Below the pieces are notes generated by a model. That model had not been told where the DNA came from. It saw nothing but the letters and a program-made list of their open reading frames with translations, and searched no databases. A DNA stretch of 64,000 bases, taken from positions 806,001-870,000 of the forward strand of contig JAVRDV010000016.1 in NCBI GenBank assembly GCA_033439255.1. The letters are read 5' to 3'. The position numbers were made by a program, and so were the translations under genes. Position 1 is the stretch's first letter; each line of letters begins with the position of its first letter. This DNA comes from Hericium rajendrae. Its lineage: Eukaryota; Basidiomycota; Agaricomycetes; Russulales; Hericiaceae. Positions 1 to 64,000 of the stretch are shown here, piece after piece.

Positions 1-742
1 TAAGGTTTCACCTGAGTTACCATGATATTTTGCAAAATGCTGATTTAGTGTCATCTCATGAGATCCAATGGTAATTTATCAATTTGGCAATTATCCAAGA
101 ATCTCAAGTTATGCTCAGATCTGACATCCAAATTGTTCTATAAGCAATTATGCCAAGTTTAGTACTTAACTATACAATATATCTATATACATTTGCTTCA
201 TTTTGTGAGCTGAATTCAAATGTAACACTTTTTTACTTATATTAACTGCCAAATATGAAAATGTGTGCTTAAACAACTATATGCACTCTTTGATAGATGA
301 TTCCTTAAAATCAATTTGAATATAACATGCATTAAGTTATATAAGGACTGGTTGAGGTCATGATACAAATATTATACTTAAAAATTGTACAAATCAGTAT
401 ATTGCAGTTTTTTATGGTTCAATTGGAGAATATGTTTAGCAATATATTGGATTAGATGTAGGTTTTTCAGGACCTTTCATATAGTAACATTTTTATATCA
501 ATTGGATCAGAATTAACTGAGATATTTACAAATTTTTGTTTTACACAAAGCATTTTATCCAGTATTTTGCAGTTTGCAAGTGAGCCAGGACAGCTATGAC
601 AGTCAGACCACTTGTCTACCACTCAAATGACATTGTACTACACTTCAAGACACATATCACTATTTTTACATATCACTTGTTACTTTGCTATTCTGGTATC
701 TCAGATTGAATTTCTAGATAAATATATCTGAGATAGGCAAAG
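1..742. other. AT-rich stretch without a recognisable gene
   Basis: No reading frame of credible length or composition is open on either strand. The sequence is AT-rich and unstructured up to the inverted repeat that begins at 743. Confidence 0.6.
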
Positions 743-842
743 ATGACCATTTTTCTGACTCACTGACAATGGTCTGATTTGCATAAGTCAGACTACTTTC
801 AGATGAGTCAGACCACTGTCAATGAGTCAGAAAAATGACCAT
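743..842. repeat. Imperfect 35-bp inverted repeat (hairpin)
   Basis: Arms at 743-777 and 808-842 are reverse complements with about four mismatches by eye, separated by a 30-nt spacer that itself contains AGTCAGAC-type words. The left arm begins ATGACCATTTTTCTGAC and the right arm ends GTCAGAAAAATGACCAT. It could be a small foldback or MITE remnant; no flanking duplication is evident. Confidence 0.7.
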
Positions 843-859
843 GTTTGCTAATGTGAGAA

Positions 860-2098
860 GCAAAAGTCTATAGAACAGAATTCTACAGAATTCCATAAGA
901 TCCAAAAGTGTCTAAGATGAGATTTCACAAGATTATCCAAAACAAAATCCTGTAATATCCCATGATAGGATCTGAAAGTGTCTAAAACAACATCTCATAT
1001 AATTTGATCCTATGAAATTTAAAAGCATCTAAGACAAGATTTTATGGGATCCAAAAATGTCTAAGACAGAGTCTGTGAGATTTCATGTAATCTGAAAATA
1101 TCTAAGACAGAATCTCATGGGATCTAAAAATGTCTAAAACAGAATCTCACAAGATCCTATGGGATCTGAAAACATCTAAAACAGAATTCTGCAGAATTTC
1201 ATGTGGTCGAAAAATGTCTAAGATAGAATCCTACGGGATACCTAAAAATGTCTAAGACAGAATTCCGTGGGATTTCATGTGATTAGAAAATGTCTACTAA
1301 GACAGAATCCCACGGGATCTCTGAAAATGTCTAAAACCGAATCCCGCAGGATCCCTAAAAATGTCTAAAACAAAATCCCGTGGGATTTCATGTGGTTAGA
1401 AAATGTCTAAAATCAAATCCCGCGGGATTTTATGCAGTCAGAAAATGTCTAAGACAGAATCCCGTGGGATCTCCAAAAATGTCTAAAACTGAATCCCGCG
1501 GGATTTCATGCAGTCAGAAAATGTCTAAGACAGAATCCCACAGGATCCCTAAAAATGTCTAAAACAAAATCCCATAGGATCCCATGGGATCCAAAAATGT
1601 CCAAAAGAGAATCCCGCGGGATTCCCAAAAATGTTTAAAACAGAATCCTGCAGGATTCCATGTGGTTAGAAAATGTCTACTAAGACAGAATCCCGCGGGA
1701 TCTCCAAAAATGTCTAAAACTGAATCCCGCGGGATTTCATACAGTCAGAAAATGTCTAAAACTGAATCCCGCAGGATTTCATGCAGTCAGAAAATGTCTA
1801 AGACAGAATCCCACAGGATCCCTAAAAATGTCTAAAACAAAATCCCATAGGATCCCATGGGATCCAAAAATGTCCAAAAGAGAATCCCGCGGGATTCCCA
1901 AAAATGTTTAAAACAGAATCCTGCAGGATTCCATGAGATCCAAAAATGTCTAAAACAGAATCCTGTGGAATTTCATGGGATTCAAAAATGTCTAAGATAG
2001 AATCCCACAGGATCTCATAGGATCTGAAAATGTCCAAAACAGAATCCCGTGGGATCACATGGGATCTGAAAATGTCTAAGACAGAGTCTGGCAGGATT
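860..2098. repeat. Minisatellite type 1, block 1 (CCCGCGGG dyad units)
   Basis: Units of roughly 35-43 bp repeat in tandem. Each has a dyad close to AATCCCGCGGGATT, then a spacer (TTCATGCAGTCAG or a variant) and AAAATGTCTAAAAC or AAGAC. The left edge (860-1200) is more diverged and AT-rich; the units become regular after about 1200. Dyad variants such as CCTGCAGG, CCCACAGG and CCCGTGGG differ mostly by C-to-T or G-to-A at CpG positions. Reading frames here are simple translations of the repeat, not genes. Confidence 0.9.
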
Positions 2099-2800
2099 CC
2101 ATGAGATCCAATAACATCCCATTGGACAGTAGAGGATGGGCCGAGCAATTGACAACTTGTAGGATCAAGTGGACCAGCCAATGACCCATTAGACAGTGGA
2201 GAACGGGCCCGTCAATGATGAATGTACAGTAGACATTGTTAAAGGACAGGCCAGCCAATGACCCATTGGACGTCAGAGGATGGGCCAGTCAATGATGAAT
2301 ATGCAGTGGTATTGTAAGAGGATGGGCCAGCCAATGACTCAATGACCAGTAGAAATTGTAAGAGGACGGGCCTGTCAATGATCCAATGAATGGTAGAGGA
2401 TCGGCCGAGCAATTGACAACCTGCGAGATCGAGCAGGCCAGCCAATGACCCATGGGACATCAGAGGATGGGCCCGTCAATGATGAATGACCAGTAGACAT
2501 TATAAGGGGACAGGCCCGTCGATGACCCAATGGATGGTAGAGAACCGGCCGAGCAACTGATATCCCGCGGGATCAAGTGGGCCAGCCAATGATCCAATGG
2601 ACGTCAGAGGACAGGCCGGTCAATGATGAATGGACACTACAGATTAAATGACTAGAGGCCGGACAATGACCCATTGGTACATAGGAAGGGCAGGCCTGTC
2701 ATTGGATGACTGCTACATTGTGACAGACGGGCCAGCGCAGGATGGCCAATCAACAATGGCACTTTGTCAAGCTCGTCTGGCATTCCCTCAATGCACTAAG
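2099..2800. repeat. Minisatellite type 2, block 1 (CCAAT...ATTGG dyad units)
   Basis: A second tandem family follows directly. Its units contain GAGGACGGGCC, AGCCAATGACCCATTGGAC (an inverted CCAATG/CATTGG pair) and CAATGATGAATGACCAGTAGACATT. Every unit therefore carries CCAAT-box-like words on both strands. No coding sequence is credible. Confidence 0.85.
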
Positions 2801-2814
2801 TGACTGAACATACT

Positions 2815-3886
2815 CTGATCTCATGAAATCCAAAAGCATCTAAGACAAGATTTTATAAAATACAAAAAATATCTAACATAGAGTCCTACAAGATCTTATG
2901 AATCTAAAAACATCTAAAACATAATCTTGCAGGATTTTATGTAGTCTGAAAATGTCTAAAACAGAATCCCGTGGGATTTCATGTGGTTAGAAAATGTCTA
3001 CTAAGACAGAATCCCACGGGATCTCCAAAAATGTCCAAAACTGAATCCCGCGAGATTTCATGCAGTCAGAAAATGTCTAAGACAGAATCCCGCAGGATCC
3101 CTAAAAATGTCTAAAACAAAATCCCGTGGGATTTCATGTGGTTAGAAAATGTCTAAAATCAAATCCCGCAGGATTTCATGCAGTCAGAAAATGTCTAAGA
3201 CAGAATCCCGTGGGATCTCCAAAAATGTCTAAAACTGAATCCCGTGAGATTTCATGCAGTCAGAAAATGTCTAAAACTGAATCCTGCGGGATTTCATACA
3301 GTCAGAAAATGTCTAAGACAGAATCCCACAGGATCCCTAAAAATGTCTAAAACAAAATCCCATGGGATCCCATGGGATCCAAAAATGTCCAAAAGAGAAT
3401 TCCGTGGGATCTCTAAAAATGTCTAAAACAAAATCCTGCGGGATTTCATGTGGTTAGAAAATGTCTACTAAGACAGAATCCCACGGGATCTCCAAAAATG
3501 TCTAAAACTGAATCCCGCGGGATTTCATGCAGTCAGAAAATGTCTAAAACTGAATCCCGCGGGATTTCATGTAGTCAGAAAATGTCTAAGACAGAATCCC
3601 ACAGGATCCCTAAAAATGTCTAAAACAAAATCCCATAGGATCCCATGGGATCCAAAAATGTCCAAAAGAGAATCCCGCGAGATTCCCAAAAATGTCTAAA
3701 ACAGAATCCTGCAGGATTCCATGGGATCCAAAAATGTCTAAAACAGAATCCTGTGGAATTTCATGGGATTCAAAAATGTCTAAGATAGAATCCCACAGGA
3801 TCTCATAGGATCTGAAAATGTCCAAAACAGAATCCCGTGGGATCACATGGGATCTGAAAATGTCTAAGACAGAGTCTGGCAGGATT
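2815..3886. repeat. Minisatellite type 1, block 2
   Basis: This is a direct copy of the first type-1 block. The segments around 1380 and 3126 match at an offset of 1746, while those around 1822 and 3610 match at 1788. The copies thus differ internally by 42 bp, about one repeat unit, as expected from unequal exchange inside a larger duplication. Confidence 0.88.
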
Positions 3887-4720
3887 CCATGAGATCCAAT
3901 AACATCCCATTGGACAGTAGAGGATGGGCCGAGCAATTGACAACTTGTAGGATCAAGTGGACCAGCCAATGACCCATTAGACAGTGGAGAACGGGCCCGT
4001 CAATGATGAATGTACAGTAGACATTGTTAAAGGACAGGCCAGCCAATGACCCATTGGACGTCAGAGGACGGGCCAGTCAATGATGAATATGCAGTGGTAT
4101 TGTAAGAGGATGGGCCAGCCAATGACTCAATGACCAGTAGAAATTGTAAGAGGACGGGCCTGTCAATGATCCAATGAATGGTAGAGGATCGGCCGAGCAA
4201 TTGACAACCTGCAAGATCGAGCAGGCCAGCCAATGACCCATGGGACATCAGAGGATGGGCCCGTCAATGATGAATGACCAGTAGACATTATAAGGGGACA
4301 GGCCCGTCGATGACCCAATGGATGGTAGAGAACCGGCCGAGCAATTGACATTCCGCAGGATCGAGAGGGCCAGCCAATGACCCATTGGACATCAGAGGAC
4401 AGGCCCGTCAATGATGAATGACCAGTAGACATTATAAGGGGATGGGCCAGCCAATGACCCAATGGACGGTAGAGGACGGGCCAAGTAACTGATATCCCAC
4501 AGGATCAAGTGGGCCAGCCAATGATCCAATGGACGTCAGAGGACAGGCCGGTCAATGATGAATGGACACTACAGATTAAATGACTAGAGGCCGGACAATG
4601 ACCCATTGGTACATAGGAAGGGCAGGCCTGTCATTGGATGACTGCTACATTGTGACGGACGGGCCAGCGCAGGATGGCCAATCAACAATGGCACTTTGTC
4701 AGGTTCACCTGGCATTACCT
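3887..4720. repeat. Minisatellite type 2, block 2
   Basis: This is a direct copy of the 2099-2800 block. It matches almost base for base at offset 1788 up to about 4320, then carries roughly 144 bp of extra units before rejoining the copy at 4513 (equivalent to 2581). The whole 1.8-1.9 kb compound unit (type 1 plus type 2) is therefore duplicated in tandem. Confidence 0.88.
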
Positions 4721-4731
4721 CAATGCACTAA

Positions 4732-5118
4732 GTGACTGTTTCATGTGGGCTTTGGGGCATGATTGTGCAGAATCATCTCGATCGCTATCGCTATGAGCAT
4801 AACAAGCACAGGATCCGACTTCAGTCAAAGGTTCTACGCCCTACGAATGGATGCCCCGATGACTTCTACTACAGGCCAGAACGATACAATGTGAATGATA
4901 TGCTCATATCTGCCCCGGAGGCAGACATTGATCGCCTCATTGCTGAGCATGTGCCACCTGGTCTATTCCAATTTGGCTCTGACGATATGGTAGAACTTGC
5001 CGAGAAGCTTTATGCTGCAATTGGGAAACCGAAGGTGACACTTGTGAATGGATGGGAAGTGTTCCGAGGGATGGTTAATGCTATGTCGAACCGGGACTCT
5101 GTGCAGACTGTAAACTAA
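4732..5118 (+). pseudogene. C-terminal fragment of a fungal integrase-core protein
   Basis: A 128-codon frame matches the tail of the integrase-core proteins abundant in Agaricomycetes. Visible hallmarks are the EHNKHRIRLQSK motif (family pattern WN-x-HRIR-x-Q), a following GCPDDFYYRPERY stretch, and the closing IGKPKVTLVNGWEVFRGM segment (family pattern IGSP-x-ITL-x-x-AW-x-VFR). The DDE part that should precede it is missing: upstream lies the minisatellite. The annotated ATG is probably not a true start. I take it as a 5'-truncated mobile-element or domesticated-integrase remnant. Family assignment is by recognised motifs, not by search. Confidence 0.7.
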
Positions 5119-5583
5119 TGTAGCCTTCTCTATATACCAGACTGAATCAAAATGGATGTACACTATTCTACTGTTGTTTCATGATAGACAATACAGAACA
5201 ATTGTTATCAACTTGTTCCGATTCGCAGCCTGGTGGCCTGAAAGTCGCATGCTACCCTTTTTGGAAAAAGGCTGGCCGGAACCTGTTTTTATGTTTCAGA
5301 TTACCGTTTTGATGGTTGACAATGCTCTGAATGTTCTTACTTTTCCTTAGAATTAGACGGGCAAAAAGTTGGAGGAGGACTGGAGGATCCAAAAGCGTGT
5401 TTCAGCATGCAGACATAGGGTTAGGTGCAAATCAGCCCTGCCGCGGCTCAAATACCCCTCCGAAACATTGCTGCAGAGAGTTCAAAACTTGTGCGCAACG
5501 TTAGATTTTCAGTACATGGGTCCTTCACGTATCGTTATAATCGAATATCACATCCGTTTTTCTTAGAAAACTTCCGCAGTGTC
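5119..5583. other. Intergenic, nothing recognised
   Basis: Short open frames occur on both strands but none shows a motif, a coding-like composition or splice sites that would join it to a neighbour. Confidence 0.5.
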
Positions 5584-7030
5584 CGATTTTGACGAGTCTT
5601 TGTTGGGCTACTGTGCAGGGCGCCTCACTTATGTAATCCATCTTCAATCCTCCGCGTCTCTTACTCTCACAGCCGGCATCGATGCCTGGTACTTGTTGCA
5701 GATGCTCTTCGACAGCGCGCCCTCATGTGGGTCAATGTTTGCAACCAAGATGTGCTGCTGCTCACACTGATGAAGCGCATCAAGATGGACCTGCACAGAC
5801 TGGAAGACTGTACATCAAGCCCATCTTCGCATTCCCCGGGCTCATGCCCAACAAGTGCTGGAACTGGAAGCCATTAGTGCGACATGGAGCAGAACGAGGT
5901 GCGTCATGACTGCGAACTCCCGTGGAGCAAGTATGAGGGTGGGAGGAGGCTGCGATGCGGTCGTTCGAGAGCCATGGTGGGGTCCAGCACTGGGACGTCT
6001 GGTGCCCCATGTTGCGCAAACTCCACGACCGCAATGTCGAGTTTATCGTGACGCCATATGTTGCATGGGCACAGGTGCATTTTGTGGTCTTTGCTGCGAT
6101 GTTTGCTAAAGTGTCTGCAGTTCATGTACCTGCAACGCCATCCCAAGTTGTATATCCATGCTATCTACGGGCCGATGGGTAGATTTTTCTACCCTGGCAT
6201 TGACAAGCTCATCACGGCCGTCGACCTGACCTCCGTGGCACCCTCATCTACATGCAAATCCCAAAATTTGAATCTCAATGAGCTCAGCATCAGCGAGGAC
6301 TGGTTCCTCGACATCGACATCGGCATCCAGCTCGGCTTCGACCACTGCCAGCCCTTCCTGCCGACGATGCACGACCAGGCACTGAAAGTGACGGTTGACA
6401 TGATGAAGTACTACAAATCAGGGTATGCGGCCATTTCCTTATTCATGGACCACCCCGCCCTCAAGTCGATGCAGTTCCCAGACCTGTACACGTGCACATG
6501 CTCGATGATCAAGTACAGCCTCATGCGACCGCGCTCGTGCTGATCGGCACCATGATGTACGCAGTCTGGGTGATTCACAAGGTGATGCACTTCTTCTGGT
6601 TTGAGCATGCCCCGAACTACCTCATTCACTTAATGCCTCGTACGCAGTCAGCTGGAGGCTGAATGCCATCGACTTTACCATGCCAGCGCTTCGGCGACTC
6701 GGACATGAAACTTGCTGCGGATACTCAGTCAGATTGCTCCATACCGACAGTCATCTTCCAGAGCTTTGACGAGCTCTTCACAATGCTGTTTGACTTCGCG
6801 GCCGTGATGGGTATCTGGCGGAACAAGCGCGGTTCCATCCTCGCGATATGGCATGCTCGTGCTCTGCATTGCTGAGCTTCACAACACAATTGTGTGTTGC
6901 CCACATTGTTCAGAATGTGTGCTGTGCTGTGGCAATCGTGCTATGGCCCAGACATGGCAACATATTGTATCCGTACCTTGCGTCGCTTTGGCTGTGCTCG
7001 TGCCATTGGCCAAAGCGTTTGCAACAAATG
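5584..7030 (+). pseudogene. Decayed, unrecognised coding remnant, possibly a membrane protein
   Basis: Coding-like stretches appear on the plus strand but jump frame repeatedly: around 5695-5810 (ALMWVNVCNQDVLLLTLMKR), 5955-6110, 6110-6540 (YGPMGRFFYPGIDKLI, EDWFLDIDIGIQLGFDHCQP) and 6540-6660 (LIGTMMYAVWVIHKVMHFFW). The last pieces are hydrophobic and suggest membrane segments. I do not recognise the family. The frame at 6990-7030 runs directly into repeat copy A; skipping A it continues in frame at 12802 as another hydrophobic stretch (MLSLFLSCLWKLL). I therefore infer that A interrupted this locus after or during its decay. Confidence 0.4.
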
Positions 7031-7055
7031 CATCAGAAAAATGTGTAAGTGGTAC

Positions 7056-7260
7056 ATAGCTCTATAAAGTCTATATAGATTTCATAGTTCCATAGCACTG
7101 CCCTTTTCTCTATAGCCAGCATAGCTAAAGGGGAGTGCTATGTAGTGCTATGGAGCTGAAGGGTGATGCTATGAAGTGCTATGATAGCTATGATAGCTAA
7201 CTATGCAGCTATGATAATATGACTAGCTATGAAAGCTATAAGTGTCTATTAAAGCTATAA
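7056..7260. repeat. (C)TATAG / GCTATGATAG array, left end of copy A
   Basis: Dense runs of GCTATGATAGCTATG-type words, many of them short palindromes (TAGCTA, ATAGCTAT). The same array type caps every TIR end found in A-D. Confidence 0.8.
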
Positions 7261-7740
7261 GGCTTATGTGTCTTATATATCTTATATTCAATATGTGTCT
7301 TACATATCCTACATTTAATATGTGTCTCACATATTCTATATTCAATATATGTCTCATATATCTTATATTTAATATGTAGACCTAATGTATATATTAAAGT
7401 AATAAAATCTATTGGAACTATAAATCTTTTCAACAGTCATATCAGAATTAGTAACATATAATCCCACAAACATAAACTATTTCAATGCATCAAGATTATA
7501 TTGATATTATAAATACTACTAACTAAAAAAGTAAAAATATAAGTAAGATAAAGATAAGATAAGATATAAAGATAAGATAAGTAATAAAAGATAAGATAAG
7601 TAGTAAAAGATAAGAAAACATTAGTCTTCGAAGATAAAGATAACACATAAAAACTTACCAAAGAAACAAAAAGCAAAGTCTAAAAGACAACTTAAAAGAC
7701 ATTAGTATTAGTATGAGCAATAAGAGATCAACAACAAAAG
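7261..7740 (-). ncRNA. Copy A spliced AT-rich transcript region with a U-rich mini-exon
   Basis: Read on the minus strand, a good donor (AAG|GTAACC) lies just downstream of the promoter-proximal exon. After a TACTAAT branch site and TTTTAG acceptor comes a 21-nt block ACTTTGCTTTTTGTTTCTTTG followed directly by another donor GTAAGT. The arrangement matches the mini-exons in B, C and D. There is no open frame, so I infer a spliced non-coding RNA. Transcription is not shown by sequence alone. Confidence 0.4.
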
Positions 7741-7903
7741 GTTACCTTAAAGACAACGAGCAAGAAACAATGACGAGCAAGTAAGAGATGACGACGAGTA
7801 AGTAAAGAATAACGACGAGCAAGCAAAGGATGTCGACGAAGGCGTCGACGTGGCAAGAGACGGTGGGGGTTAAAGAGCAAGAGGCAACGCGCGTCGCGCG
7901 AGC

Positions 7904-7912
7904 CTTATATAC
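7904..7912 (-). promoter_or_regulatory. TATA box of copy A (minus strand)
   Basis: GTATATAAG on the minus strand sits just downstream of an inverted repeat, CGAATCCCGG...CCGGGATTCG (7912-7937). It is followed by GCTCGCGCGACGCGCGTT, which recurs after the TATA boxes of B and C. The conserved placement supports a real Pol II core promoter. Confidence 0.6.
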
Positions 7913-8344
7913 GAATCCCGGGCGGAGCCGGGATTCGTAGTTGCCGGGCGCTTGCCGAGCGTCGCGTCGAGACTGGGCGCCAGACTTCACTAAATGGACT
8001 TGGCTCCCTGTGAGCTTCTTGTATAGTAGATACTTATCATGCTCATTCGTTCGAATTGTATATACAGTTTATAGTCATACTGTTTTTTTCTAAATTATTG
8101 CGATTTTCCTTGATTTGTAGTGGCTCGAAGAACGTAGCTTCGCTCGTTCGGTGGCTGAAGCACCGAAACGCGCGTCGAAGCTTGTCTGTCTCGTTGTCTC
8201 TACCACCTCCGCTCTCCACTCTCCTCCCTCCACCCTCCTCCTCTGCCTCTGACTCGTCGAACCGCATGCCGGAGGGATTCAGTAGGATGCAGAGGGCCTC
8301 GAATGTGAGTAAAAAAATCTTTTATTCCGTTGATTCGTGCTAAT

Positions 8345-8380
8345 GTCGAGAGTATCGCTCGAACGAGCGATACTCTCGAC
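8345..8380 (+). repeat. Hairpin of copy A, 17-bp perfect arms
   Basis: GTCGAGAGTATCGCTCG and its exact reverse complement are separated by two bases. It lies about 40 nt after a donor-like GTGAGTAAAA (8306) and just after a GTGCTAATG branch-like site, the same order as in B, C and D. Confidence 0.9.
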
Positions 8381-8389
8381 CTCTTTCGT

Positions 8390-9112
8390 CCTCCCGCGCC
8401 CTCATCCCCTCTCGCCTCCGACTGCCGCCCATCCCATATCATCCTGCCCTTCACCGACCTCGCCGCCACGCCGCCACGCTGCCACGCCGCCACGTCACTA
8501 GCCCCCAGTGCGCCGCCTCCAACGTCCACGATCAGCGGAGTGCGCCCGGTCGTCCGCGACCCGGGACGGGCATGCCAGCGCACGCACGTCGCGCATGGCC
8601 CTGTCCGTCGTCGCGACGTCTACGCCATCGCGCCTCGCGTGCACGCCTACCGCATTGCGCACGGGCCCGCGATAGCCCGAGGACTCGTGTACGGGCTCGC
8701 GGTAGCCCGACGTTTCGTGCCCGGCCCCGACGTTTCGTGCCCGGCCCCTGCGCCTCATGCACGGGCCCGCCGCCCTCGACCTTCGCCCACGCCCTCCCGG
8801 CGCCTCGCGTTTCCTGCGTGCAGGCTACCGCGTCACGCACGAACCCGCGGCCGCCCGCCGCCTCGCGCACGGGCCTGCCGCCCCCGACGCCTCACGCACG
8901 CCCTCCGCGTCTCGCGTACAGGCTGCTGCCTCAAGCACGAGCCCGTTGCGCGCCTCGCATCTCCGCACGCAGGCATGACGCGTCGCACACGAGCCCGCGG
9001 TGGCCCGTATCTCGCGCACGGGCCCTGCGCCTCGCGTAAAGGCCTGCCGCCTCGCGCGTACGGACCCTGTGCCCCACGCCTCTTGCGCGCCTGTCTGCCG
9101 CATCGCGCACGG
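8390..9112. repeat. GC-rich arm of copy A, proximal part
   Basis: Degenerate repetition of GCGCACGGGCC(C/T)GC-type words gives long but low-complexity open frames (Ala, Arg, Pro, His) on both strands. I see no gene. The arm resumes at 12169 after the LTR insertion. Confidence 0.7.
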
Positions 9113-9264
9113 TGGAGTGGCCCAAGGGCAGGAGCTGAGCCCAAGGATGATGATAGCAGGATGCCGACTACATACAGGAGGCAGACTCTATCTAAGTGGA
9201 TGCTGACTAAGCCTCGGCATCCTCCGAACCTCTGGATGCAGGGAGCCTCCGGCTCCCTAGTCCA
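9113..9264 (-). repeat. 3' LTR (152 bp) of the non-autonomous element
   Basis: Identical by eye to 12013-12164. It begins and ends with the TG...CA dinucleotides in the minus orientation and is preceded by ACGG. Confidence 0.9.
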
Positions 9265-9288
9265 GGTGCCCCCCTCAAAAAAAAGGCG
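9265..9288 (-). other. Polypurine tract of the non-autonomous element
   Basis: On the minus strand this reads CGCCTTTTTTTTGAGGGGGGCACC immediately before the 3' LTR, the TTGAGGGGGG form common in copia-like elements. Confidence 0.75.
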
Positions 9289-9311
9289 GCGTCCGCGTCG
9301 CTGGTGAACAA

Positions 9312-11702
9312 CTAAGAACCTGAACTATGAACCCAACCCAAACCTCGAAGAACCCGACTCAACTCCTGAAGACGAGGATCACCCTGCCAGTCCAAAGGCG
9401 AGGCATCAAGCTTGGCCGAATGCGAAACCGGTGGTGAGGATGAGACAATGACCGATGGTCGGTCCACGCGAAGACCAGCGGGATGTCGACGTGTGATGAT
9501 AGGCATGGAAGTGGGAATAAATGGTCGAGGTGGGTGGTGTGAATGGCAAGTAGGCCAGGCTTGAGATCGCCGTGCGCGCCGCTTTAGGGAATCGAACGGC
9601 CGCGCGGAGCTGGACCGAAGAATAGAAAAATCGCGAGGCGGGGGAGAAATTAATGGAGCTGTGCAGGAAATGGGGAGCAAAGAAGCTTCATCTGCCCAGG
9701 AAAAGTGCTGGCTATCATTATTTGACATGGAAAAATCATTAGGAGAAGTCACAAATGAGTCGAAAGGCATATTGACAGTGCCAACGGGTGGTGAAACGAT
9801 TGTACAATGTTGGGTATTGGCATGTTGTGCGATAGCAGGTGGGACCGTTTGCGTCGTAGAGTCGATGCGGGTAGGCAATGGGGTATGGTCCGTCTGAACG
9901 GTGGCGACAGCGCGCGGAATTCGGCTCACCTCGAGTCGATACTGCTCGTGTCCGTCGTAGATACCGTCCTTCTTTCCGTCTTTATACCCCTCCTCTCGTC
10001 CTTCTTTCGTTCCTGACTTCCATCCCGCCTCCATCCCGTCCAGGAAACCAACCTGTTTCCCCTTCTTCAATCCGGCAGCCTCGCCCCTCGCGATCGCTTT
10101 CGCGAGGATGTCAGTGAGGAGACCGGGTTCGATCTCCTGCACGATCCTGGCATAGGCGGGCGCAGAGGAGTGCGGCGTGTCGGTCTGCGTGCTGGCTTGG
10201 ACACGCGGTTGCGGGGAGTACGAGTCGTCGGCCGGTGATAATGGGGCAACGGGTGGGGGTGGGTCTTCGGCTTGAACGCCGGTGTCTGCGTGCGCGGTCT
10301 CGCGCGTGGGGGTGAGGTCGTCGGTTTGGGCGGCTGCGTTGACGTGTGAGGTCGCGGGGACCATGTCGATGGGAATGGGTAGTGGTAAGTCGGCACGCGA
10401 AGGTGAATCCGCGGGGGCATCGGCTTGCACGCCGATGCAGGCACGCAGGGTAGGCGTATGTGGGTCGGACTGGACACCGGTGTCGACACGCGGAGTCGCG
10501 GGGTCGATGCGCGGAGTCGTGTTGCATGCGGAGGTGGGCGGGGAGAGTGTCGGGGCGCGGTCATCCGTCTGGACGTCGGCACTGACGTGCGAGGTTGCGG
10601 GGACCGTGTCGAGGAGAATGGGCAGTGGCGAGTCGATACGCGAAGGAGATGGGAGCGGCGGGGAGTGCGGACATGGGGCGTTGTCCGTCGGATCGTGCGC
10701 GTCGACGCGGGGGTTCACGGTGCCCGTGTCGATGGAACGGGGGTGCGGAAGGGTAGCGTCGTCCGCCTGGACGGTTGCGTCGATGCGAGGTATCGTACTC
10801 ACCTCTGTACGTGCGACCTCAAGCCCTTCCCGATAGCCATCCCACCGTCCCTGCTCATAACCATCCTTCCAAGCCTGCTCCCGCTGGCGTACTTCCACCC
10901 TTGCTTCCATCTGTGCAATCCTCCTCCCTTCCTCTAAGCCCTCTTTCCACCTTCGTTCCTGGTTCGCCTCCAAAGCCTTCAATCTGAACTCTCGCCGCAC
11001 CTCGATTCGCGTTTGGCGTTGCGCGTCCTCAATGATGTTCTCCAGAAGATCTTCGTCGATCTCTTCGATCGAAGTGGCGGGACAGGTGCGCGGTGCGAGC
11101 GCGTCGAATTCATGGCCAAAATCCTCGGCGCGACAAAAAAACTGCGTGAGGCACGTGAAGAAGACGGTCGGGGGGCCTGCGCGATCGACAGCAGTCGCGA
11201 GATCCGCGGCTGCGTGGATGGATAACGCGGGGAACGGGGCGCGTAGTGCGCTGAGCGTGTCTGCGTGGTTGCTGATATGCGGTTGCTGTGGGGAGTTGGC
11301 GGATACGCCGCTCGACGTGCTGGTTGGCGTGGTCAACGCGGGTGGTGGGTCCTCGGACTCGGGACACGGGTCGGACGCGCGGCGCTCGTGCATCTGCGGC
11401 GTTGCAATGGCAACGAGTGTCGTTGCGTGTGCTTCGGCGGTTGCTGACTCGAGAACGAGCGAGGCGCTGACGGTGGGCTGCGCGGGGGCTGCTGCACGAG
11501 GCGCGCGAGTCGCGTCTGCCTCGTGGCTAACGCGCGTGTGCTGCGTGTTCGTGGGGGAATCCCTCACGGCTGGTGCTGGTGGCGTGTTGACGAGGGCGGC
11601 GCGCGTGTCGGATGGGGCTGCGGGGCTCGTGTTGGGAGCTAGTGTTGGTGCTGGTGCTGCTGTTGCTGCAGCTCGGCGCGCGGCTGAGCGTTTCTTACCC
11701 AT
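9312..11702 (-). CDS. 796-aa protein of the non-autonomous LTR element
   Basis: The ORF starts at an ATG 310 nt from the 5' LTR and ends 47 nt before the 3' LTR, filling the element. Residues 1-200 are Ala/Pro/Thr-rich with a basic start (MGKKRSAARR). Residues 205-300 and 537-600 are charged helical stretches with G-x3-G/E periodicity (GYEQGRWDGYREGLE; EEGYKDGKKDGIYDG) that end in related IPR-x-x-ATVQ segments, suggesting an internal duplication. Between residues 311 and 617 about nine short motifs of the type VQTD, VQAD, VQSD, TQTD recur in Pro-rich spacers. Residues 705-740 are basic and the tail is DWQGDPRLQELSRVLRGLGW. No gag zinc knuckle, protease or polymerase is visible. Function unknown; a structural, gag-like or host-factor-binding role is possible. 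Confidence 0.8.
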   Translation of the reverse strand: MGKKRSAARRAAATAAPAPTLAPNTSPAAPSDTRAALVNTPPAPAVRDSPTNTQHTRVSHEADATRAPRAAAPAQPTVSASLVLESATAEAHATTLVAIATPQMHERRASDPCPESEDPPPALTTPTSTSSGVSANSPQQPHISNHADTLSALRAPFPALSIHAAADLATAVDRAGPPTVFFTCLTQFFCRAEDFGHEFDALAPRTCPATSIEEIDEDLLENIIEDAQRQTRIEVRREFRLKALEANQERRWKEGLEEGRRIAQMEARVEVRQREQAWKDGYEQGRWDGYREGLEVARTEVSTIPRIDATVQADDATLPHPRSIDTGTVNPRVDAHDPTDNAPCPHSPPLPSPSRIDSPLPILLDTVPATSHVSADVQTDDRAPTLSPPTSACNTTPRIDPATPRVDTGVQSDPHTPTLRACIGVQADAPADSPSRADLPLPIPIDMVPATSHVNAAAQTDDLTPTRETAHADTGVQAEDPPPPVAPLSPADDSYSPQPRVQASTQTDTPHSSAPAYARIVQEIEPGLLTDILAKAIARGEAAGLKKGKQVGFLDGMEAGWKSGTKEGREEGYKDGKKDGIYDGHEQYRLEVSRIPRAVATVQTDHTPLPTRIDSTTQTVPPAIAQHANTQHCTIVSPPVGTVNMPFDSFVTSPNDFSMSNNDSQHFSWADEASLLPISCTAPLISPPPRDFSILRSSSARPFDSLKRRARRSQAWPTCHSHHPPRPFIPTSMPIITRRHPAGLRVDRPSVIVSSSPPVSHSAKLDASPLDWQGDPRLQELSRVLRGLGWVHSSGS

Positions 11703-12012
11703 ATCGGGTAATTGCGCGAACGGTGTTGAACGCGGGTGCGAGTATTAGACTGCGAGCACGGGGGGATCCTTGACGAGGACACGAGGACACGAGAATACGA
11801 GAACACGAGAAACACGGGACACGGGATAGACTTGGGCACTTGAACGGACGAGAAACGCGTGCGACACGGGGCGCGAGGATGGGACACGAGGCGCGTGAAA
11901 ACGAGACGAAAAAATCCGCGAAAAAGCAGAAAAAAGCCAGAAAAAGCCAGAAAAGACAGAGATGACTCAACCCAAAGCTGAAGTGGGTCGAATCACACTC
12001 TCATCACCAAGA
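11703..12012 (-). other. 5' leader of the non-autonomous element with GAGNACAC microrepeat
   Basis: The leader between 5' LTR and ORF holds the primer-binding site next to the LTR (about 11986-12010) and, at 11770-11835, a run of ACGAGGACACGAGAATACGAG-type repeats. Confidence 0.6.
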
Positions 12013-12164
12013 TGGAGTGGCCCAAGGGCAGGAGCTGAGCCCAAGGATGATGATAGCAGGATGCCGACTACATACAGGAGGCAGACTCTATCTAAGTGGA
12101 TGCTGACTAAGCCTCGGCATCCTCCGAACCTCTGGATGCAGGGAGCCTCCGGCTCCCTAGTCCA
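12013..12164 (-). repeat. 5' LTR (152 bp) of the non-autonomous element
   Basis: Identical by eye to 9113-9264. It is followed on the plus strand by ACGG, the second copy of the target duplication. Confidence 0.9.
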
Positions 12165-12168
12165 ACGG

Positions 12169-12801
12169 GCCCGCTGCGGTCCAGCGCCTCGTGCACGTCC
12201 CGCCGTGCCTCGCGTACGGCCCTCCCGTCTCGCACGCGCACGGCCCTCCCGTCTCGCACGCGCACGGCCCTCCTGTCTCGCATGCGCACGGCTCTCCCGT
12301 CTCGCACATGCAGGCCTGCCGCGCCTCGTGTGTGTGCGCGTCGTGTCGCGTACGGGCCGGCCAGTGTGCGCACTCCCGTGTACGGGCCCCGGGCCCGCGA
12401 CGGCCTCCTGCGCCGTGGATGCATGCCCGCATTGGTCCTAATTATTTATTTACTTCTAATGTAGTAGAATTAGCTGTTGTTTATTATTTCTGAGCCCATA
12501 ATTTAAATATCTTGAACCTAGACACTTGGCTTAAGATGCTCTTGCCTTAATATATTTTGGGGTTCTAGGTATGGTATGATAGGAATCATAGCACTGATAG
12601 CAACCCTATGATGTTATATAGCTAGCATAGCTGTCACTCAAAACTACATAGCTCTATATACCCTTCACCAACAGCTATAGAATTTATGATAGATCTTATA
12701 GAGCTATATAGCTGTGCTGCCAAAATACATAGAGTGCATAGCACTATCATAGGAGCCATATCATTGGCTGGAAGCTATGTAGAAAACTGATTTTTCTGAT
12801 G
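12169..12801. repeat. Distal GC arm, AT segment and (C)TATAG array, right end of copy A
   Basis: GC-rich words (GCACGGCCCTCCCGTCTC repeated) continue to about 12435. An AT-rich stretch shared with copy B follows (GGGGTTCTAGGTATGGTATG; inverse in B near 17300), then the (C)TATAG array (12580-12782) and the TIR ending CTGATTTTTCTGATG at 12801. Confidence 0.7.
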
Positions 12802-12951
12802 TTATGCTATCTTTGTTCCTGTCGTGTCTCTGGAAACTGCTCGTCGTCGGGTCCGGGCATTGGCCTTGTCCGTACTTTATAAGAAGTGTAAGTGCATACT
12901 CAATATTGACACCAACATATCCCCGGACATCTCGTGATCTAAATCCTTATT
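12802..12951 (+). other. Continuation of the coding remnant interrupted by copy A, then gene upstream region
   Basis: The first 90 nt keep an open hydrophobic frame that joins in phase with the frame ending at 7030. The rest is the presumed 5' region of the alpha-kinase gene. Confidence 0.35.
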
Positions 12952-15900
12952 ATGCGATACTGTCGAGCTTGTTCCGGTGGTTTCCCGCACCTGCCTAATG
13001 ATCAAGAAAACTGTGGACGCTGCGAAGACCGCCTTGCCGGACGTAATGCGGACTTTGCTCAATGTACACAGTGCGGGAAGACATATCAATTTCTACAAAG
13101 TGCAATATGTGGCCCATGTCAAAGTTTTGGTACGTTACTGGGATCTCATATGCTCAGAAGCATTAATATGTGTATTTTTTGTTTCTTGCAGACAACGGAG
13201 TTGGACGGGCAGTACGTGAGGTGCAGGACACTCCTCCGAACCCGCGTGGCCATGTACATCATGCTCCTCATCGTCCGGCAGCACAGATGGTGCCTGCCTC
13301 TCAGGTATTTCAAAATCTTTGCTTATTTCTCGTTTCTCTTTCTTACAAATTCAATAGCAGAATGTTAGTAACGCCTCATTCCAACACGAACCTTTCTCTG
13401 TGTCGCAACAGTGAATCGCTGACATGGAGGAATCGTATAATCGTGTCATCAACGGCCTCAGTGGCAACGCTTCCAATCTTGCGCGCCCTAAAATCAAGGT
13501 GTCCAACCATATCAATATGCCTCCACCCACAGTTCCAGCGTCTGGGCCCGTATCAAAGATCACAATCCGGGTCAGTGTCTGCTGATTTCTGCTCTCCACC
13601 GCTCATCAGAATAAATCTAGTGTTCGACCTTTGCGAATCGCAACTCTAAACAGAAGCCATCATTTTCTGGGTTCCATCTTGAATGCAAAATGAGCGACTC
13701 CTGGGCCAGCGTCTTACACATGATTTGCAACTCTTTGGACTACAACTATGTTCAGGAATACGGAGCTCGCATCTTGTCAATGTAAGTGTCCGAGTCTTGA
13801 CATACCATGTGTTTTTATGCTAATGCTGGCTTAGTGATCGATTCGAAGTCCTCTACGCAAAGTCCAATACTTCAATTCCCTCCAATCAGTCACAAGGGAC
13901 ACTCGGCGACCTCTGGCGGTATAGCCTTGGTACAGGACAACCGGGATTTCTTGTGTCAGAGGCACACCGCAAGGGGAAACTGCTTGATGTCAAGATAATT
14001 GTCGACTATCCTCCCAAGGTAATAGTGACTGTGGCCCGAGATCACAGGACTTCGACTCAAAAGACTTGCAGGATGACGAGGACGAAGAGGACTTGAAAAC
14101 GGTCACGATGAAGACAACAGCTCTTTCGAAGAAGCGCAAGAACAATCATAGTGATGATAAGTCCATCGTACCAAGCAACAAAAGTAAGTAATATCATTAC
14201 CACATTTTTAATTCGGAAAAGCTGCTGACGTTTTTTAGGACTCCAAACTAGTACACCAGGAACACTTCACACTCGGATATACGAAACAGCACTGACATAC
14301 GAAGATAAGCTAGAGGACACCTCCGTACAATTCCACGTTCAATCATATCTCCCGGTCATTCCCGCACATGGTCAGCCATATTTCCAGACTGACAGACGTC
14401 CTTTTCTTGTCACTGTGAGCACAAACGAGCTCGCTCATGGTGCCACAAAGAAAATGTTCAAAGTAATTGTCTCATCAATTTGCTAAGCTAGTGATCATCG
14501 CTAAGCCCATCTCCGATTGCAGTTGATTAGAATGGATGCTCCCTATGAAACCTATGCTGCCAAATGCTTTTACAATGTTGGCAAAGGTGTCGACAAAGTC
14601 ACAGCAGAGGAGAATTTGGCATGCCTGTGTCAAGAGGCTGTAATACATACAATTGCATCGCAGGTCGGTACAGCTTTCCAAGAGGCACTCACGCCGTTCC
14701 TCAGTGAAGTCTCATGCTGTGGTATGTCTCACCTGGTGTGCACGTTGTACAGATCCTAACTTTGAGCACCTTTCCACAGACTTTGCTTTTGCCGAAATCA
14801 TGCTGCTCCAGGTCGTTGATGGTCCTGACAAAGGGCTAGCTTGGATTGTGGATCCTATGCGGTCATCGTACCAGGTTCACAAGTACTCTGGAACTATCCA
14901 AGCCGGAACTGGCCTTGACATCTACGGAAAGACTTGTGATGCACTGGCTCACTTCTCTCTCGTACATAGCGGCAACACCCTTGTGCTTGCCGACATTCAA
15001 GGCAGGTCGATCCAAATGATTTAATGCTAAACTCAATTCCTTTTTTTTGGTTGAATTTTCAGGGATCCTCGAGCAACGTTTTGTTGACGGTGTACGGACG
15101 ACAGATATTCTTTATCTGCTCGATATCATGATGCACAGGTAATCACAGTTTTTAGCTTCACATTTCATGAGTGCTAAGTGGTCCTTCAGCGTTAATAAAT
15201 CAGCAGGGCTGGGTGACCATGGTCTGAATGGCATTGCTCTGTTCCGAGAGCAACATGTTTGCAACCCAATTTGCAGAAAATTGGATCTCAGCGATAGAAA
15301 AGCTGCCCCAGCAGTCATCAATAACCACGCTCCGAGTTCGTCAATAGGATCGCAAGGGAAAGCAACGCTGAGGCGTAAGGTGTGAACAGACTTATCTGAA
15401 TGTGGGTATATTCTGACACTGGCATATCTCAGCCTCGACGGATTGAATCTGCCACTGGGGCACCGTCTGAGAGTCTGGACGGTGATGACATTGCGACTCA
15501 ATCATCACATTCAATGGGTAGGTGTGATGTTCTTCCGGTCAAAGACTTGTGCTAATCGGACTCTGTTTCATCTTCAGATGACCATGTCAACAGACAGCTT
15601 CTTCAGTCCTCCTGAAGTCAAAGTTCGAACATTGCATGGACAGAGTGATCCCAAGAATGCATCGGAGATTGGAGTCGGATATTCAGCTTCTGATGTTATT
15701 CACTCCATTTACATTGTGGATAATGCACTTGGCATGGTAGGACCATACACTACGTTTCCGGTTTGTTCTTGTTCTACGTGTCTGTCACATCATGCTAATT
15801 TTTTCAATCAGATGAAGCGATTGGGCAAGCCGACTGATCGAACCACTGACTTAGTCGTGTGGAAGGCTCCAGACGACTATCAGGGCATTCCGTCTCGATT

Positions 15901-16667
15901 GATGATCAATGATATCATCCGTTTTACTAAACTTGAATATCAAATTGATTTATTCCGTGACCGTGCAGCCCAGAAGGACATTACAATTGCTAGTAAGGCA
16001 TATTCTCCTATTCAGATGCACATTCCTTACGCTTTTCATAGAGTTTGATATTATCGCGTTGAAGCTGGAAGACGAGATTCAAGCCAGAACGGAAGATTGC
16101 CGGCAATGGATATCCTCATCGTGGATACCTCCCGTTGAGTCGCTCCTCAAATTCAACAGCGTGTCAAAGTTCAATGTCGAGAACCACGAAGCAAGTCCCG
16201 AGCGTCCATTTGAGGCGACGCTCGCTACGTTAGCACACTTTGTCTATGAGACAGATAGTGTTGAGCAGATGTGTACCGACTTTGAGTGTGAGTCTCTAGG
16301 ATTTAATGCGTGGACACGTCTCTTACTCTTTTCATTCTGCCACCTAGATCTGGAAAGACCTCTGGACCCGATGGAGAACGGGCAGAAAACAGCATATACG
16401 ATTGTATATTTCAAGTCGCATTTGTACGTAGATGCAGTGACAACTTTTCGGCTGACATGCTGACATGCCAGATTTTCACTTAGCACAAGTGGACCGGAGG
16501 AAGGCGGTGCATCACTGCTTGATCGAGCATGTGCTGAACACAGATGTAGCGATATTTGTAGAGCTATGGGTCTAGAAATGGAGGAGATGGCAGGACAATG
16601 GGTTCGAGGAAGAGTTCCACTAATCCTTTGGCCATACCTTACAGTAGTTCGTAGACAGATGCCATAG
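12952..16667 (+). pseudogene. Alpha-kinase family protein, tandem-domain, with a premature stop
   Basis: Many exons with good GT-AG sites encode an atypical alpha-kinase. Exon 1 (12952-13129) has a zinc-ribbon-like N-terminus (CRACSGGF, CGRCEDR, CTQCGKTY, CGPC) typical of fungal members. Further exons run 13192-13304, 13361-13570, 13654-13781, 13835-14018, 14048-14183, 14239-14462, 14523-14721, 14780-15001, 15063-15138, 15190-15379 and on. Domain 1 (about 14780-15300) shows VHKYSG, LADIQG and the closing GDHG...H-x-CN-x-x-C zinc site. The exon ending at 15001 needs a GC-AG intron to keep frame. A second, weaker domain (about 15600-16620) keeps LATLAHFVYE and EHRCSDICRAMGL but lacks LQG, so is probably inactive. 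An in-frame TGA at 13412-13414, best read as mutated CGA, interrupts it unless an unseen intron removes it. Confidence 0.72.
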
Positions 16668-16862
16668 ATAAGTACAAATAGTCCATGTTGCCATTGCTTA
16701 TGCACCGCAAATTTCTACATTACAGTATCTTGCTTCTAAAGTTCTGTTTATATAATTACATTGCGATCTGAACCATCACCGTGTCCTGGTTCAGGTATGT
16801 AAACTCGGCAGCCGTTCGCGCAACCTGACCTGGTACACTTCGTAGGATACAGGCATTAAGCG

Positions 16863-17069
16863 ATGGATGTGTCACCGGCTGAGACCAGGATGCACAACCT
16901 CTGTTGCAACTTCATCGACATCCACCGCCTTTATCCCCCTCTACATGTACGTAAGTATTTCCCTCCCCACATCCACTGAACCCCATGCAGATCTGCCCCC
17001 GCCCACTGTGCTCTTGCTTCTCCCTTCTCCTGACCATGGCACGGTTTTCCGCGAGGGCCTGCTGGAGGT
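16863..17069 (+). pseudogene. Short coding-like segment cut by copy B
   Basis: ATG at 16863 opens a frame with a plausible intron (GTACGTAAG...CCATGCAG, about 16947-16989) that continues to the edge of copy B as DHGTVFREGLLEV. Skipping B, the frame resumes at 19896 (MPVQQGAQMVRAKSG) and stops near 19967. I do not recognise the product. The in-phase junction is the only support. Confidence 0.3.
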
Positions 17070-17449
17070 CATCTGAAAAATCTGTTTTCTACATAGCTCT
17101 CAGCCAACAATATGATTCTTATGGTAGTGCTATGACCCCTATGTGCTTTGACAGCACAGCTATATAGCTCTATGAGATCTACCATAGCTTCCATAGCTGT
17201 TGGTGGAGGATATATAGAGCTATATTGTTATTAGTGGCAGCTATGGCAGCTATGTAACATCATAGTGTTGCTATCAATGCTATGATCCCTACCATGGCAT
17301 ACCTAGACCCCAAAGGTATATTGAGGTAAGAGTATCCCAAGCCACATGTATGGGTTCAAGATATCTTATATTATAGACTCTAGAATACAAATAGAAAGTA
17401 GTTCTACTATACTAGAAGTTAGGTAAGTAAAAACTAAGGTAGACAATGA

Positions 17450-18570
17450 GTGATGACTAGTCACACATTGTCGAAGTTGAAGGCGGGGCGAATGTAGCTG
17501 GGCCATGTGCTGATGTGTGCACATAGGCAGGGCCGACACGCACACGCACACCGGCTACACACATGACAAAGAGACGGCGGCCATGCGCGCATTGCGAAGG
17601 CCGTGCGCAAGGCGACAGGGCCCTATACCAGACGGCGTGGCCGTACGCGAGATGGCGGGACCGTGCGCTACGTGCGCGGCAGCGAGTGTATTGCGGGGGG
17701 TTGTACACGGGCCTTGCGCCTACGAGAAGGCCGTGTGGGAGACGACAGGGCCCTGCACCCAACGGTGCGCCCTTGCGGAGTCGGCAGGGCTGTACATGGG
17801 CATGCGCGCGTAGTCGGGGTATGCTCGCATGTGCGGCAGTCAGGGGCATGCATTGGCAAACGTGCATATGCTGCCGGCCACGTGTGAGGTGTGCGGGTTG
17901 CACGCACACGGGCTGCGGCCATGCCTAGGTCGTTGAGTCCGTGCAGGTTGGGCTGGGGGTCTCACGACATGCGTACCGTATGCGCGCAGGGCGGCGGGGC
18001 TGTGCGCCAGCATGCGCACGTACCCAGCAGCCCCGCATGCAGGTGTTCGTGGCCTTGCGCTGGTGTGACGTCGGAGCCGTGCGCGCATGGGCATGCAGGG
18101 AGCAGGCGGCGCAGTACGTGGTCGCATGACGCATTGTCGAGTCTCGTTGCCATAGCAACGAGACTCAGCGTTCGCCTTGCTGGCCATCCACGGGACGTGG
18201 CCACGCTCTTGAGGCCGCATGTGCGAGTGCTGAGAGTGCCCGCGCGTGGGTGTTGGGGGTGACCGGGCATGGTCTTGGCCTAGCGCGAGCCGATGGGAAC
18301 CCCCACGCGTTGTCACAGCTCTGTGCCGTGGGACGAGGCCCGTTGATACCACAAGGGATGACGTACCGGGATGTCGGCGCACCCGCGGGCTGTGGCAGAC
18401 AGACGAGGGTCCGTGGCGAGGCCATGGAATGACATGTCGGCGGCACAGGAGTGAGTTGTCGAAGGTGCAGGGAGGGAGAAGGCATGGGGAGGGAAAAGGT
18501 GCGGACGGTGCGCGAGAGGTGAGATGGGATGTCGAAGGGCACGCAGGGGGTCGTGGAGTATCGAAGAACT
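17450..18570. repeat. GC-rich arm of copy B
   Basis: Degenerate GGCCGTGCGC / GACAGGGCCCTGCACC words over 1.1 kb. Long frames on both strands are low-complexity translations. Includes a perfect CTCGTTGC..GCAACGAG inverted repeat near 18138-18166. Confidence 0.65.
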
Positions 18571-18579
18571 AGTAAAAAC

Positions 18580-18611
18580 GAGAGTCTCGCTCGATAATGA
18601 GCGAGACTCTC
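18580..18611 (-). repeat. Hairpin of copy B, with a compensatory base-pair change
   Basis: GAGAGTCTCGCTC and GAGCGAGACTCTC, 13-bp perfect arms, 6-nt loop. Relative to A, C and D the A-T pair at arm position 7 is a C-G pair here, so both strands changed together. On the minus strand it follows a GACTAAT branch-like site. Confidence 0.88.
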
Positions 18612-19084
18612 AAGATTAGTCGATTACTGTACAACGAGATAAAAGCTTTATTTATGCATCTGGAGCCCTCTAGCCCTTACAAACCCATCGTATCCTTCAT
18701 GTTGAGGAGGAGCAACAAATAGTGAAGAGGGAAGGGAAGAGAGGAAGGGGAGAGTGAGAGGAGCGTGCTCACTGCCGGAGGACCGAGAGCAACAAGTCGA
18801 ACGAATTATCGACGCGCGTTTGGCGGCTACATTAGTGAACGCGCGAGTTCGAGTGTGTCTCGACTTAGTAAACCAAATAAAATCGAAACAATTCTGAAAA
18901 AAAGCATATATTCAGAGTATATCTATATCGCTCGATCGAATGAGACACATGTCTAACTAGCATACTATAAGCTACTGGAATGCGGAACGAAGTTAATGAG
19001 ATCTGGCACTTGGCGTCTGACACGGTGCCCGGGCCGCGTCCCGGCAGCCACATTTGGGGCTCCGCCGGGCAAACCCGCGCTCAC

Positions 19085-19092
19085 CTATATAA
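19085..19092 (+). promoter_or_regulatory. TATA box of copy B
   Basis: CTATATAA is followed by CCCTCGCACGACGCGCGTTCTCTCTCTC and AACCCCCACCATC, a layout shared with the promoters of A, C and D (GC block, TATA, CGCGCG block, pyrimidine run). Confidence 0.65.
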
Positions 19093-19099
19093 CCCTCGC

Positions 19100-19660
19100 A
19101 CGACGCGCGTTCTCTCTCTCTCTTCAACCCCCACCATCCCTCCTCATTCCGCGCAAGCTTCTCTATTGGCTAAGACTTTCGGTAAGTCTCTTCATATTTC
19201 TTTTGTAGTCTATGCTTATGCCTTGCTTACTTTGTTTTAGTCTTATGGGCTGCAATTTCGCTTTTATCTTATTTTGGTAAGTCTTCGTCTGTTATAGTCT
19301 TCTAAACTTATTTTTATAGCTAACTATTCATGTTTTCTAATAGATTGTATTTTGCTTTTTGTTTATTTGTAAGTAGTTGTTTGCTTCATGATTTGTTATC
19401 TTTGTAGGTATTTGTAAGGTTTTTAATGTTTAGATTGTAATCAATGTTGATGTTGTAGTATATATTTATCATATGTTATATTATATTAGATAATAAATAT
19501 AATGCTTTTGAATTTATCTAAACTTTTGTTTTTATAATTAATAATGAGTCAGGATTTCAAGGTTGTTGCATAGCTTGTCTAGTCTTGATTTTAAATAAAT
19601 TTGCATATTGCTGATAGATTTTGTATCTTACATAGATGTACTAAATCTATCTATCAATCA
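19100..19660 (+). ncRNA. Copy B spliced transcript with U-rich mini-exons
   Basis: After the promoter a first exon ends CTTTCG|GTAAGT (19181). An intron ends TTTTAG at 19240. A 36-nt exon (19241-19276) with core TTTCGCTTTT ends in TTTG|GTAAGT. A second intron ends CTAATAG (19343) before a short exon with TTTTGCTTTTTG. No reading frame spans these exons, so a non-coding RNA is inferred from splice-site order and from conservation across the four copies. Confidence 0.45.
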
Positions 19661-20147
19661 TAGCATATGCAACTAACATAGCTCTTATAGGTATGATAGC
19701 TAGGTACCATATGATAGCTTCATAGGTAGCTATGATAGCTATGATAGCACTCCATAGCATCACCCTTGAGCTTCATAGCACTATATAGCATCTCTCTTTG
19801 GCTATGTGGGCTATACAATAAAGGGCGATACTATGAAGCTAGGAGATCTATGTAGACTAGATAGAGCTATGTATCACTGGCAAATTTTTCAGATGGTCAT
19901 GCCAGTTCAGCAGGGTGCGCAGATGGTGAGGGCTAAGAGTGGACATGGTATTGCTTTATGGAAGTAGATAGATGCATTCCCATCAATGCGGGGATGTGCA
20001 CATTAACGTGATCACGTCGTGAGCATCGCAACGTGCTCTTACCATGGACTCGAGCGACATCCGCTGACCCCCCACCTTCACGGCATGCAGAGCTTATCAC
20101 CCCCATCATTTCCCCGTCGCATCGCCGCCTATTGTCTGACACTGTGC

Positions 20148-20655
20148 AGAGTTCTTAAGAGCCGTGAGTTGACCGAAGACCAGCACTTCAAAGCCGCCGT
20201 CGTCGGCTGGTGTATCGAATTTGTGTGTCCTGTCTTCTCCTCTACCTCTTATTGCATTTCTTTGCTCAGCTGCAAGGGTACTTCTTGGTGACCTCATGGA
20301 CTCACCCGTGAGTCATGGTCAGCCATGCTGGTACCGCATCGAAAGCATCGGCAATATTGCAGTCAACGATGGCATGACTTGAATCGTACCTCCTCACAGT
20401 CATCAAGAAGTGCTTCTGTGCTCAGCGGTACTAATTGCACTTCCTCGAGCTCTACCACGACATCAGGTACAAGACAGAGATGGGGCAGCTGGTCAACCTG
20501 ATCACCATGCCCGAGGACAAAGTTGACCTCTCCAAGTTCTCGCCAAGTTCTCGCTCAACCACCACTGTGTTCTACTTGTTCTATCTCCCAGTCGCGTTCA
20601 CGATGCACATGTACCTTGTGCCCGAAGCCGCGAGCATCATGCCTGGGAAGCCGCT
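20148..20655 (+). pseudogene. ERG20: Farnesyl diphosphate synthase pseudogene fragment
   Basis: FPPS makes C15 farnesyl diphosphate for sterols and prenylation. Recognisable pieces are RELTEDQHFKAAVVGWCIE, then after an intron (from about 20222 to CTGCAAGG near 20270) DLMDSPVSHGQPCWYR, IGNIAVNDGM, LELYHDIRYKTEMGQL, EDKVDLSKFS and FYLFYLPVAF. The first Asp-rich motif is damaged: the expected DDxxD has lost one Asp codon and the frame shifts at this point. The frame also shifts after NDGM. The N-terminal third and everything after the YLPVA region, including the second DDxxD, are absent. This is a non-functional partial copy; an intact gene is presumably elsewhere. Confidence 0.82.
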
Positions 20656-21449
20656 ACCTCCTGACGGATTGCATATTACTGTCAGTCTGACCCGCTGGGT
20701 ATTGAAGCACCAGGCTTGTACAAGCTTTTCTATGACTACATGCTGGGAGATGGACGATTCAAGATGTTTTTGGCTTTTATAGGGGCCCGTCATGACCATG
20801 CAGATGCTCGTTCTGGAGATGTCTTGACACTCAGTACTCAGCACGCAGTCTCATTTGACTTCCCTGGATACCTTCACGACTATGATGCTTACGGCGACTT
20901 GGCTAAGCACCCGCTGCCATCTCAGACAAGACCACTTCATGAACGCAAATTTTCAAGCCCGTCGGCTCGTAATAAGGCTTGAAATTTTGTATAGATATGG
21001 GACTCTGTCTAAAGTAACTGATTCTGAAGAGATAACCCAGTTCTCGTATGATTTGCATCTACAATTGAACGATGTCCGCAGCGCAGTCGAAGGCCGTACA
21101 TGAGCTCGACTCGAGCCGCGGCGGGCGCTCGTTCACACCTAACCCTACTTGAACTGGAGGAGCAGTAAGCCTTGTCACACACCTCCAAGATCTCGACAGT
21201 CGGCATGTAGCAAGGCGTGAAAATCTCCATGAAGGTTTAATACGGTGGTATAAACCCATTCGTAAGATCAAATGCTACTTTTCGAGTGGTTTGAGCAAGG
21301 AATAGGCACGTCACAGCGTGTGACTGAAAGCGTGCTTTGTGACTGCATCTTATCCTGATGACAACACCTTGACAATCTTGCTAACTTTGAATCTCTTCAA
21401 ATTTCGCGTTGTATTGTCCTCGCTTTTCTCATATTAAAGTCTGGCCCGT
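20656..21449. other. Region without a supported gene
   Basis: Short plus-strand frames (for example 20716-20982) run on from the FPPS remnant but show no FPPS C-terminal motif or other recognised domain. Confidence 0.45.
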
Positions 21450-21515
21450 GTGGTAACTAATTCGAGGTTTCTCGGGTCTTTGTGTCAAAGCTCAAGGAGG
21501 CCGAGAGGTGCTGAG

Positions 21516-22067
21516 ATGAATTTTAGACTCAGAAGGGATCCGCCACCAAAGTGGCAAGAAGTTTCGGGCTGGCGGGTCTCGGCCACCCTAAGCCATACCT
21601 TGGCTATCAACCAAAAAACCATTTTTCCTGATGTCCGTGATGATGGCGCCGTCCTGTTCCCACTGTACGAACACACCACGAAGCTCAAGCCCGAGTCACA
21701 GCAGCTGCCGCCGGGCATGCTCATCGAGTTCTCCGGCGCGAGATGCCTCAAAGTGCCCCAGTTATTGCACGACATCGGCCCCGTTGCCCGCCCCATCACG
21801 AACTTCCTCTCGGTGCCACAACCGGCAGCAACGGCAGCAACGGCGACGGACATGGCGATGACAGCAGCGATGGCGACGGACACCGCAGCGATGGTGGTGG
21901 CAGCAACGGATACGGACACGAACACGAACACGGCGGCGGCGGCAGCGGCAGCAGCAGCAGCGACGGCGATGGCGGCAGTGACGGCAGCAGAAACGATGGA
22001 CGAGGCGGCAGCGACGGCGACAGCGGCAGCAGCGGACGGGGCGTCCACGTCGTCGCAAGCCGCTTGA
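21516..22067 (+). CDS. Hypothetical ORF with Ala/Thr low-complexity tail
   Basis: The frame opens before 21450 and includes an ATG at 21516. About 110 residues of normal composition (KWQEVSGWRVSATLSHTLAI, PLYEHTTKLKPESQQLPPGM) are followed from 21820 by an imperfect GGCAGCAACGGCGACGG-type repeat read as Ala/Thr/Met. The +1 frame reads the same repeat as Gly/Ser/Asp/His (GSNGSNGDGHGDDSSDGDGH), so the repeat part may be coding in either frame or not at all. No family recognised. Copy C begins 110 bp downstream. Confidence 0.3.
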   Translation: MNFRLRRDPPPKWQEVSGWRVSATLSHTLAINQKTIFPDVRDDGAVLFPLYEHTTKLKPESQQLPPGMLIEFSGARCLKVPQLLHDIGPVARPITNFLSVPQPAATAATATDMAMTAAMATDTAAMVVAATDTDTNTNTAAAAAAAAAATAMAAVTAAETMDEAAATATAAAADGASTSSQAA

Positions 22068-22679
22068 GACGTTTTGTGTCGCACGCCATGTGTCGTGCCG
22101 TCTTCACCTCAGGCCTTCGAGCTCTGATTCCGCAGGGGGGGTTCTCGCTTTATCTTGTCATCCATTCTGATTATTTCATCTGAGAAAATTCACATGGCTA
22201 TAGAGCTCTATATAGATTATATAAATGTCATAGGGCCATAGCTATGCCACCTATTCTATAGATGGCCATAGAAGGGGGTCATCTATAGAGTGCTATAGAG
22301 CTACTTAGGATAGCTATAGAGTGCTATGATAGCTATAGAGCTACAAGACATAGCTATAAAGCTATGAGAGTAGCTATGTAGAAGATGTTCACTATACACA
22401 TTATACAGAATATATTTGCTACAGATGTCATGGATGCTCTGATTGTTACAATTAGCTGAGTACTCTACATATTTTTAATAGACTACAATATTTTATTTGA
22501 AATTTATAGTCATACTAGACTTAGTATAATTCTACAGATATCTTCATATTGATAAAGTAAACCATTTATAAAGATCACACAAAAGGTAAAGGAAAGCAAG
22601 ATATTTTATTAACTAATTACAACATGATAATATACTACAACATTATATACTACAACAAAACCACTAAGACAATATAAAC

Positions 22680-22945
22680 ATTAGTCAAGACTAATATGAA
22701 ACACTACAAGACTTACCATTACTACAAAAAAGCAAAACATTCTAGAGAAAAAAGGCATTAGTATTAGAAGATAACAACAATAATCTATAAAAGCTTACCA
22801 AACTAACAAAAAAGCGAAAACAGAGACAATCTGAAAACATTAGCATAAGACATAAGAAAACTTACCTAACAAGCATACAAAGGCACTATAACAGTATGAA
22901 GGGATTAGCACAAAAGAGACTAAGACTAGAAGCTTACCTTAATAA
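22680..22945 (-). ncRNA. Copy C spliced transcript with three mini-exons
   Basis: On the minus strand, successive short exons end in GTAAG donors. One of about 20 nt is followed by an intron with ATGCTAATG and TTTTCAG. Next comes a 32-nt exon with core GTTTTCGCTTTTTTG, an intron with TACTAATG and CTCTAG, and a 25-nt exon AATGTTTTGCTTTTTTGTAGTAATG with its own GTAAGT. It is the clearest mini-exon series of the four copies. Non-coding nature is inferred. Confidence 0.45.
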
Positions 22946-23128
22946 AGATAGCAACGACGAGCAACAAACGACGACGATGAGCGAGCCAGCAACAACGACG
23001 AGCGAGCCAGCAATGACGATGAGCAAGCAAGCGGCGATGACGAGCAAGCAAGTGACGACGACAAAACGTCGACGTGGCAAGAGATGGTGGGGATTAAAGA
23101 GCAAGAGGTAACATGCGTCGCGCGAGCC

Positions 23129-23136
23129 TTATATAC
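23129..23136 (-). promoter_or_regulatory. TATA box of copy C (minus strand)
   Basis: TATATAAG on the minus strand next to the inverted repeat CGAATCCCGG...GAGATTCG and followed by GCTCGCGCGACGC, as in copy A. Confidence 0.6.
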
Positions 23137-23581
23137 GAATCCCGGGCGAAGCCGAGATTCGTGGCTGCCGAGGGTTGCCGAGCGCCACGTCAGAGACTGG
23201 GTGCCCAGATGTGCTTATGTTGCATACGATGCACATAAACTTAGAGTACATTAGATATATACCGTGCTCATTAAATACACTGCTATCATTGGTCTGTATC
23301 TGTAGTCTTTTCCTATAAATTTATGGCCTTTTATTTGATTTGTTGGGGCTCGAAAAGTTCGAACGCGTGTTCGGTGGCTGAAGTGCTAAACGCACGTCAA
23401 ACAAATAACTCGTTCGACGTTCACTCCTTTGTCCCTCAGCCTGCTCCTCGCTCCTCTAGCTTCTCTTCCTTATTTTTTTCCTTCTTCATTCATTTGGAGG
23501 ACCGGGAGGGCTTGCTAGGAAGTAATGGGGTCTTAGGTAAGTAAAATTATATTCTTATTGTGTCTTATTTGTACTAACTAA

Positions 23582-23614
23582 GAGAGTATCGCTCGGTTCT
23601 CGAGCGATACTCTC
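23582..23614 (+). repeat. Hairpin of copy C, 14-bp perfect arms
   Basis: GAGAGTATCGCTCG / CGAGCGATACTCTC with a 5-nt loop. It is preceded by a donor GTAAGTAAAA (23537) and a perfect TACTAAC branch site that ends about four bases before the stem. Confidence 0.9.
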
Positions 23615-23619
23615 GTTTC

Positions 23620-24720
23620 TGTTCGTAATCTCATCCCCAACCAGCCCCAACCCCCATGGCATGCCTCTCCCATCTCCCATGCACATTCCGCCCTCACCGC
23701 CTCTACCCCACGTCGCCGTGCGCGATCCTCAACGCCGCGCGTCATGCCTTCGCCCATGGCCTCCTCTCCCCATGACCCTGCGCACGGTCCCGTCATGTGC
23801 GTGCCATGTTACGCACGCCCTCGACTCCCCTTTTGCACGCACGGCCATGCCACGCATGCCTGACATGACGTGTCGTCTGTGCGTTGTCAACATCGTGCGG
23901 GCACGGGCCACGTCACCACCCGTGCCCTCGACCTCCATACGCGCGCACAGTAGAGTCCCGTACAGGGCTCGAACGCCCCCACACTGGTGCCCTATGCACA
24001 TGCTGTGCACCGCCTCACGCCCCACGCCCTGCCCGCAACGCTCGCATAATGCCCCGCAACTGCGCATGTGCAAATCCCTAGCGTGTCCCGCCCCGCCCAC
24101 GTGCACGACATCCTATCCACGTCCGCAGGCTTACGACGACACTGTGTGTGCCCGCTCTCCTGCCATGCTCCGCACGCACAGCTCCATGTGCAGGCACAGC
24201 AACCCATGCACGCGCACGCTCATACCCCATATGCACGACGCCCTGCGCGCGTGTCAATGCCGGACCGCGTGCACAACGCATGGCATGCACGCACAAGGCC
24301 CGCATACGCGTGCAAGCCCAATCCGTGCCGAATGCCTCACGTTCAGCCACAATGCCAAGGGCACGTGCTCAATGCCCCGCACGCATGTCAAACACGGCCC
24401 GCCTAACAGGTCGCGCCTGCCCGACAGCGCCGCGTGTCTGCACGTCTCATCCCCACATGCTCACGCGACGCATCACATCCATGTCCGACATCGGGCACTC
24501 GTGCACCACCCTGCACGCTCCGCCTTCCTGCGCGCCACGCCCCGCCTTCCCGCGCGCCACGCCCCGCCTTCCCGTGTGCCACGCCCCGCCTACATGCGCC
24601 TCCTGCTGACGTGCGTCATGCCCGGCCCTCATGCGCGGCATCCCATCAACGTGTGCGATCCCCGCACATTCTGCGCCTGCACGCTCAATAGGCACCGGCA
24701 TGGGCGCTCAATAGGCGCGG
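23620..24720. repeat. GC-rich arm of copy C
   Basis: About 1.1 kb of degenerate GCACGCCC / CATGCGC words, including a threefold CGCGCCACGCCCCGCCTTCC repeat near 24530-24590. The 362-codon frame across it is low-complexity (His, Arg, Pro, Ala, Cys) and not accepted as a gene. Confidence 0.65.
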
Positions 24721-26214
24721 GTCATCTGAGAAAAAGGATTTTTATATAGCAGCAAGTGCTGTTATGGGTGCTATCAGTGAGCTATGGGGGCTATAAAGTT
24801 GAACTATTCAGCTATGTGGAGCTATGGGGCCTATGATAGCCTCCATAACATGAAGTGTTAAATACATAGGGTGACATAGCCTTTATAATAAGGGGTGTCA
24901 CATACATAGGACTATCAGACTTACTTAGCCAGACTATAGGTACTATGGCCACTCCAGCCACTATCATAACCCAGATAGGCACATAAGACATTGAATCAAA
25001 CTCATATTGTATTCAAAGGTAACTATGACAAAGGGACCACGAAAACTAAGAGACTAGTGAGGAAAGGTGCTGAGTGGACCTCATGCCCTCACATACATTG
25101 CCCGTCCCCATCTATGTACGTGCGTGCGTGCGCTGGTGACACCACACGATCACGCACGCATCGTCTGGGATGCTGCGGGCGGGCGATCGCGTACACGGGC
25201 AGCGGGCGGGGCAGGGGGCGCAGATCGAGTGTGGCCGCGCACGAGCTTGCGCGGCCGTGTGCGGCACGTTGTGGCCGTACATGGGGCCATGCGTGAGCTG
25301 GCCAGTCGCGCATGGCCGCGTGCGAGTTGGCGTGGTCATACGTGGCTTTGTACTGGCGCGCGCGAGCTTGCGCAGCTGTGCGCGGAGTGAGGTGGCCACG
25401 GGAGGTCATGTGAGGGGCCGTGCGCGAGCTGGCACGGTCGCGCAGGGCCGTGTGCATGCGCGGGCGAAGCGGTCGTGCAGAGGCCGCATGCGGGGCGAGA
25501 TGCTGGCGCACGGGGTGTGCGGGTCATGCGTGGCAGCGGGAGGCCGACATGACCATGGCGGCGCAGTGCTGACATGGCCGTGGCATCGCAGGGCTGACAT
25601 GGCCGTGCCCGTGCTCGTATGCGGGAGTTGGCGCGGATGCGCCCACGTCGTCCGAGCATGCGAGGGTGTACGCGCGTAGTCGGGGCCTCCTGCAGGCGTG
25701 CGGCCGCGCGTGGTTGTGTGTGCGCTCGTGGAGCCCCGGACTCGCGTGCGAGAGCGCACGCACAGGTTGTCACGGGCATGCGCACACGGGCTGGGACTTG
25801 GACCCTCGTGCAGGCCTTCGCACCGTGCGTGGCCCTGCATCATCGCGCGCTGGCAAGGCCGCGGGCGGACGTGCATGGCCGTGCGTGCGCAGTCATGCGT
25901 CGCGGCCGCAAATGCGTTGTCGATGGTGCGGGGGTGCTCGTACACGGAGCTGGTGAGATAGAATGTAGAGGGCGCACCTGGGTCGTTGAGGAGTTGCGGA
26001 GCATGCGGGAGGCCGGATGAGTGCGACGACACGGATATGGATGCCGTCATTGGCGGGTGGGGAAACGGGAGAGTCGTGGTGGCGGCGCATTCGAGAAGTA
26101 GATGGGGCGCTGGTGACGTGGCAGATGCGGCGGGATGTGGGAACGTCGGCGGGAGTGTGGAGAGGTCGACGGAGATGGCGTCGACGGCGACGAGGGTGGA
26201 GGAACGAGATAAAC

Positions 26215-26246
26215 GAGAGTATCGCTCAAGAACGAGCGATACTCTC
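26215..26246 (-). repeat. Hairpin of copy D, 13-bp perfect arms
   Basis: GAGAGTATCGCTC / GAGCGATACTCTC with a 6-nt loop. On the minus strand it follows a GTAAGTAAAA donor (26294) and a CACTGATAAAG branch-like site. Confidence 0.9.
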
Positions 26247-26690
26247 TTTATCAGTGCGAATAAACATGTTCCGAGAGTTGTTTTTACTTACCTTGAATCC
26301 CCCTAAGCCCTGACAGATCCTTCTGCATTCGAATCGACGAGTTAAAGCGAAAAAAGAGACGGAGGGAGGGACAAGGAACAAGGAGTAAGGAAGGACGACA
26401 GTCAAAGACGAACTTCGACGCGACTTCGGTGCTTCAGCCACCGAACGCGCGCGATTCGAATGCTTCAAACTTAGTAAATCAAATAAAATCAAATAAAACC
26501 AGAAAAAAAGCGTACAGCTAAAGTCCAGCTATTCAATCGTATTTTATGAGCTACATCTCTATCTAAGTTCCAGTAAGCTACTGGGTTGCTCAATGAAATT
26601 AGTGCAATCTGGCACTTAGCCTCTGACGTGAGTGCTCGGCACCGCCCGGCCCGGTCTCGGCAGCCACATTTGGCGCTCCGCTCGCCACGT

Positions 26691-26699
26691 CTATATAAG
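26691..26699 (+). promoter_or_regulatory. TATA box of copy D
   Basis: CTATATAAG lies between a GC block (GGCGCTCCGCTCGCCACGT) and CCTGCGCGAGGC plus a CT run, as in B. Confidence 0.65.
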
Positions 26700-26724
26700 G
26701 CCTGCGCGAGGCACTGTCTCTCTC

Positions 26725-27050
26725 TCTTCCTTACCACTACCATCTTCCGTCTTTCGTCATTCGCTCCTCTTTTGCTTTGACCTTCTTATGTTCGGTAGGT
26801 TGTTATGTTGTTCTCTTGACTACTAACCCTAATGTTCTTTGTAGACTCAATATTTTCGCTTTTTCTTTTCTTTGGTATGTCTTATATTCTTTTATATATA
26901 TCTCTTTTCTCTTATACTAATTTATTAATCTATGTTTAGATCATATTTTCGCTTTTTCTTATCTTTGAGGTAAGTCTTATCTTATCTTATCTTTTATCTT
27001 ATCTTATGTGTTTTATCTTATCTAGCTTGAGTTGATTATAAGTTGTTATG
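26725..27050 (+). ncRNA. Copy D spliced transcript with two 30-nt mini-exons
   Basis: First exon ends TTCG|GTAGGT (26794). Intron with TACTAAC ends TTTGTAG (26844). A 30-nt exon (26845-26874) contains TATTTTCGCTTTTTCTTT and ends TTTG|GTATGT. The next intron ends GTTTAG (26939). A second 30-nt exon (26940-26969) contains ATTTTCGCTTTTTCTTA and ends TTTGAG|GTAAGT. The near-identical mini-exons suggest internal duplication of an exon-intron unit. Confidence 0.5.
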
Positions 27051-27500
27051 TATTATAGTTTTGTAGTAATTGGTTCCTTGTATAAATATGTTGCAATGGA
27101 ATATTGTTTATAATATAATGCTTCCAAAATTTCGATCTTTTGAAGACTTTGAATATAATAAGATAGACTTATATTATATTTATATTTTATATATATATTG
27201 ATAGTACTTCTGAATGACATATTGAACAGAGATAACATAGAATAGATAGAAGTCTGAATAACTAGATATAATATGATGGTGAGAATATATCACATAGCTA
27301 ACATAGCTCTTATAGCTATCTTATACTATAGTAGCTATGATAGCTTATGTTCTATACTATGATAGCTATGATAGCTACCATAGCTACTGCCTTATCCTAT
27401 GGTAGCTATGTAGCCCTATGTAGATTATCTTGCTACTATGAGATGGCTATGAAGAAAAGGGGACTGCTATGGCCCTATTAGAGCTATGTAGACTACATAG

Positions 27501-28128
27501 TGCAATATACCACACAATACATTGACTTTCGCCGCAACCTACGGGCCAGACAAAAGTGGCCTAAGGCCGTAAGTTACGGACTGGTCAAAGCCAGCTGGAA
27601 TCACCGTTTTTGGTCCGTAAGCCACGAACCAGCTGGATTTGGGAATAGACCGTAGGTTATGGGTCGGCTTGCATAGATATGTACTGCAGTTTACGGTGCA
27701 GCTCGGTCACCCATATTTAATGCCTCGCAAACTACGGCCCAGCTCAACTGGCCTCGTCCCTGTCCGGATTCACCAGCCCGGTCTCGGACCACTGCATGCA
27801 CATTCGGACTCGGACTCGGACTCGGATTCGGACTTATATTATTCGGACTAGGGTTCGGATTTGGACTCGGAATTTCAGATTCTCAGATCCTTAGGCCTCG
27901 GACTTATGCTCAAATCTGGCTGCAGATTCGGATTCACTCAACGGACTTGGGCCAACCGGTTTCAGCGTGCAATGGACCGGTATACGAGAATCAGAATACA
28001 ATTGTATTGTCTGCGGACTACTACTTTCTCAGCCGGACTATCCACACGATGAAGGGAACTACTGATAAACGCGCACGAGAATCCATGCCTGACTAAATAA
28101 AATGTAAATAATGAGGAACTGACTGTGA
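27501..28128. other. Intergenic with decayed palindromic repeats and a TCGGAC hexanucleotide run
   Basis: 27530-27720 holds several CCGTAAGTTACGG / CAGCTGG-type imperfect palindromes. 27804-27835 is a TCGGAC-type hexanucleotide run. No gene. Confidence 0.6.
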
Positions 28129-30413
28129 CTACGCACTCTCGACCTGGATCCTTGTGACGTGTGCCACCTGGTCCTTCAACGTGTTCTGGTCCACCTGGAG
28201 GTTTCGCATCTGGCCCTGCAGCACAACGTAGTCCTCCTCCAGGCGCTGCTGCCCCAAACTGTTGTCACGTGCGTGAGTCTTGATGAGCCCTCGGAGCTTG
28301 CACACTTCCTCCTTGAGGTCATCAACCTGGCTTTGGAGAGACTGCGCCGTTGACCATGAGCGTTGTGCGAGGTCCCGAATTGAGTGCAAGCTCACATCAC
28401 TGGTCAGAGTGACATGACTATTAGAGCTGTTCTTGGCACCTGGCAATCCTCTAGCTGCAGACGGACTACCCTCTCGGTCCGGGTGATGTGGGGGCAGCGT
28501 GCGGGGTTTCTTCCCCACAGGAGGTGCAGCAGAAATTGGTTCTGCTCCATCGTCGTCCATGACAACATATTCCGCGGACTTCGGAGGGCCTAGAAATATG
28601 GTTAATGAGCCCCCATACTCTCGGCGATGGAGTGGATTACCTTTACGTTTCCGTCCCGAGACGTTGGTAGCTCGTTCTGCCGCTTGCTCCCCGGCTTCCC
28701 GCTCCCCGCCTTCTCCGTCGGAACCTCTCTTGCCTGTTCTACGGGTCTTGCCCCGCCCACCTGCCAAGGGACACTTAGCCCGGCGTTTCCAACACCACCA
28801 GCATGCTCCATTCGAATTTTCAGACCGTACGCATCGAGTACCCTTTCGACTACAGGGGGAACAAGGTGGGGACTGAATGAAGACTTTAGCATGCAGGAAC
28901 AAACAAGAGAAAGGCAGATATGCTTACCACTACAGGTAGGTCGTCTGGGGGCCCATCGGGCATAGGACTCCCTTTACCCTTCTTTCCCACTCCGTTACCT
29001 GCAGGAGGATCCTGCACATCCGGAGAGCTCTCCGCTTCGGCGTGATGGGGTCGGTCCAGTTCCTGATCCCCCAGACTGCCTGCCATAACCACATCGAGCT
29101 GTTCATTATGTGCGACTTGGAGGCCGGACTGGACTGGTGGAGCCGGCGCAGTCAGGGCCAGGGTCGTTGGAGCTCCAGAGGGAATCTGGGCTGGGATGCG
29201 GCGGTCTTCTGTAAATGTGATCGAAGATCCGGATGGCCTCTGCTCGTTTCTCTCCAGAGGATCATCAGTTGTTGCGCTCTGAGTAGTGCTTAGTGGTGCC
29301 GGATGGGGTGCAGATGTGAAACCGACAGGCTTAACGGCCATTTCAGTCGTTGCTAAGATGGCATGTCCCGCGGATTGTACAGCAGGGGGTCGGATCGGTC
29401 TGCTGGTTGACGCAGCAGGTGTCTTTCCACCGTCAACGGACTCAGCAGACCGCACAGACTCGGTAGGAAGGCGTTCTGTGGCCCCACGTGATGTTCCCGG
29501 GACTGGGGGGGGAGGGCACGTTGTGTTGTGATCCAAATCTTCTGAAACCCACCAACGCTCTGACAATGGAATTCTCCCCACACACTTCGACCAATCATCC
29601 CTCCCCTCCGAAAAGGAGTCCACCGTGCCCGCGAAGGTCTTCGGATCCAACAATTTCTTCGCCCTTATGAGACCAACCAAATTCCTGCCAACACTCTGGA
29701 TCAGTGGGGGTAATGCGAATGTCTTGTTCTTGTCCATCACTTTGAGCATTTGAATGATGCAAGACGCTGTGTCCTAACAACATGACCCCAGTAAGCTAAA
29801 TGTACAAGCTAAAAGCTAGAACAGAACTTACACATTCTTTCAACAATCGGTGGTGCCACCACTCCCGGCGCTTGTTCGACATCGGCTGAATCTCAATGGC
29901 CTTCTTCAAAGCGACCAGGGCACACCCCACACGGGCCTCGTGCAATTGAAGGTTGCCGAGGAGTTCTGAAGTAGTAGTCATACCGGGTGGGCGAACAATG
30001 TCAACGAAGTGAGCGTGGGAGGGGGAACAGTACAACTGTGCTGGCAGACACAGCATCCGGCAATAGCCGCTGGATGGGCGATCCGAGGTGACCGTGATGC
30101 GTGACTGTGACAACATATTGGCGACACCTCCATGCAGACCGAGAACGCCTTTACTGGGTCCCGTCTGCTTGTCCTGTTCTTGTCCTCTCAAAACAATATG
30201 TCTGACAATACCACAAAACAAACAGTCCTGAACAAGGTTAGAATGCACTTGTAAACCTGTCACTATTAGTCCACTTAAACATGTCTCTTTTTGGACTCCA
30301 TTGCTCCTGCCTCCTTGTGTTGCATGTACAGGACTCCACCCTTGCTTCGCGCCAGTCGCCAAACCGCCGGAACCATGTCTCAACCGAGTCCCATCAGCCT
30401 GGACAGAATTCAT
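28129..30413 (-). CDS. Uncharacterised protein with Zn2Cys6-spaced cluster and coiled coil
   Basis: Four exons join in frame on the minus strand: 30413-29832, 29773-28928, 28872-28641 and 28589-28129, all with GT-AG introns. Exon 1 ends in a RREWWHHRLLKEC segment and exon 2 begins DTASCIIQMLKVMDKNK. The middle is Pro/Ser/Thr-rich. Exon 3 carries C-x2-C-x6-C-x9-C-x2-C-x6-C (CSPCSRKGTRC, then CWWCWKRRAKC), exactly the spacing of fungal Zn(II)2Cys6 clusters, followed by a Lys/Arg-rich stretch. The C-terminus (SLQSQVDDLKEEVCKLRGLI onward) is a predicted coiled coil, as in many such regulators. The cluster sits in the C-terminal half, which is unusual for a transcription factor, so DNA binding is an inference. 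The first exon start is uncertain. Confidence 0.72.
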
Positions 30414-31532
30414 CTTTTCTGTCCTCGAGCCGGAATGATTCTGATATCACCCCACCTGAGGCAAGTTTCATCATTATGCTATAGAGCCGCATCTTCATCA
30501 TTGGTACAGTGGCTCCGTATTACGTCGACATTGACCCTTCCGTCAGAACCGGACAGGAAGGCCTGGCAGCACCAGGTCCTGACCGGTGAGCGCCTACCCT
30601 TCACACCGGACTCAACTGAGCAGACCGAGCCGATTAGAAGAAATTGGCGTTTTGCATCGCTTGATTGCGTGGAAGACGGAGGAATTGCGGGAGCTCATCG
30701 AGCTCCATATTCAATTACAGAAAACCTCGGAGCTTTTCTATGAAGAGCAGTAGCTAAAATATTCTGGTAGACTCAGTCAACTTATTAGAAGGCTTGGACG
30801 CTATCCTTAGATTGCAATGGGACATGCTGCGGGTCATCTTATGTCAGGGTCCTAGTCCTAGCCGGAGCTGATCCGACATGCAAACACTCCTCCGGACGGC
30901 AACTGTCTTCGGATGTAGGCCACCCCAGCATCATGTCTAGAACGACGCTCGGTAAGCGGCTTGTCCCAGAGAACCATTCTTTCGGAAGCATGGCCAGATC
31001 CAGCAGACCATTCCGGCTTTCCGGACAGGATCCCACTGACTCAGTCACCATCTAGAACATCGCCCGAGTCCTTCGATCTGCCACGATGTCGCATCCACCA
31101 TAATGACCCAGTGGAACCGTAGAAATTGATGCCAGAGAATTGGTTATAGAGATTGGCATAGCTAGGGAATCATACCCCGGTGCGGTACTGGTATGACTGG
31201 GGATGATATAGCTCCGTCGCACTGGATGTTTCAGTCCGGTAAGGGCGTACCTGGGAAGTGGTAATGGACATTGCAATCGCTGGGGGACAATAACCGGACC
31301 ATGTACGATTTCGGATTCAAATGATAGGATAGCGTCAACCGTCGGGTCCGAGGGAGGTGTATATCATCATTTGCATCATAAGCCAGAATGGAGGTCCTTT
31401 TGGTAACAGGGTGAATGATCACAGATGACATTCGATCCAGCAAAATGACAAGACGACACATGAGGTACAGGTACATGCGGTCACGGAATTGCATAATGCA
31501 AGCCGGGCTCCCCTGCAACTTCCTCATCCCCC
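30414..31532. other. Intergenic, no supported gene
   Basis: TCCGGA/CCGGAC words are frequent. Short frames on both strands have no recognised motif. Confidence 0.5.
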
Positions 31533-33298
31533 CTAATCCTCTGCTGTCAACGGAGACTGCACAGAGTCCCATTCCACATCCGCAAGGGTTCGCAAGGCCT
31601 CCACCTGGCTGACTGTGATTGCACAGTTCTGCATAATGAGAGTGAGCCGTGTCCCAAGCGCTGCATGGCGATAGGCCAGGGATTGCTTGAGAATGTAGCC
31701 AACAGCGTAAGAAGGACGAGGGGCAAAGAATTCACGGTTTTCAATCCTCGGATGCTCAGTGTCAAAATCCACTTCTGAAAAATGGATTTGGGTGACATTT
31801 CTGAAGAGATGCGGGAAGTCCGGGGGTATCGTTTCTTGGACTTCATCGTGCTCTAGCTTCGGCATGTACGAGCAGGGGGCAGCAAGTGCCATGCATAATG
31901 TGCGGCCAACGTCGCCCTTGACGGATACAGTGTGAATATTGGTGTAACTGGCAAAATGGGAGATCCAGTTGCTCGACCGCAGGTTCTCGTGGCCGGACTT
32001 GCGGGCCCAGTTTAAACCGTGATCCTTGCCGGACTCCACGATCAGGTGTCGGATGGAGACCTTAGTCTCTGGGCTTGGACAATGGTCCAAGGGCTCGAGG
32101 AGGTGCCTGTGCAATACTCCCTCAGACCTCCCGCGGGCGACATGGGCAACCACACGTGCGCACGGGATATCTGCACTGCCAGGGGGATAGTCCGTGTCTT
32201 GAGGGAGAGGGACATCGGCCCAGAAAGACAGGTCCCAGGACTCAGATGACGAGACAGGCTTGACTCGCATCATCATAGGATAAGGTGCAACGTGGTTATT
32301 GAGAAAATGGGTCACGGTGGAAAAATCGTCCACCTCAGGGGCATAGCCTAGGATGAAGACATCGCATAAGGGAGGTATGTGGACATGCTGGATGACATTG
32401 CCGATGTGGAGGAATGAATTTGATTCACATGTGAAGTGACGGAGACGAGTCAGTTGGACCATGGGCACGTCCGGAGGGGGGTCAGGCTGGGAAGGGAAGC
32501 AGTGAGACATGAACAATGTCTCTAGCCCACACATTTGCGATAAAGCAAGGATGAGATCGAGAAAGGCCTTCTCGGGGGATGGACCAGCAGCAGCGGGTGG
32601 CTCATGCTCGGATTCAGCGTAGGGAATGCCATCATGTTCAGAATCAATGTTCATAACGTCGGAAATTGACGTGAAGTGATTATTTATGTGCAATTTGGTG
32701 AGGTTGCGCATGAATGATGCGGACCATGTCGGGACAAGGTAATGTAGCATCATCATGCGGAGCGAAGGCGCTTGCTCTTCAAAGAGGTCTGCGGGGAGGA
32801 TACCCACACGGCCGCTCCGTAACCGGACTGCAAGAAATACCGATTCCAAGATCGGCGCCGGATGGACCAGGGATCGAATCAGGTTGAAGGAACCTGAGAT
32901 AAAGTTGACAAGGGAAAGATGGCGGATGCGACGCATGCATTGCGCCAGGAGTGCAACGGTATGCGGGGTGGGGATGTTATGCCTCCAATATACATCCCTG
33001 TAGGACAGGGGCAGTGAGTGGAGCGTTCCACCAGGGCTTCTCTCCAGGGCTGAGATAATCCCGTGCAAATATTTGTCCACAGGCTGCCATCCTGTAATGC
33101 GGCGACTCGGAGAAAGGTGCAGGTATGCGTGATGTGAAGCCACCCCAGGCCTTTCATGGATGCTGGCTCGTTAGCAGCGCAGAAGTGCAAGATACGATTT
33201 TGCAATTCAATGGGGATGCAGGCAAGAGGTGATAGTGTATTTCGCTTGGTGCAGATGGCAGTGCGGTCCGTCCTCAGTCTTCGGATGACGTCCCCCAT
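31533..33298 (-). pseudogene. F-box protein gene with a frame break
   Basis: F-box proteins recruit substrates to SCF ubiquitin ligases. The start at 33298 opens a frame with an F-box (LACIPIELQNRILHFC, then WLHITHTCTFLRVAAL and LWTNICTGLSQPWREAL). The long body (31533 to about 33040) is in another frame and shows the usual fungal F-box/LRR-like C-terminal architecture (CMRRIRHLSL, LTKLHINNHF, LTRLRHFTCES, VTQIHFSEVDF). The two frames must switch near 33030-33050, and no credible intron does it. This is either a real frameshift or a sequence error. The gypsy 5' LTR starts only 82 bp upstream of the ATG. Confidence 0.7.
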
Positions 33299-33380
33299 GC
33301 CATGCGGGTCGTTGCCACAGGCGCGGACAGCAACGAGCTCTCCATCTACATTTTTTATTAATTTGTCCAGCCGACGTCGC

Positions 33381-34399
33381 TGATGCGCCCTTTAGCGCGC
33401 CTTGCAACGGCATTGCCCACTCCCCGCCTCCTTGCCCGTCCCGCTTCACTTCACCTCAGCCGCACCAAGTCCGCCCACCGCGACGTTGCTCCCCGCACAG
33501 GACAAGCGCCCCCACGGGTTCGGGACCGACCGGGTCGGACTAAAGCCGGCGTCCCGTGGTCCGATGCACCGAACGGGCAGGAGATCAACCGGCCGGACGA
33601 GTCAGCGGCACAGGAACAGAAGCGCGCCCAGAGAACCAGCCGGCTCAATCAACGCGCCCTCGAACGCCCACACGCCCCCGGATCACGAGCGGCGCCCGCG
33701 ACAGTGCGCTACTGACGTCATCCCAGCCATTCAAGCTCGACGTGCCCGCCGTTCCCGACGCACGCCCGGGCGACGTTGTAAGGCGGCACCTTTGATTCGT
33801 TCGTACCACGCGCACGCCCTCTGCCCTGCACGGGCCGAGTCGCAACGACTCCACTCGCCAAGGGACCCGGAGCAGGCAGGATCAGGAAGGAATTGGAGAT
33901 TGGGTCGGTCAGCGGGAGGTTGTCGTAGGGAGTCGCGCCGGGCCGCCAGAGGCGGCCTTGCCCATTTGTACCGTAGCTACTGACTTAGAGAATCGGAACG
34001 GAATCTGCCTTTTTCCCCTCAGAGCTCAGATCTCACAAAGCCCGCCGTTTGACGTTCTCACCCCAGTCTCTAAGCACGTCTCAGACGTAGCTCTTCTCAC
34101 TTTCTCGTGTCGCTCATCATATTCGTCGTACTCGTCGCCGCGCCGTTATCTACAAGCCGTATCACCTAAGACCCGTGAGTCTTGTCGTACCGTCATCGTC
34201 CCTAGCAGAGCCGTGTCGGAAGTCGCCCGCGCGCAGCAAGCTCGCCCTCCGCGGCCTTGCTCCCCTACCCGTAGTACGATCACCCGTCAGCTACACGTCT
34301 CGGCGCTCCCCTCTTGAGATACTTGGTCCCCTCGCACCCCCCGGTACTCTGTTGGTTTTGGTTTTGGCTGCCGCCTCCATTCCCAGGGTCCACACATCA
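33381..34399 (+). repeat. 5' LTR of the gypsy element
   Basis: Begins TGATGCGCCC and ends CCACACATCA. It repeats at 44509-45526 almost exactly. Short frames inside it are not genes. Confidence 0.95.
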
Positions 34400-36868
34400 T
34401 TTTGGAGCCCACCGCGAGGGTTCCATACTCAAAATAGAGCCGCGTCGTACTAGGAGTAGCGCACGGTCGAATCCAGATCGTACCCTCGAACAAGAAGTCC
34501 GTGTTGCGACTCAGGACCCTCAGCAAGTTTCCCCCGACCTACCGTCACCTTTCCCGCCGGTTCCAACTCCCACTAGTCCCCTTACTCCCATCGACGAAGA
34601 GTTCGAAATTCCCGAGCTCGAGCGTTCCTTCATCGTTCCTACTCCACCCGTATCGCCAACTCCGGCGCCGCGACCCCTTGCCGGCCCCTCTGCTACCGCG
34701 GGTCCTAGGACAACGCCGCACCAGGCGACTTTCCCTGCTACCCCCCGTCCCCCTTCTCCTACTCAACAACACAGCCCGCTAGCCCCTGCACGTTTCCCCT
34801 TCCCCAGGCCACCAAGTATCCAACCAGTCATGCCGCCCCCCTCCATGCCTATGCGCGGCGAGAGCGGTGCTCCCAAGTTCGACACCAACTCCCCCCGCGA
34901 GCTGGGCCGTTACTTCCTCGATCTCGAATTTTGTTTTCAGCGTTCCTCCGTGGCAGATGACGCGGAGAAAAAGAGTCATGCGGTCCGTCTCCTCTCAGAC
35001 GTTGACGCACAAGAGCTGTGGCGGTCCGAGGCCAAGTACGCCGCCGGCACTTGGGACGAATTCAAGAAAGCTATCCACGAACTCTACCCGGGCTCGGCTA
35101 AGGAGAATACCTTTTCGCGTCAAGATTTGGAGTCACTCGTCCACCGAACTGCCGAGTCCACCCTCAGTTCCGTCGGCGAACTTGGTGCGTTCTCGCGCGA
35201 GTTCACGGTCATCACGCGTACCTGAAAGGCAAGAACCGCATCTCCGATATCGAGGAACAACGCTGGTTTTTGGCGGCGCTCCCCGAACGTCTTCGCCTGC
35301 GGGTAGAGGACCGCCTTGCTCTTACCAAGCCTGATCACCATCCCGACGATCCGCACCCGATCAACGACGTCTATAGGGCCGCAGAGTGGTGCATGTATGG
35401 CACTGCCATCACCCCCGACCCGTACCTGCGTGGACCGTCGTCAACTCAAGCCACCGCGTCGTCATCAACCGCCGATGCAGGCTCAGGGACGACTATCCAG
35501 ATTAAGAGTGAGCAGTTAGCGTCACTGGCCGATATCCTCTTGAGGAGCGCGCAGCAGCCGTCGCGTCAACCGATGGTCTCCGGAGGTAATCAAGGCGCGC
35601 CAATGCGCGGGCGAATGGGGTCGGATCAGTGCAACTTCTGTGGGAACGTGGGGCATTTCGTGCGCGAATGCATGACAGCCCGGGAATACATGGCCGCCGG
35701 CAAGTGCAAGAAGGACGTCCAAGGCAAGATGGTCTTACCCTCTGGGGCTTGGCTCCCGCAAGGACCCCCAGGCGCGACTATGGCCGAACGGATCGACGAA
35801 TACCACCGTATGAACCCCAATCAGCGAGCCACGGGTCAGCTTATGATGGGTGTAGCCGGTACCCACCAGGCAAGTTCGCCGCGGGCGGGGCTCCCTCCCT
35901 ACGGCTATCGCGTCGCGCCGGCATACGCTCAGACCACCGCGTCCCCCTATACCCAGGTCCAGGCAGGGTTGTACCAGCTCACCACAGACGCGCGGATCGA
36001 GAGCCTGGAGGGCGAGCTACGGCGGTTATACCAGTTGAAGGACGCCTCGGTTGTGCCCCCACCCAATGCCGCGGCCAGCCGTGATAGAGCTAACCGGGCG
36101 TTGGAACGAGCTCGCAGGATGGAAGAGCCTGCCCGCCAACCAGCCCCTCCACGATTGCCCCGTGCGCCGCCGCGCCCGACCATCGAGGACGAACCAGAGC
36201 CGCCGCGGGCGTCCCTGCCCCTCCTCCGCAAGCTTCACCGGCCCCAGGCCCGGAACGAGACGTCCCCCCACCTTCTATCTCAACCTGCGGTACGCGACGA
36301 CCTCCGCGACCCTGATGGTCCCGTCCACCCATTTGCCAGAGCCCGCGACGGTGCAAGGCCCGCGCAAGTCCCAGTGATCGAAGTAGTCGAAGAGACGGGC
36401 CCAACCCGTCGTGCGCAAGACTCAGTCGGGCAAGACGTGCTGGACCGCGTGTTCGCGCGCGCCATGTCCCTCCCTATCGAGGTCACCCAGGGCGAGCTCT
36501 GGTCCCTGGCTCCTGCACTACGCGCGAAATACAAGGAGGCAGTCTCACGGCGTCACACGCGTCCGGTGGCGGGACAGAACCTGTTGGAAGTCCTTAACGA
36601 GACTGACCTGCTCTCCGAGCTGCCAGGTGAAGATGCAGTCGAGGAGCTGGCCTCGCCAGCGCGTCAAGTAGAGCTCGCTGCAGGTATCCAGTTCGCGAGC
36701 GAGCCCGCCGAAGGCGACCTGTGCAGCACCCGGCCTCGCCCCCTCATCCACGAGTATCTATCCTTTCGCACCAGTGCGCCGAGCCGCCGGAAGGTGCTGT
36801 CGTCCTCCCGGATCCCTACGAGCAGTACCTCAAGCAACTCCGCCCGGACGAAAAGCCTAAACCCCTGA
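34400..36868 (+). pseudogene. gag: gag of the gypsy element, broken near 35215
   Basis: Gag forms the intracellular particle. A Pro-rich N-terminal stretch is open from the LTR onward but has no ATG before 34830, where a MPPPSMPMRGE segment starts the conserved part. The capsid-like region (FDTNSPRELGRYFLDLEFCF, LWRSEAKYAAGTWDEFKKAI) reaches REFTVIT, then the frame shifts by -1 near 35215 and continues as YLKGKNRISDIEEQRW. A CCHC zinc knuckle CNFCGNVGHFVREC follows near 35628. A coiled coil and a long variable tail run to about 36770, where the sense passes to the protease frame, again -1. Confidence 0.85.
34403..34420 (+). other. Primer-binding site of the gypsy element
   Basis: TGGAGCCCACCGCGAGGG begins 4 nt after the 5' LTR. 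The leading TGG is complementary to a tRNA CCA end. I cannot name the tRNA from memory. Confidence 0.6.
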
Positions 36869-37335
36869 TCGTCTCGCGCGAGTCTGCGGCGCTGCGTTCT
36901 ATTGCAGCACTCATAGATCATCAAGAACCGGTCGAGTGCATCTTGGACCCAGGTTCTCAGGTCATCTCCATGTCAGAGAGCGTTTGCTACACCTTAGGCC
37001 TGTCGTATGACCCCACGATTATCCTCACTATGCAATCCGCCAACGGCGAACTTGATGACTCGCTGGGCCTGTGCCGAAACGTGCCTGCAGTCTTCGGCAA
37101 CATTGTTCTCTACCTCCAAATACACGTCCTCCGGTCGCCCGCCTACGATATCCTACTCGGACGCCCCTTCGATGTGCTTACCGAGTCAGTCGTGCGCAGC
37201 TACCGCAATGAAACACAGACCATCACCATCTTCGACCCAAACACCGGCGAAGCAGCCACGATCCCCACCCACCCGCGCACTGACATTCAGTATACGCTCG
37301 CGGCAAAGGAGGATTTTCGCGCTTCGATGATTTGA
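36770..37335 (+). CDS. Aspartic protease domain of the gypsy element
   Basis: The frame enters from gag at about 36770 and ends at a TGA at 37333-37335. The active-site motif is DPGSQ (CILDPGSQVISMSESV), the variant usual for this basidiomycete gypsy clade, with the matching LLGRPFDVL flap-side motif downstream. It cleaves the Gag-Pol polyprotein. The upstream and downstream frames differ, so it has no independent start codon. Confidence 0.82.
37311..37317 (+). other. GGATTTT heptamer, candidate -1 frameshift site
   Basis: In the protease frame it reads G GAT TTT. A -1 slip gives GGA TTT TCG, which enters the open RT frame, while the zero frame stops 18 nt later. GGAUUUU is an established viral -1 slippery heptamer. 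Function here is inferred. Confidence 0.4.
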
Positions 37336-39641
37336 TCGAAGATCAAGGAGAGGTCGCCTTCATCGTTGATTTCGACTCGGAGACGCCGCAAATCACGGCT
37401 TATGCCGCTATACCCCCAGAATGTTCCGAAAACCCAGAAAAACGCCAAGATCATCTTCAATCTCTTTATCTCTATGCCTGTGATGCCTCGCTTCTCGACT
37501 CTAGTCCGGGGGGTCCTTCGCTTTCGGATGCCCCCGATAAATCTAATTTGTTGTCCGCCTTTCTCTCCGCTACAGCCTGCAAGTCCGCTTCCGCTTCCAA
37601 GCAAGGTCGCCCGGGTCCGCCGCCTCCTGGCGCGACGGATACCGGTCCTCCTGTCGCCTCTTACGCCGCAAAGAAATACAAGCCAGTTGCCCAAAAAGTC
37701 CGCCCAGTATTTACGGACCTCCCCGAGCGTTTTCGGGTTCTCCGTAACATCAAAGGCGACCCTCTCCAAGACCTGCCGGAGTTATCTCCCAATCCGCCCC
37801 CGTTCGCTCCCACCGCCCGCTATACCGAAGAAAGAAAAGCGGTTATCGATCGCGCCCATCCAGAAGGTTTCCTCTGGCCCTCCGAGCGCGACCTACTCCA
37901 CCATTTCATGTGTCTCCACGATACCGCCTTCGCCTGGGACGATTCAGAGCGGGGACATTTCCGCGAAGACTTCTTCCCCTCAGTGGTTATGCCGGTGATA
38001 CCGCACACCCCCTGGGTCTTGAAGAACCGTCCAATCCCGCCAGGCATCCATGACAAGGTCTGCGAGATTATCCGTACCAAGATCGCCGCCGGCGTATATG
38101 AGCCTTCGTCGTCGTCATATCGCTCACGCTGGTTCTGCGTCACCAAAAAGGATGGTACAAGCCTGCGCATTGTGCACAGTCTCGAACCACTCAACAAGGT
38201 CACCATCGCTCACTCGGGCGTCCCGCCTTTTACCGACCAGCTCGCCGAGCAGTTCGCCGGGCGTGCTTGCGGCGGCATCCTCGATCTCTACGTTGGTTAC
38301 GACGAGCGACTCTTGGCGGAGGAGTCCCGCGACATGACCACGTTCCAAACCCCGTTCGGGCCCAAACGGCTCGTTACGCTGCCCATGGGGTGGACGAACT
38401 CCGTGCCTATCTTCCACGACGACGTTACCGAAATCCTCCGGCCAGAAATCCCAGCTGTCACCATGCCCTATATCGATGATGTCCCCATTAAAGGCCCAGC
38501 TACCCGTTACGAGTTGCCCGGCGGAAATTTTGAAACTATACCCTGGAACCCAGGTATTCGTCGCTTTGTCTGGGAACACTTCCAGGGCGCGAACCGTGTC
38601 GTCCAACGCATGAAATATTGCGGTGGTACCTTCTCAGGGAAAAAGACTGTCCTTTGCGCGCCGGAAATCATCGTCGTCGGCCATAGATGCACGCCGGCGG
38701 GCCGTTTGCCAGAACTCAGCAACCTCGCCAAGGTCAGCAACTGGCAACCTTGTACCGACCTCTCGGACGTTCGCGCTTTCCTCGGGACCATTGGCGTGGC
38801 CCGCATCTTCATCAAGAACTTTGCAAAACGTGCTCACCATCTGGTACGGCTTACGCGCAAGGACACCCCATTCGAGTTCGGCCCAGACCAGTTGGCTGCG
38901 CAGGAAGACCTTAAACAAGCGCTACTCGCATCACCCGCCCTGCGCGCGATAGATTACGAGTCTCCCGCCTCAGTGATCCTGGGCGTCGACACCTCCTATA
39001 TTGCCATCGGTTACCTACTCTGTCAACAGGATGTGGACGACCCCAAAGTTCGCCGGTATGCTCGCTTCGGCTCTATCGCCCTGAACGACCGTGAGGCGCG
39101 CTTCTCCCAACCAAAGCTGGAATTATATGGCCTATACCGGAGCCTTCGCGCACTCAAACTCTGGCTCATTGGCGTTCGCAACCTGATTATCGAAGTCGAC
39201 GCCCGTTATATATCCGGCATGCTGAATAATCCCGATCTCGCCCCTAGTGCGTCCATGAACCGGTGGATCGTCGGCATCCTCATGTTTCAATTTACCCTGG
39301 TCCACGTCCCTGGCGAGAAGCATGGGCCGGATGGCCTCTCCCGGCGCCGCCCCCAGGACGATGATGCGCCCGAACCCGACGACGACTTCGACGACTGGGT
39401 CGACCGTGCTTATGGCTTTGTACACATAATAAATGTGCCTCGGATCGGCCACGACCGCCCTCAGCTGGCCCAACAGCTCATCTCGACCAATGTCGCCGCC
39501 GGCGATTTTGTCGCGCCTCCTCCGCAAGACCACTTGGCGTCCTACGCAGACGTTCCAAGGTCCGAAAATCCCTCCTCACGGATGCCCGACTGCGCGCCGT
39601 CACCGACTTCCTGCTCCATCCGATCCGCCCTGACGGACTGA
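37319..39641 (+). CDS. pol: Reverse transcriptase and RNase H of the gypsy element
   Basis: The frame is open from before 37332 without an ATG. RT motifs in order: IPPGIHDKVCEIIRTKI, SRWFCVTKKDG, LEPLNKVTI, DLYVGYDER, TTFQTPFGPKRLVTLPMGW and the catalytic MPYIDD. GGTFSGKKTVL and DVRAFLGTIGVARIFIKNFA (thumb and connection) follow. RNase H has VILGVDTSYIAIGYLL, REARFSQPKLELYGL, IIEVDARYISGML and a closing VHVPGEKHGPDGLSRR. All catalytic carboxylates I can place are present. The frame ends at 39641; the integrase lies in the -1 frame from about 39550. Confidence 0.92.
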
Positions 39642-41035
39642 CGGACCGGGAATACGCTCGCTTCCTGCGTTATTGCCGCGACTTCTTCATGAAAGGTGGC
39701 CGCCTCTGGAAGCGCGACAAGACAAATGCGCACAAACTAGTGCTCCCGCCGACCGGCCGCTGGGCTGCTCTCGTTGAGACTCACGAGTCCGCGGGACACC
39801 GTGGCGTCGCCGCAACCGCCCTCCTGCTCGCGGTCCGTTTCTGGTGGCCTTTTATGGGCTCGGATGTCGCTTGGTTCGTCCGTTCGTGCCATATTTGCCA
39901 AGCGTTCCAGATCCGCAAAGTTCTTATCCCGCCAACGGTTGCGGTGCCCGCGCCTTTATTTGCGAAAATGTACATGGATACCATGCACCTGCCGAAATCC
40001 AACAATATGCAATACCTGGTCCAAGGGCGCTGCTCGGTGTCCCACTTTCCCGAATGGCGCATGCTGCGCAAAGAACGCAGCGAGCACATTGCTGATTGGA
40101 TTTACCAAGACATCTTGTGCCGCTGGGGTATGCTCACCGAAATCGTGTCCGACAATGGCGGCCCGTTCGTTAAAGCCTTGATGCAGCTGGAAAAGAAGTA
40201 CCACGTCCGGCATATCCGCATCTCGGGCTATAACTCGAGAGCCAACGGCATCGCTGAGCGTGCACACTTTGATGTACGCCAAGCCCTGATCAAGGCCGCC
40301 GACGGCGTGGAGAAGAATTGGAGCTACTCAGCCCACTCCGTGTTCTGGTCGGAACGTATCACCATCCGCCGGCGCATGGGCTGTTCCCCATACTTCGCGG
40401 TAACCGGTACGCACCCCCTGATGCCGCTCGATATCGCGGAAGCCACCTACCTGCTACCGCCGCCCGAGGCGATCTTGTCCTCTACCGACCTGATCGCCTC
40501 CCGCGCTCTTGCCCTGCAGAAGCATCAAAAGGACCTTCAGCGACTTCACAGCCGCGTCTACGAGGCCCGCCTCCAGGCAGCACGAAAATTCGAACTGGAA
40601 CATGAACGCACGATCCGCGACTTTGACTTTCGCCGCGGCGAACTGGTACTTGTCCGCAATTCCGCGTACAGCACCAGCCATTCCCGGAAGACCAAACCGC
40701 GCTACCTAGGCCCGTACCTCGTCCTCGGCCGCAACAAGGGGCGTGCTTACCTCTTGTGTGAGCTCGACGGTACGTTATTCGACCGGCCCACCGCAGCCTA
40801 CCGCGTTGTCCCGTATTTCGCCCGTACCATCCTCGATCACCCGCCATTGGAAGATTTCCTCGATGTCGGCATCGAGCAGTTTGAACGTTTACTCGCCTCC
40901 ACCGTCACAGACCCGGATGACGAAACCGCCGGCAGCGACCTCGGCGGGTCGACAGGTCCCGACCAAGTTCGCCCGCGGCGTCCTCTGACCACTCGACTAG
41001 CGAGGAGGACTGAGGGCAGTCCATTTTTCAGTTAG
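39550..41035 (+). CDS. Integrase of the gypsy element
   Basis: Integrase inserts the cDNA. The zinc-binding HHCC domain is THESAGHRG...CHICQ (about 39780-39900). The DDE core has D in YMDTMHLP, D in VSDNGGPF and E in IAERAH. A C-terminal region with RRGELVLVRNSAYS and KPRYLGPYLVL (GPY/F-type module) follows. The frame closes with SPFFS and a TAG that overlaps the first polypurine tract. The frame enters from RNase H by a -1 shift near 39550 with no slippery site that I can see. Confidence 0.9.
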
Positions 41036-41041
41036 GGGGAG
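41025..41041 (+). other. Internal polypurine tract (first copy)
   Basis: TTTTCAGTTAGGGGGAG, identical over 17 bases to the tract next to the 3' LTR. It sits exactly at the end of pol, where a normal gypsy element would have its only tract. Confidence 0.8.
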
Positions 41042-41469
41042 TAGAGGCCGTCAGTCAAGCGTGTCGACGACCTTGGACGCCCCACCAATACCCACACGCA
41101 CGAAATAAATCTATTGTTACTTGCATTTCGACAAACTCGCCTTGGGCGATCTTCATACCATCCACCACTCAGATGTTACCTTCACCAATCGTATAGGCCC
41201 TGACAAGATCGCCTGGGGCGACTTTGTTTCTTTCTGGTTTTCCCCTTTAGATTCACACAGGTTCAGACTTCAAGATGGGCTCCCATTCGGCAGGAGCAAC
41301 GATACAGTAGGACTCGGCGTCCCGATTACGAGCGACCTATAGTAAAAAGCCGGGCCTAAGGCCCGGGCAACACAAAACGTATGCGACAACTTCCACGACG
41401 ACAAAACAAGATAGCAAATTTAAAAGGGGAGGGTCTTTCCCTCCCCGCGCAAAGCGACAGCCCTGCTCG
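41042..41469. other. Spacer between pol and the antisense gene
   Basis: No sense ORF. Contains a GCCGGGCCTAAGGCCCGGGC inverted repeat near 41348, which lies at the 3' side of the antisense gene and may form part of its 3' untranslated region. Confidence 0.5.
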
Positions 41470-44311
41470 TCAGGAGTCAGCCGGCACGACTTCCTCTGAC
41501 GCGGCCACCTCAGCGACAGGAGCCGCCGTCGGCTCCAACGGCTCACCAGGACCCTCGACCGAAGGAACGGGGGACTCCCTCGCGAGCGGGCGCGAAGACG
41601 GACCCGCGGTGGGACTCGCCGCGGCCTCCTCCTCTGCGTCGCTAGCGGCGTCCGCAGGCTCGTCCTTGGCGACCTTGCCCTCTTCATCCGCCTCCGCCGC
41701 GATATACTCGCCGCGCGTGCCCGTATAGAGGGCCGTGACGAGCCTCTCGACGGCGAGGATCTGGCCGTGGTTCGACATGCGTTGGAGGTACAAACCGACG
41801 AGCTGCCGCTCGGTCTCCGCGAGCAGGGTGCGGTGGAGCGACGAATCGCGCGGAATGCACGCGTAGGGGTCGACGTAGTCCCAGGCCCCTGGACGGAAGC
41901 CGTCGGAGACCGGGAACGGAAGGCGAGATGCGAGCGCCTCGAACGGGGCTGTAGGACGGTCACCCGGTCAGCAAACGCGTAGCAACAGTGGGGTAGCGAC
42001 TTACGGAGCGCGCCCGCGGAGTCTGGTATCCCCGGCAAGACCACGGGGGAGTCGGCCACCTGGTCACGACCAGAAGAAGCCGCGGCGGCGCGCGCAGCAA
42101 CGGGATCCACGACGGGCGCACCCATCCGCGTCAGATGCGCGTTGAGGTCGACACAGGCGAGGCAGGAAGTGCGCTTCTTGCTGCACTCGCAGCATCGCTC
42201 GTGCTTCGCACGCCCGACGTTCTTCGCAGGGAGGACCCGGCGGAGGCACTCCTTGCCCTCGTTGATGCACGCGGTGCACCACTGTTCGGGCAGGCACTAC
42301 GCAAACAGAAAATTAGCGTCGAGCACAGGTGGAGGAGATGGGTACTTACCGGACCCCACTTCTCATCGGGCTCCTTGGCCTTGGCCTTCCCTTTCCCCTC
42401 GTTCGCAGCGACGGCGCCAGCCGGCCCCGTACGTGCCCTCTTCGCCGGCGGGGGCACTTCGACAATCTCGTCCCCCGCCTCCTCCTCCTCGACAGGTGCT
42501 ACGGCCTTGCGCTTGGCCGCGCGAGTCGCGGCGGACACTGGAGCGTCCAGAGCCGGGTCTACGTCCCGCTCGGCGGACGCGTCTACGACACCGGTGGCGG
42601 TCAACAGGGCGGCGACTTCGAGGCGGTCTTGCTCACCGGTCTGCGAGCGGGGCGGCGACGGAGCCCTGGTGCGCGTGGAAGACGAGGCCTGCGGGGTCTC
42701 GTTGGTTGGCGCGGCCGCCCTTGCCCTTAGGGGGCCCTGTCTTGCGCGTTGAAACGGGCGCGACCTGCGCGGGCCCCTTGCCCTTGGGTGTCGCGGCCGC
42801 GAGCGGGGTGTCGTCGTCGCTCTCCTCGAGCTCGTCGGTCTCCCGGTCCTCTGTCTCGGTCGGGTCTTCGGGGGCTCGAAGACGTCGAGCACCTTGGCAC
42901 CCCACTTGCGGTCGGACTTCAGCTCGAGGCGGCTGAAGACTACACGGGCGTCGGCGATCCCGCGACGGAAGAAATCGTTGTCGAGGTGGGTCGAATTCGA
43001 CCTCAAGAGAGGGCCCTGTCAGGAGTGGTGGTCAGCGGGGACGGAAGCAAAACGTGCGCCGGCGGACTCACCAAGCAACTGGCAACCTGGGTGATCCACT
43101 CTGCCCAGACATTGCCGGGGTCGCCTTCGCGCGGGTGGCCTGACCCGAAGAGGCGTTCGAGAGCCTGAATACCCTTGGGGCGGTTGTCGACGTATGCGCG
43201 AGCCATGGGAGACGAGGTGCTGAGGAGCGAGTCGCCTCGCAACTCAGTGTTCATAAGGACTCCGCGACAAGACGGAAGCGCCTGGCGAATTGCCTCCGGA
43301 GAAGCCCCCGCGTACAGGTAGCTTCGCAGCTTCGCGCAGAAGCCCGCGACGCGGGCACCCGGCCAAAACAGTTGTCGCTTCGGACTCAATCAGGATCTCA
43401 GGCCCCGATTGGCGCCCATTTGTCATTTCAGCCGCGTCTCGCGAACAGGAAGCCTATTCAACGACGGGCAAGTCCCACAGACAGCATAGTGCACCTTGGC
43501 ACCAGAATAGTTCAATTGAGCGGCGAGGCATGCTCGCCACCGGCGTACATCGTACTATACTAATCCGCGGCCCCTCCCGCGACCCTGTCACGGGCGCCCT
43601 CCTCGTCTGCTCGGTAGGGCGGAAGCCGCAGCAGCTCGGCCAAGTCGAGTGCCTCCGCCACTAGGCGGTGCATCGTCTCTAGCTCATGCGGATCCTCGCT
43701 CACCTCTCCCCGGCGTCTTCCCACGGCAACTCCGGCGCGGAGACCGCTTGATGCAGCCTGGCGAACAACGGCTCCAGAGCCCGCTTGCAGGCCTCCGCGT
43801 CTATGACGTCATACTGGTACTTGCGGCAGGTGATATCGATTTCCTCCAGGGCCACCGCGCGGCGCGTCTCCCACAGCTCGGACTCGGCCACGGACAGGCG
43901 GTCCGCGGCATCTACCTGATGGTGCTCCAGGGAATCGAGCCACTCGTGCTTCAGCGACGGCATGAGGTACCAACCCCAGTCGAGCCAACGGCGGACTTTC
44001 CCGGACGCGCGGGCGGCCTCGGACAGGAAGTGGTCCGACATCTGCGTGATGTCATCCTGCAGACCCACGTCGATGGCGCCAGCGTAGCGCTGGTAGTCCT
44101 TCTGGAGTCCCGAGAATTAGCAGGTACGCAACAACGCCGCAAACGAGCTTGGACGTACTACGGCGACCATGAGGTCTCGACCCCAGATCTCGCGTTCCCG
44201 GATGACCGCGTCGCGCTTGGACAGCGTGGACGCATCGAGCGGGGTCCACGAGCGCTCCGAAAGGAGCCAGGTCACTTTCTGGCGGAAGACTTGATCAAGG
44301 AAGGTGTTCAT
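41470..44311 (-). CDS. Antisense intron-containing gene carried inside the gypsy element
   Basis: A minus-strand gene fills the segment between pol and the 3' LTR. ATG at 44311 (MNTFLDQVFRQKVTWLLSER); introns at 44102-44158, 43016-43071, 42297-42349 and 41949-42004 (57, 56, 53, 56 nt) have GT-AG ends and branch sites such as GCTAAT. The product starts with a helical domain (KDYQRYAGAIDVGLQDDI, WLDWGWYLMPSLKHEWLDSL). It continues with EAIRQALPSC and HLDNDFFRRGIADARVVF segments and an acidic, low-complexity linker. A cysteine cluster follows, C-x2-C-x6-C (CTACINEGKEC) and C-x2-C-x6-C (CCECSKKRTSC), then a helical C-terminus (LAETERQLVGLYLQRMSNHG) and an acidic tail. Frame jumps at a G run near 43704, at a C run near 42885 and near 42710. 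43390-43620 is not resolved. Function unknown; a DNA/RNA-binding accessory protein is possible. Confidence 0.68.
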
Positions 44312-44489
44312 CGGGACAAGACTGCCGGGCGCGAAGATGGCTCGGAGTTGAGTGCCCTCCCGGGGCGTAGATGCCTTTTATAGGCTCGCTGCAGCACACC
44401 CGCCCAGGGCGCCGTCGCACAATCGGCTTCACGCATGTCCGCGCCCGAATCCCTCGTGGGGCTCCAGATTAGACTACGGAGAGTCTAAA

Positions 44490-44508
44490 TTTTCAGTTAG
44501 GGGGAGAA
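44490..44508 (+). other. Polypurine tract next to the 3' LTR
   Basis: TTTTCAGTTAGGGGGAGAA immediately precedes the TGATG of the 3' LTR. Confidence 0.88.
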
Positions 44509-45526
44509 TGATGCGCCCTTTAGCGCGCCTTGCAACGGCATTGCCCACTCCCCGCCTCCTTGCCCGTCCCGCTTCACTTCACCTCAGCCGCACCAAGTCC
44601 GCCCACCGCGACGTTGCTCCCCGCACAGGACAAGCGCCCCACGGGTTCGGGACCGACCGGGTCGGACTAAAGCCGGCGTCCCGTGGTCCGATGCACCGAA
44701 CGGGCAGGAGATCAACCGGCCGGACGAGTCAGCGGCACAGGAACAGAAGCGCGCCCAGAGAACCAGCCGGCTCAATCAACGCGCCCTCGAACGCCCACAC
44801 GCCCCCGGATCACGAGCGGCGCCTGCGACAGTGCGCTACTGACGTCATCCCAGCCATTCAAGCTCGACGTGCCCGCCGTTCCCGACGCACGCCCGGGCGA
44901 CGTTGTAAGGCGGCACCTTTGATTCGTTCGTACCACGCGCACGCCCTCTGCCCTGCACGGGCCGAGTCGCAACGACTCCACTCGCCAAGGGACCCGGAGC
45001 AGGCAGGATCAGGAAGGAATTGGAGATTGGGTCGGTCAGCGGGAGGTTGTCGTAGGGAGTCGCGCCGGGCCGCCAGAGGCGGCCTTGCCCATTTGTACCG
45101 TAGCTACTGACTTAGAGAATCGGAACGGAATCTGCCTTTTTCCCCTCAGAGCTCAGATCTCACAAAGCCCGCCGTTTGACGTTCTCACCCCAGTCTCTAA
45201 GCACGTCTCAGACGTAGCTCTTCTCACTTTCTCGTGTCGCTCATCATATTCGTCGTACTCATCGCCGCGCCGTTATCTACAAGCCGTATCACCTAAGACC
45301 CGTGAGTCTTGTCGTACCGTCATCGTCCCTAGCAGAGCCGTGTCGGAAGTCGCCCGCGCGCAGCAAGCTCGCCCTCCGCGGCCTTGCTCCCCTACCCGTA
45401 GTACGATCACCCGTCAGCTACACGTCTCGGCGCTCCCCTCTTGAGATACTTGGTCCCCTCGCACCCCCCGGTACTCTGTTGGTTTTGGTTTTGGCTGCCG
45501 CCTCCATTCCCAGGGTCCACACATCA
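44509..45526 (+). repeat. 3' LTR of the gypsy element
   Basis: 1,018 bp, one base shorter than the 5' LTR because of a C-run difference. Ends CATCA, followed by the target-site copy TCGC. Confidence 0.95.
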
Positions 45527-45905
45527 TCGCTCTCGCTCGATATCATGCGGGTCGGTGTGCGTGGGGATCCTGTAACAGGGATGTGAGACACTACCATTCA
45601 TGGACAACGGATCGAGAGCAGACTTGCATTGTACCGTCAGACATGGTGTTCTTTTCAACGCACAGATATTTGGTAACGAAGAGAGAAATGGGAATTGAGT
45701 GGAGGAGGACTAAGTACACGAAGTGTCTGGCTTACACACAAGGGAGAATAACAGTCACACTACGTTACATCGACATGACAGGGCTGACAGTTGCGGACCT
45801 AGAGAATCAATAACAAGCAAACAGGCGGGCATCAAAACACGACGCGTATCTAATAATGAGGATCCTCTGAAAGCCACGTGGAGCCTGCGCCGCGATGGAT
45901 GGACC

Positions 45906-46762
45906 CTACATGACATCCTCGGCATCCGGTGCATCCGGCGGGATCGTCGTGGGCTCAGTTGGAAAGGATCTCGCTCGGGAAATGAATATCTCCTCGAGAC
46001 CGGCAATGAGGTTGTCGTTGATGCCACATCGAAGTAGGTGGTCGACGACTTGGGGAGGGGTGATGTGACCACAGTCCCCGGGATAAGGACGGGGAAAGCC
46101 AAAGTCAGACCGCGGTCGCGGATGAGTCATCGCAACTTCGATCTGGGCGAATAACCCAGCGACCGAGAAAATGCTGGCCAGCTCCATCATCCAAATCATC
46201 TCGAGCACCCCATCCCCTTCGTCCCCCTCATCCGGCCCCGTCTCTACGCCGAATCGCCATGCGCGAACGAGATGCGGTGTTACGGTATTATCGAGACCGG
46301 AAATGCCAGCCGGTGTGAGATGCGGATACGTTGTGTAGAGGTATAACCAATATTCCACGCGGTCTTGTGGTGGAAAGGATCGGGCGGACGGGGTTCCCGG
46401 AGGCATGTTGTGACGAGGGAGGTCTGGAGGGGGGTGGTTGAACATGGTAAGGGAAGGGAAATGCAGAGGAGAGACTGACCGGAATTCTGAGCTAGGCCAT
46501 GACGTCGGTCACGGATGAGAAGATGGAGGATGTCAATCCTGTCTTGCGCATCGTAGAAGTTGTGGATGACAGTGCCAAGGATTTCTTTCATTTCGTCACA
46601 CTGTTCGCGAAGACGGTGTACTTGGCGAGAGGCGATGGCAACTGCTTGTTCCATCTGAGAAAGTTGCTCGCGCATCCGCTCGAATGAAGGTGAACGTCGG
46701 ATCCCGGTGTGAGCAGTGTGGGCAGTTGCAGATGGCGAGGAAAAGGGAGAAAGAGAAGGCAT
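45906..46762 (-). CDS. Uncharacterised two-exon protein with an N-terminal coiled coil
   Basis: ATG at 46762. Exon 1 runs to about 46494 and encodes a Ser-rich start and a coiled coil (ERMREQLSQMEQAVAIASRQ, VHRLREQCDEMKEIL). A GT-AG intron ending CCCCCTCCAG leads to exon 2 (DRVEYWLYLYTTYPHLTPAG, then RAWRFGVETGPDEGD and MMELASIFSVAGLFAQIEV), which stops at 45906. I know this as a family pattern of hypothetical agaricomycete proteins but can name no function. It lies 380 bp beyond the gypsy 3' LTR and appears intact. Confidence 0.6.
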
Positions 46763-47037
46763 GATCAGCACGAAGAGCGAGTGGGTTGGGAGACGGGAAG
46801 CAGCGGGTGGAAGAGATAGCAGTGAAGAGAAAGAGGAGGAACAGGGACATATTTATACTACTCACGAGCAGGCGACTGCGAAATGACCTGAGGTCGACAC
46901 CCAGAATGTCCGTCTGCAGCTTGCAGGAAGAAGGGTGCAAAGGTGTTGGAAATCCGCCCGGACCAACAGCCCAGACGGCAATGATCTTCAACGTGAAACG
47001 TCTACATGGGACCAGTTGTCCTGAGCAAGAACACATG

Positions 47038-47200
47038 AACAGTTGTCGCCTACACACGGCGAACAAGCGCCACATAGAACAGTTGTCACCTATACACGGC
47101 GAACAAGCGCCACATAGAACAGTTGTCGCCTAAATGCACGGCGAACAAGCACCACATAGACCAATTCTAGCCTATACACGGCGAATAAGCATGACATAGA
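47038..47200. repeat. Tandem repeat, about four 40-bp units
   Basis: ACAGTTGTCGCCTATACACGGCGAACAAGCGCCACATAGA repeats four times with increasing divergence toward 47200, just before the LINE remnant. Confidence 0.85.
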
Positions 47201-47214
47201 TGACACGAGGCAGA

Positions 47215-48650
47215 CAACCTTGCTCGCATCTTTGGAGCATGTTCAGCATGCATTTTTTCGCCGCTTATTAGGTCTCTCCGCCCGGTCGACGCTCGCCTTC
47301 CTCTATACCGAGACAAGTTTGGAACCGCTGCGCTATCGCCGCGTGCAACTCCTCCTCCTCCCATTCGTTCACTACGCCTCGCTGCAGCCGCCGGACCGCC
47401 TCGTATGCCATGCATTCCGCGCATTTCTCCACTTGGCGGCTGATGGCGTGCCCGGATGGGCTTCAGACGTTATTTATGTCCTGCACACTCTGCCTCTCCC
47501 GGTACACGTCATGCTGTCCGTTATTGACAGCAAAGCAAATACCAGACATTCTCGCACGTGTTACCGCTTCCATGCGCACACATTGGTCTGCTGTCATCAA
47601 CGCTTCCCCTCGTGCGACGCTTTTGAATGAACGGATGGAGATTGTACATCACGGTGAGTTGCCCAGCCAGCCGGTTTTCCATTTCAGGCCTTATCTCCAG
47701 GTCCGAATCCCACCACACCGACTAGCCCTCACACGCCTCCTCTTCACCGACCACCATCTGGCTTGCAAGGACCTGCGCCGTCCTTCTGCACATCAGCCTC
47801 GCATCCTGCGATGCTGACGCCTTTGTCGCTTCTGTAAAGCAGCTGTAGAATCCCCCGAACATGCCTTGTTGGAATGCTGTGCTCACCCGTCACTTTGCTC
47901 CCTCCGCACTTCCTTCCTCGAACGTGCCTCTCAGTTCCTGGGTCCAACGCGCTCTCGTACGCTGTTCGGGTCTCACGATACACGCTCGATCACAAAGAGC
48001 CTTGTGCGCGAGCGGGGCATCCTCGACATGCTTGCGAAGTTCACCTTCGATGTGCTCGAGGTCTTTGCTGCCTCGCCCGTGTTCATTCATCCTTCTGCAC
48101 AAGTTTCGCATGTGGTATGTCTCTGTTTGCTCGTGCGCTGGCCGGTCCCTCACACTCTTGTCGTGTCTCTATGGGACGTTGTCTAGGATTGACCCGGTCT
48201 CATAGCCACGAGGTTCTCGCGCGCATGGGTTTACCCTCGCGGGAGGTTTTCCTGCCGCGGGCTCATCCCCGCTCGGTACTGACCCGGTTTTGCCATGGCG
48301 TCGGTTTTGGTCTCATCTGAGGTTTTCCTTTGCATGGATCTTTCATCGGGTCGTGATTCATGTGTCTTGTGGCGGCCTGGTTTACCCACACACAGGTTTT
48401 TCCCTCAAAAAGAGATTTTCCTGGTGTGGGTTTTTCATCAGTTCACCCGCTACACTGCTCTCTCTGTTCAATTCTGTGTGTTTGTCTTTTCTACTTTGTC
48501 GTCTATGTGCGTCATCCTCGACAGCGATCGGAGTAGTTACATGACTTGAGTGTACATAGCGTAGTTTGTGCCTGACTATGTAGTATGAACACTGCTCTGT
48601 TCCGGAATGGGACCACTGCGGAATAAACCTTCCTTTCTTCCTTCCTTCAT
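47215..48650 (+). mobile_element. 3' end of a non-LTR retrotransposon (LINE), decayed
   Basis: Translated pieces match the C-terminus of agaricomycete LINE reverse transcriptases: VQHAFFRRLLGLSARSTLAF, TSLEPLRYRRVQLLLL, DGVPGWASDV, LTRLLFTDHHLA, and a zinc-binding zf-RVT segment CRFCKAAVESPEHALLECC with LRTSFLERASQF. The frame shifts several times (near 47560 and 47815). The RT catalytic core is absent, as in 5'-truncated insertions. Sequence from 48190 to 48650 looks like the 3' untranslated region. No clear poly(A) or target duplication is seen. Confidence 0.78.
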
Positions 48651-48922
48651 CACTCAAGCCGCGGGCTGCGGCTTTGGTATGGCCATCGACCATCTCATTG
48701 TCATGAACACTGACATGTCCTGGAACTCAGAGCAGAGTGATGCGGAGCAAGCGAATCAATACCAGTGCATTGTACTCTCATGACTGTGTTATTCGAAAGT
48801 ACTCTAAGCCTATGCCGTAGGAACAAATAGCACATCATCGCAGACCGGTTGCCCATGCAGTTCACAGAAATGCAGCAGACATTGTCCAAGGGCACCAAAA
48901 CCTGGCTCTTGGATCAGAAGGC

Positions 48923-51755
48923 TCACCGACGTGCAGCAGCCTTCTTTTTCTCCGCAGTCTCCTGTCTCTTCTTGTAAGCAGCGGCATTCTTTTCCCGTTG
49001 GGCCATCTGCTCTGGAATGATCCTACGACAACAATGATTTTCGAATTTCCACCAGTCAATGACATGGCATACTCACATTGCCATCTTCTTAGTGGGCACC
49101 CGTGTGCGGCCGCTCCGCTTGCTGGGAGAGCCAAGCAGGGCTTCAGACAAGGCAGCTGGAGGGGGTGCAGCCCGGGACGACTGATGCTGTGACTTTTGCT
49201 TCTCAGGTGCAGCTGGGGCATCCGATGGTGATTGTACCTTTCCCCTCTTCTCGATCTGAGCCCGAGCAGGCAGAGCCTGTTTGCGAATTCTCTTGCTGGG
49301 ACCAGCAGATGGTGCAGCTGCAGGCAACATATTCTTTCCAGTGGTTTCAGAGTATGCTGTGCGAGCATTCTCTAGATCCTCCTTCATGGTAATGCATTGC
49401 GGTTCAACATACTTTCCGAGGTAACGGAACGGAATTGTAGAGTTCTGAACATAGTCCGGGACCCCTGCATCAGGCCGACTTTCATCATCAGAGTCCGATG
49501 CACCCATCTGTGCAGTTTCAAGATCCCGGAGCAGTTGCCCATATGCCAAGGCCACCTCCATCAGTGCTGGTTTGCTCAAGATGTCTCCATCGCAATTACG
49601 CCAAGGCGTCTTGGGGTCCAATAGCCACTGTATCTCAGACTTGGGATTCACATTGGCATGAACACGGCGCGGCAACCATGGCCTTGGATAGTCAAATGTA
49701 GCCCAGTCAGGATGGTCTGGGTCTGCTGTAGTGCGATGTCCCTGCTGAAGGTATGATCAAATAACCAACATGACATATATTTTGGGACAGCGTACCCTGC
49801 ACAATGAGATCTCCAGCACGAGGTCTTGATACAACTGCAGTCCAGAAAGACCGCTGAGGAAGGCAAACTTGGCTTTTTCATTTTTTGCCGAGTTTCCTGG
49901 TGTTTTCAGCGGACTGCCATCTGAGTCCAGACCGACTTGTGGATCAATCCGAGCCTTGTTTTTGGACTTATTGTTCGAAGGCATGGTCCCCGCACACGTT
50001 CCCTAAGCTGTTGCAAAGCCTTAGCTTTCCCAGCATTTGTCACTCGTAGACTGGTTTCCAATGGCGTAACGTCTTCGACATCATCCACATCCTCCTCTTC
50101 AGATCCGAAAGAGCCCAGGTCGAAAAACTCTCCATGTTCGTCGTAACCATTATGATCCTTTGTCCGAGCATTTTTGCGACCCGAGGGAATGCCAACCATC
50201 TCGACATCCTTCTCAGCTTCCGCGTCCGAGACATCCTGAGGGTTGGGCACATCCCGGTCTGCAAACCGCGCTTGAATTTCCTTCCGTCGACGAATCCGGA
50301 CAGTCTTTCCTCCCCCGGTGTTGCCCTCGCTGTCGGATGGAATCTCCATCACAGGGGTCCACTCGCCCTTCACGACGACCGCCTTGAACTCTAATACAGT
50401 GAGGCCATCGGACTCCCGGTTCTGCCAGAATTCGATGATGGGTTTGAGTTCCTGCCTATTAATGCGTGATGGATCTTCCCAAATGTATCCCGTAGGAAGG
50501 TACATCGGGTCAATGTAGTTCTCGAAGCCGTCAGCTTTTATCTTCGCCCAGGGAATTGCCGATGCCTTCGGATTGGCGCGTGCTGATGAATTAATGCATT
50601 AGCCGGGCCAAGCATGTTCATCACAGAAAATACACACCGTAATGAAAGGTTAGAAACTCCCTTATCAGCGATATCAACAAATCTGGCGTGTATTCTTCGA
50701 AATCCGCAGGTATTGTAACACCTCCGTCTGGATTGTAGATCAACTGTAGAGTTGGTTTCCTGGACTTCTTGACTGCGTGGCCCGGTTCATTGGAATCATC
50801 CCCGGGACCTTCTGGAGTCAGCACCGCAGACCAAAGCATGAAATTCTGCATACCATATAGAGCTTCGGCATAGGATGTCCAGGCCGACATCATTGGCTGC
50901 TCATCCCAGTCCTTCACTGCTTCTGCGAGGGTTGGCCGTCCGAGGTCACCGTTGTAATCGAACCTGGATTCATTCAATATCACTCGACTATGGAAAAGGT
51001 TAGATCATACTTCCGGACCACCGCCGTCCCCTCTTCGTCTAGCCATGTCCCCAGGACCACTACGGACATCCCAAGATGTGACCGCATTTGTGTGGCGAAC
51101 GACTTGGTGTACTCGCCAGCATGCTTAGATGCTTGTCTGCATAGAGACGACATGAGGACAGATACTGGACATACAGCAACAGTACGGACCTGGCCTGCAC
51201 ATCAGGAGGAGCCTCCGTCTTTGTCCACAATGCAGCATACTCCTCATATTGGGTCATCTTGTCCGGAGTAAGGTTGTTCATCACCTGACTCACTGCCCGG
51301 GAGTAGATCGCAATGTGGGCTTTGCTTCCAGGCTGCGCACCACCAGATAGTACTTTGGCATGCTCCATGATGGCATCGCGTTCCATGTGCTGGACTACGG
51401 CCTTGAGTGTCCATGTTCGGACATACTTAAATGAGTCCGCCTTCCGAAGCCGGTGCCTGCCATGTTTTAGCAGCCACTCGTGTATCAACTATATAGTGAA
51501 AGTGAGTTAGCAGCGACAGCTCATCAACAGATGCAGGCATACCCGCTGGACCCTGGTCAACTCAAGACCCCTGTATGAAAAACGGCCAAAGAATTGACCA
51601 CCAGGTGCCTTGAGGTCCGTAATGATACGACGTCATCCAGCCTTCCCGGTCTCCTTAAAGGCCTTCAACTGTGTTTTGAGAAAGTCAATCTCGTCCTCCG
51701 ACAGATCAGTCTTGACAGACTTGGACTTTTTCTGTGGAAGGGGACCTCTCGGCAT
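48923..51755 (-). pseudogene. Multi-exon uncharacterised protein, with a premature stop
   Basis: From ATG at 51755 (MPRGPLPQKKSKSVKTDLSE) at least seven exons join with GT-AG introns down to a TGA at 48923. Landmarks: GRFSYRGLELTRVQR, then WLLKHGRHRLRKADSFKYVR, EEYAALWTKTEAPPDVQ, YTKSFATQMRSHLGMSVVVL, DYNGDLGRPTLAEAVKDWDE, IPWAKIKADGFENYIDPMYL, an acidic middle (GSEEEDVDDVEDV), DPQVGLDSDGSPLKTPGN, and a Lys/Arg-rich tail (YKKRQETAEKKKAAARR). An in-frame TGA lies at 51633-51635 (plus strand), best explained as CGA to TGA. The frame also slips near 49990. It faces the TET/JBP gene head to head with about 90 bp between. Family seen widely in Agaricomycetes; function unknown to me. Confidence 0.65.
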
Positions 51756-51845
51756 TAAATTGAAAGTAGGAGGGGCGAACTGAGGGAAGGGGCGGAAGAA
51801 GGCAAACTGATCAGCAAATGGATTATAGTGCAGCGGAACGACATG

Positions 51846-53739
51846 GACTGACTTTTTTTTTGTTTTTCATGTACGTCCTCAGACATACGGTCTTCAAAGG
51901 TAACCAATATGATCTGATCTTTGTCCAATGCTGTACAGGCCGAATGAGGAATCCATCACCGGCAATCTCCTGCCGAAGCACATGTGGATAGCCGAATGCT
52001 TGGTGACAAACCTCTGCCACATCAAAGACCGCGACCAACCAGCCTTACTTTCCACGCTGATCCTCATTTCCGCTCATTCCCCAAGTGAGATGTCCGAAGT
52101 CGAAGCAATCTCAATCTATCTGAAACACATGTTTCATTGCTATTTGGCTAACCACCAGAAGGTCGACTTTGCCAATCCTGCCCCGATCCCATACTGGATG
52201 CTGTCATCCAGCCTGCGCTGCGAGCTGGATTATATTGCCCAGGAGTTGGTTGCTGCTTTTCTAAACCGTAGTATGTGTATCAATTTGAAAATGAGATGAT
52301 TGAAAACTGATGTAACTTCAGTCCGGATGACTTGGGATGCACAGCGTTACGCCAGCCACATTCCGAAGAAATACACCGGACTCAACTCACCGACAGAAGC
52401 ATCCCTACACCGGCGTTACCCGGGCCTAACCTGGGGTACCAACAATACCTCGTGGCCTCTGATTGATGTCCCAATGACGGTCTCGGATACACACACCAAT
52501 CACCTGGTGTGGTACCTACCAGGTGTGCTGTCCCTGGAACGACAGGTGGCAACTCGCATTTGACATCACCCGTCATTGTGTTGATCAATTGCTTGTGCAG
52601 GCCATCATGTTCAATGCTGCAAAGATCCTCGAGCCCCTCTTCCAAAGGAGCTGGACTGAAATTTACAGAAAGAATGGGCCGACGAATCCAGGACCAGCAG
52701 GATCGGGCATTGTCAAGTCCGCGAAGCAAGCAGCAGGCTCAAGGTCCAAGGGAACGAGGTCCGAAGCCATGAAGTCTCTGACTCGTCATGCTCAAAACCT
52801 TTATCATAATCCGGTAGTCTGCACCTTGCATCCTGGCTTTGTAGATTTGTCCCCAGCATGGTTTGCACTTGGCCATGAGGTATGAGACCCTTCCTTCTAT
52901 CGTCGATGTAGAATTCAGTGTGTACCTGGATTTCGCTGTAGGACACTCACTTTCCCCTCTACACGTCTGTCTCCCTCAAGACCCAGCGGGCAAAAGAATG
53001 GCTGCTAGCATTCCAGGAATCAGGCGCGATCATGAGTGCAATTCTTGGGGTCATATACCCAGAATTACACAAGGCTGGCATATGCACGTTGGAACGGCTC
53101 AGAGATATGCCGGAGTTTCGTGAAGTGATGTGCCACTGGACATCTGCATTTAGTGGTGTCTCGATCATCTCTAACCGGGCCACCATGCCGCATAGAGATA
53201 TGGGAGGTCGCGCCGAATGGCCAGATCTCCTGGCGACGATTGGCACATATCCTGATGCAGAACTGCACCTCCAGAATCTCAACCTGAGGTTTGCATACAG
53301 GTCCGGGACACTAGCTGCGGTCTGCTCAAAAATGGTAATCCATGCAGTCCCAGAATGTGAACCGGACAGGGTGTGTTATGCATTTTGGATGAGAGATGCA
53401 GTGCACGAGCGCATGATCGTCAAAGCACCGGACTGGTGCAATGACAGTCAGTTCAACATCCCATCCGAACCCGACGTAACGGACGAGTCATCGCAGTCAC
53501 GCATCATTACCTTTTTCATTGTAATAGCATATTCTTATCCCCGATGCTGTGAGATTCCTTGTGTCCCCACAATCCCCTTCCTCTGCTGTTCCTCCGTCTG
53601 CAGTTCTTCAGTACCATTTTCTTCAGTTGCTGGCCTGACTTTGCTCCCCCTTCCCAATATCCTCTTTACCGCTTTAATAGATGCCACCCAGAGTGAAGAA
53701 AGGCCGTGGCATACGGATCGTCGTGCAAGAAGAACTTGA
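51846..53739 (+). CDS. TET/JBP-type 2-oxoglutarate Fe(II) dioxygenase, 5' part damaged
   Basis: TET/JBP enzymes oxidise 5-methylcytosine or thymine in DNA. Exons run from about 51846 (MYVLRHTVFKGNQYDL) through a frame slip near 51930, then 51928-52269, 52322-52549, 52605-52880, and 52980 on. Introns are GT-AG. The catalytic part (about 53050-53450) has SGVSIISNRATMPHRDMGG with the Fe-binding H-x-D, GRAEWPDLLATIGTYPDAEL, LNLRFAYRSGTLAAVCSKM and the distal His and 2OG-binding Arg in IHAVPECEPDRVCYAFWMR. This is the layout of fungal TET/JBP proteins expanded with KDZ transposons. The true C-terminus is probably near 53510; the frame stays open to 53739. Activity depends on whether the slip at 51930 is real. 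Confidence 0.78.
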
Positions 53740-54390
53740 GACTGGGCGTGGAACACGGAAAGTCAGTCGGCCAGCGGCTCAACCCAAGCAAACCAAGGAG
53801 GCCGATGATGCCTCATCAGACTGGAATGGAAGCGAAAAGTGTGCCCGTGCTGACAGAAAGGGTGATTCGTCACGGACTACCCGCCAAGGATCTACAGCCA
53901 AGGCCGATGGAGCTGCACACGTCTCCCCAGAAGCTCCGGTCATGACCGAGCAAGACTGGGAGCTGTATCATGCCCAGTCACTTAAACCGCGGAAACCCCG
54001 TGTACGTCTCCAGCTTTGGAATTCATTTCTGTCCTAATATCATTCATGTAGACAGACCGAACATGGCTGACCGAATGGACAGACACCGAAGATGACTACA
54101 TTCACACGATTCTCCAGGGTGAGGCCCGAGAGGACACATGCGCCACAGTGCAATGCAAACGGAAACCCGAATGGCGGTGCAAGGACTGCTTCTCCAGTCC
54201 GCAATTCTGCGCAAAGTGTTGTAAAAGGTGCCACAGTCATTTGCCATTCCACCGTGTTCAAAAATGGACCGGTACGCATTATGAGCTGGCTTGGCTCAGT
54301 GAACTCGGCGTTCTCATATATCTGGGACATGCTGGCTCACGCTGTCCGTCTATTGCTGGGAATGGCCATGGAGCCGCAGTGGTCCCATAA
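53681..54390 (+). pseudogene. KDZ transposase N-terminal module (CxC2 cluster), truncated
   Basis: ATG at 53681 (MPPRVKKGRGIRIVVQEELE) opens exon 1. An intron from 54001 (GTACGTCTCC) to about 54050 leads to exon 2, which encodes TDRTWLTEWTDTEDDY and the CxC2-like cysteine cluster CKRKPEWRCKDCFSSPQFC...CHSHLPFHRVQKWTG, ending SELGVLIYLGHAGSRCP. This cluster is the signature found before KDZ transposase domains. The frame stops at TAA (54388-54390) exactly where the MITE begins, and no transposase core follows. It starts about 170 bp after the TET/JBP domain on the same strand. Confidence 0.8.
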
Positions 54391-54535
54391 GTTACTATCT
54401 TGCCACTATAGTGGTAGAGAGATAGTGTCTTTATCCAGTGGGTAGTAACTTTATCAGTACATAGTAACTTTACTAGAAAAGTAGGTTGAAAGTAACTTCC
54501 TTCAGCAAGCCTAGGAATAAAAATTTCGAAAATTG

Positions 54536-54603
54536 GGTGTAACAAGGATTGAACCTTGAACCTTATGTTAAGGTAACTTTAACCATTACACTAAATGGCC
54601 ATA
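54536..54603 (-). other. tRNA-like segment with A and B boxes inside the MITE
   Basis: On the minus strand TAGTGTAATGG matches the Pol III A box and GGTTCAATCC the B box, spaced as in a tRNA. The acceptor stem does not pair, so I read it as tRNA-derived, not a functional tRNA. Confidence 0.4.
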
Positions 54604-54814
54604 ATGTTTTTATAAATTTTGTTACTTTTATATCTAATCTAATATAACTTTTTATTAGTTTCAAGACAGAAAATCACGTTCCCTGCCAACCTACCAACCC
54701 CAACCCAACCACCAACCTCAACCAACCCAACTCAGCCCAACCTCAACTCCAACTCAACCCATTCCAACCTCAACCAAGTGACCTCAAGTAAGGCTTTGTT
54801 GAAACAATGTTAAT

Positions 54815-54890
54815 TCTTTTGTGGTATAGTACATGAAATCCGAAAATATTTTCATTAGGTCTTAGGTTCAATTCCTGCTATGGCCAGTAT
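54815..54890 (+). other. Second tRNA-like segment inside the MITE
   Basis: TGGTATAGTACATG (A-box-like) and GGTTCAATTCC (B box) followed by CTGCTATGGCCA. Opposite orientation to the first. Stems are incomplete. Confidence 0.4.
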
Positions 54891-55069
54891 TATTTTTATT
54901 TATTTATTGATAAAGTTACTTTAGTTACTTTATAGTAGAACAAAGTTACTATAGTTACTTTGATACTACTATTGATAAAGTTACTATTGTACACTTTTAA
55001 TAGGCAAGATACTACCCACTGGATAAAGACACTATGCTTTACCACTATTAGTAGTGGTATAGTAACTTA

Positions 55070-58000
55070 AGTAACCTCTACAGTTGCTCGATGTTCGTAT
55101 ACAGCATGCCGTGTAGCAGGACGAAAAGATCTAATACGCATGAATCAGGTGCTAGATGCCAAAGCTTGTGTCACAAACGACCAAATGGGGAGGACGGATT
55201 CGTGCGAGGTGGTGAAGGGGACGGTGACGATGAGACTGTAGCTCTTTCACCTGGCCGTCGCCCGTATACACAGAGCAAGGAACCAGTATGATCGAGCCAG
55301 GAACAAGTATACCCGGGTCCACAGCACAAAACCGTGTGCTAGGACCTCATGACGAGTACGACAAGCGACGATGAGCAACAATGTGGTTGCGATAGACGGT
55401 TTGATGGCCCGGACAATGGCGGACCAAAACAATGAACGTGCCGTGAGAATCCCGCCCTATGGGCGGGGTGGCGCAACGCGTCAGTGGAAGTTGCACTCGA
55501 CTTCCACTATTTTGGTCAGTTTGGCACCTGCCGAGCCGGCCGGTCCCACTTCACTTCCACTCTTTTGGTCATGACCCCTCTCTGAGTCTCTCGAGCTTGT
55601 CGTGCTCGCCCACAACCCCCGCGAGGACGGCTTCCGGTGCACGTTCGCATATCTCCCGCACCAGGTCAACGCGCCATGCTCAAGGCATCCCCGTTCCCGC
55701 CCGACTACCCTCTCTCCCGCACGCACGCAAGCGAGCAAGCAGTGACGCGGCGACAATGGCGATGACGGCGACGGCAATGCCAGTAGCGGAGACGGCACAG
55801 TCGCGGCAATGGGGCCGCTGGCTACCGTGTCGCGGGATTCCGTTGAAGAAGGAGAGGCATGTCCCGCAGACTGGCGTGCGACGCCGCAGGTACGTTTCGT
55901 ATTAATCGTTCTGTGCCCCGTCGCCTGCCCCCCACCCCGCATCACATGCGTGTCCCACCCTGCACCGCGCCTGCATCCCCATGCTAATATTGCCCATCGC
56001 GCTGGCAGTGCGGCGTGGGTGTAAAGTGGGGGTGCGTAGCTAGCTGGCGCGGCAGGAAGGCACGTATCCGCGTCGCAGACGGACGGGCGGGTGTGCAGCC
56101 TACGCGCGGGCTGTGAGCAGGTGCGCAGCAGGAGCGTCGCCCGACGGGAGCCATGTAGCGCGCGGGCGTGAGTGTGCGCCTTGGCAGTGCGTAAGCGGAG
56201 GCTGGGGGGCGCAGCAAACATCGGGTGAGCGAGCGGGGAGCGCATATCGAGCAAAGAGCGACGGAGTCGCGTAGCAAGCAGGTGGGGAAGGCCGCGTAGC
56301 GAGAAAGCAGCGAACAGCTGTGTGGCAGGCGGGCGGGGGCGCGTAGTGGGGAAGCGGGCAGGCGGGGGCGCGCAGCGAGCCAGCGGCCGTGCAGCGAACG
56401 AGTGCGTGGGTGCACAGCACCCAGGCGCGTTGGCGCGCACAACGAGTAGGCGCATGGGCGGTCGCGCAGCGAGCAGCGGGCGGGCGGGCAACGAGCCAGC
56501 GGCATGGCGCGCGGGCGGGCAACGAGCAGGTGGGCAGTCGCACAGTGGCGGCGGCGGCATTGGGATGCGATCGAGCCAGGAGGCAGCACCGCGAGGCGCG
56601 ATAGATTAGATGAATCAGGTGCAGCATTTAGCTAAACGTTCACATAGCTAAATGTCTGGTGGCTTGCCATTGGTGAGTTACTGGTCATTTAGGTTTGTGT
56701 TCGGTGGCTACTACTGTACATTTAGCTAAGTGGCTACAGCTAGTGGTGCGTGAGACCCTCCAGAGCGCTGCTCAGCACCGGTTTGTGAAGTGCTCGAAGG
56801 AGGCAGATGCGCCGCGCTTGTACAGCGGCTCCACGCCGTCCTGCTTCCACGACCATGCCGTCGGATGGGAGCCCAGTCGAGAAGGCACTGGAGACAATGG
56901 GGACCAACCGTAGGCCGCTGCGCGTGCCAAGCCTGATGCGTGCGTGCCTGCCGAGGTAAGCTACCTGCAGCTCACGTTATGATAATAGGAGCTGACGCCG
57001 TGTGCAGGGCGTTGCTCCTCATGCCGGGCGACAGATGCTGTTCACGTCGCCCATGGAGGAGACGGTGACGAAGCGGCGCACATTGCAGCACTGCCGGTGA
57101 TGCTGCGCAAGCAGACGCTGGGGCAGCTCGTGCTGACGAGCGTGTGGCTCCTGTACTTGAGGCCACTCATGGGCGGGCACGGCATCGGCGTGGCATCGGC
57201 GTCACGTACTAGTACGGGGTGCGGCCGTCCGCGAAGAAGGAATGCACATGCGAGAAGAAGGAGCGGATGCTGTGCCTGAGCGCAAGTTTGTGGTGTCACT
57301 GTGCGTCATCTCCCTGATTCTTTGGTGGGTTGGAGGCTGATATAGCAGGTGTAGGAGACGAAGTCCGCCTTCTACGTCGCGCCGAGGTGCTCACAGCGGT
57401 GTGAGTGCAGAAGATCTCGGCAGCACGCGACGTGTACACCCGGCAGAGCACGAGCGCGAGCACACGCTGTTAGAGAGTCTGAGATGTTCGAGGGGGGAGT
57501 GAGCTTACCGTGGAAGGGGACATTCACCGAGGAGGGGACACTGCGTAGGTGATACATCTAGGAACAAGGCCTTGGCATACGTATTGTATAGATTCTCTGT
57601 TGCATGAATATGTACCATGTATAGCATCATTTTTCCCGGTAATTAAATCGGCCATAAGCAGATGAGATGGTTTGAGGACTGTGCGACTAGGAGTGACTAC
57701 CAGAACAGTCATGTGACCGTGTTGAAACCGTACGACGCGTCCATTCCCGGTCGCGTTCACGTTGAACATTCAGCCTTCGACCTCCAACGGTAGCTCCAGT
57801 CTTTACTCTAAGTCTGGCATTATCCAGGTACGAGTAGTTATTAATTCTCCCTGCGTGTTGGGTGTATTGATGATATACACCTCCTCAAGTTCCTTCTCTG
57901 TAGTGTGTCCCTTTCGTGCCTAGCGGCTTCAATAAGACTCGTTCGACATTCAAGCCCACATAACATATCACCCAAACTAGGTATGAGTCCATATCATGTT

Positions 58001-58095
58001 TGATATCCTCGAGTGCTCATCCGACAGACCTTGTGTAGCTTGTTTCTGTGTAACACAGCTATTTTGCGTGTAGTAACACGACTCGCGTTCATTCA
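55070..58095. other. GC-rich and mixed region without a supported gene
   Basis: 55880-56600 is a GC-rich stretch of GCGGGCGGGCAACGAGC-type words resembling the arms of A-D but without the hairpin, promoter or TIRs. 56630-56700 has repeated TTTAGCTAA words. Short coding-like pieces at 56700-56910 and 57000-57280 have no recognised motif. The 5' region of the next gene may begin near 57800. Confidence 0.45.
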
Positions 58096-60352
58096 ATGGG
58101 CAACGTGCAACATTCTAGACCATCGTTCTCGCCCATTCTCTGCACAAGGTACGAGAACGTCAAATTGGTCGACTCCAGGACTTATTCACCATATGCATAT
58201 AGTATGCCCGAAGCACCGGAGATCCTGACATTTGCATACCGTCTGAGTAAGTGGATACAGGATGTTGAGAAGGACACTGGATCCAGACCTATCAGTAGTG
58301 TTCTTGTTTAGCTATATGTTGCGATTGCTAATGAATACCAGGACAACTTGTGCTGTTTCCACGCACCTTTGCTGTCGGTACACCAAACAAAGGATACAAG
58401 ACATGTACGGTTGACTGCGCGGACTACGACGAGGCCGTCGAGCCAGTCCCTACAGAGTACAATGTCAATGTGTGGGACGCCAAAAAGGCCAAGGACAAGG
58501 CATATAGCTACCTCATGAAGCCGCTGGCTTGTGGCAATGTTTACTTCGCCTCACGCGGTAAACAGCTGGTTGTAGCTGCCGGCCATGTGAGTAATCAGAA
58601 TCTGCGCCTTGTATTTGAATCTGATACTGTGAATCTCAGCATGCAATGTGCATCAGCTTTGGTCTCGAGGCACATCTGCTGCCCATCCCTCGTGTTGACT
58701 ATGATGAGATTGTGAGCCAGTGCATACGCGGACCCAACAAGAACCGTATGAAGGCGGACAATCTACGAGTCTTCCCACTCCCAGACCGGTTCAAGACTGA
58801 TTCAAGTGCGACCCAGCAAGCCCGTCACTTGACCATTTTTGCGGCACTGGTATGCGATGACTACGCGTGGGCTGTGGTCGACTTTGCTCGATTGGTCCGA
58901 CTGCACATTATCAGCCGCACGCAATGCTGGAATGAATTTGACTTTGTTCCTTTTGGAAATGTGAGTGCTGTTATTAGCAATGGAGTGTATATTCATGATG
59001 GTTTCTAGCGGTGGAGCCTGATCTGGAGCGGTTTCAAGGACTATGGTCCCGATTGGATCGCCGAATCCCAGAGTGCAGAACAAGTTCTTGATACCTGGCG
59101 TGCAGAAGTCATGGTTCAGCTGCACAAGGACACACATCGCTCGCTCATCTCCGTATTAGCTGACAACCAATCAGTTTTCAATGGTTTTGGACGCCATCTT
59201 GCTGCGGACTTTTGCTTCGAACTCGCTGTCCATCCGGCCACACCATGCTATGTCATTGTCTGTGATGACAATAGATATGCTGAGTTTAAAGATACCATCA
59301 AGAGATACATGGCACAGTGGGTGTCAGACAAATTTCTTACCAGGACAACAAGTCAAGTGAACTCCACCAATTTTCTGGAGTATAACTGGTACTCGAATGC
59401 CAACTACATCTCAGGGTATGTGAAGGTGTCTCGACGGCAGATGGTCCAGGAAGTACCTGTGGAGCTGTACAAGAAGTATATAAGGCTGGGATTGCTTGAC
59501 AGGTGGCACATTATTGGTGTGTCCATTTTTCTCTACTTGAGTACATAATTAATATGATACAGGTGCTGCTTATGTTCCACCTGATCCTGAAATCACCAAT
59601 GAAAATTTCAAGAAGCTTGTTGTGTGGTTTTATCAAAAGCCACTTGAGGCTTATAGTGTGGTCTTAGCTCAAACACCACCAGAGTGGAACATGCAGGCCT
59701 GTCGGGTAAGATTAACATTCATTTTTCTATAAATAGATTCATTGCTTAACATACTGTATAGTCCTTGCCAACCCAGGACATCAAACATGCTGGATATAGC
59801 ACCACCCTAGGGCCTGCTGAATTTCATGAGCTCAAACAGAATAAACTAAATATCAAGCTGCTATTGAGTGAGCCTGGCCTAGTTGGCAGACCTGCCAAAG
59901 TAAGTTTCATAGATTTTGAGGTGATGTGTATTAAAAAGATTACAGGTGAAAACTGGAAAGCCTGGTAGGCCACGAAAAAAATTGACCAAACGAAAGTTAC
60001 AAAAGATTCTGGAGACACTTGAAACTCTACATCCTATGGTGCTACAAGCAGCAAAAGATGAGGAAGCCTGGATTGAGGAGATGTCTCAACAGTCTTCTAC
60101 ACCTGATTGTTCCTTAACATCTTCATCTACCACCATTGAGGTATATACTGATACTACACAAACTGCAATGAAAAGTTTGTGTATATTTTCTTCTTTATTT
60201 TGCTCTTGCTCATCCATTATATAGGGAGTCAAACAGTTGTTGAATATGATTCTTCAAACAAGGAGAGTATTCCTGCAATCATTGAGGATGACTATATTGT
60301 GCAAGAAAAAGATATCTCCCCTCCAATGAAGAGATTACGTACTAGGCATTAA
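58096..60352 (+). CDS. Uncharacterised multi-exon protein with a C-terminal AT-hook
   Basis: Eight exons join in frame: 58096-58246, 58342-58586, 58640-58960, 59009-59516, 59563-59705, 59762-59899, 59946-60174, 60225-60352. All introns are GT-AG with CTAAT/CTTAA-type branch regions. The N-terminal two thirds (VFPLPDRFKTDSSATQQARH, WSLIWSGFKDYGPDWIAE, SVFNGFGRHLAADFCFEL, YMAQWVSDKFLTRT) match no family I can name. The C-terminal third has an AT-hook-like core GKPGRPRKKLTKRK and ends in a basic PPMKRLRTRH, a plausible nuclear signal, so DNA binding is likely. It appears intact; the 5' start is the least certain part. Confidence 0.68.
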
Positions 60353-61483
60353 GTTAGTTCCTTGAATGATTTTTGCAAACTACATAATATCATGCAAACA
60401 TATGAACACAATAGTCCTACTGTCTGACATTTGTAGCTCTACACAAGAGTAGTAGAAATAAGATGTGTGCTCAAACATAAGGTTTATACATTTGAATATT
60501 TCACTGAAATATTAACTACTGATTTTGCCCAGATGCTCCATTTGAGGTTGTTTTAGTGAAATCTTAGAACTTTGTAATTGCATCTTTGTTTGTAGACCAT
60601 TAAGCCCTTACACATCTACAGATTTTATTCAAGATGATGTATTGTCTAAGTTCAGATTAGATGCTCATGGGACACAAATACTCCTCAAATTTCAGAACTC
60701 TGGAATTTTATCTTTGCGTATAGTTACTTGTGGAGCTATAAGAATATTTAAAATAAGTCATATGGTCAATCATCATATTTTACACATTTTAAGATTTTAC
60801 TAGAAGGAAATCCATTGCATTAGTGCAAATACTAAATCTCAACTTATTCTACTGAAATTTCATAACTCCATAATTGTATCTTTGTTTAAGAGCACTTGTT
60901 TTTCATGATGAGATGTAAAAGTCATGACATTTCACATATTTGGAGATTTTGCTACAAGCAAATATACAATCTGAGCTAAGATGTTCAAGTTCAGCAAATT
61001 CTACATACAGTTCATAACTTTGAAATTATATCTTTGGATATAACTCTTGCTAGCTATATATGAGAATAGTGAAAAAAAGTTATATACTTACAGCTATTTG
61101 GAGAAATGATAATAGTGTCTTCCTATTAAGGAATGCTCGTGGCTTCATTAAAAATCCACCTTTGTCACATTGGATGCATGGCCCAATTTGATGAAGAAAT
61201 GATGATGCCGTGCAAGTCATCATGTAGTATGGACTGTTATCCTTTCTGCAAACAGCTGTAAATATAAGATTTGTATATGTGTAGATTTTACTAAAAAAAC
61301 ATAAACTGTTTGATGTTGGAAACTGAATCTCAGCATATTCTGTTGAGATTTCAGAACTCTATAATTGTATCTTGTTTTTTTCACTATTCATAAAAGGGTG
61401 AGAGAGTATAGCACATTAGAGTCTATTAGCTTAGAAAAATCTCAGATATTTTACATGTTGCCCTGAAAAAGTGGCTGATAAGC

Positions 61484-61520
<37 letters not shown>

Positions 61521-62123
61521 TGTGTGTTAGATATCAAGGTAGGCTTGACATTGTGCCCTTTTGGTGTAAGGATCTACTATGTCAGGTCTGGAAGAGAACA
61601 TTGGTTTTTGCTGGGATCATGATCCCGCACATTGGTCTTGCATCAAGTCATTGGTTTACGTCCTAAGTCTAAGAGCATCACAGTGATTAGGCATCTACTT
61701 TGCTAAGTGCTTTCACTATTCATGTTATTACTTCACACCATTTCCTACATCTAGTTTTAGTTGCTAGTCCTCAGTTCCTAGCAGCAGGTCTGGAATTTGC
61801 TACGGAGTGGTCCCAGTCTTCTATTCGTAGTTCATACTCACTGGGTGGTTCGGTCATATGCTTAGTATGGTTTACCTGAGCCATATGTGCTTTGGTGTGG
61901 CTCAGTATAGTTCAGCGTGGTTCAGTATAGTTTGGTGTGATTTTAGATGGTTTGATGTGATTTTGTGTAATTTTGGATGATATTTAATCTGACATAAATC
62001 TATCTCTAGCAGCTGCTGTATGTCCTTCAAGTTATATGTTCCAACTATACAAACACACTTACACTTTGCAGTACTCTTATCAGAATTTAGGCAAATATCT
62101 AAACACTTTATTACAGCAGAACT
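60353..62123. other. AT-rich intergenic with an (AT)n run at 61487-61519
   Basis: No credible frame on either strand. Several paragraphs of similar AT-rich text (ATTCTACTGAAATTTCATAACTCCATAATTGTATCTTTG and relatives near 60560, 60690, 60860, 61010, 61350) suggest an old degenerate tandem repeat of about 150-170 bp or more. Confidence 0.55.
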
Positions 62124-63255
62124 CTAAGCCCTTCCACCATCACCAGTGCTATCAACAATCTCAGCTGTAAATCCTGCTTTGGCCTTCTCAAATGCAGCTT
62201 TAATATGCTGTGAAAAGGTAATTGCACAGCCTCATGTTAGCCGTGTGCATGTCATGGTTGTGTCATGATAGTGTTTTGGTTTGAAAGCCATCAAAGTACC
62301 TCTATATTGTGGTACTATAATCTTCAGGTTGAGATCAACATAGTTTCCACCAAAGCGCTGGGGATGATCTTCTGGAATAACTTGAGAGGGTGAGGATGAG
62401 GAAGCTGTACTATTGCTAGCCTGAGCCTGAACTTGTGCTTCATATTGTGTCTGCCTACGTGTTTGATGGACCCGGACTAGTGCAAGGGGCTTTTGAGCTG
62501 GAACCTCCTCCTCACCTGTAATCCATGAGTATGTCATATTAGCATAAAAGCCATCCACATGGATAGGGCTGTTCATATAATAAGCTTCAGCTTTGAAACA
62601 CTGGCAGTTTAAAACATACAAAGAATAGCCCTGCACCATATATCCCTCTGGTGGTGCACGTTCTGCTAAAGGAAAATTATACTTTTTTCCATTCACTGTA
62701 AACCCATAACCAGTGCCTAATGCAGATTAATACAGGTATTATAAGCATATATGATTGTTTGACTGTAAGTTTATCACTCACCTGGTGTTATGATTTGGGT
62801 AGCAAGTTTGGACATCCCAGACTCATTTATAATGTGCTCAGTCTCATCTACAACATCTGTGGGTATATGGGCGCGGACCAGTGACCACATGAGTGACAAT
62901 ATTGCCACTACATCCTCATCATGCTTTCTCTGCACCTCCTCAGTCCGCTTTTTGGCAAAACTTACTGCCAGGCCCCAGATATGAACATCACGGGCACCAG
63001 CATTCCAGCCAAGCTGCACCATTTTCCCCTGATGATTGGGCTTGGATATATTATATAAGTTTGATATGCATTACTGTAGCTGAATAAATCACTTACCCTA
63101 ACATTACGTCTTTCACCACAGGCTTCTGCAACAGCACTGTCCACAAAGGCATAGACTGCCTCACACTCTTCTTCAAACCCTTCTTTCATCCCTATATCAC
63201 GTATGACAAATGCTTCTACATGTGGTGCCGTGAGATCATCTGTAAAAACAATCAA
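62124..63255 (-). pseudogene. Uncharacterised protein gene, 5'-truncated, with a possible stop
   Basis: Minus-strand exons join as DDLTAPHVEAFVIRDIGMKE, then VQLGWNAGARDVHIWGLAVS, then TVNGKKYNFPLAERAPPEGY...GYSLYVLNCQCFKAEAYYMN and a Ser/Gln-rich linker. The frame meets TGA at 62232-62234 but remains coding-like beyond it (HIKAAFEKAKAGFTAEIVDS) to a TAG at 62124, so that TGA may be a nonsense change (CGA to TGA) or hide an intron. The first visible exon begins at an acceptor (TTTTTACAG, near 63247); its upstream exons are missing because a gypsy LTR fragment starts about 50 bp away. Family common in Agaricomycetes, function unknown. Confidence 0.58.
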
Positions 63256-63298
63256 AAATTATTGCACAGCTTTTAAAGCTAAAAATACCATACCATAC

Positions 63299-63826
63299 CG
63301 ACCCAATCTCCAATTCCTTCCTGATCCTGCCTGCTCCAGGTCTCTTGGCAAGTGGAGTTGTTGCGACTCGGCTCGTGCAGGGCAGAGGGCATGAGCATGG
63401 TACAAGCGAATCAAAGGCACCACCTTACAACACTGCCCGGGGCGTGCGTCAGGAACGGCGAGCGCGTCGAGCTGGAATGGCTGGGATGACATCAGTAGCA
63501 CACCGTCGTGGGTGCCACTCATGATCTGGGGGCATGTGGGCATTCGAGGGTGCGTTGATTGAGCCGGCTGGTTCTTCTGGGCGCGCTCTATTCCTGTGCC
63601 GCTGACTCGTCCGGTCAGTTGATCTCTAGCCTGTTCGGTGCATCGGACCACGGGACACCGGCTTTAGTCCGACCCGGTCAGTCCCGAACTCGTGGGGGTG
63701 CTTGTCCTGTGCAAGGAGCAACGTCACGGTGGGCGGACTTGGTGCAGCTGAGGTGAAGTAGAGCGGGACGGGCAAGGAAGCTGGGAGTGGGCAATGCCGT
63801 TGCAAGGCGCGCTAAGGGGCGCATCA
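63299..63826 (-). repeat. Partial gypsy LTR (about the first 528 bp), diverged
   Basis: On the minus strand it starts TGATGCGCCCCTTAGCGCGCC at 63826 and follows the 33381-33908 sequence to GGGTCGG at about 63299, with many substitutions (mostly C-to-T / G-to-A) and small gaps. The remaining half of the LTR is absent. It is an older relative of the element at 33381-45526. Confidence 0.85.
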
Positions 63827-64000
63827 CCGCGCATCTAAACCGACCACAAACTGAAGTCAGCAATGTGGACACACCTCTGGTTCATGGCTGAACCCCCCTT
63901 TTGAGCGAGCCACAACACATCAACCACGAATCGATCAAGACAGATGATGTGACGGCGCACCTCGCCCAGCCTCTTCCCCATTAGAGGGGATATGGCGGCA
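63827..64000. other. Window end, nothing recognised
   Basis: No motif or credible frame in the last 174 bases. Confidence 0.5.

Follow-up and report, generated by a model that had tools for sequence, protein, structure and literature searches.

The closest described systems to the elements considered here come from three sources. Where it describes termini and target sites, PMC12730594 gives PlavakaB elements, of the CMCT clade, CATCA..TGATG termini and duplications of 2–3 bp, EnSpm elements CAC..GTG ends and 3-bp duplications, and KDZ (Zisupton) elements an 8-bp duplication. Non-coding elements bounded by terminal inverted repeats (TIRs) and moved in trans are known from mushrooms as the MarorhAT and MarorTcMar derivatives, 597–1,120 bp long according to the section of PMC9674265 devoted to them. 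The nearest parallel to the internal structure described below is the intron of yeast SUS1, in which an RNA hairpin occupies the region from branch site to 3' splice site and altered stability changes splicing (PMC4691836, in its account of that hairpin).

The window, the whole stretch of DNA analysed, comprises 64,000 nt of Hericium rajendrae (contig JAVRDV010000016.1, positions 806,001 to 870,000), and all positions refer to it. It contains four TIR DNA transposons, A through D, all from one large non-autonomous family that has no transposase of its own:

7031..12801, + strand: element A, complete, holding a nested insert, with termini CATCAGAAAAAT at 7031 (+) and 12801 (-)
9113..12164, - strand: LTR-type insert nested in A, with direct repeats and an antisense ORF of 796 aa
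17070..19895, - strand: element B, complete, inverted with respect to A, with the 2-bp duplication GT
22177..24722, + strand: element C, with its left terminus but, where it adjoins D, no right one
24723..27513, - strand: element D, terminus at 24723, homology to the family lost at 27513

The first-pass annotation described four copies of one architecture. All four are indeed real elements, and A and B are complete and share both TIRs, as claimed, in inverted orientation (83% and 80% identity), but C stops exactly at the start of D's terminus, with no right end of its own, and D has no recognisable far terminus at 27513, where family homology stops. Nor is A a longer variant: once the LTR-type insert of about 3 kb inside it is discounted, the element itself measures about 2.7 kb. 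The insert has identical 152-bp direct repeats (9113-9264 and 12013-12164) and is flanked by ACGG.

A count over the whole genome of 46.8 Mb gives 1,172 instances of the terminus CATCWGADAAAW, as compared to 49 for the control. Six instances lie in the window, where 0.14 are expected: A and B have the terminus at both ends, C and D at a single end. Copies across the genome have the same ends and the same length (2.6–3 kb), as a family of the kind first proposed should. The left 300 bp of A matches at least 39 other places at 88% or better (40 of 293 candidates scored), and the right 300 bp matches 20 others at 93% or better. A 2-bp target-site duplication was found in 16 of the 18 copies in which both ends were checked, the exceptions being A itself (flanked by TG/TT) and L024. 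This count excludes L010, L013, and L028, which have a single end inside the fetched stretch, and L023 represents the co-amplified L022, L023, L026, and L027. The duplicated dinucleotides are varied (AA, GG, TC, AG, AT, TA, TG, CA, TT, GT, and AC). Two insertions are matched by empty sites with a 2-bp overlap: that of L012 by L060 and L050 (94–96% identity) and that of L062 by L046 (68–69% identity). TIRs, duplications, and empty sites thus identify a non-autonomous TIR transposon family, as the first-pass annotation had supposed. The terminus count suggests that it may reach about 580 elements, roughly 3% of the genome, and so be relevant to annotation.

Non-autonomous transposons are expected to retain their ends alone. 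Contrary to that expectation, the sharpest conserved feature across subfamilies is internal, a new part of the family consisting of a 5' splice-site motif, a branch-point-like motif, and a hairpin. The hairpin had been noted earlier, and its central palindrome is present in all of A to D:

8305..8310, + strand: GTGAGT of A, resembling a 5' splice site, 43 nt upstream of the palindrome
8340..8344, + strand: branch-point-like CTAAT of A, three bases upstream of the palindrome
8348..8377, + strand: central palindrome of A
8499..8501, + strand: candidate 3' splice site of A, the first AG past the palindrome (TAG)
18615..18619, - strand: branch-point-like motif CTAAT of B
18580..18611, - strand: central palindrome of B, in which A-T at arm position 7 is replaced by C-G
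23537..23542, + strand: 5' splice-site-like motif GTAAGT of C
23574..23578, + strand: branch-point-like motif CTAAC of C
23582..23614, + strand: central palindrome of C
26286..26291, - strand: 5' splice-site-like motif GTAAGT of D
26250..26254, - strand: branch-point-like motif CTGAT of D
26215..26246, - strand: central palindrome of D

In nine representatives, with few gaps, a 5' splice-site motif precedes CTAAY, which is parted from a palindrome of 13+13 nt by three free bases. GTRAGT is present upstream in eight of the nine; B has none within 90 nt upstream. Genome-wide, perfect palindromes occur at 144 places, CTAAY-N3-palindrome at 158, and GGTAAGT 41–48 nt upstream of the palindrome at 81, with zero in the control in each case. 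Among eight representatives, identity is 0.91 in the arms and 0.90 in CTAAY, as compared to 0.41/0.42 in the flanks and 0.37 in the 3-bp spacer. Changes at arm position 7, 17 in number, are without exception compensated in the opposite arm. With one relative, L066, the common sequence is limited to the core block and stretches of GC-rich repeats.

The sequence that follows the palindrome is also unusual. AG occurs there 5 times, as compared to 19.6 ± 3.8 in shuffles, with CT normal, in nine representatives whose relatedness causes the shuffle statistics to overstate independence. The first AG past the palindrome is YAG in all eight representatives where one is seen. The AG-specific loss is confined to the first 110 nt, since beyond them, over the rest of the GC-rich half, AG and GA fall short to the same degree (181 and 182, as compared to 303.5 expected).

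Outside the core, the asymmetry between an AT-rich and a GC-rich half was rightly recognised at first pass: the gradient is present in all four elements. In the 1-kb GC-rich half it is composition that is conserved between subfamilies and not sequence (seven representatives). A coding role for this half was rejected, there being no open frame common to A–D: a frame of 362 aa in C continues into D and one of 325 aa in A into the nested insert, and B and D have shorter, unshared frames only. RIP or deamination was rejected as the origin of the AT-rich half, where CpG observed/expected is at least 1.0 in 14 of 15 copies (0.42 in L065e). The tiny exons once proposed there do not stand out, for GTAAGT-like hexamers number 1–3 per copy, not above dinucleotide shuffles (means 0.4–1.2, maxima 2–5), and one such site sits in a conserved block (seven representatives). 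As to the paired promoters of the first-pass annotation, the leftward TATATAA is conserved but a rightward promoter is not established:

7905..7911, - strand: TATATAA motif, leftward promoter of A
19086..19092, + strand: TATATAA motif, leftward promoter of B
23129..23135, - strand: TATATAA motif, leftward promoter of C
26692..26698, + strand: TATATAA motif, leftward promoter of D

From its sequence, the core reads as an intron whose 3' splice site may be governed by the hairpin. It is fairly probable, in my estimation, that the family combines mobilisation by a PlavakaB-type enzyme with an internal module containing such an intron. Elements of about 2.6–3 kb would be mobilised in trans, in cut-and-paste fashion, by a transposase, most likely of PlavakaB type, that recognises CATCWGA ends and subterminal repeats rich in CTATGATAG. 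The copies would keep an internal transcription module, probably bidirectional, to judge from the conserved leftward TATA box and the rightward splice motifs. In the rightward pre-RNA, a 5' splice site would be followed by a CTAAY branch point and this, after a gap of three bases, by a hairpin of at least 13 bp; with the nearby AGs hidden by that hairpin, splicing would have to reach a YAG past the AG-poor stretch or else be blocked. The structured RNA-producing repeat that the annotation offered in place of a transposon is not an alternative to one and may also hold, given a palindrome at a fixed place after splice-signal motifs. I suggest only tentatively that the palindrome is a transposon-borne RNA splicing device controlling expression from a rightward promoter (in an autonomous source, expression of the transposase), and with like reserve that the hairpin, by hiding proximal AGs, sets whether and where a 3' splice site is used. 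The putative placement near branch site and 3' splice site resembles that in SUS1, whose hairpin is, however, weak, with the branch site near the loop, as far as PMC4691836 describes it. Here a perfect stem of 13–17 bp follows the branch-point motif, within a transposon, in many copies. If the module works as RNA, it would be a case of structural splicing control carried by a transposon, with a ready series of natural variants: more than 100 module copies, representing several variants, lie within one genome.

Perhaps the module has no present role, being the relic of the promoter, first exons, and first intron of an autonomous ancestor, and persists because the elements from which all copies descend were autonomous and under constraint. 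I give this close to an even chance, and it is compatible with the preferred reading. Within one subfamily the arms vary like upstream DNA (6/312 as compared to 76/3904, twelve close copies), yet they are conserved between subfamilies, and the window copies have no frame in common. Against it, the loci read include no autonomous element with the module, and the non-coding copies have themselves been amplified to about 95% identity (11 copies compared). Because arms drift within a subfamily, I infer that constraint acts in the source lineage.

The preferred reading also assigns the family to a PlavakaB-type enzyme. The A subfamily has ends CATCAGA..TCTGATG and 2-bp duplications, which suit PlavakaB as described in PMC12730594, so the verdict that the elements do not fit any usual type was too strong. 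CATCA..TGATG is found in A and in 11 paired A-type copies (CATCAG in 10, CATCAA in L025). In contrast to PlavakaB, most other termini start with CATCT, as do those of B, C, D, and L065; the family has no transposase; and its conserved palindrome module goes unmentioned in what PMC12730594 says of PlavakaB. Autonomous partners were sought around Plavaka and KDZ loci, with termini, subterminal motifs, and similarity as guides, and also through Transposase_21 and longer terminus pairs on C1. With five Plavaka and three KDZ stretches as queries, tblastn places no Plavaka transposase (PF18759) within the elements of the window or any copy read, so the family is at most a non-autonomous PlavakaB member. 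Plavaka genes are abundant in the genome (at least 132 matches, 123 of 166 candidates scored). I consider it unlikely that a different enzyme making 2-bp duplications, of CACTA/EnSpm type or from an undescribed CMCT lineage, moved the family, even though CATCT begins 79 of the first 100 termini listed, Transposase_21 has 31 matches in the genome, and, of 15 Plavaka loci examined with flanks of 1.5 kb (in one case extended to 7 kb), none is enclosed by family ends. EnSpm/CACTA was rejected, since neither the CAC..GTG ends nor the 3-bp duplications given for EnSpm in PMC12730594 occur here. Longer relatives with the same TIRs and a transposase, suggested as a check, did not appear among those loci or among the eight longer terminus pairs on C1, none of which overlaps the Plavaka, Transposase_21, or KDZ matches listed.

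Other known types were rejected as well: PlavakaA, with its TGT..ACA termini, because the termini here are CATC..GATG, KDZ because the duplication is 2 bp and not 8, and ESTA/PHISTA, which duplicate TA at the target, because the duplications are not restricted to TA. At 2.6–3 kb the copies are too long for MITEs, which are usually under about 800 bp. The MarorhAT and MarorTcMar elements are likewise non-coding, TIR-bounded, and moved in trans, but they are hAT or Mariner derivatives in the account of PMC9674265, whereas the present elements reach about 2.7 kb, duplicate 2 bp of the target site, and conserve an internal module.

The palindrome might instead work at the level of double-stranded DNA, offering a transposase or host factor a dimer-binding or cruciform site, with arms matched by template-switch correction and splice motifs incidental. 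Base-pair tests do not distinguish pairing in RNA from a palindrome in DNA. The arms co-vary while the loops vary freely, a perfect partner within 10 bases is lacking for 126 of 414 arms, and position 10 of the arms has about as many wobble-keeping as pair-breaking changes (4 and 3 in the first 100 of 158 places), with no sign favouring RNA over DNA. All this suits a DNA site, which nevertheless seems rather improbable to me, for it leaves unexplained the one-sided CTAAY three bases from the palindrome (45 of the 50 palindrome places listed), the GTRAGT at near-constant distance, and the one-sided depletion of AG. Finally, abundant CTATGATAG-like subterminal repeats notwithstanding, the idea that the copies are alike through simple repeats or tandem arrays alone, or have shifting boundaries, can be dismissed in view of precise ends, duplications, empty sites, and full-length matches (91–94%) of L009 to eight other A-type copies.

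A few minor observations remain. Rfam gave no match above the gathering score in 7000-27600. A cysteine-rich fragment at 54052-54381 is reminiscent of KDZ-associated clusters, but no Pfam family matches it significantly. L054 has one family-type end 1.2 kb from a Plavaka domain and pointing away from it, and Plavaka loci of the L064 type, with TGTCTGA repeats in the flank, look like a different type. A relative of A's nested insert lies in element L024, at a different position.

Six occurrences of the terminus motif CATCWGADAAAW in the window, against 0.14 expected from shuffling, mark both ends of elements A and B and a single end of C and of D.

7031-12801, element A
9113-12164, LTR-type insert nested in A, with two identical 152-bp repeats and flanking ACGG
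17070-19895, element B
22177-24722, element C
24723-27513, element D

B is an inverted copy of A's plan, and the first-pass annotation was right that the two share both inverted termini (A right with B left, 83%; A left with B right, 80%). A is 5.8 kb long only because the 3.05-kb insert occupies its GC-rich half. The insert has an antisense open frame of 796 aa, whose sole Pfam match, Yae1_N, falls below the cut-off. A relative, 58-65% identical, lies at a different place in L024, an element elsewhere in the genome, so the GC-rich half has been struck at least twice. The end of C coincides with the start of D, and no recognisable terminus was found at D's far end.

That the copies form a family was borne out in the genome (46.8 Mb, 19 contigs), where both ends of A recur at many other places: the left 300 bp at at least 39 at 88% or more (a lower bound from 40 of 293 candidates scored), the right 300 bp at 20 at 93% or more, with more down to 80%. 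The terminus pattern was found 581 + 591 times, against 22 + 27 in a reversed control. The first 100 of these places all lie on contig C1 and include 21 adjacent inward-facing pairs 2.3-3.5 kb apart (strand-shuffled mean 7.9, maximum 16). Eleven fetched copies have both ends, 2,613-2,711 bp apart apart from L024 (5,666 bp), which carries an insert of its own. A 2-bp duplication flanks 10 of these 11 and 16 of 18 copies overall (the 11 plus L011/L061, counted as one copy of 7.8 kb, L023, L062, L063, L065, A and B), the exceptions being A and L024.

A Plavaka coding sequence is split by the copy in L012, whose flanks align with L060 (3442-3551 and 3550-3749) with an overlap of exactly 2 bp, and with L050 in the same way; L046 matches the flanks of L062 at 68-69% identity, with a 2-bp overlap too. 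L060, L050 and L046 are empty sites, and the family is a transposon family. The copies in L012, L016, L062 and L065 lie inside or adjoin Plavaka genes. In L022, L023, L026, L027 and L028, a family member of about 2.9 kb is part of a larger repeat that has itself been amplified, its copies being 97-98% identical across as much as 5.4 kb. L020 and L063 are mosaic relative to other A-type copies (near 99% identity at the ends, 96% at 1401-1500, about 60% around 901-1000 and 1101-1200), as if modules had been exchanged between subfamilies.

According to PMC12730594, PlavakaB families end in CATCA..TGATG and have duplications of 2 or 3 bp, PlavakaA has TGT..ACA ends, EnSpm has CAC..GTG ends with a 3-bp duplication, and Zisupton has an 8-bp duplication. 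The A subfamily fits PlavakaB so described, by ends and duplication only, since no Plavaka gene was found inside CATCWGADAAAW-type ends; B, C, D and others differ by one letter, beginning CATCT, as do 79 of the first 100 termini listed. KDZ and Plavaka genes are numerous in the genome, which suggests a fungus of the mushroom type. The search proposed earlier for longer relatives combining these termini with a transposase found none: of eight longer inward pairs on C1, none overlaps the KDZ, Plavaka or Transposase_21 matches listed (123 of 166 Plavaka candidates scored), and none of 15 Plavaka loci (of 132 matches), taken with 1.5-kb flanks that may stop short of the element ends, is enclosed by the family's ends.

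Seven diverged representatives aligned over their full length are conserved in the first ~240 bp, at 571-630, 751-930 (which includes a leftward TATATAA), 1021-1110 and 1261-1310 (the palindrome block), and in the last ~230 bp, with the GC-rich half at background. TATATAA lies 433-481 bp ahead of the palindrome in all eight representatives reaching that far (L066, fetched too short, is left out). When eight representatives are anchored on the palindrome, mean pairwise identity is 0.90 in CTAAY and 0.91 in each arm, as compared to 0.37 in the three spacer bases, 0.41 before the palindrome and 0.42 after it. In the 801 bases fetched of L066, a remote relative identified by its palindrome, only a block of about 50 bp around it and GC-rich repeat stretches are common to the others.

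Perfect palindromes with loops of 0-10 number 144 genome-wide, and CTAAY, three bases and the palindrome occur together at 158 places (controls 0 in both cases); 45 of 50 palindrome places listed carry CTAAY three bases before. GGTAAGT stands 41-48 nt upstream in 81 of 81 places found, with a pattern that permitted 39-69, and every representative but B (8 of 9) has GTRAGT. The 110 nt after the palindrome hold 5 AG, against 19.6 +/- 3.8 in shuffled sequence (minimum 7 of 5,000), with no depletion of GA (28) or CT (104, 107 expected); further downstream AG (181) and GA (182) are equally low, each against 303.5 expected. In each of the 8 representatives where an AG follows, the first one has C or T before it; no AG is seen in L066 within its available 368 nt. 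RNA folding z-scores in the four window copies and L066 run from -4.3 to -6.2. B has a second palindrome, of GAGTCTCGTTGC type, in its GC-rich half (18139-18166), and L065 has a different one at a comparable position (1741-1766 of the element).

A putative 5' splice site followed by CTAAY, the hairpin, a pyrimidine-rich stretch poor in AG, and YAG is the layout that would be expected of an intron whose 3' splice site lies far downstream. The stem would lock up the nearest AGs, and the 3' splice site would lie further on. Yeast SUS1 (PMC4691836) offers a precedent, a hairpin in the region from the branch site to the 3' splice site that influences splicing. At arm position 7, C-G (10) or G-C (7) replaces A-T at 17 further places, probably few events inherited by subfamilies, and no unmatched change there was found with otherwise perfect arms. 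Arm occurrences number 414, 288 in perfect pairs and 126 not. The following weighs against the intron reading. Where only one arm has changed at position 10, four changes keep a wobble pair and three break pairing (in the first 100 of the 158 places), so RNA is not favoured over DNA. At least one non-Watson-Crick pair is present in 9 of 25 copies read with the palindrome located, and in L010 no palindrome was found. In twelve close copies the arms vary like upstream DNA (6/312 and 76/3904; downstream 164/4827), and the splice motifs are invariant (0/132 where about 2.6 would be expected, a number too small to be informative). The likeliest account is that copies drift after insertion, constraint being exerted in the lineage that founds new subfamilies; template switching may also keep the arms alike. 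No description of a non-autonomous Plavaka element bearing a core of this kind was found in the open-access literature searched.

Other features of the window are as follows.

1006-4564, long tandem arrays with 34-, 42-, 76- and 144-bp units, related units also adjoining element L024
34314-41035, LTR retrotransposon reading frames; the frame tested, 37332-39641, has reverse-transcriptase RNase H domains
47032-47200, 40-bp tandem array, four copies
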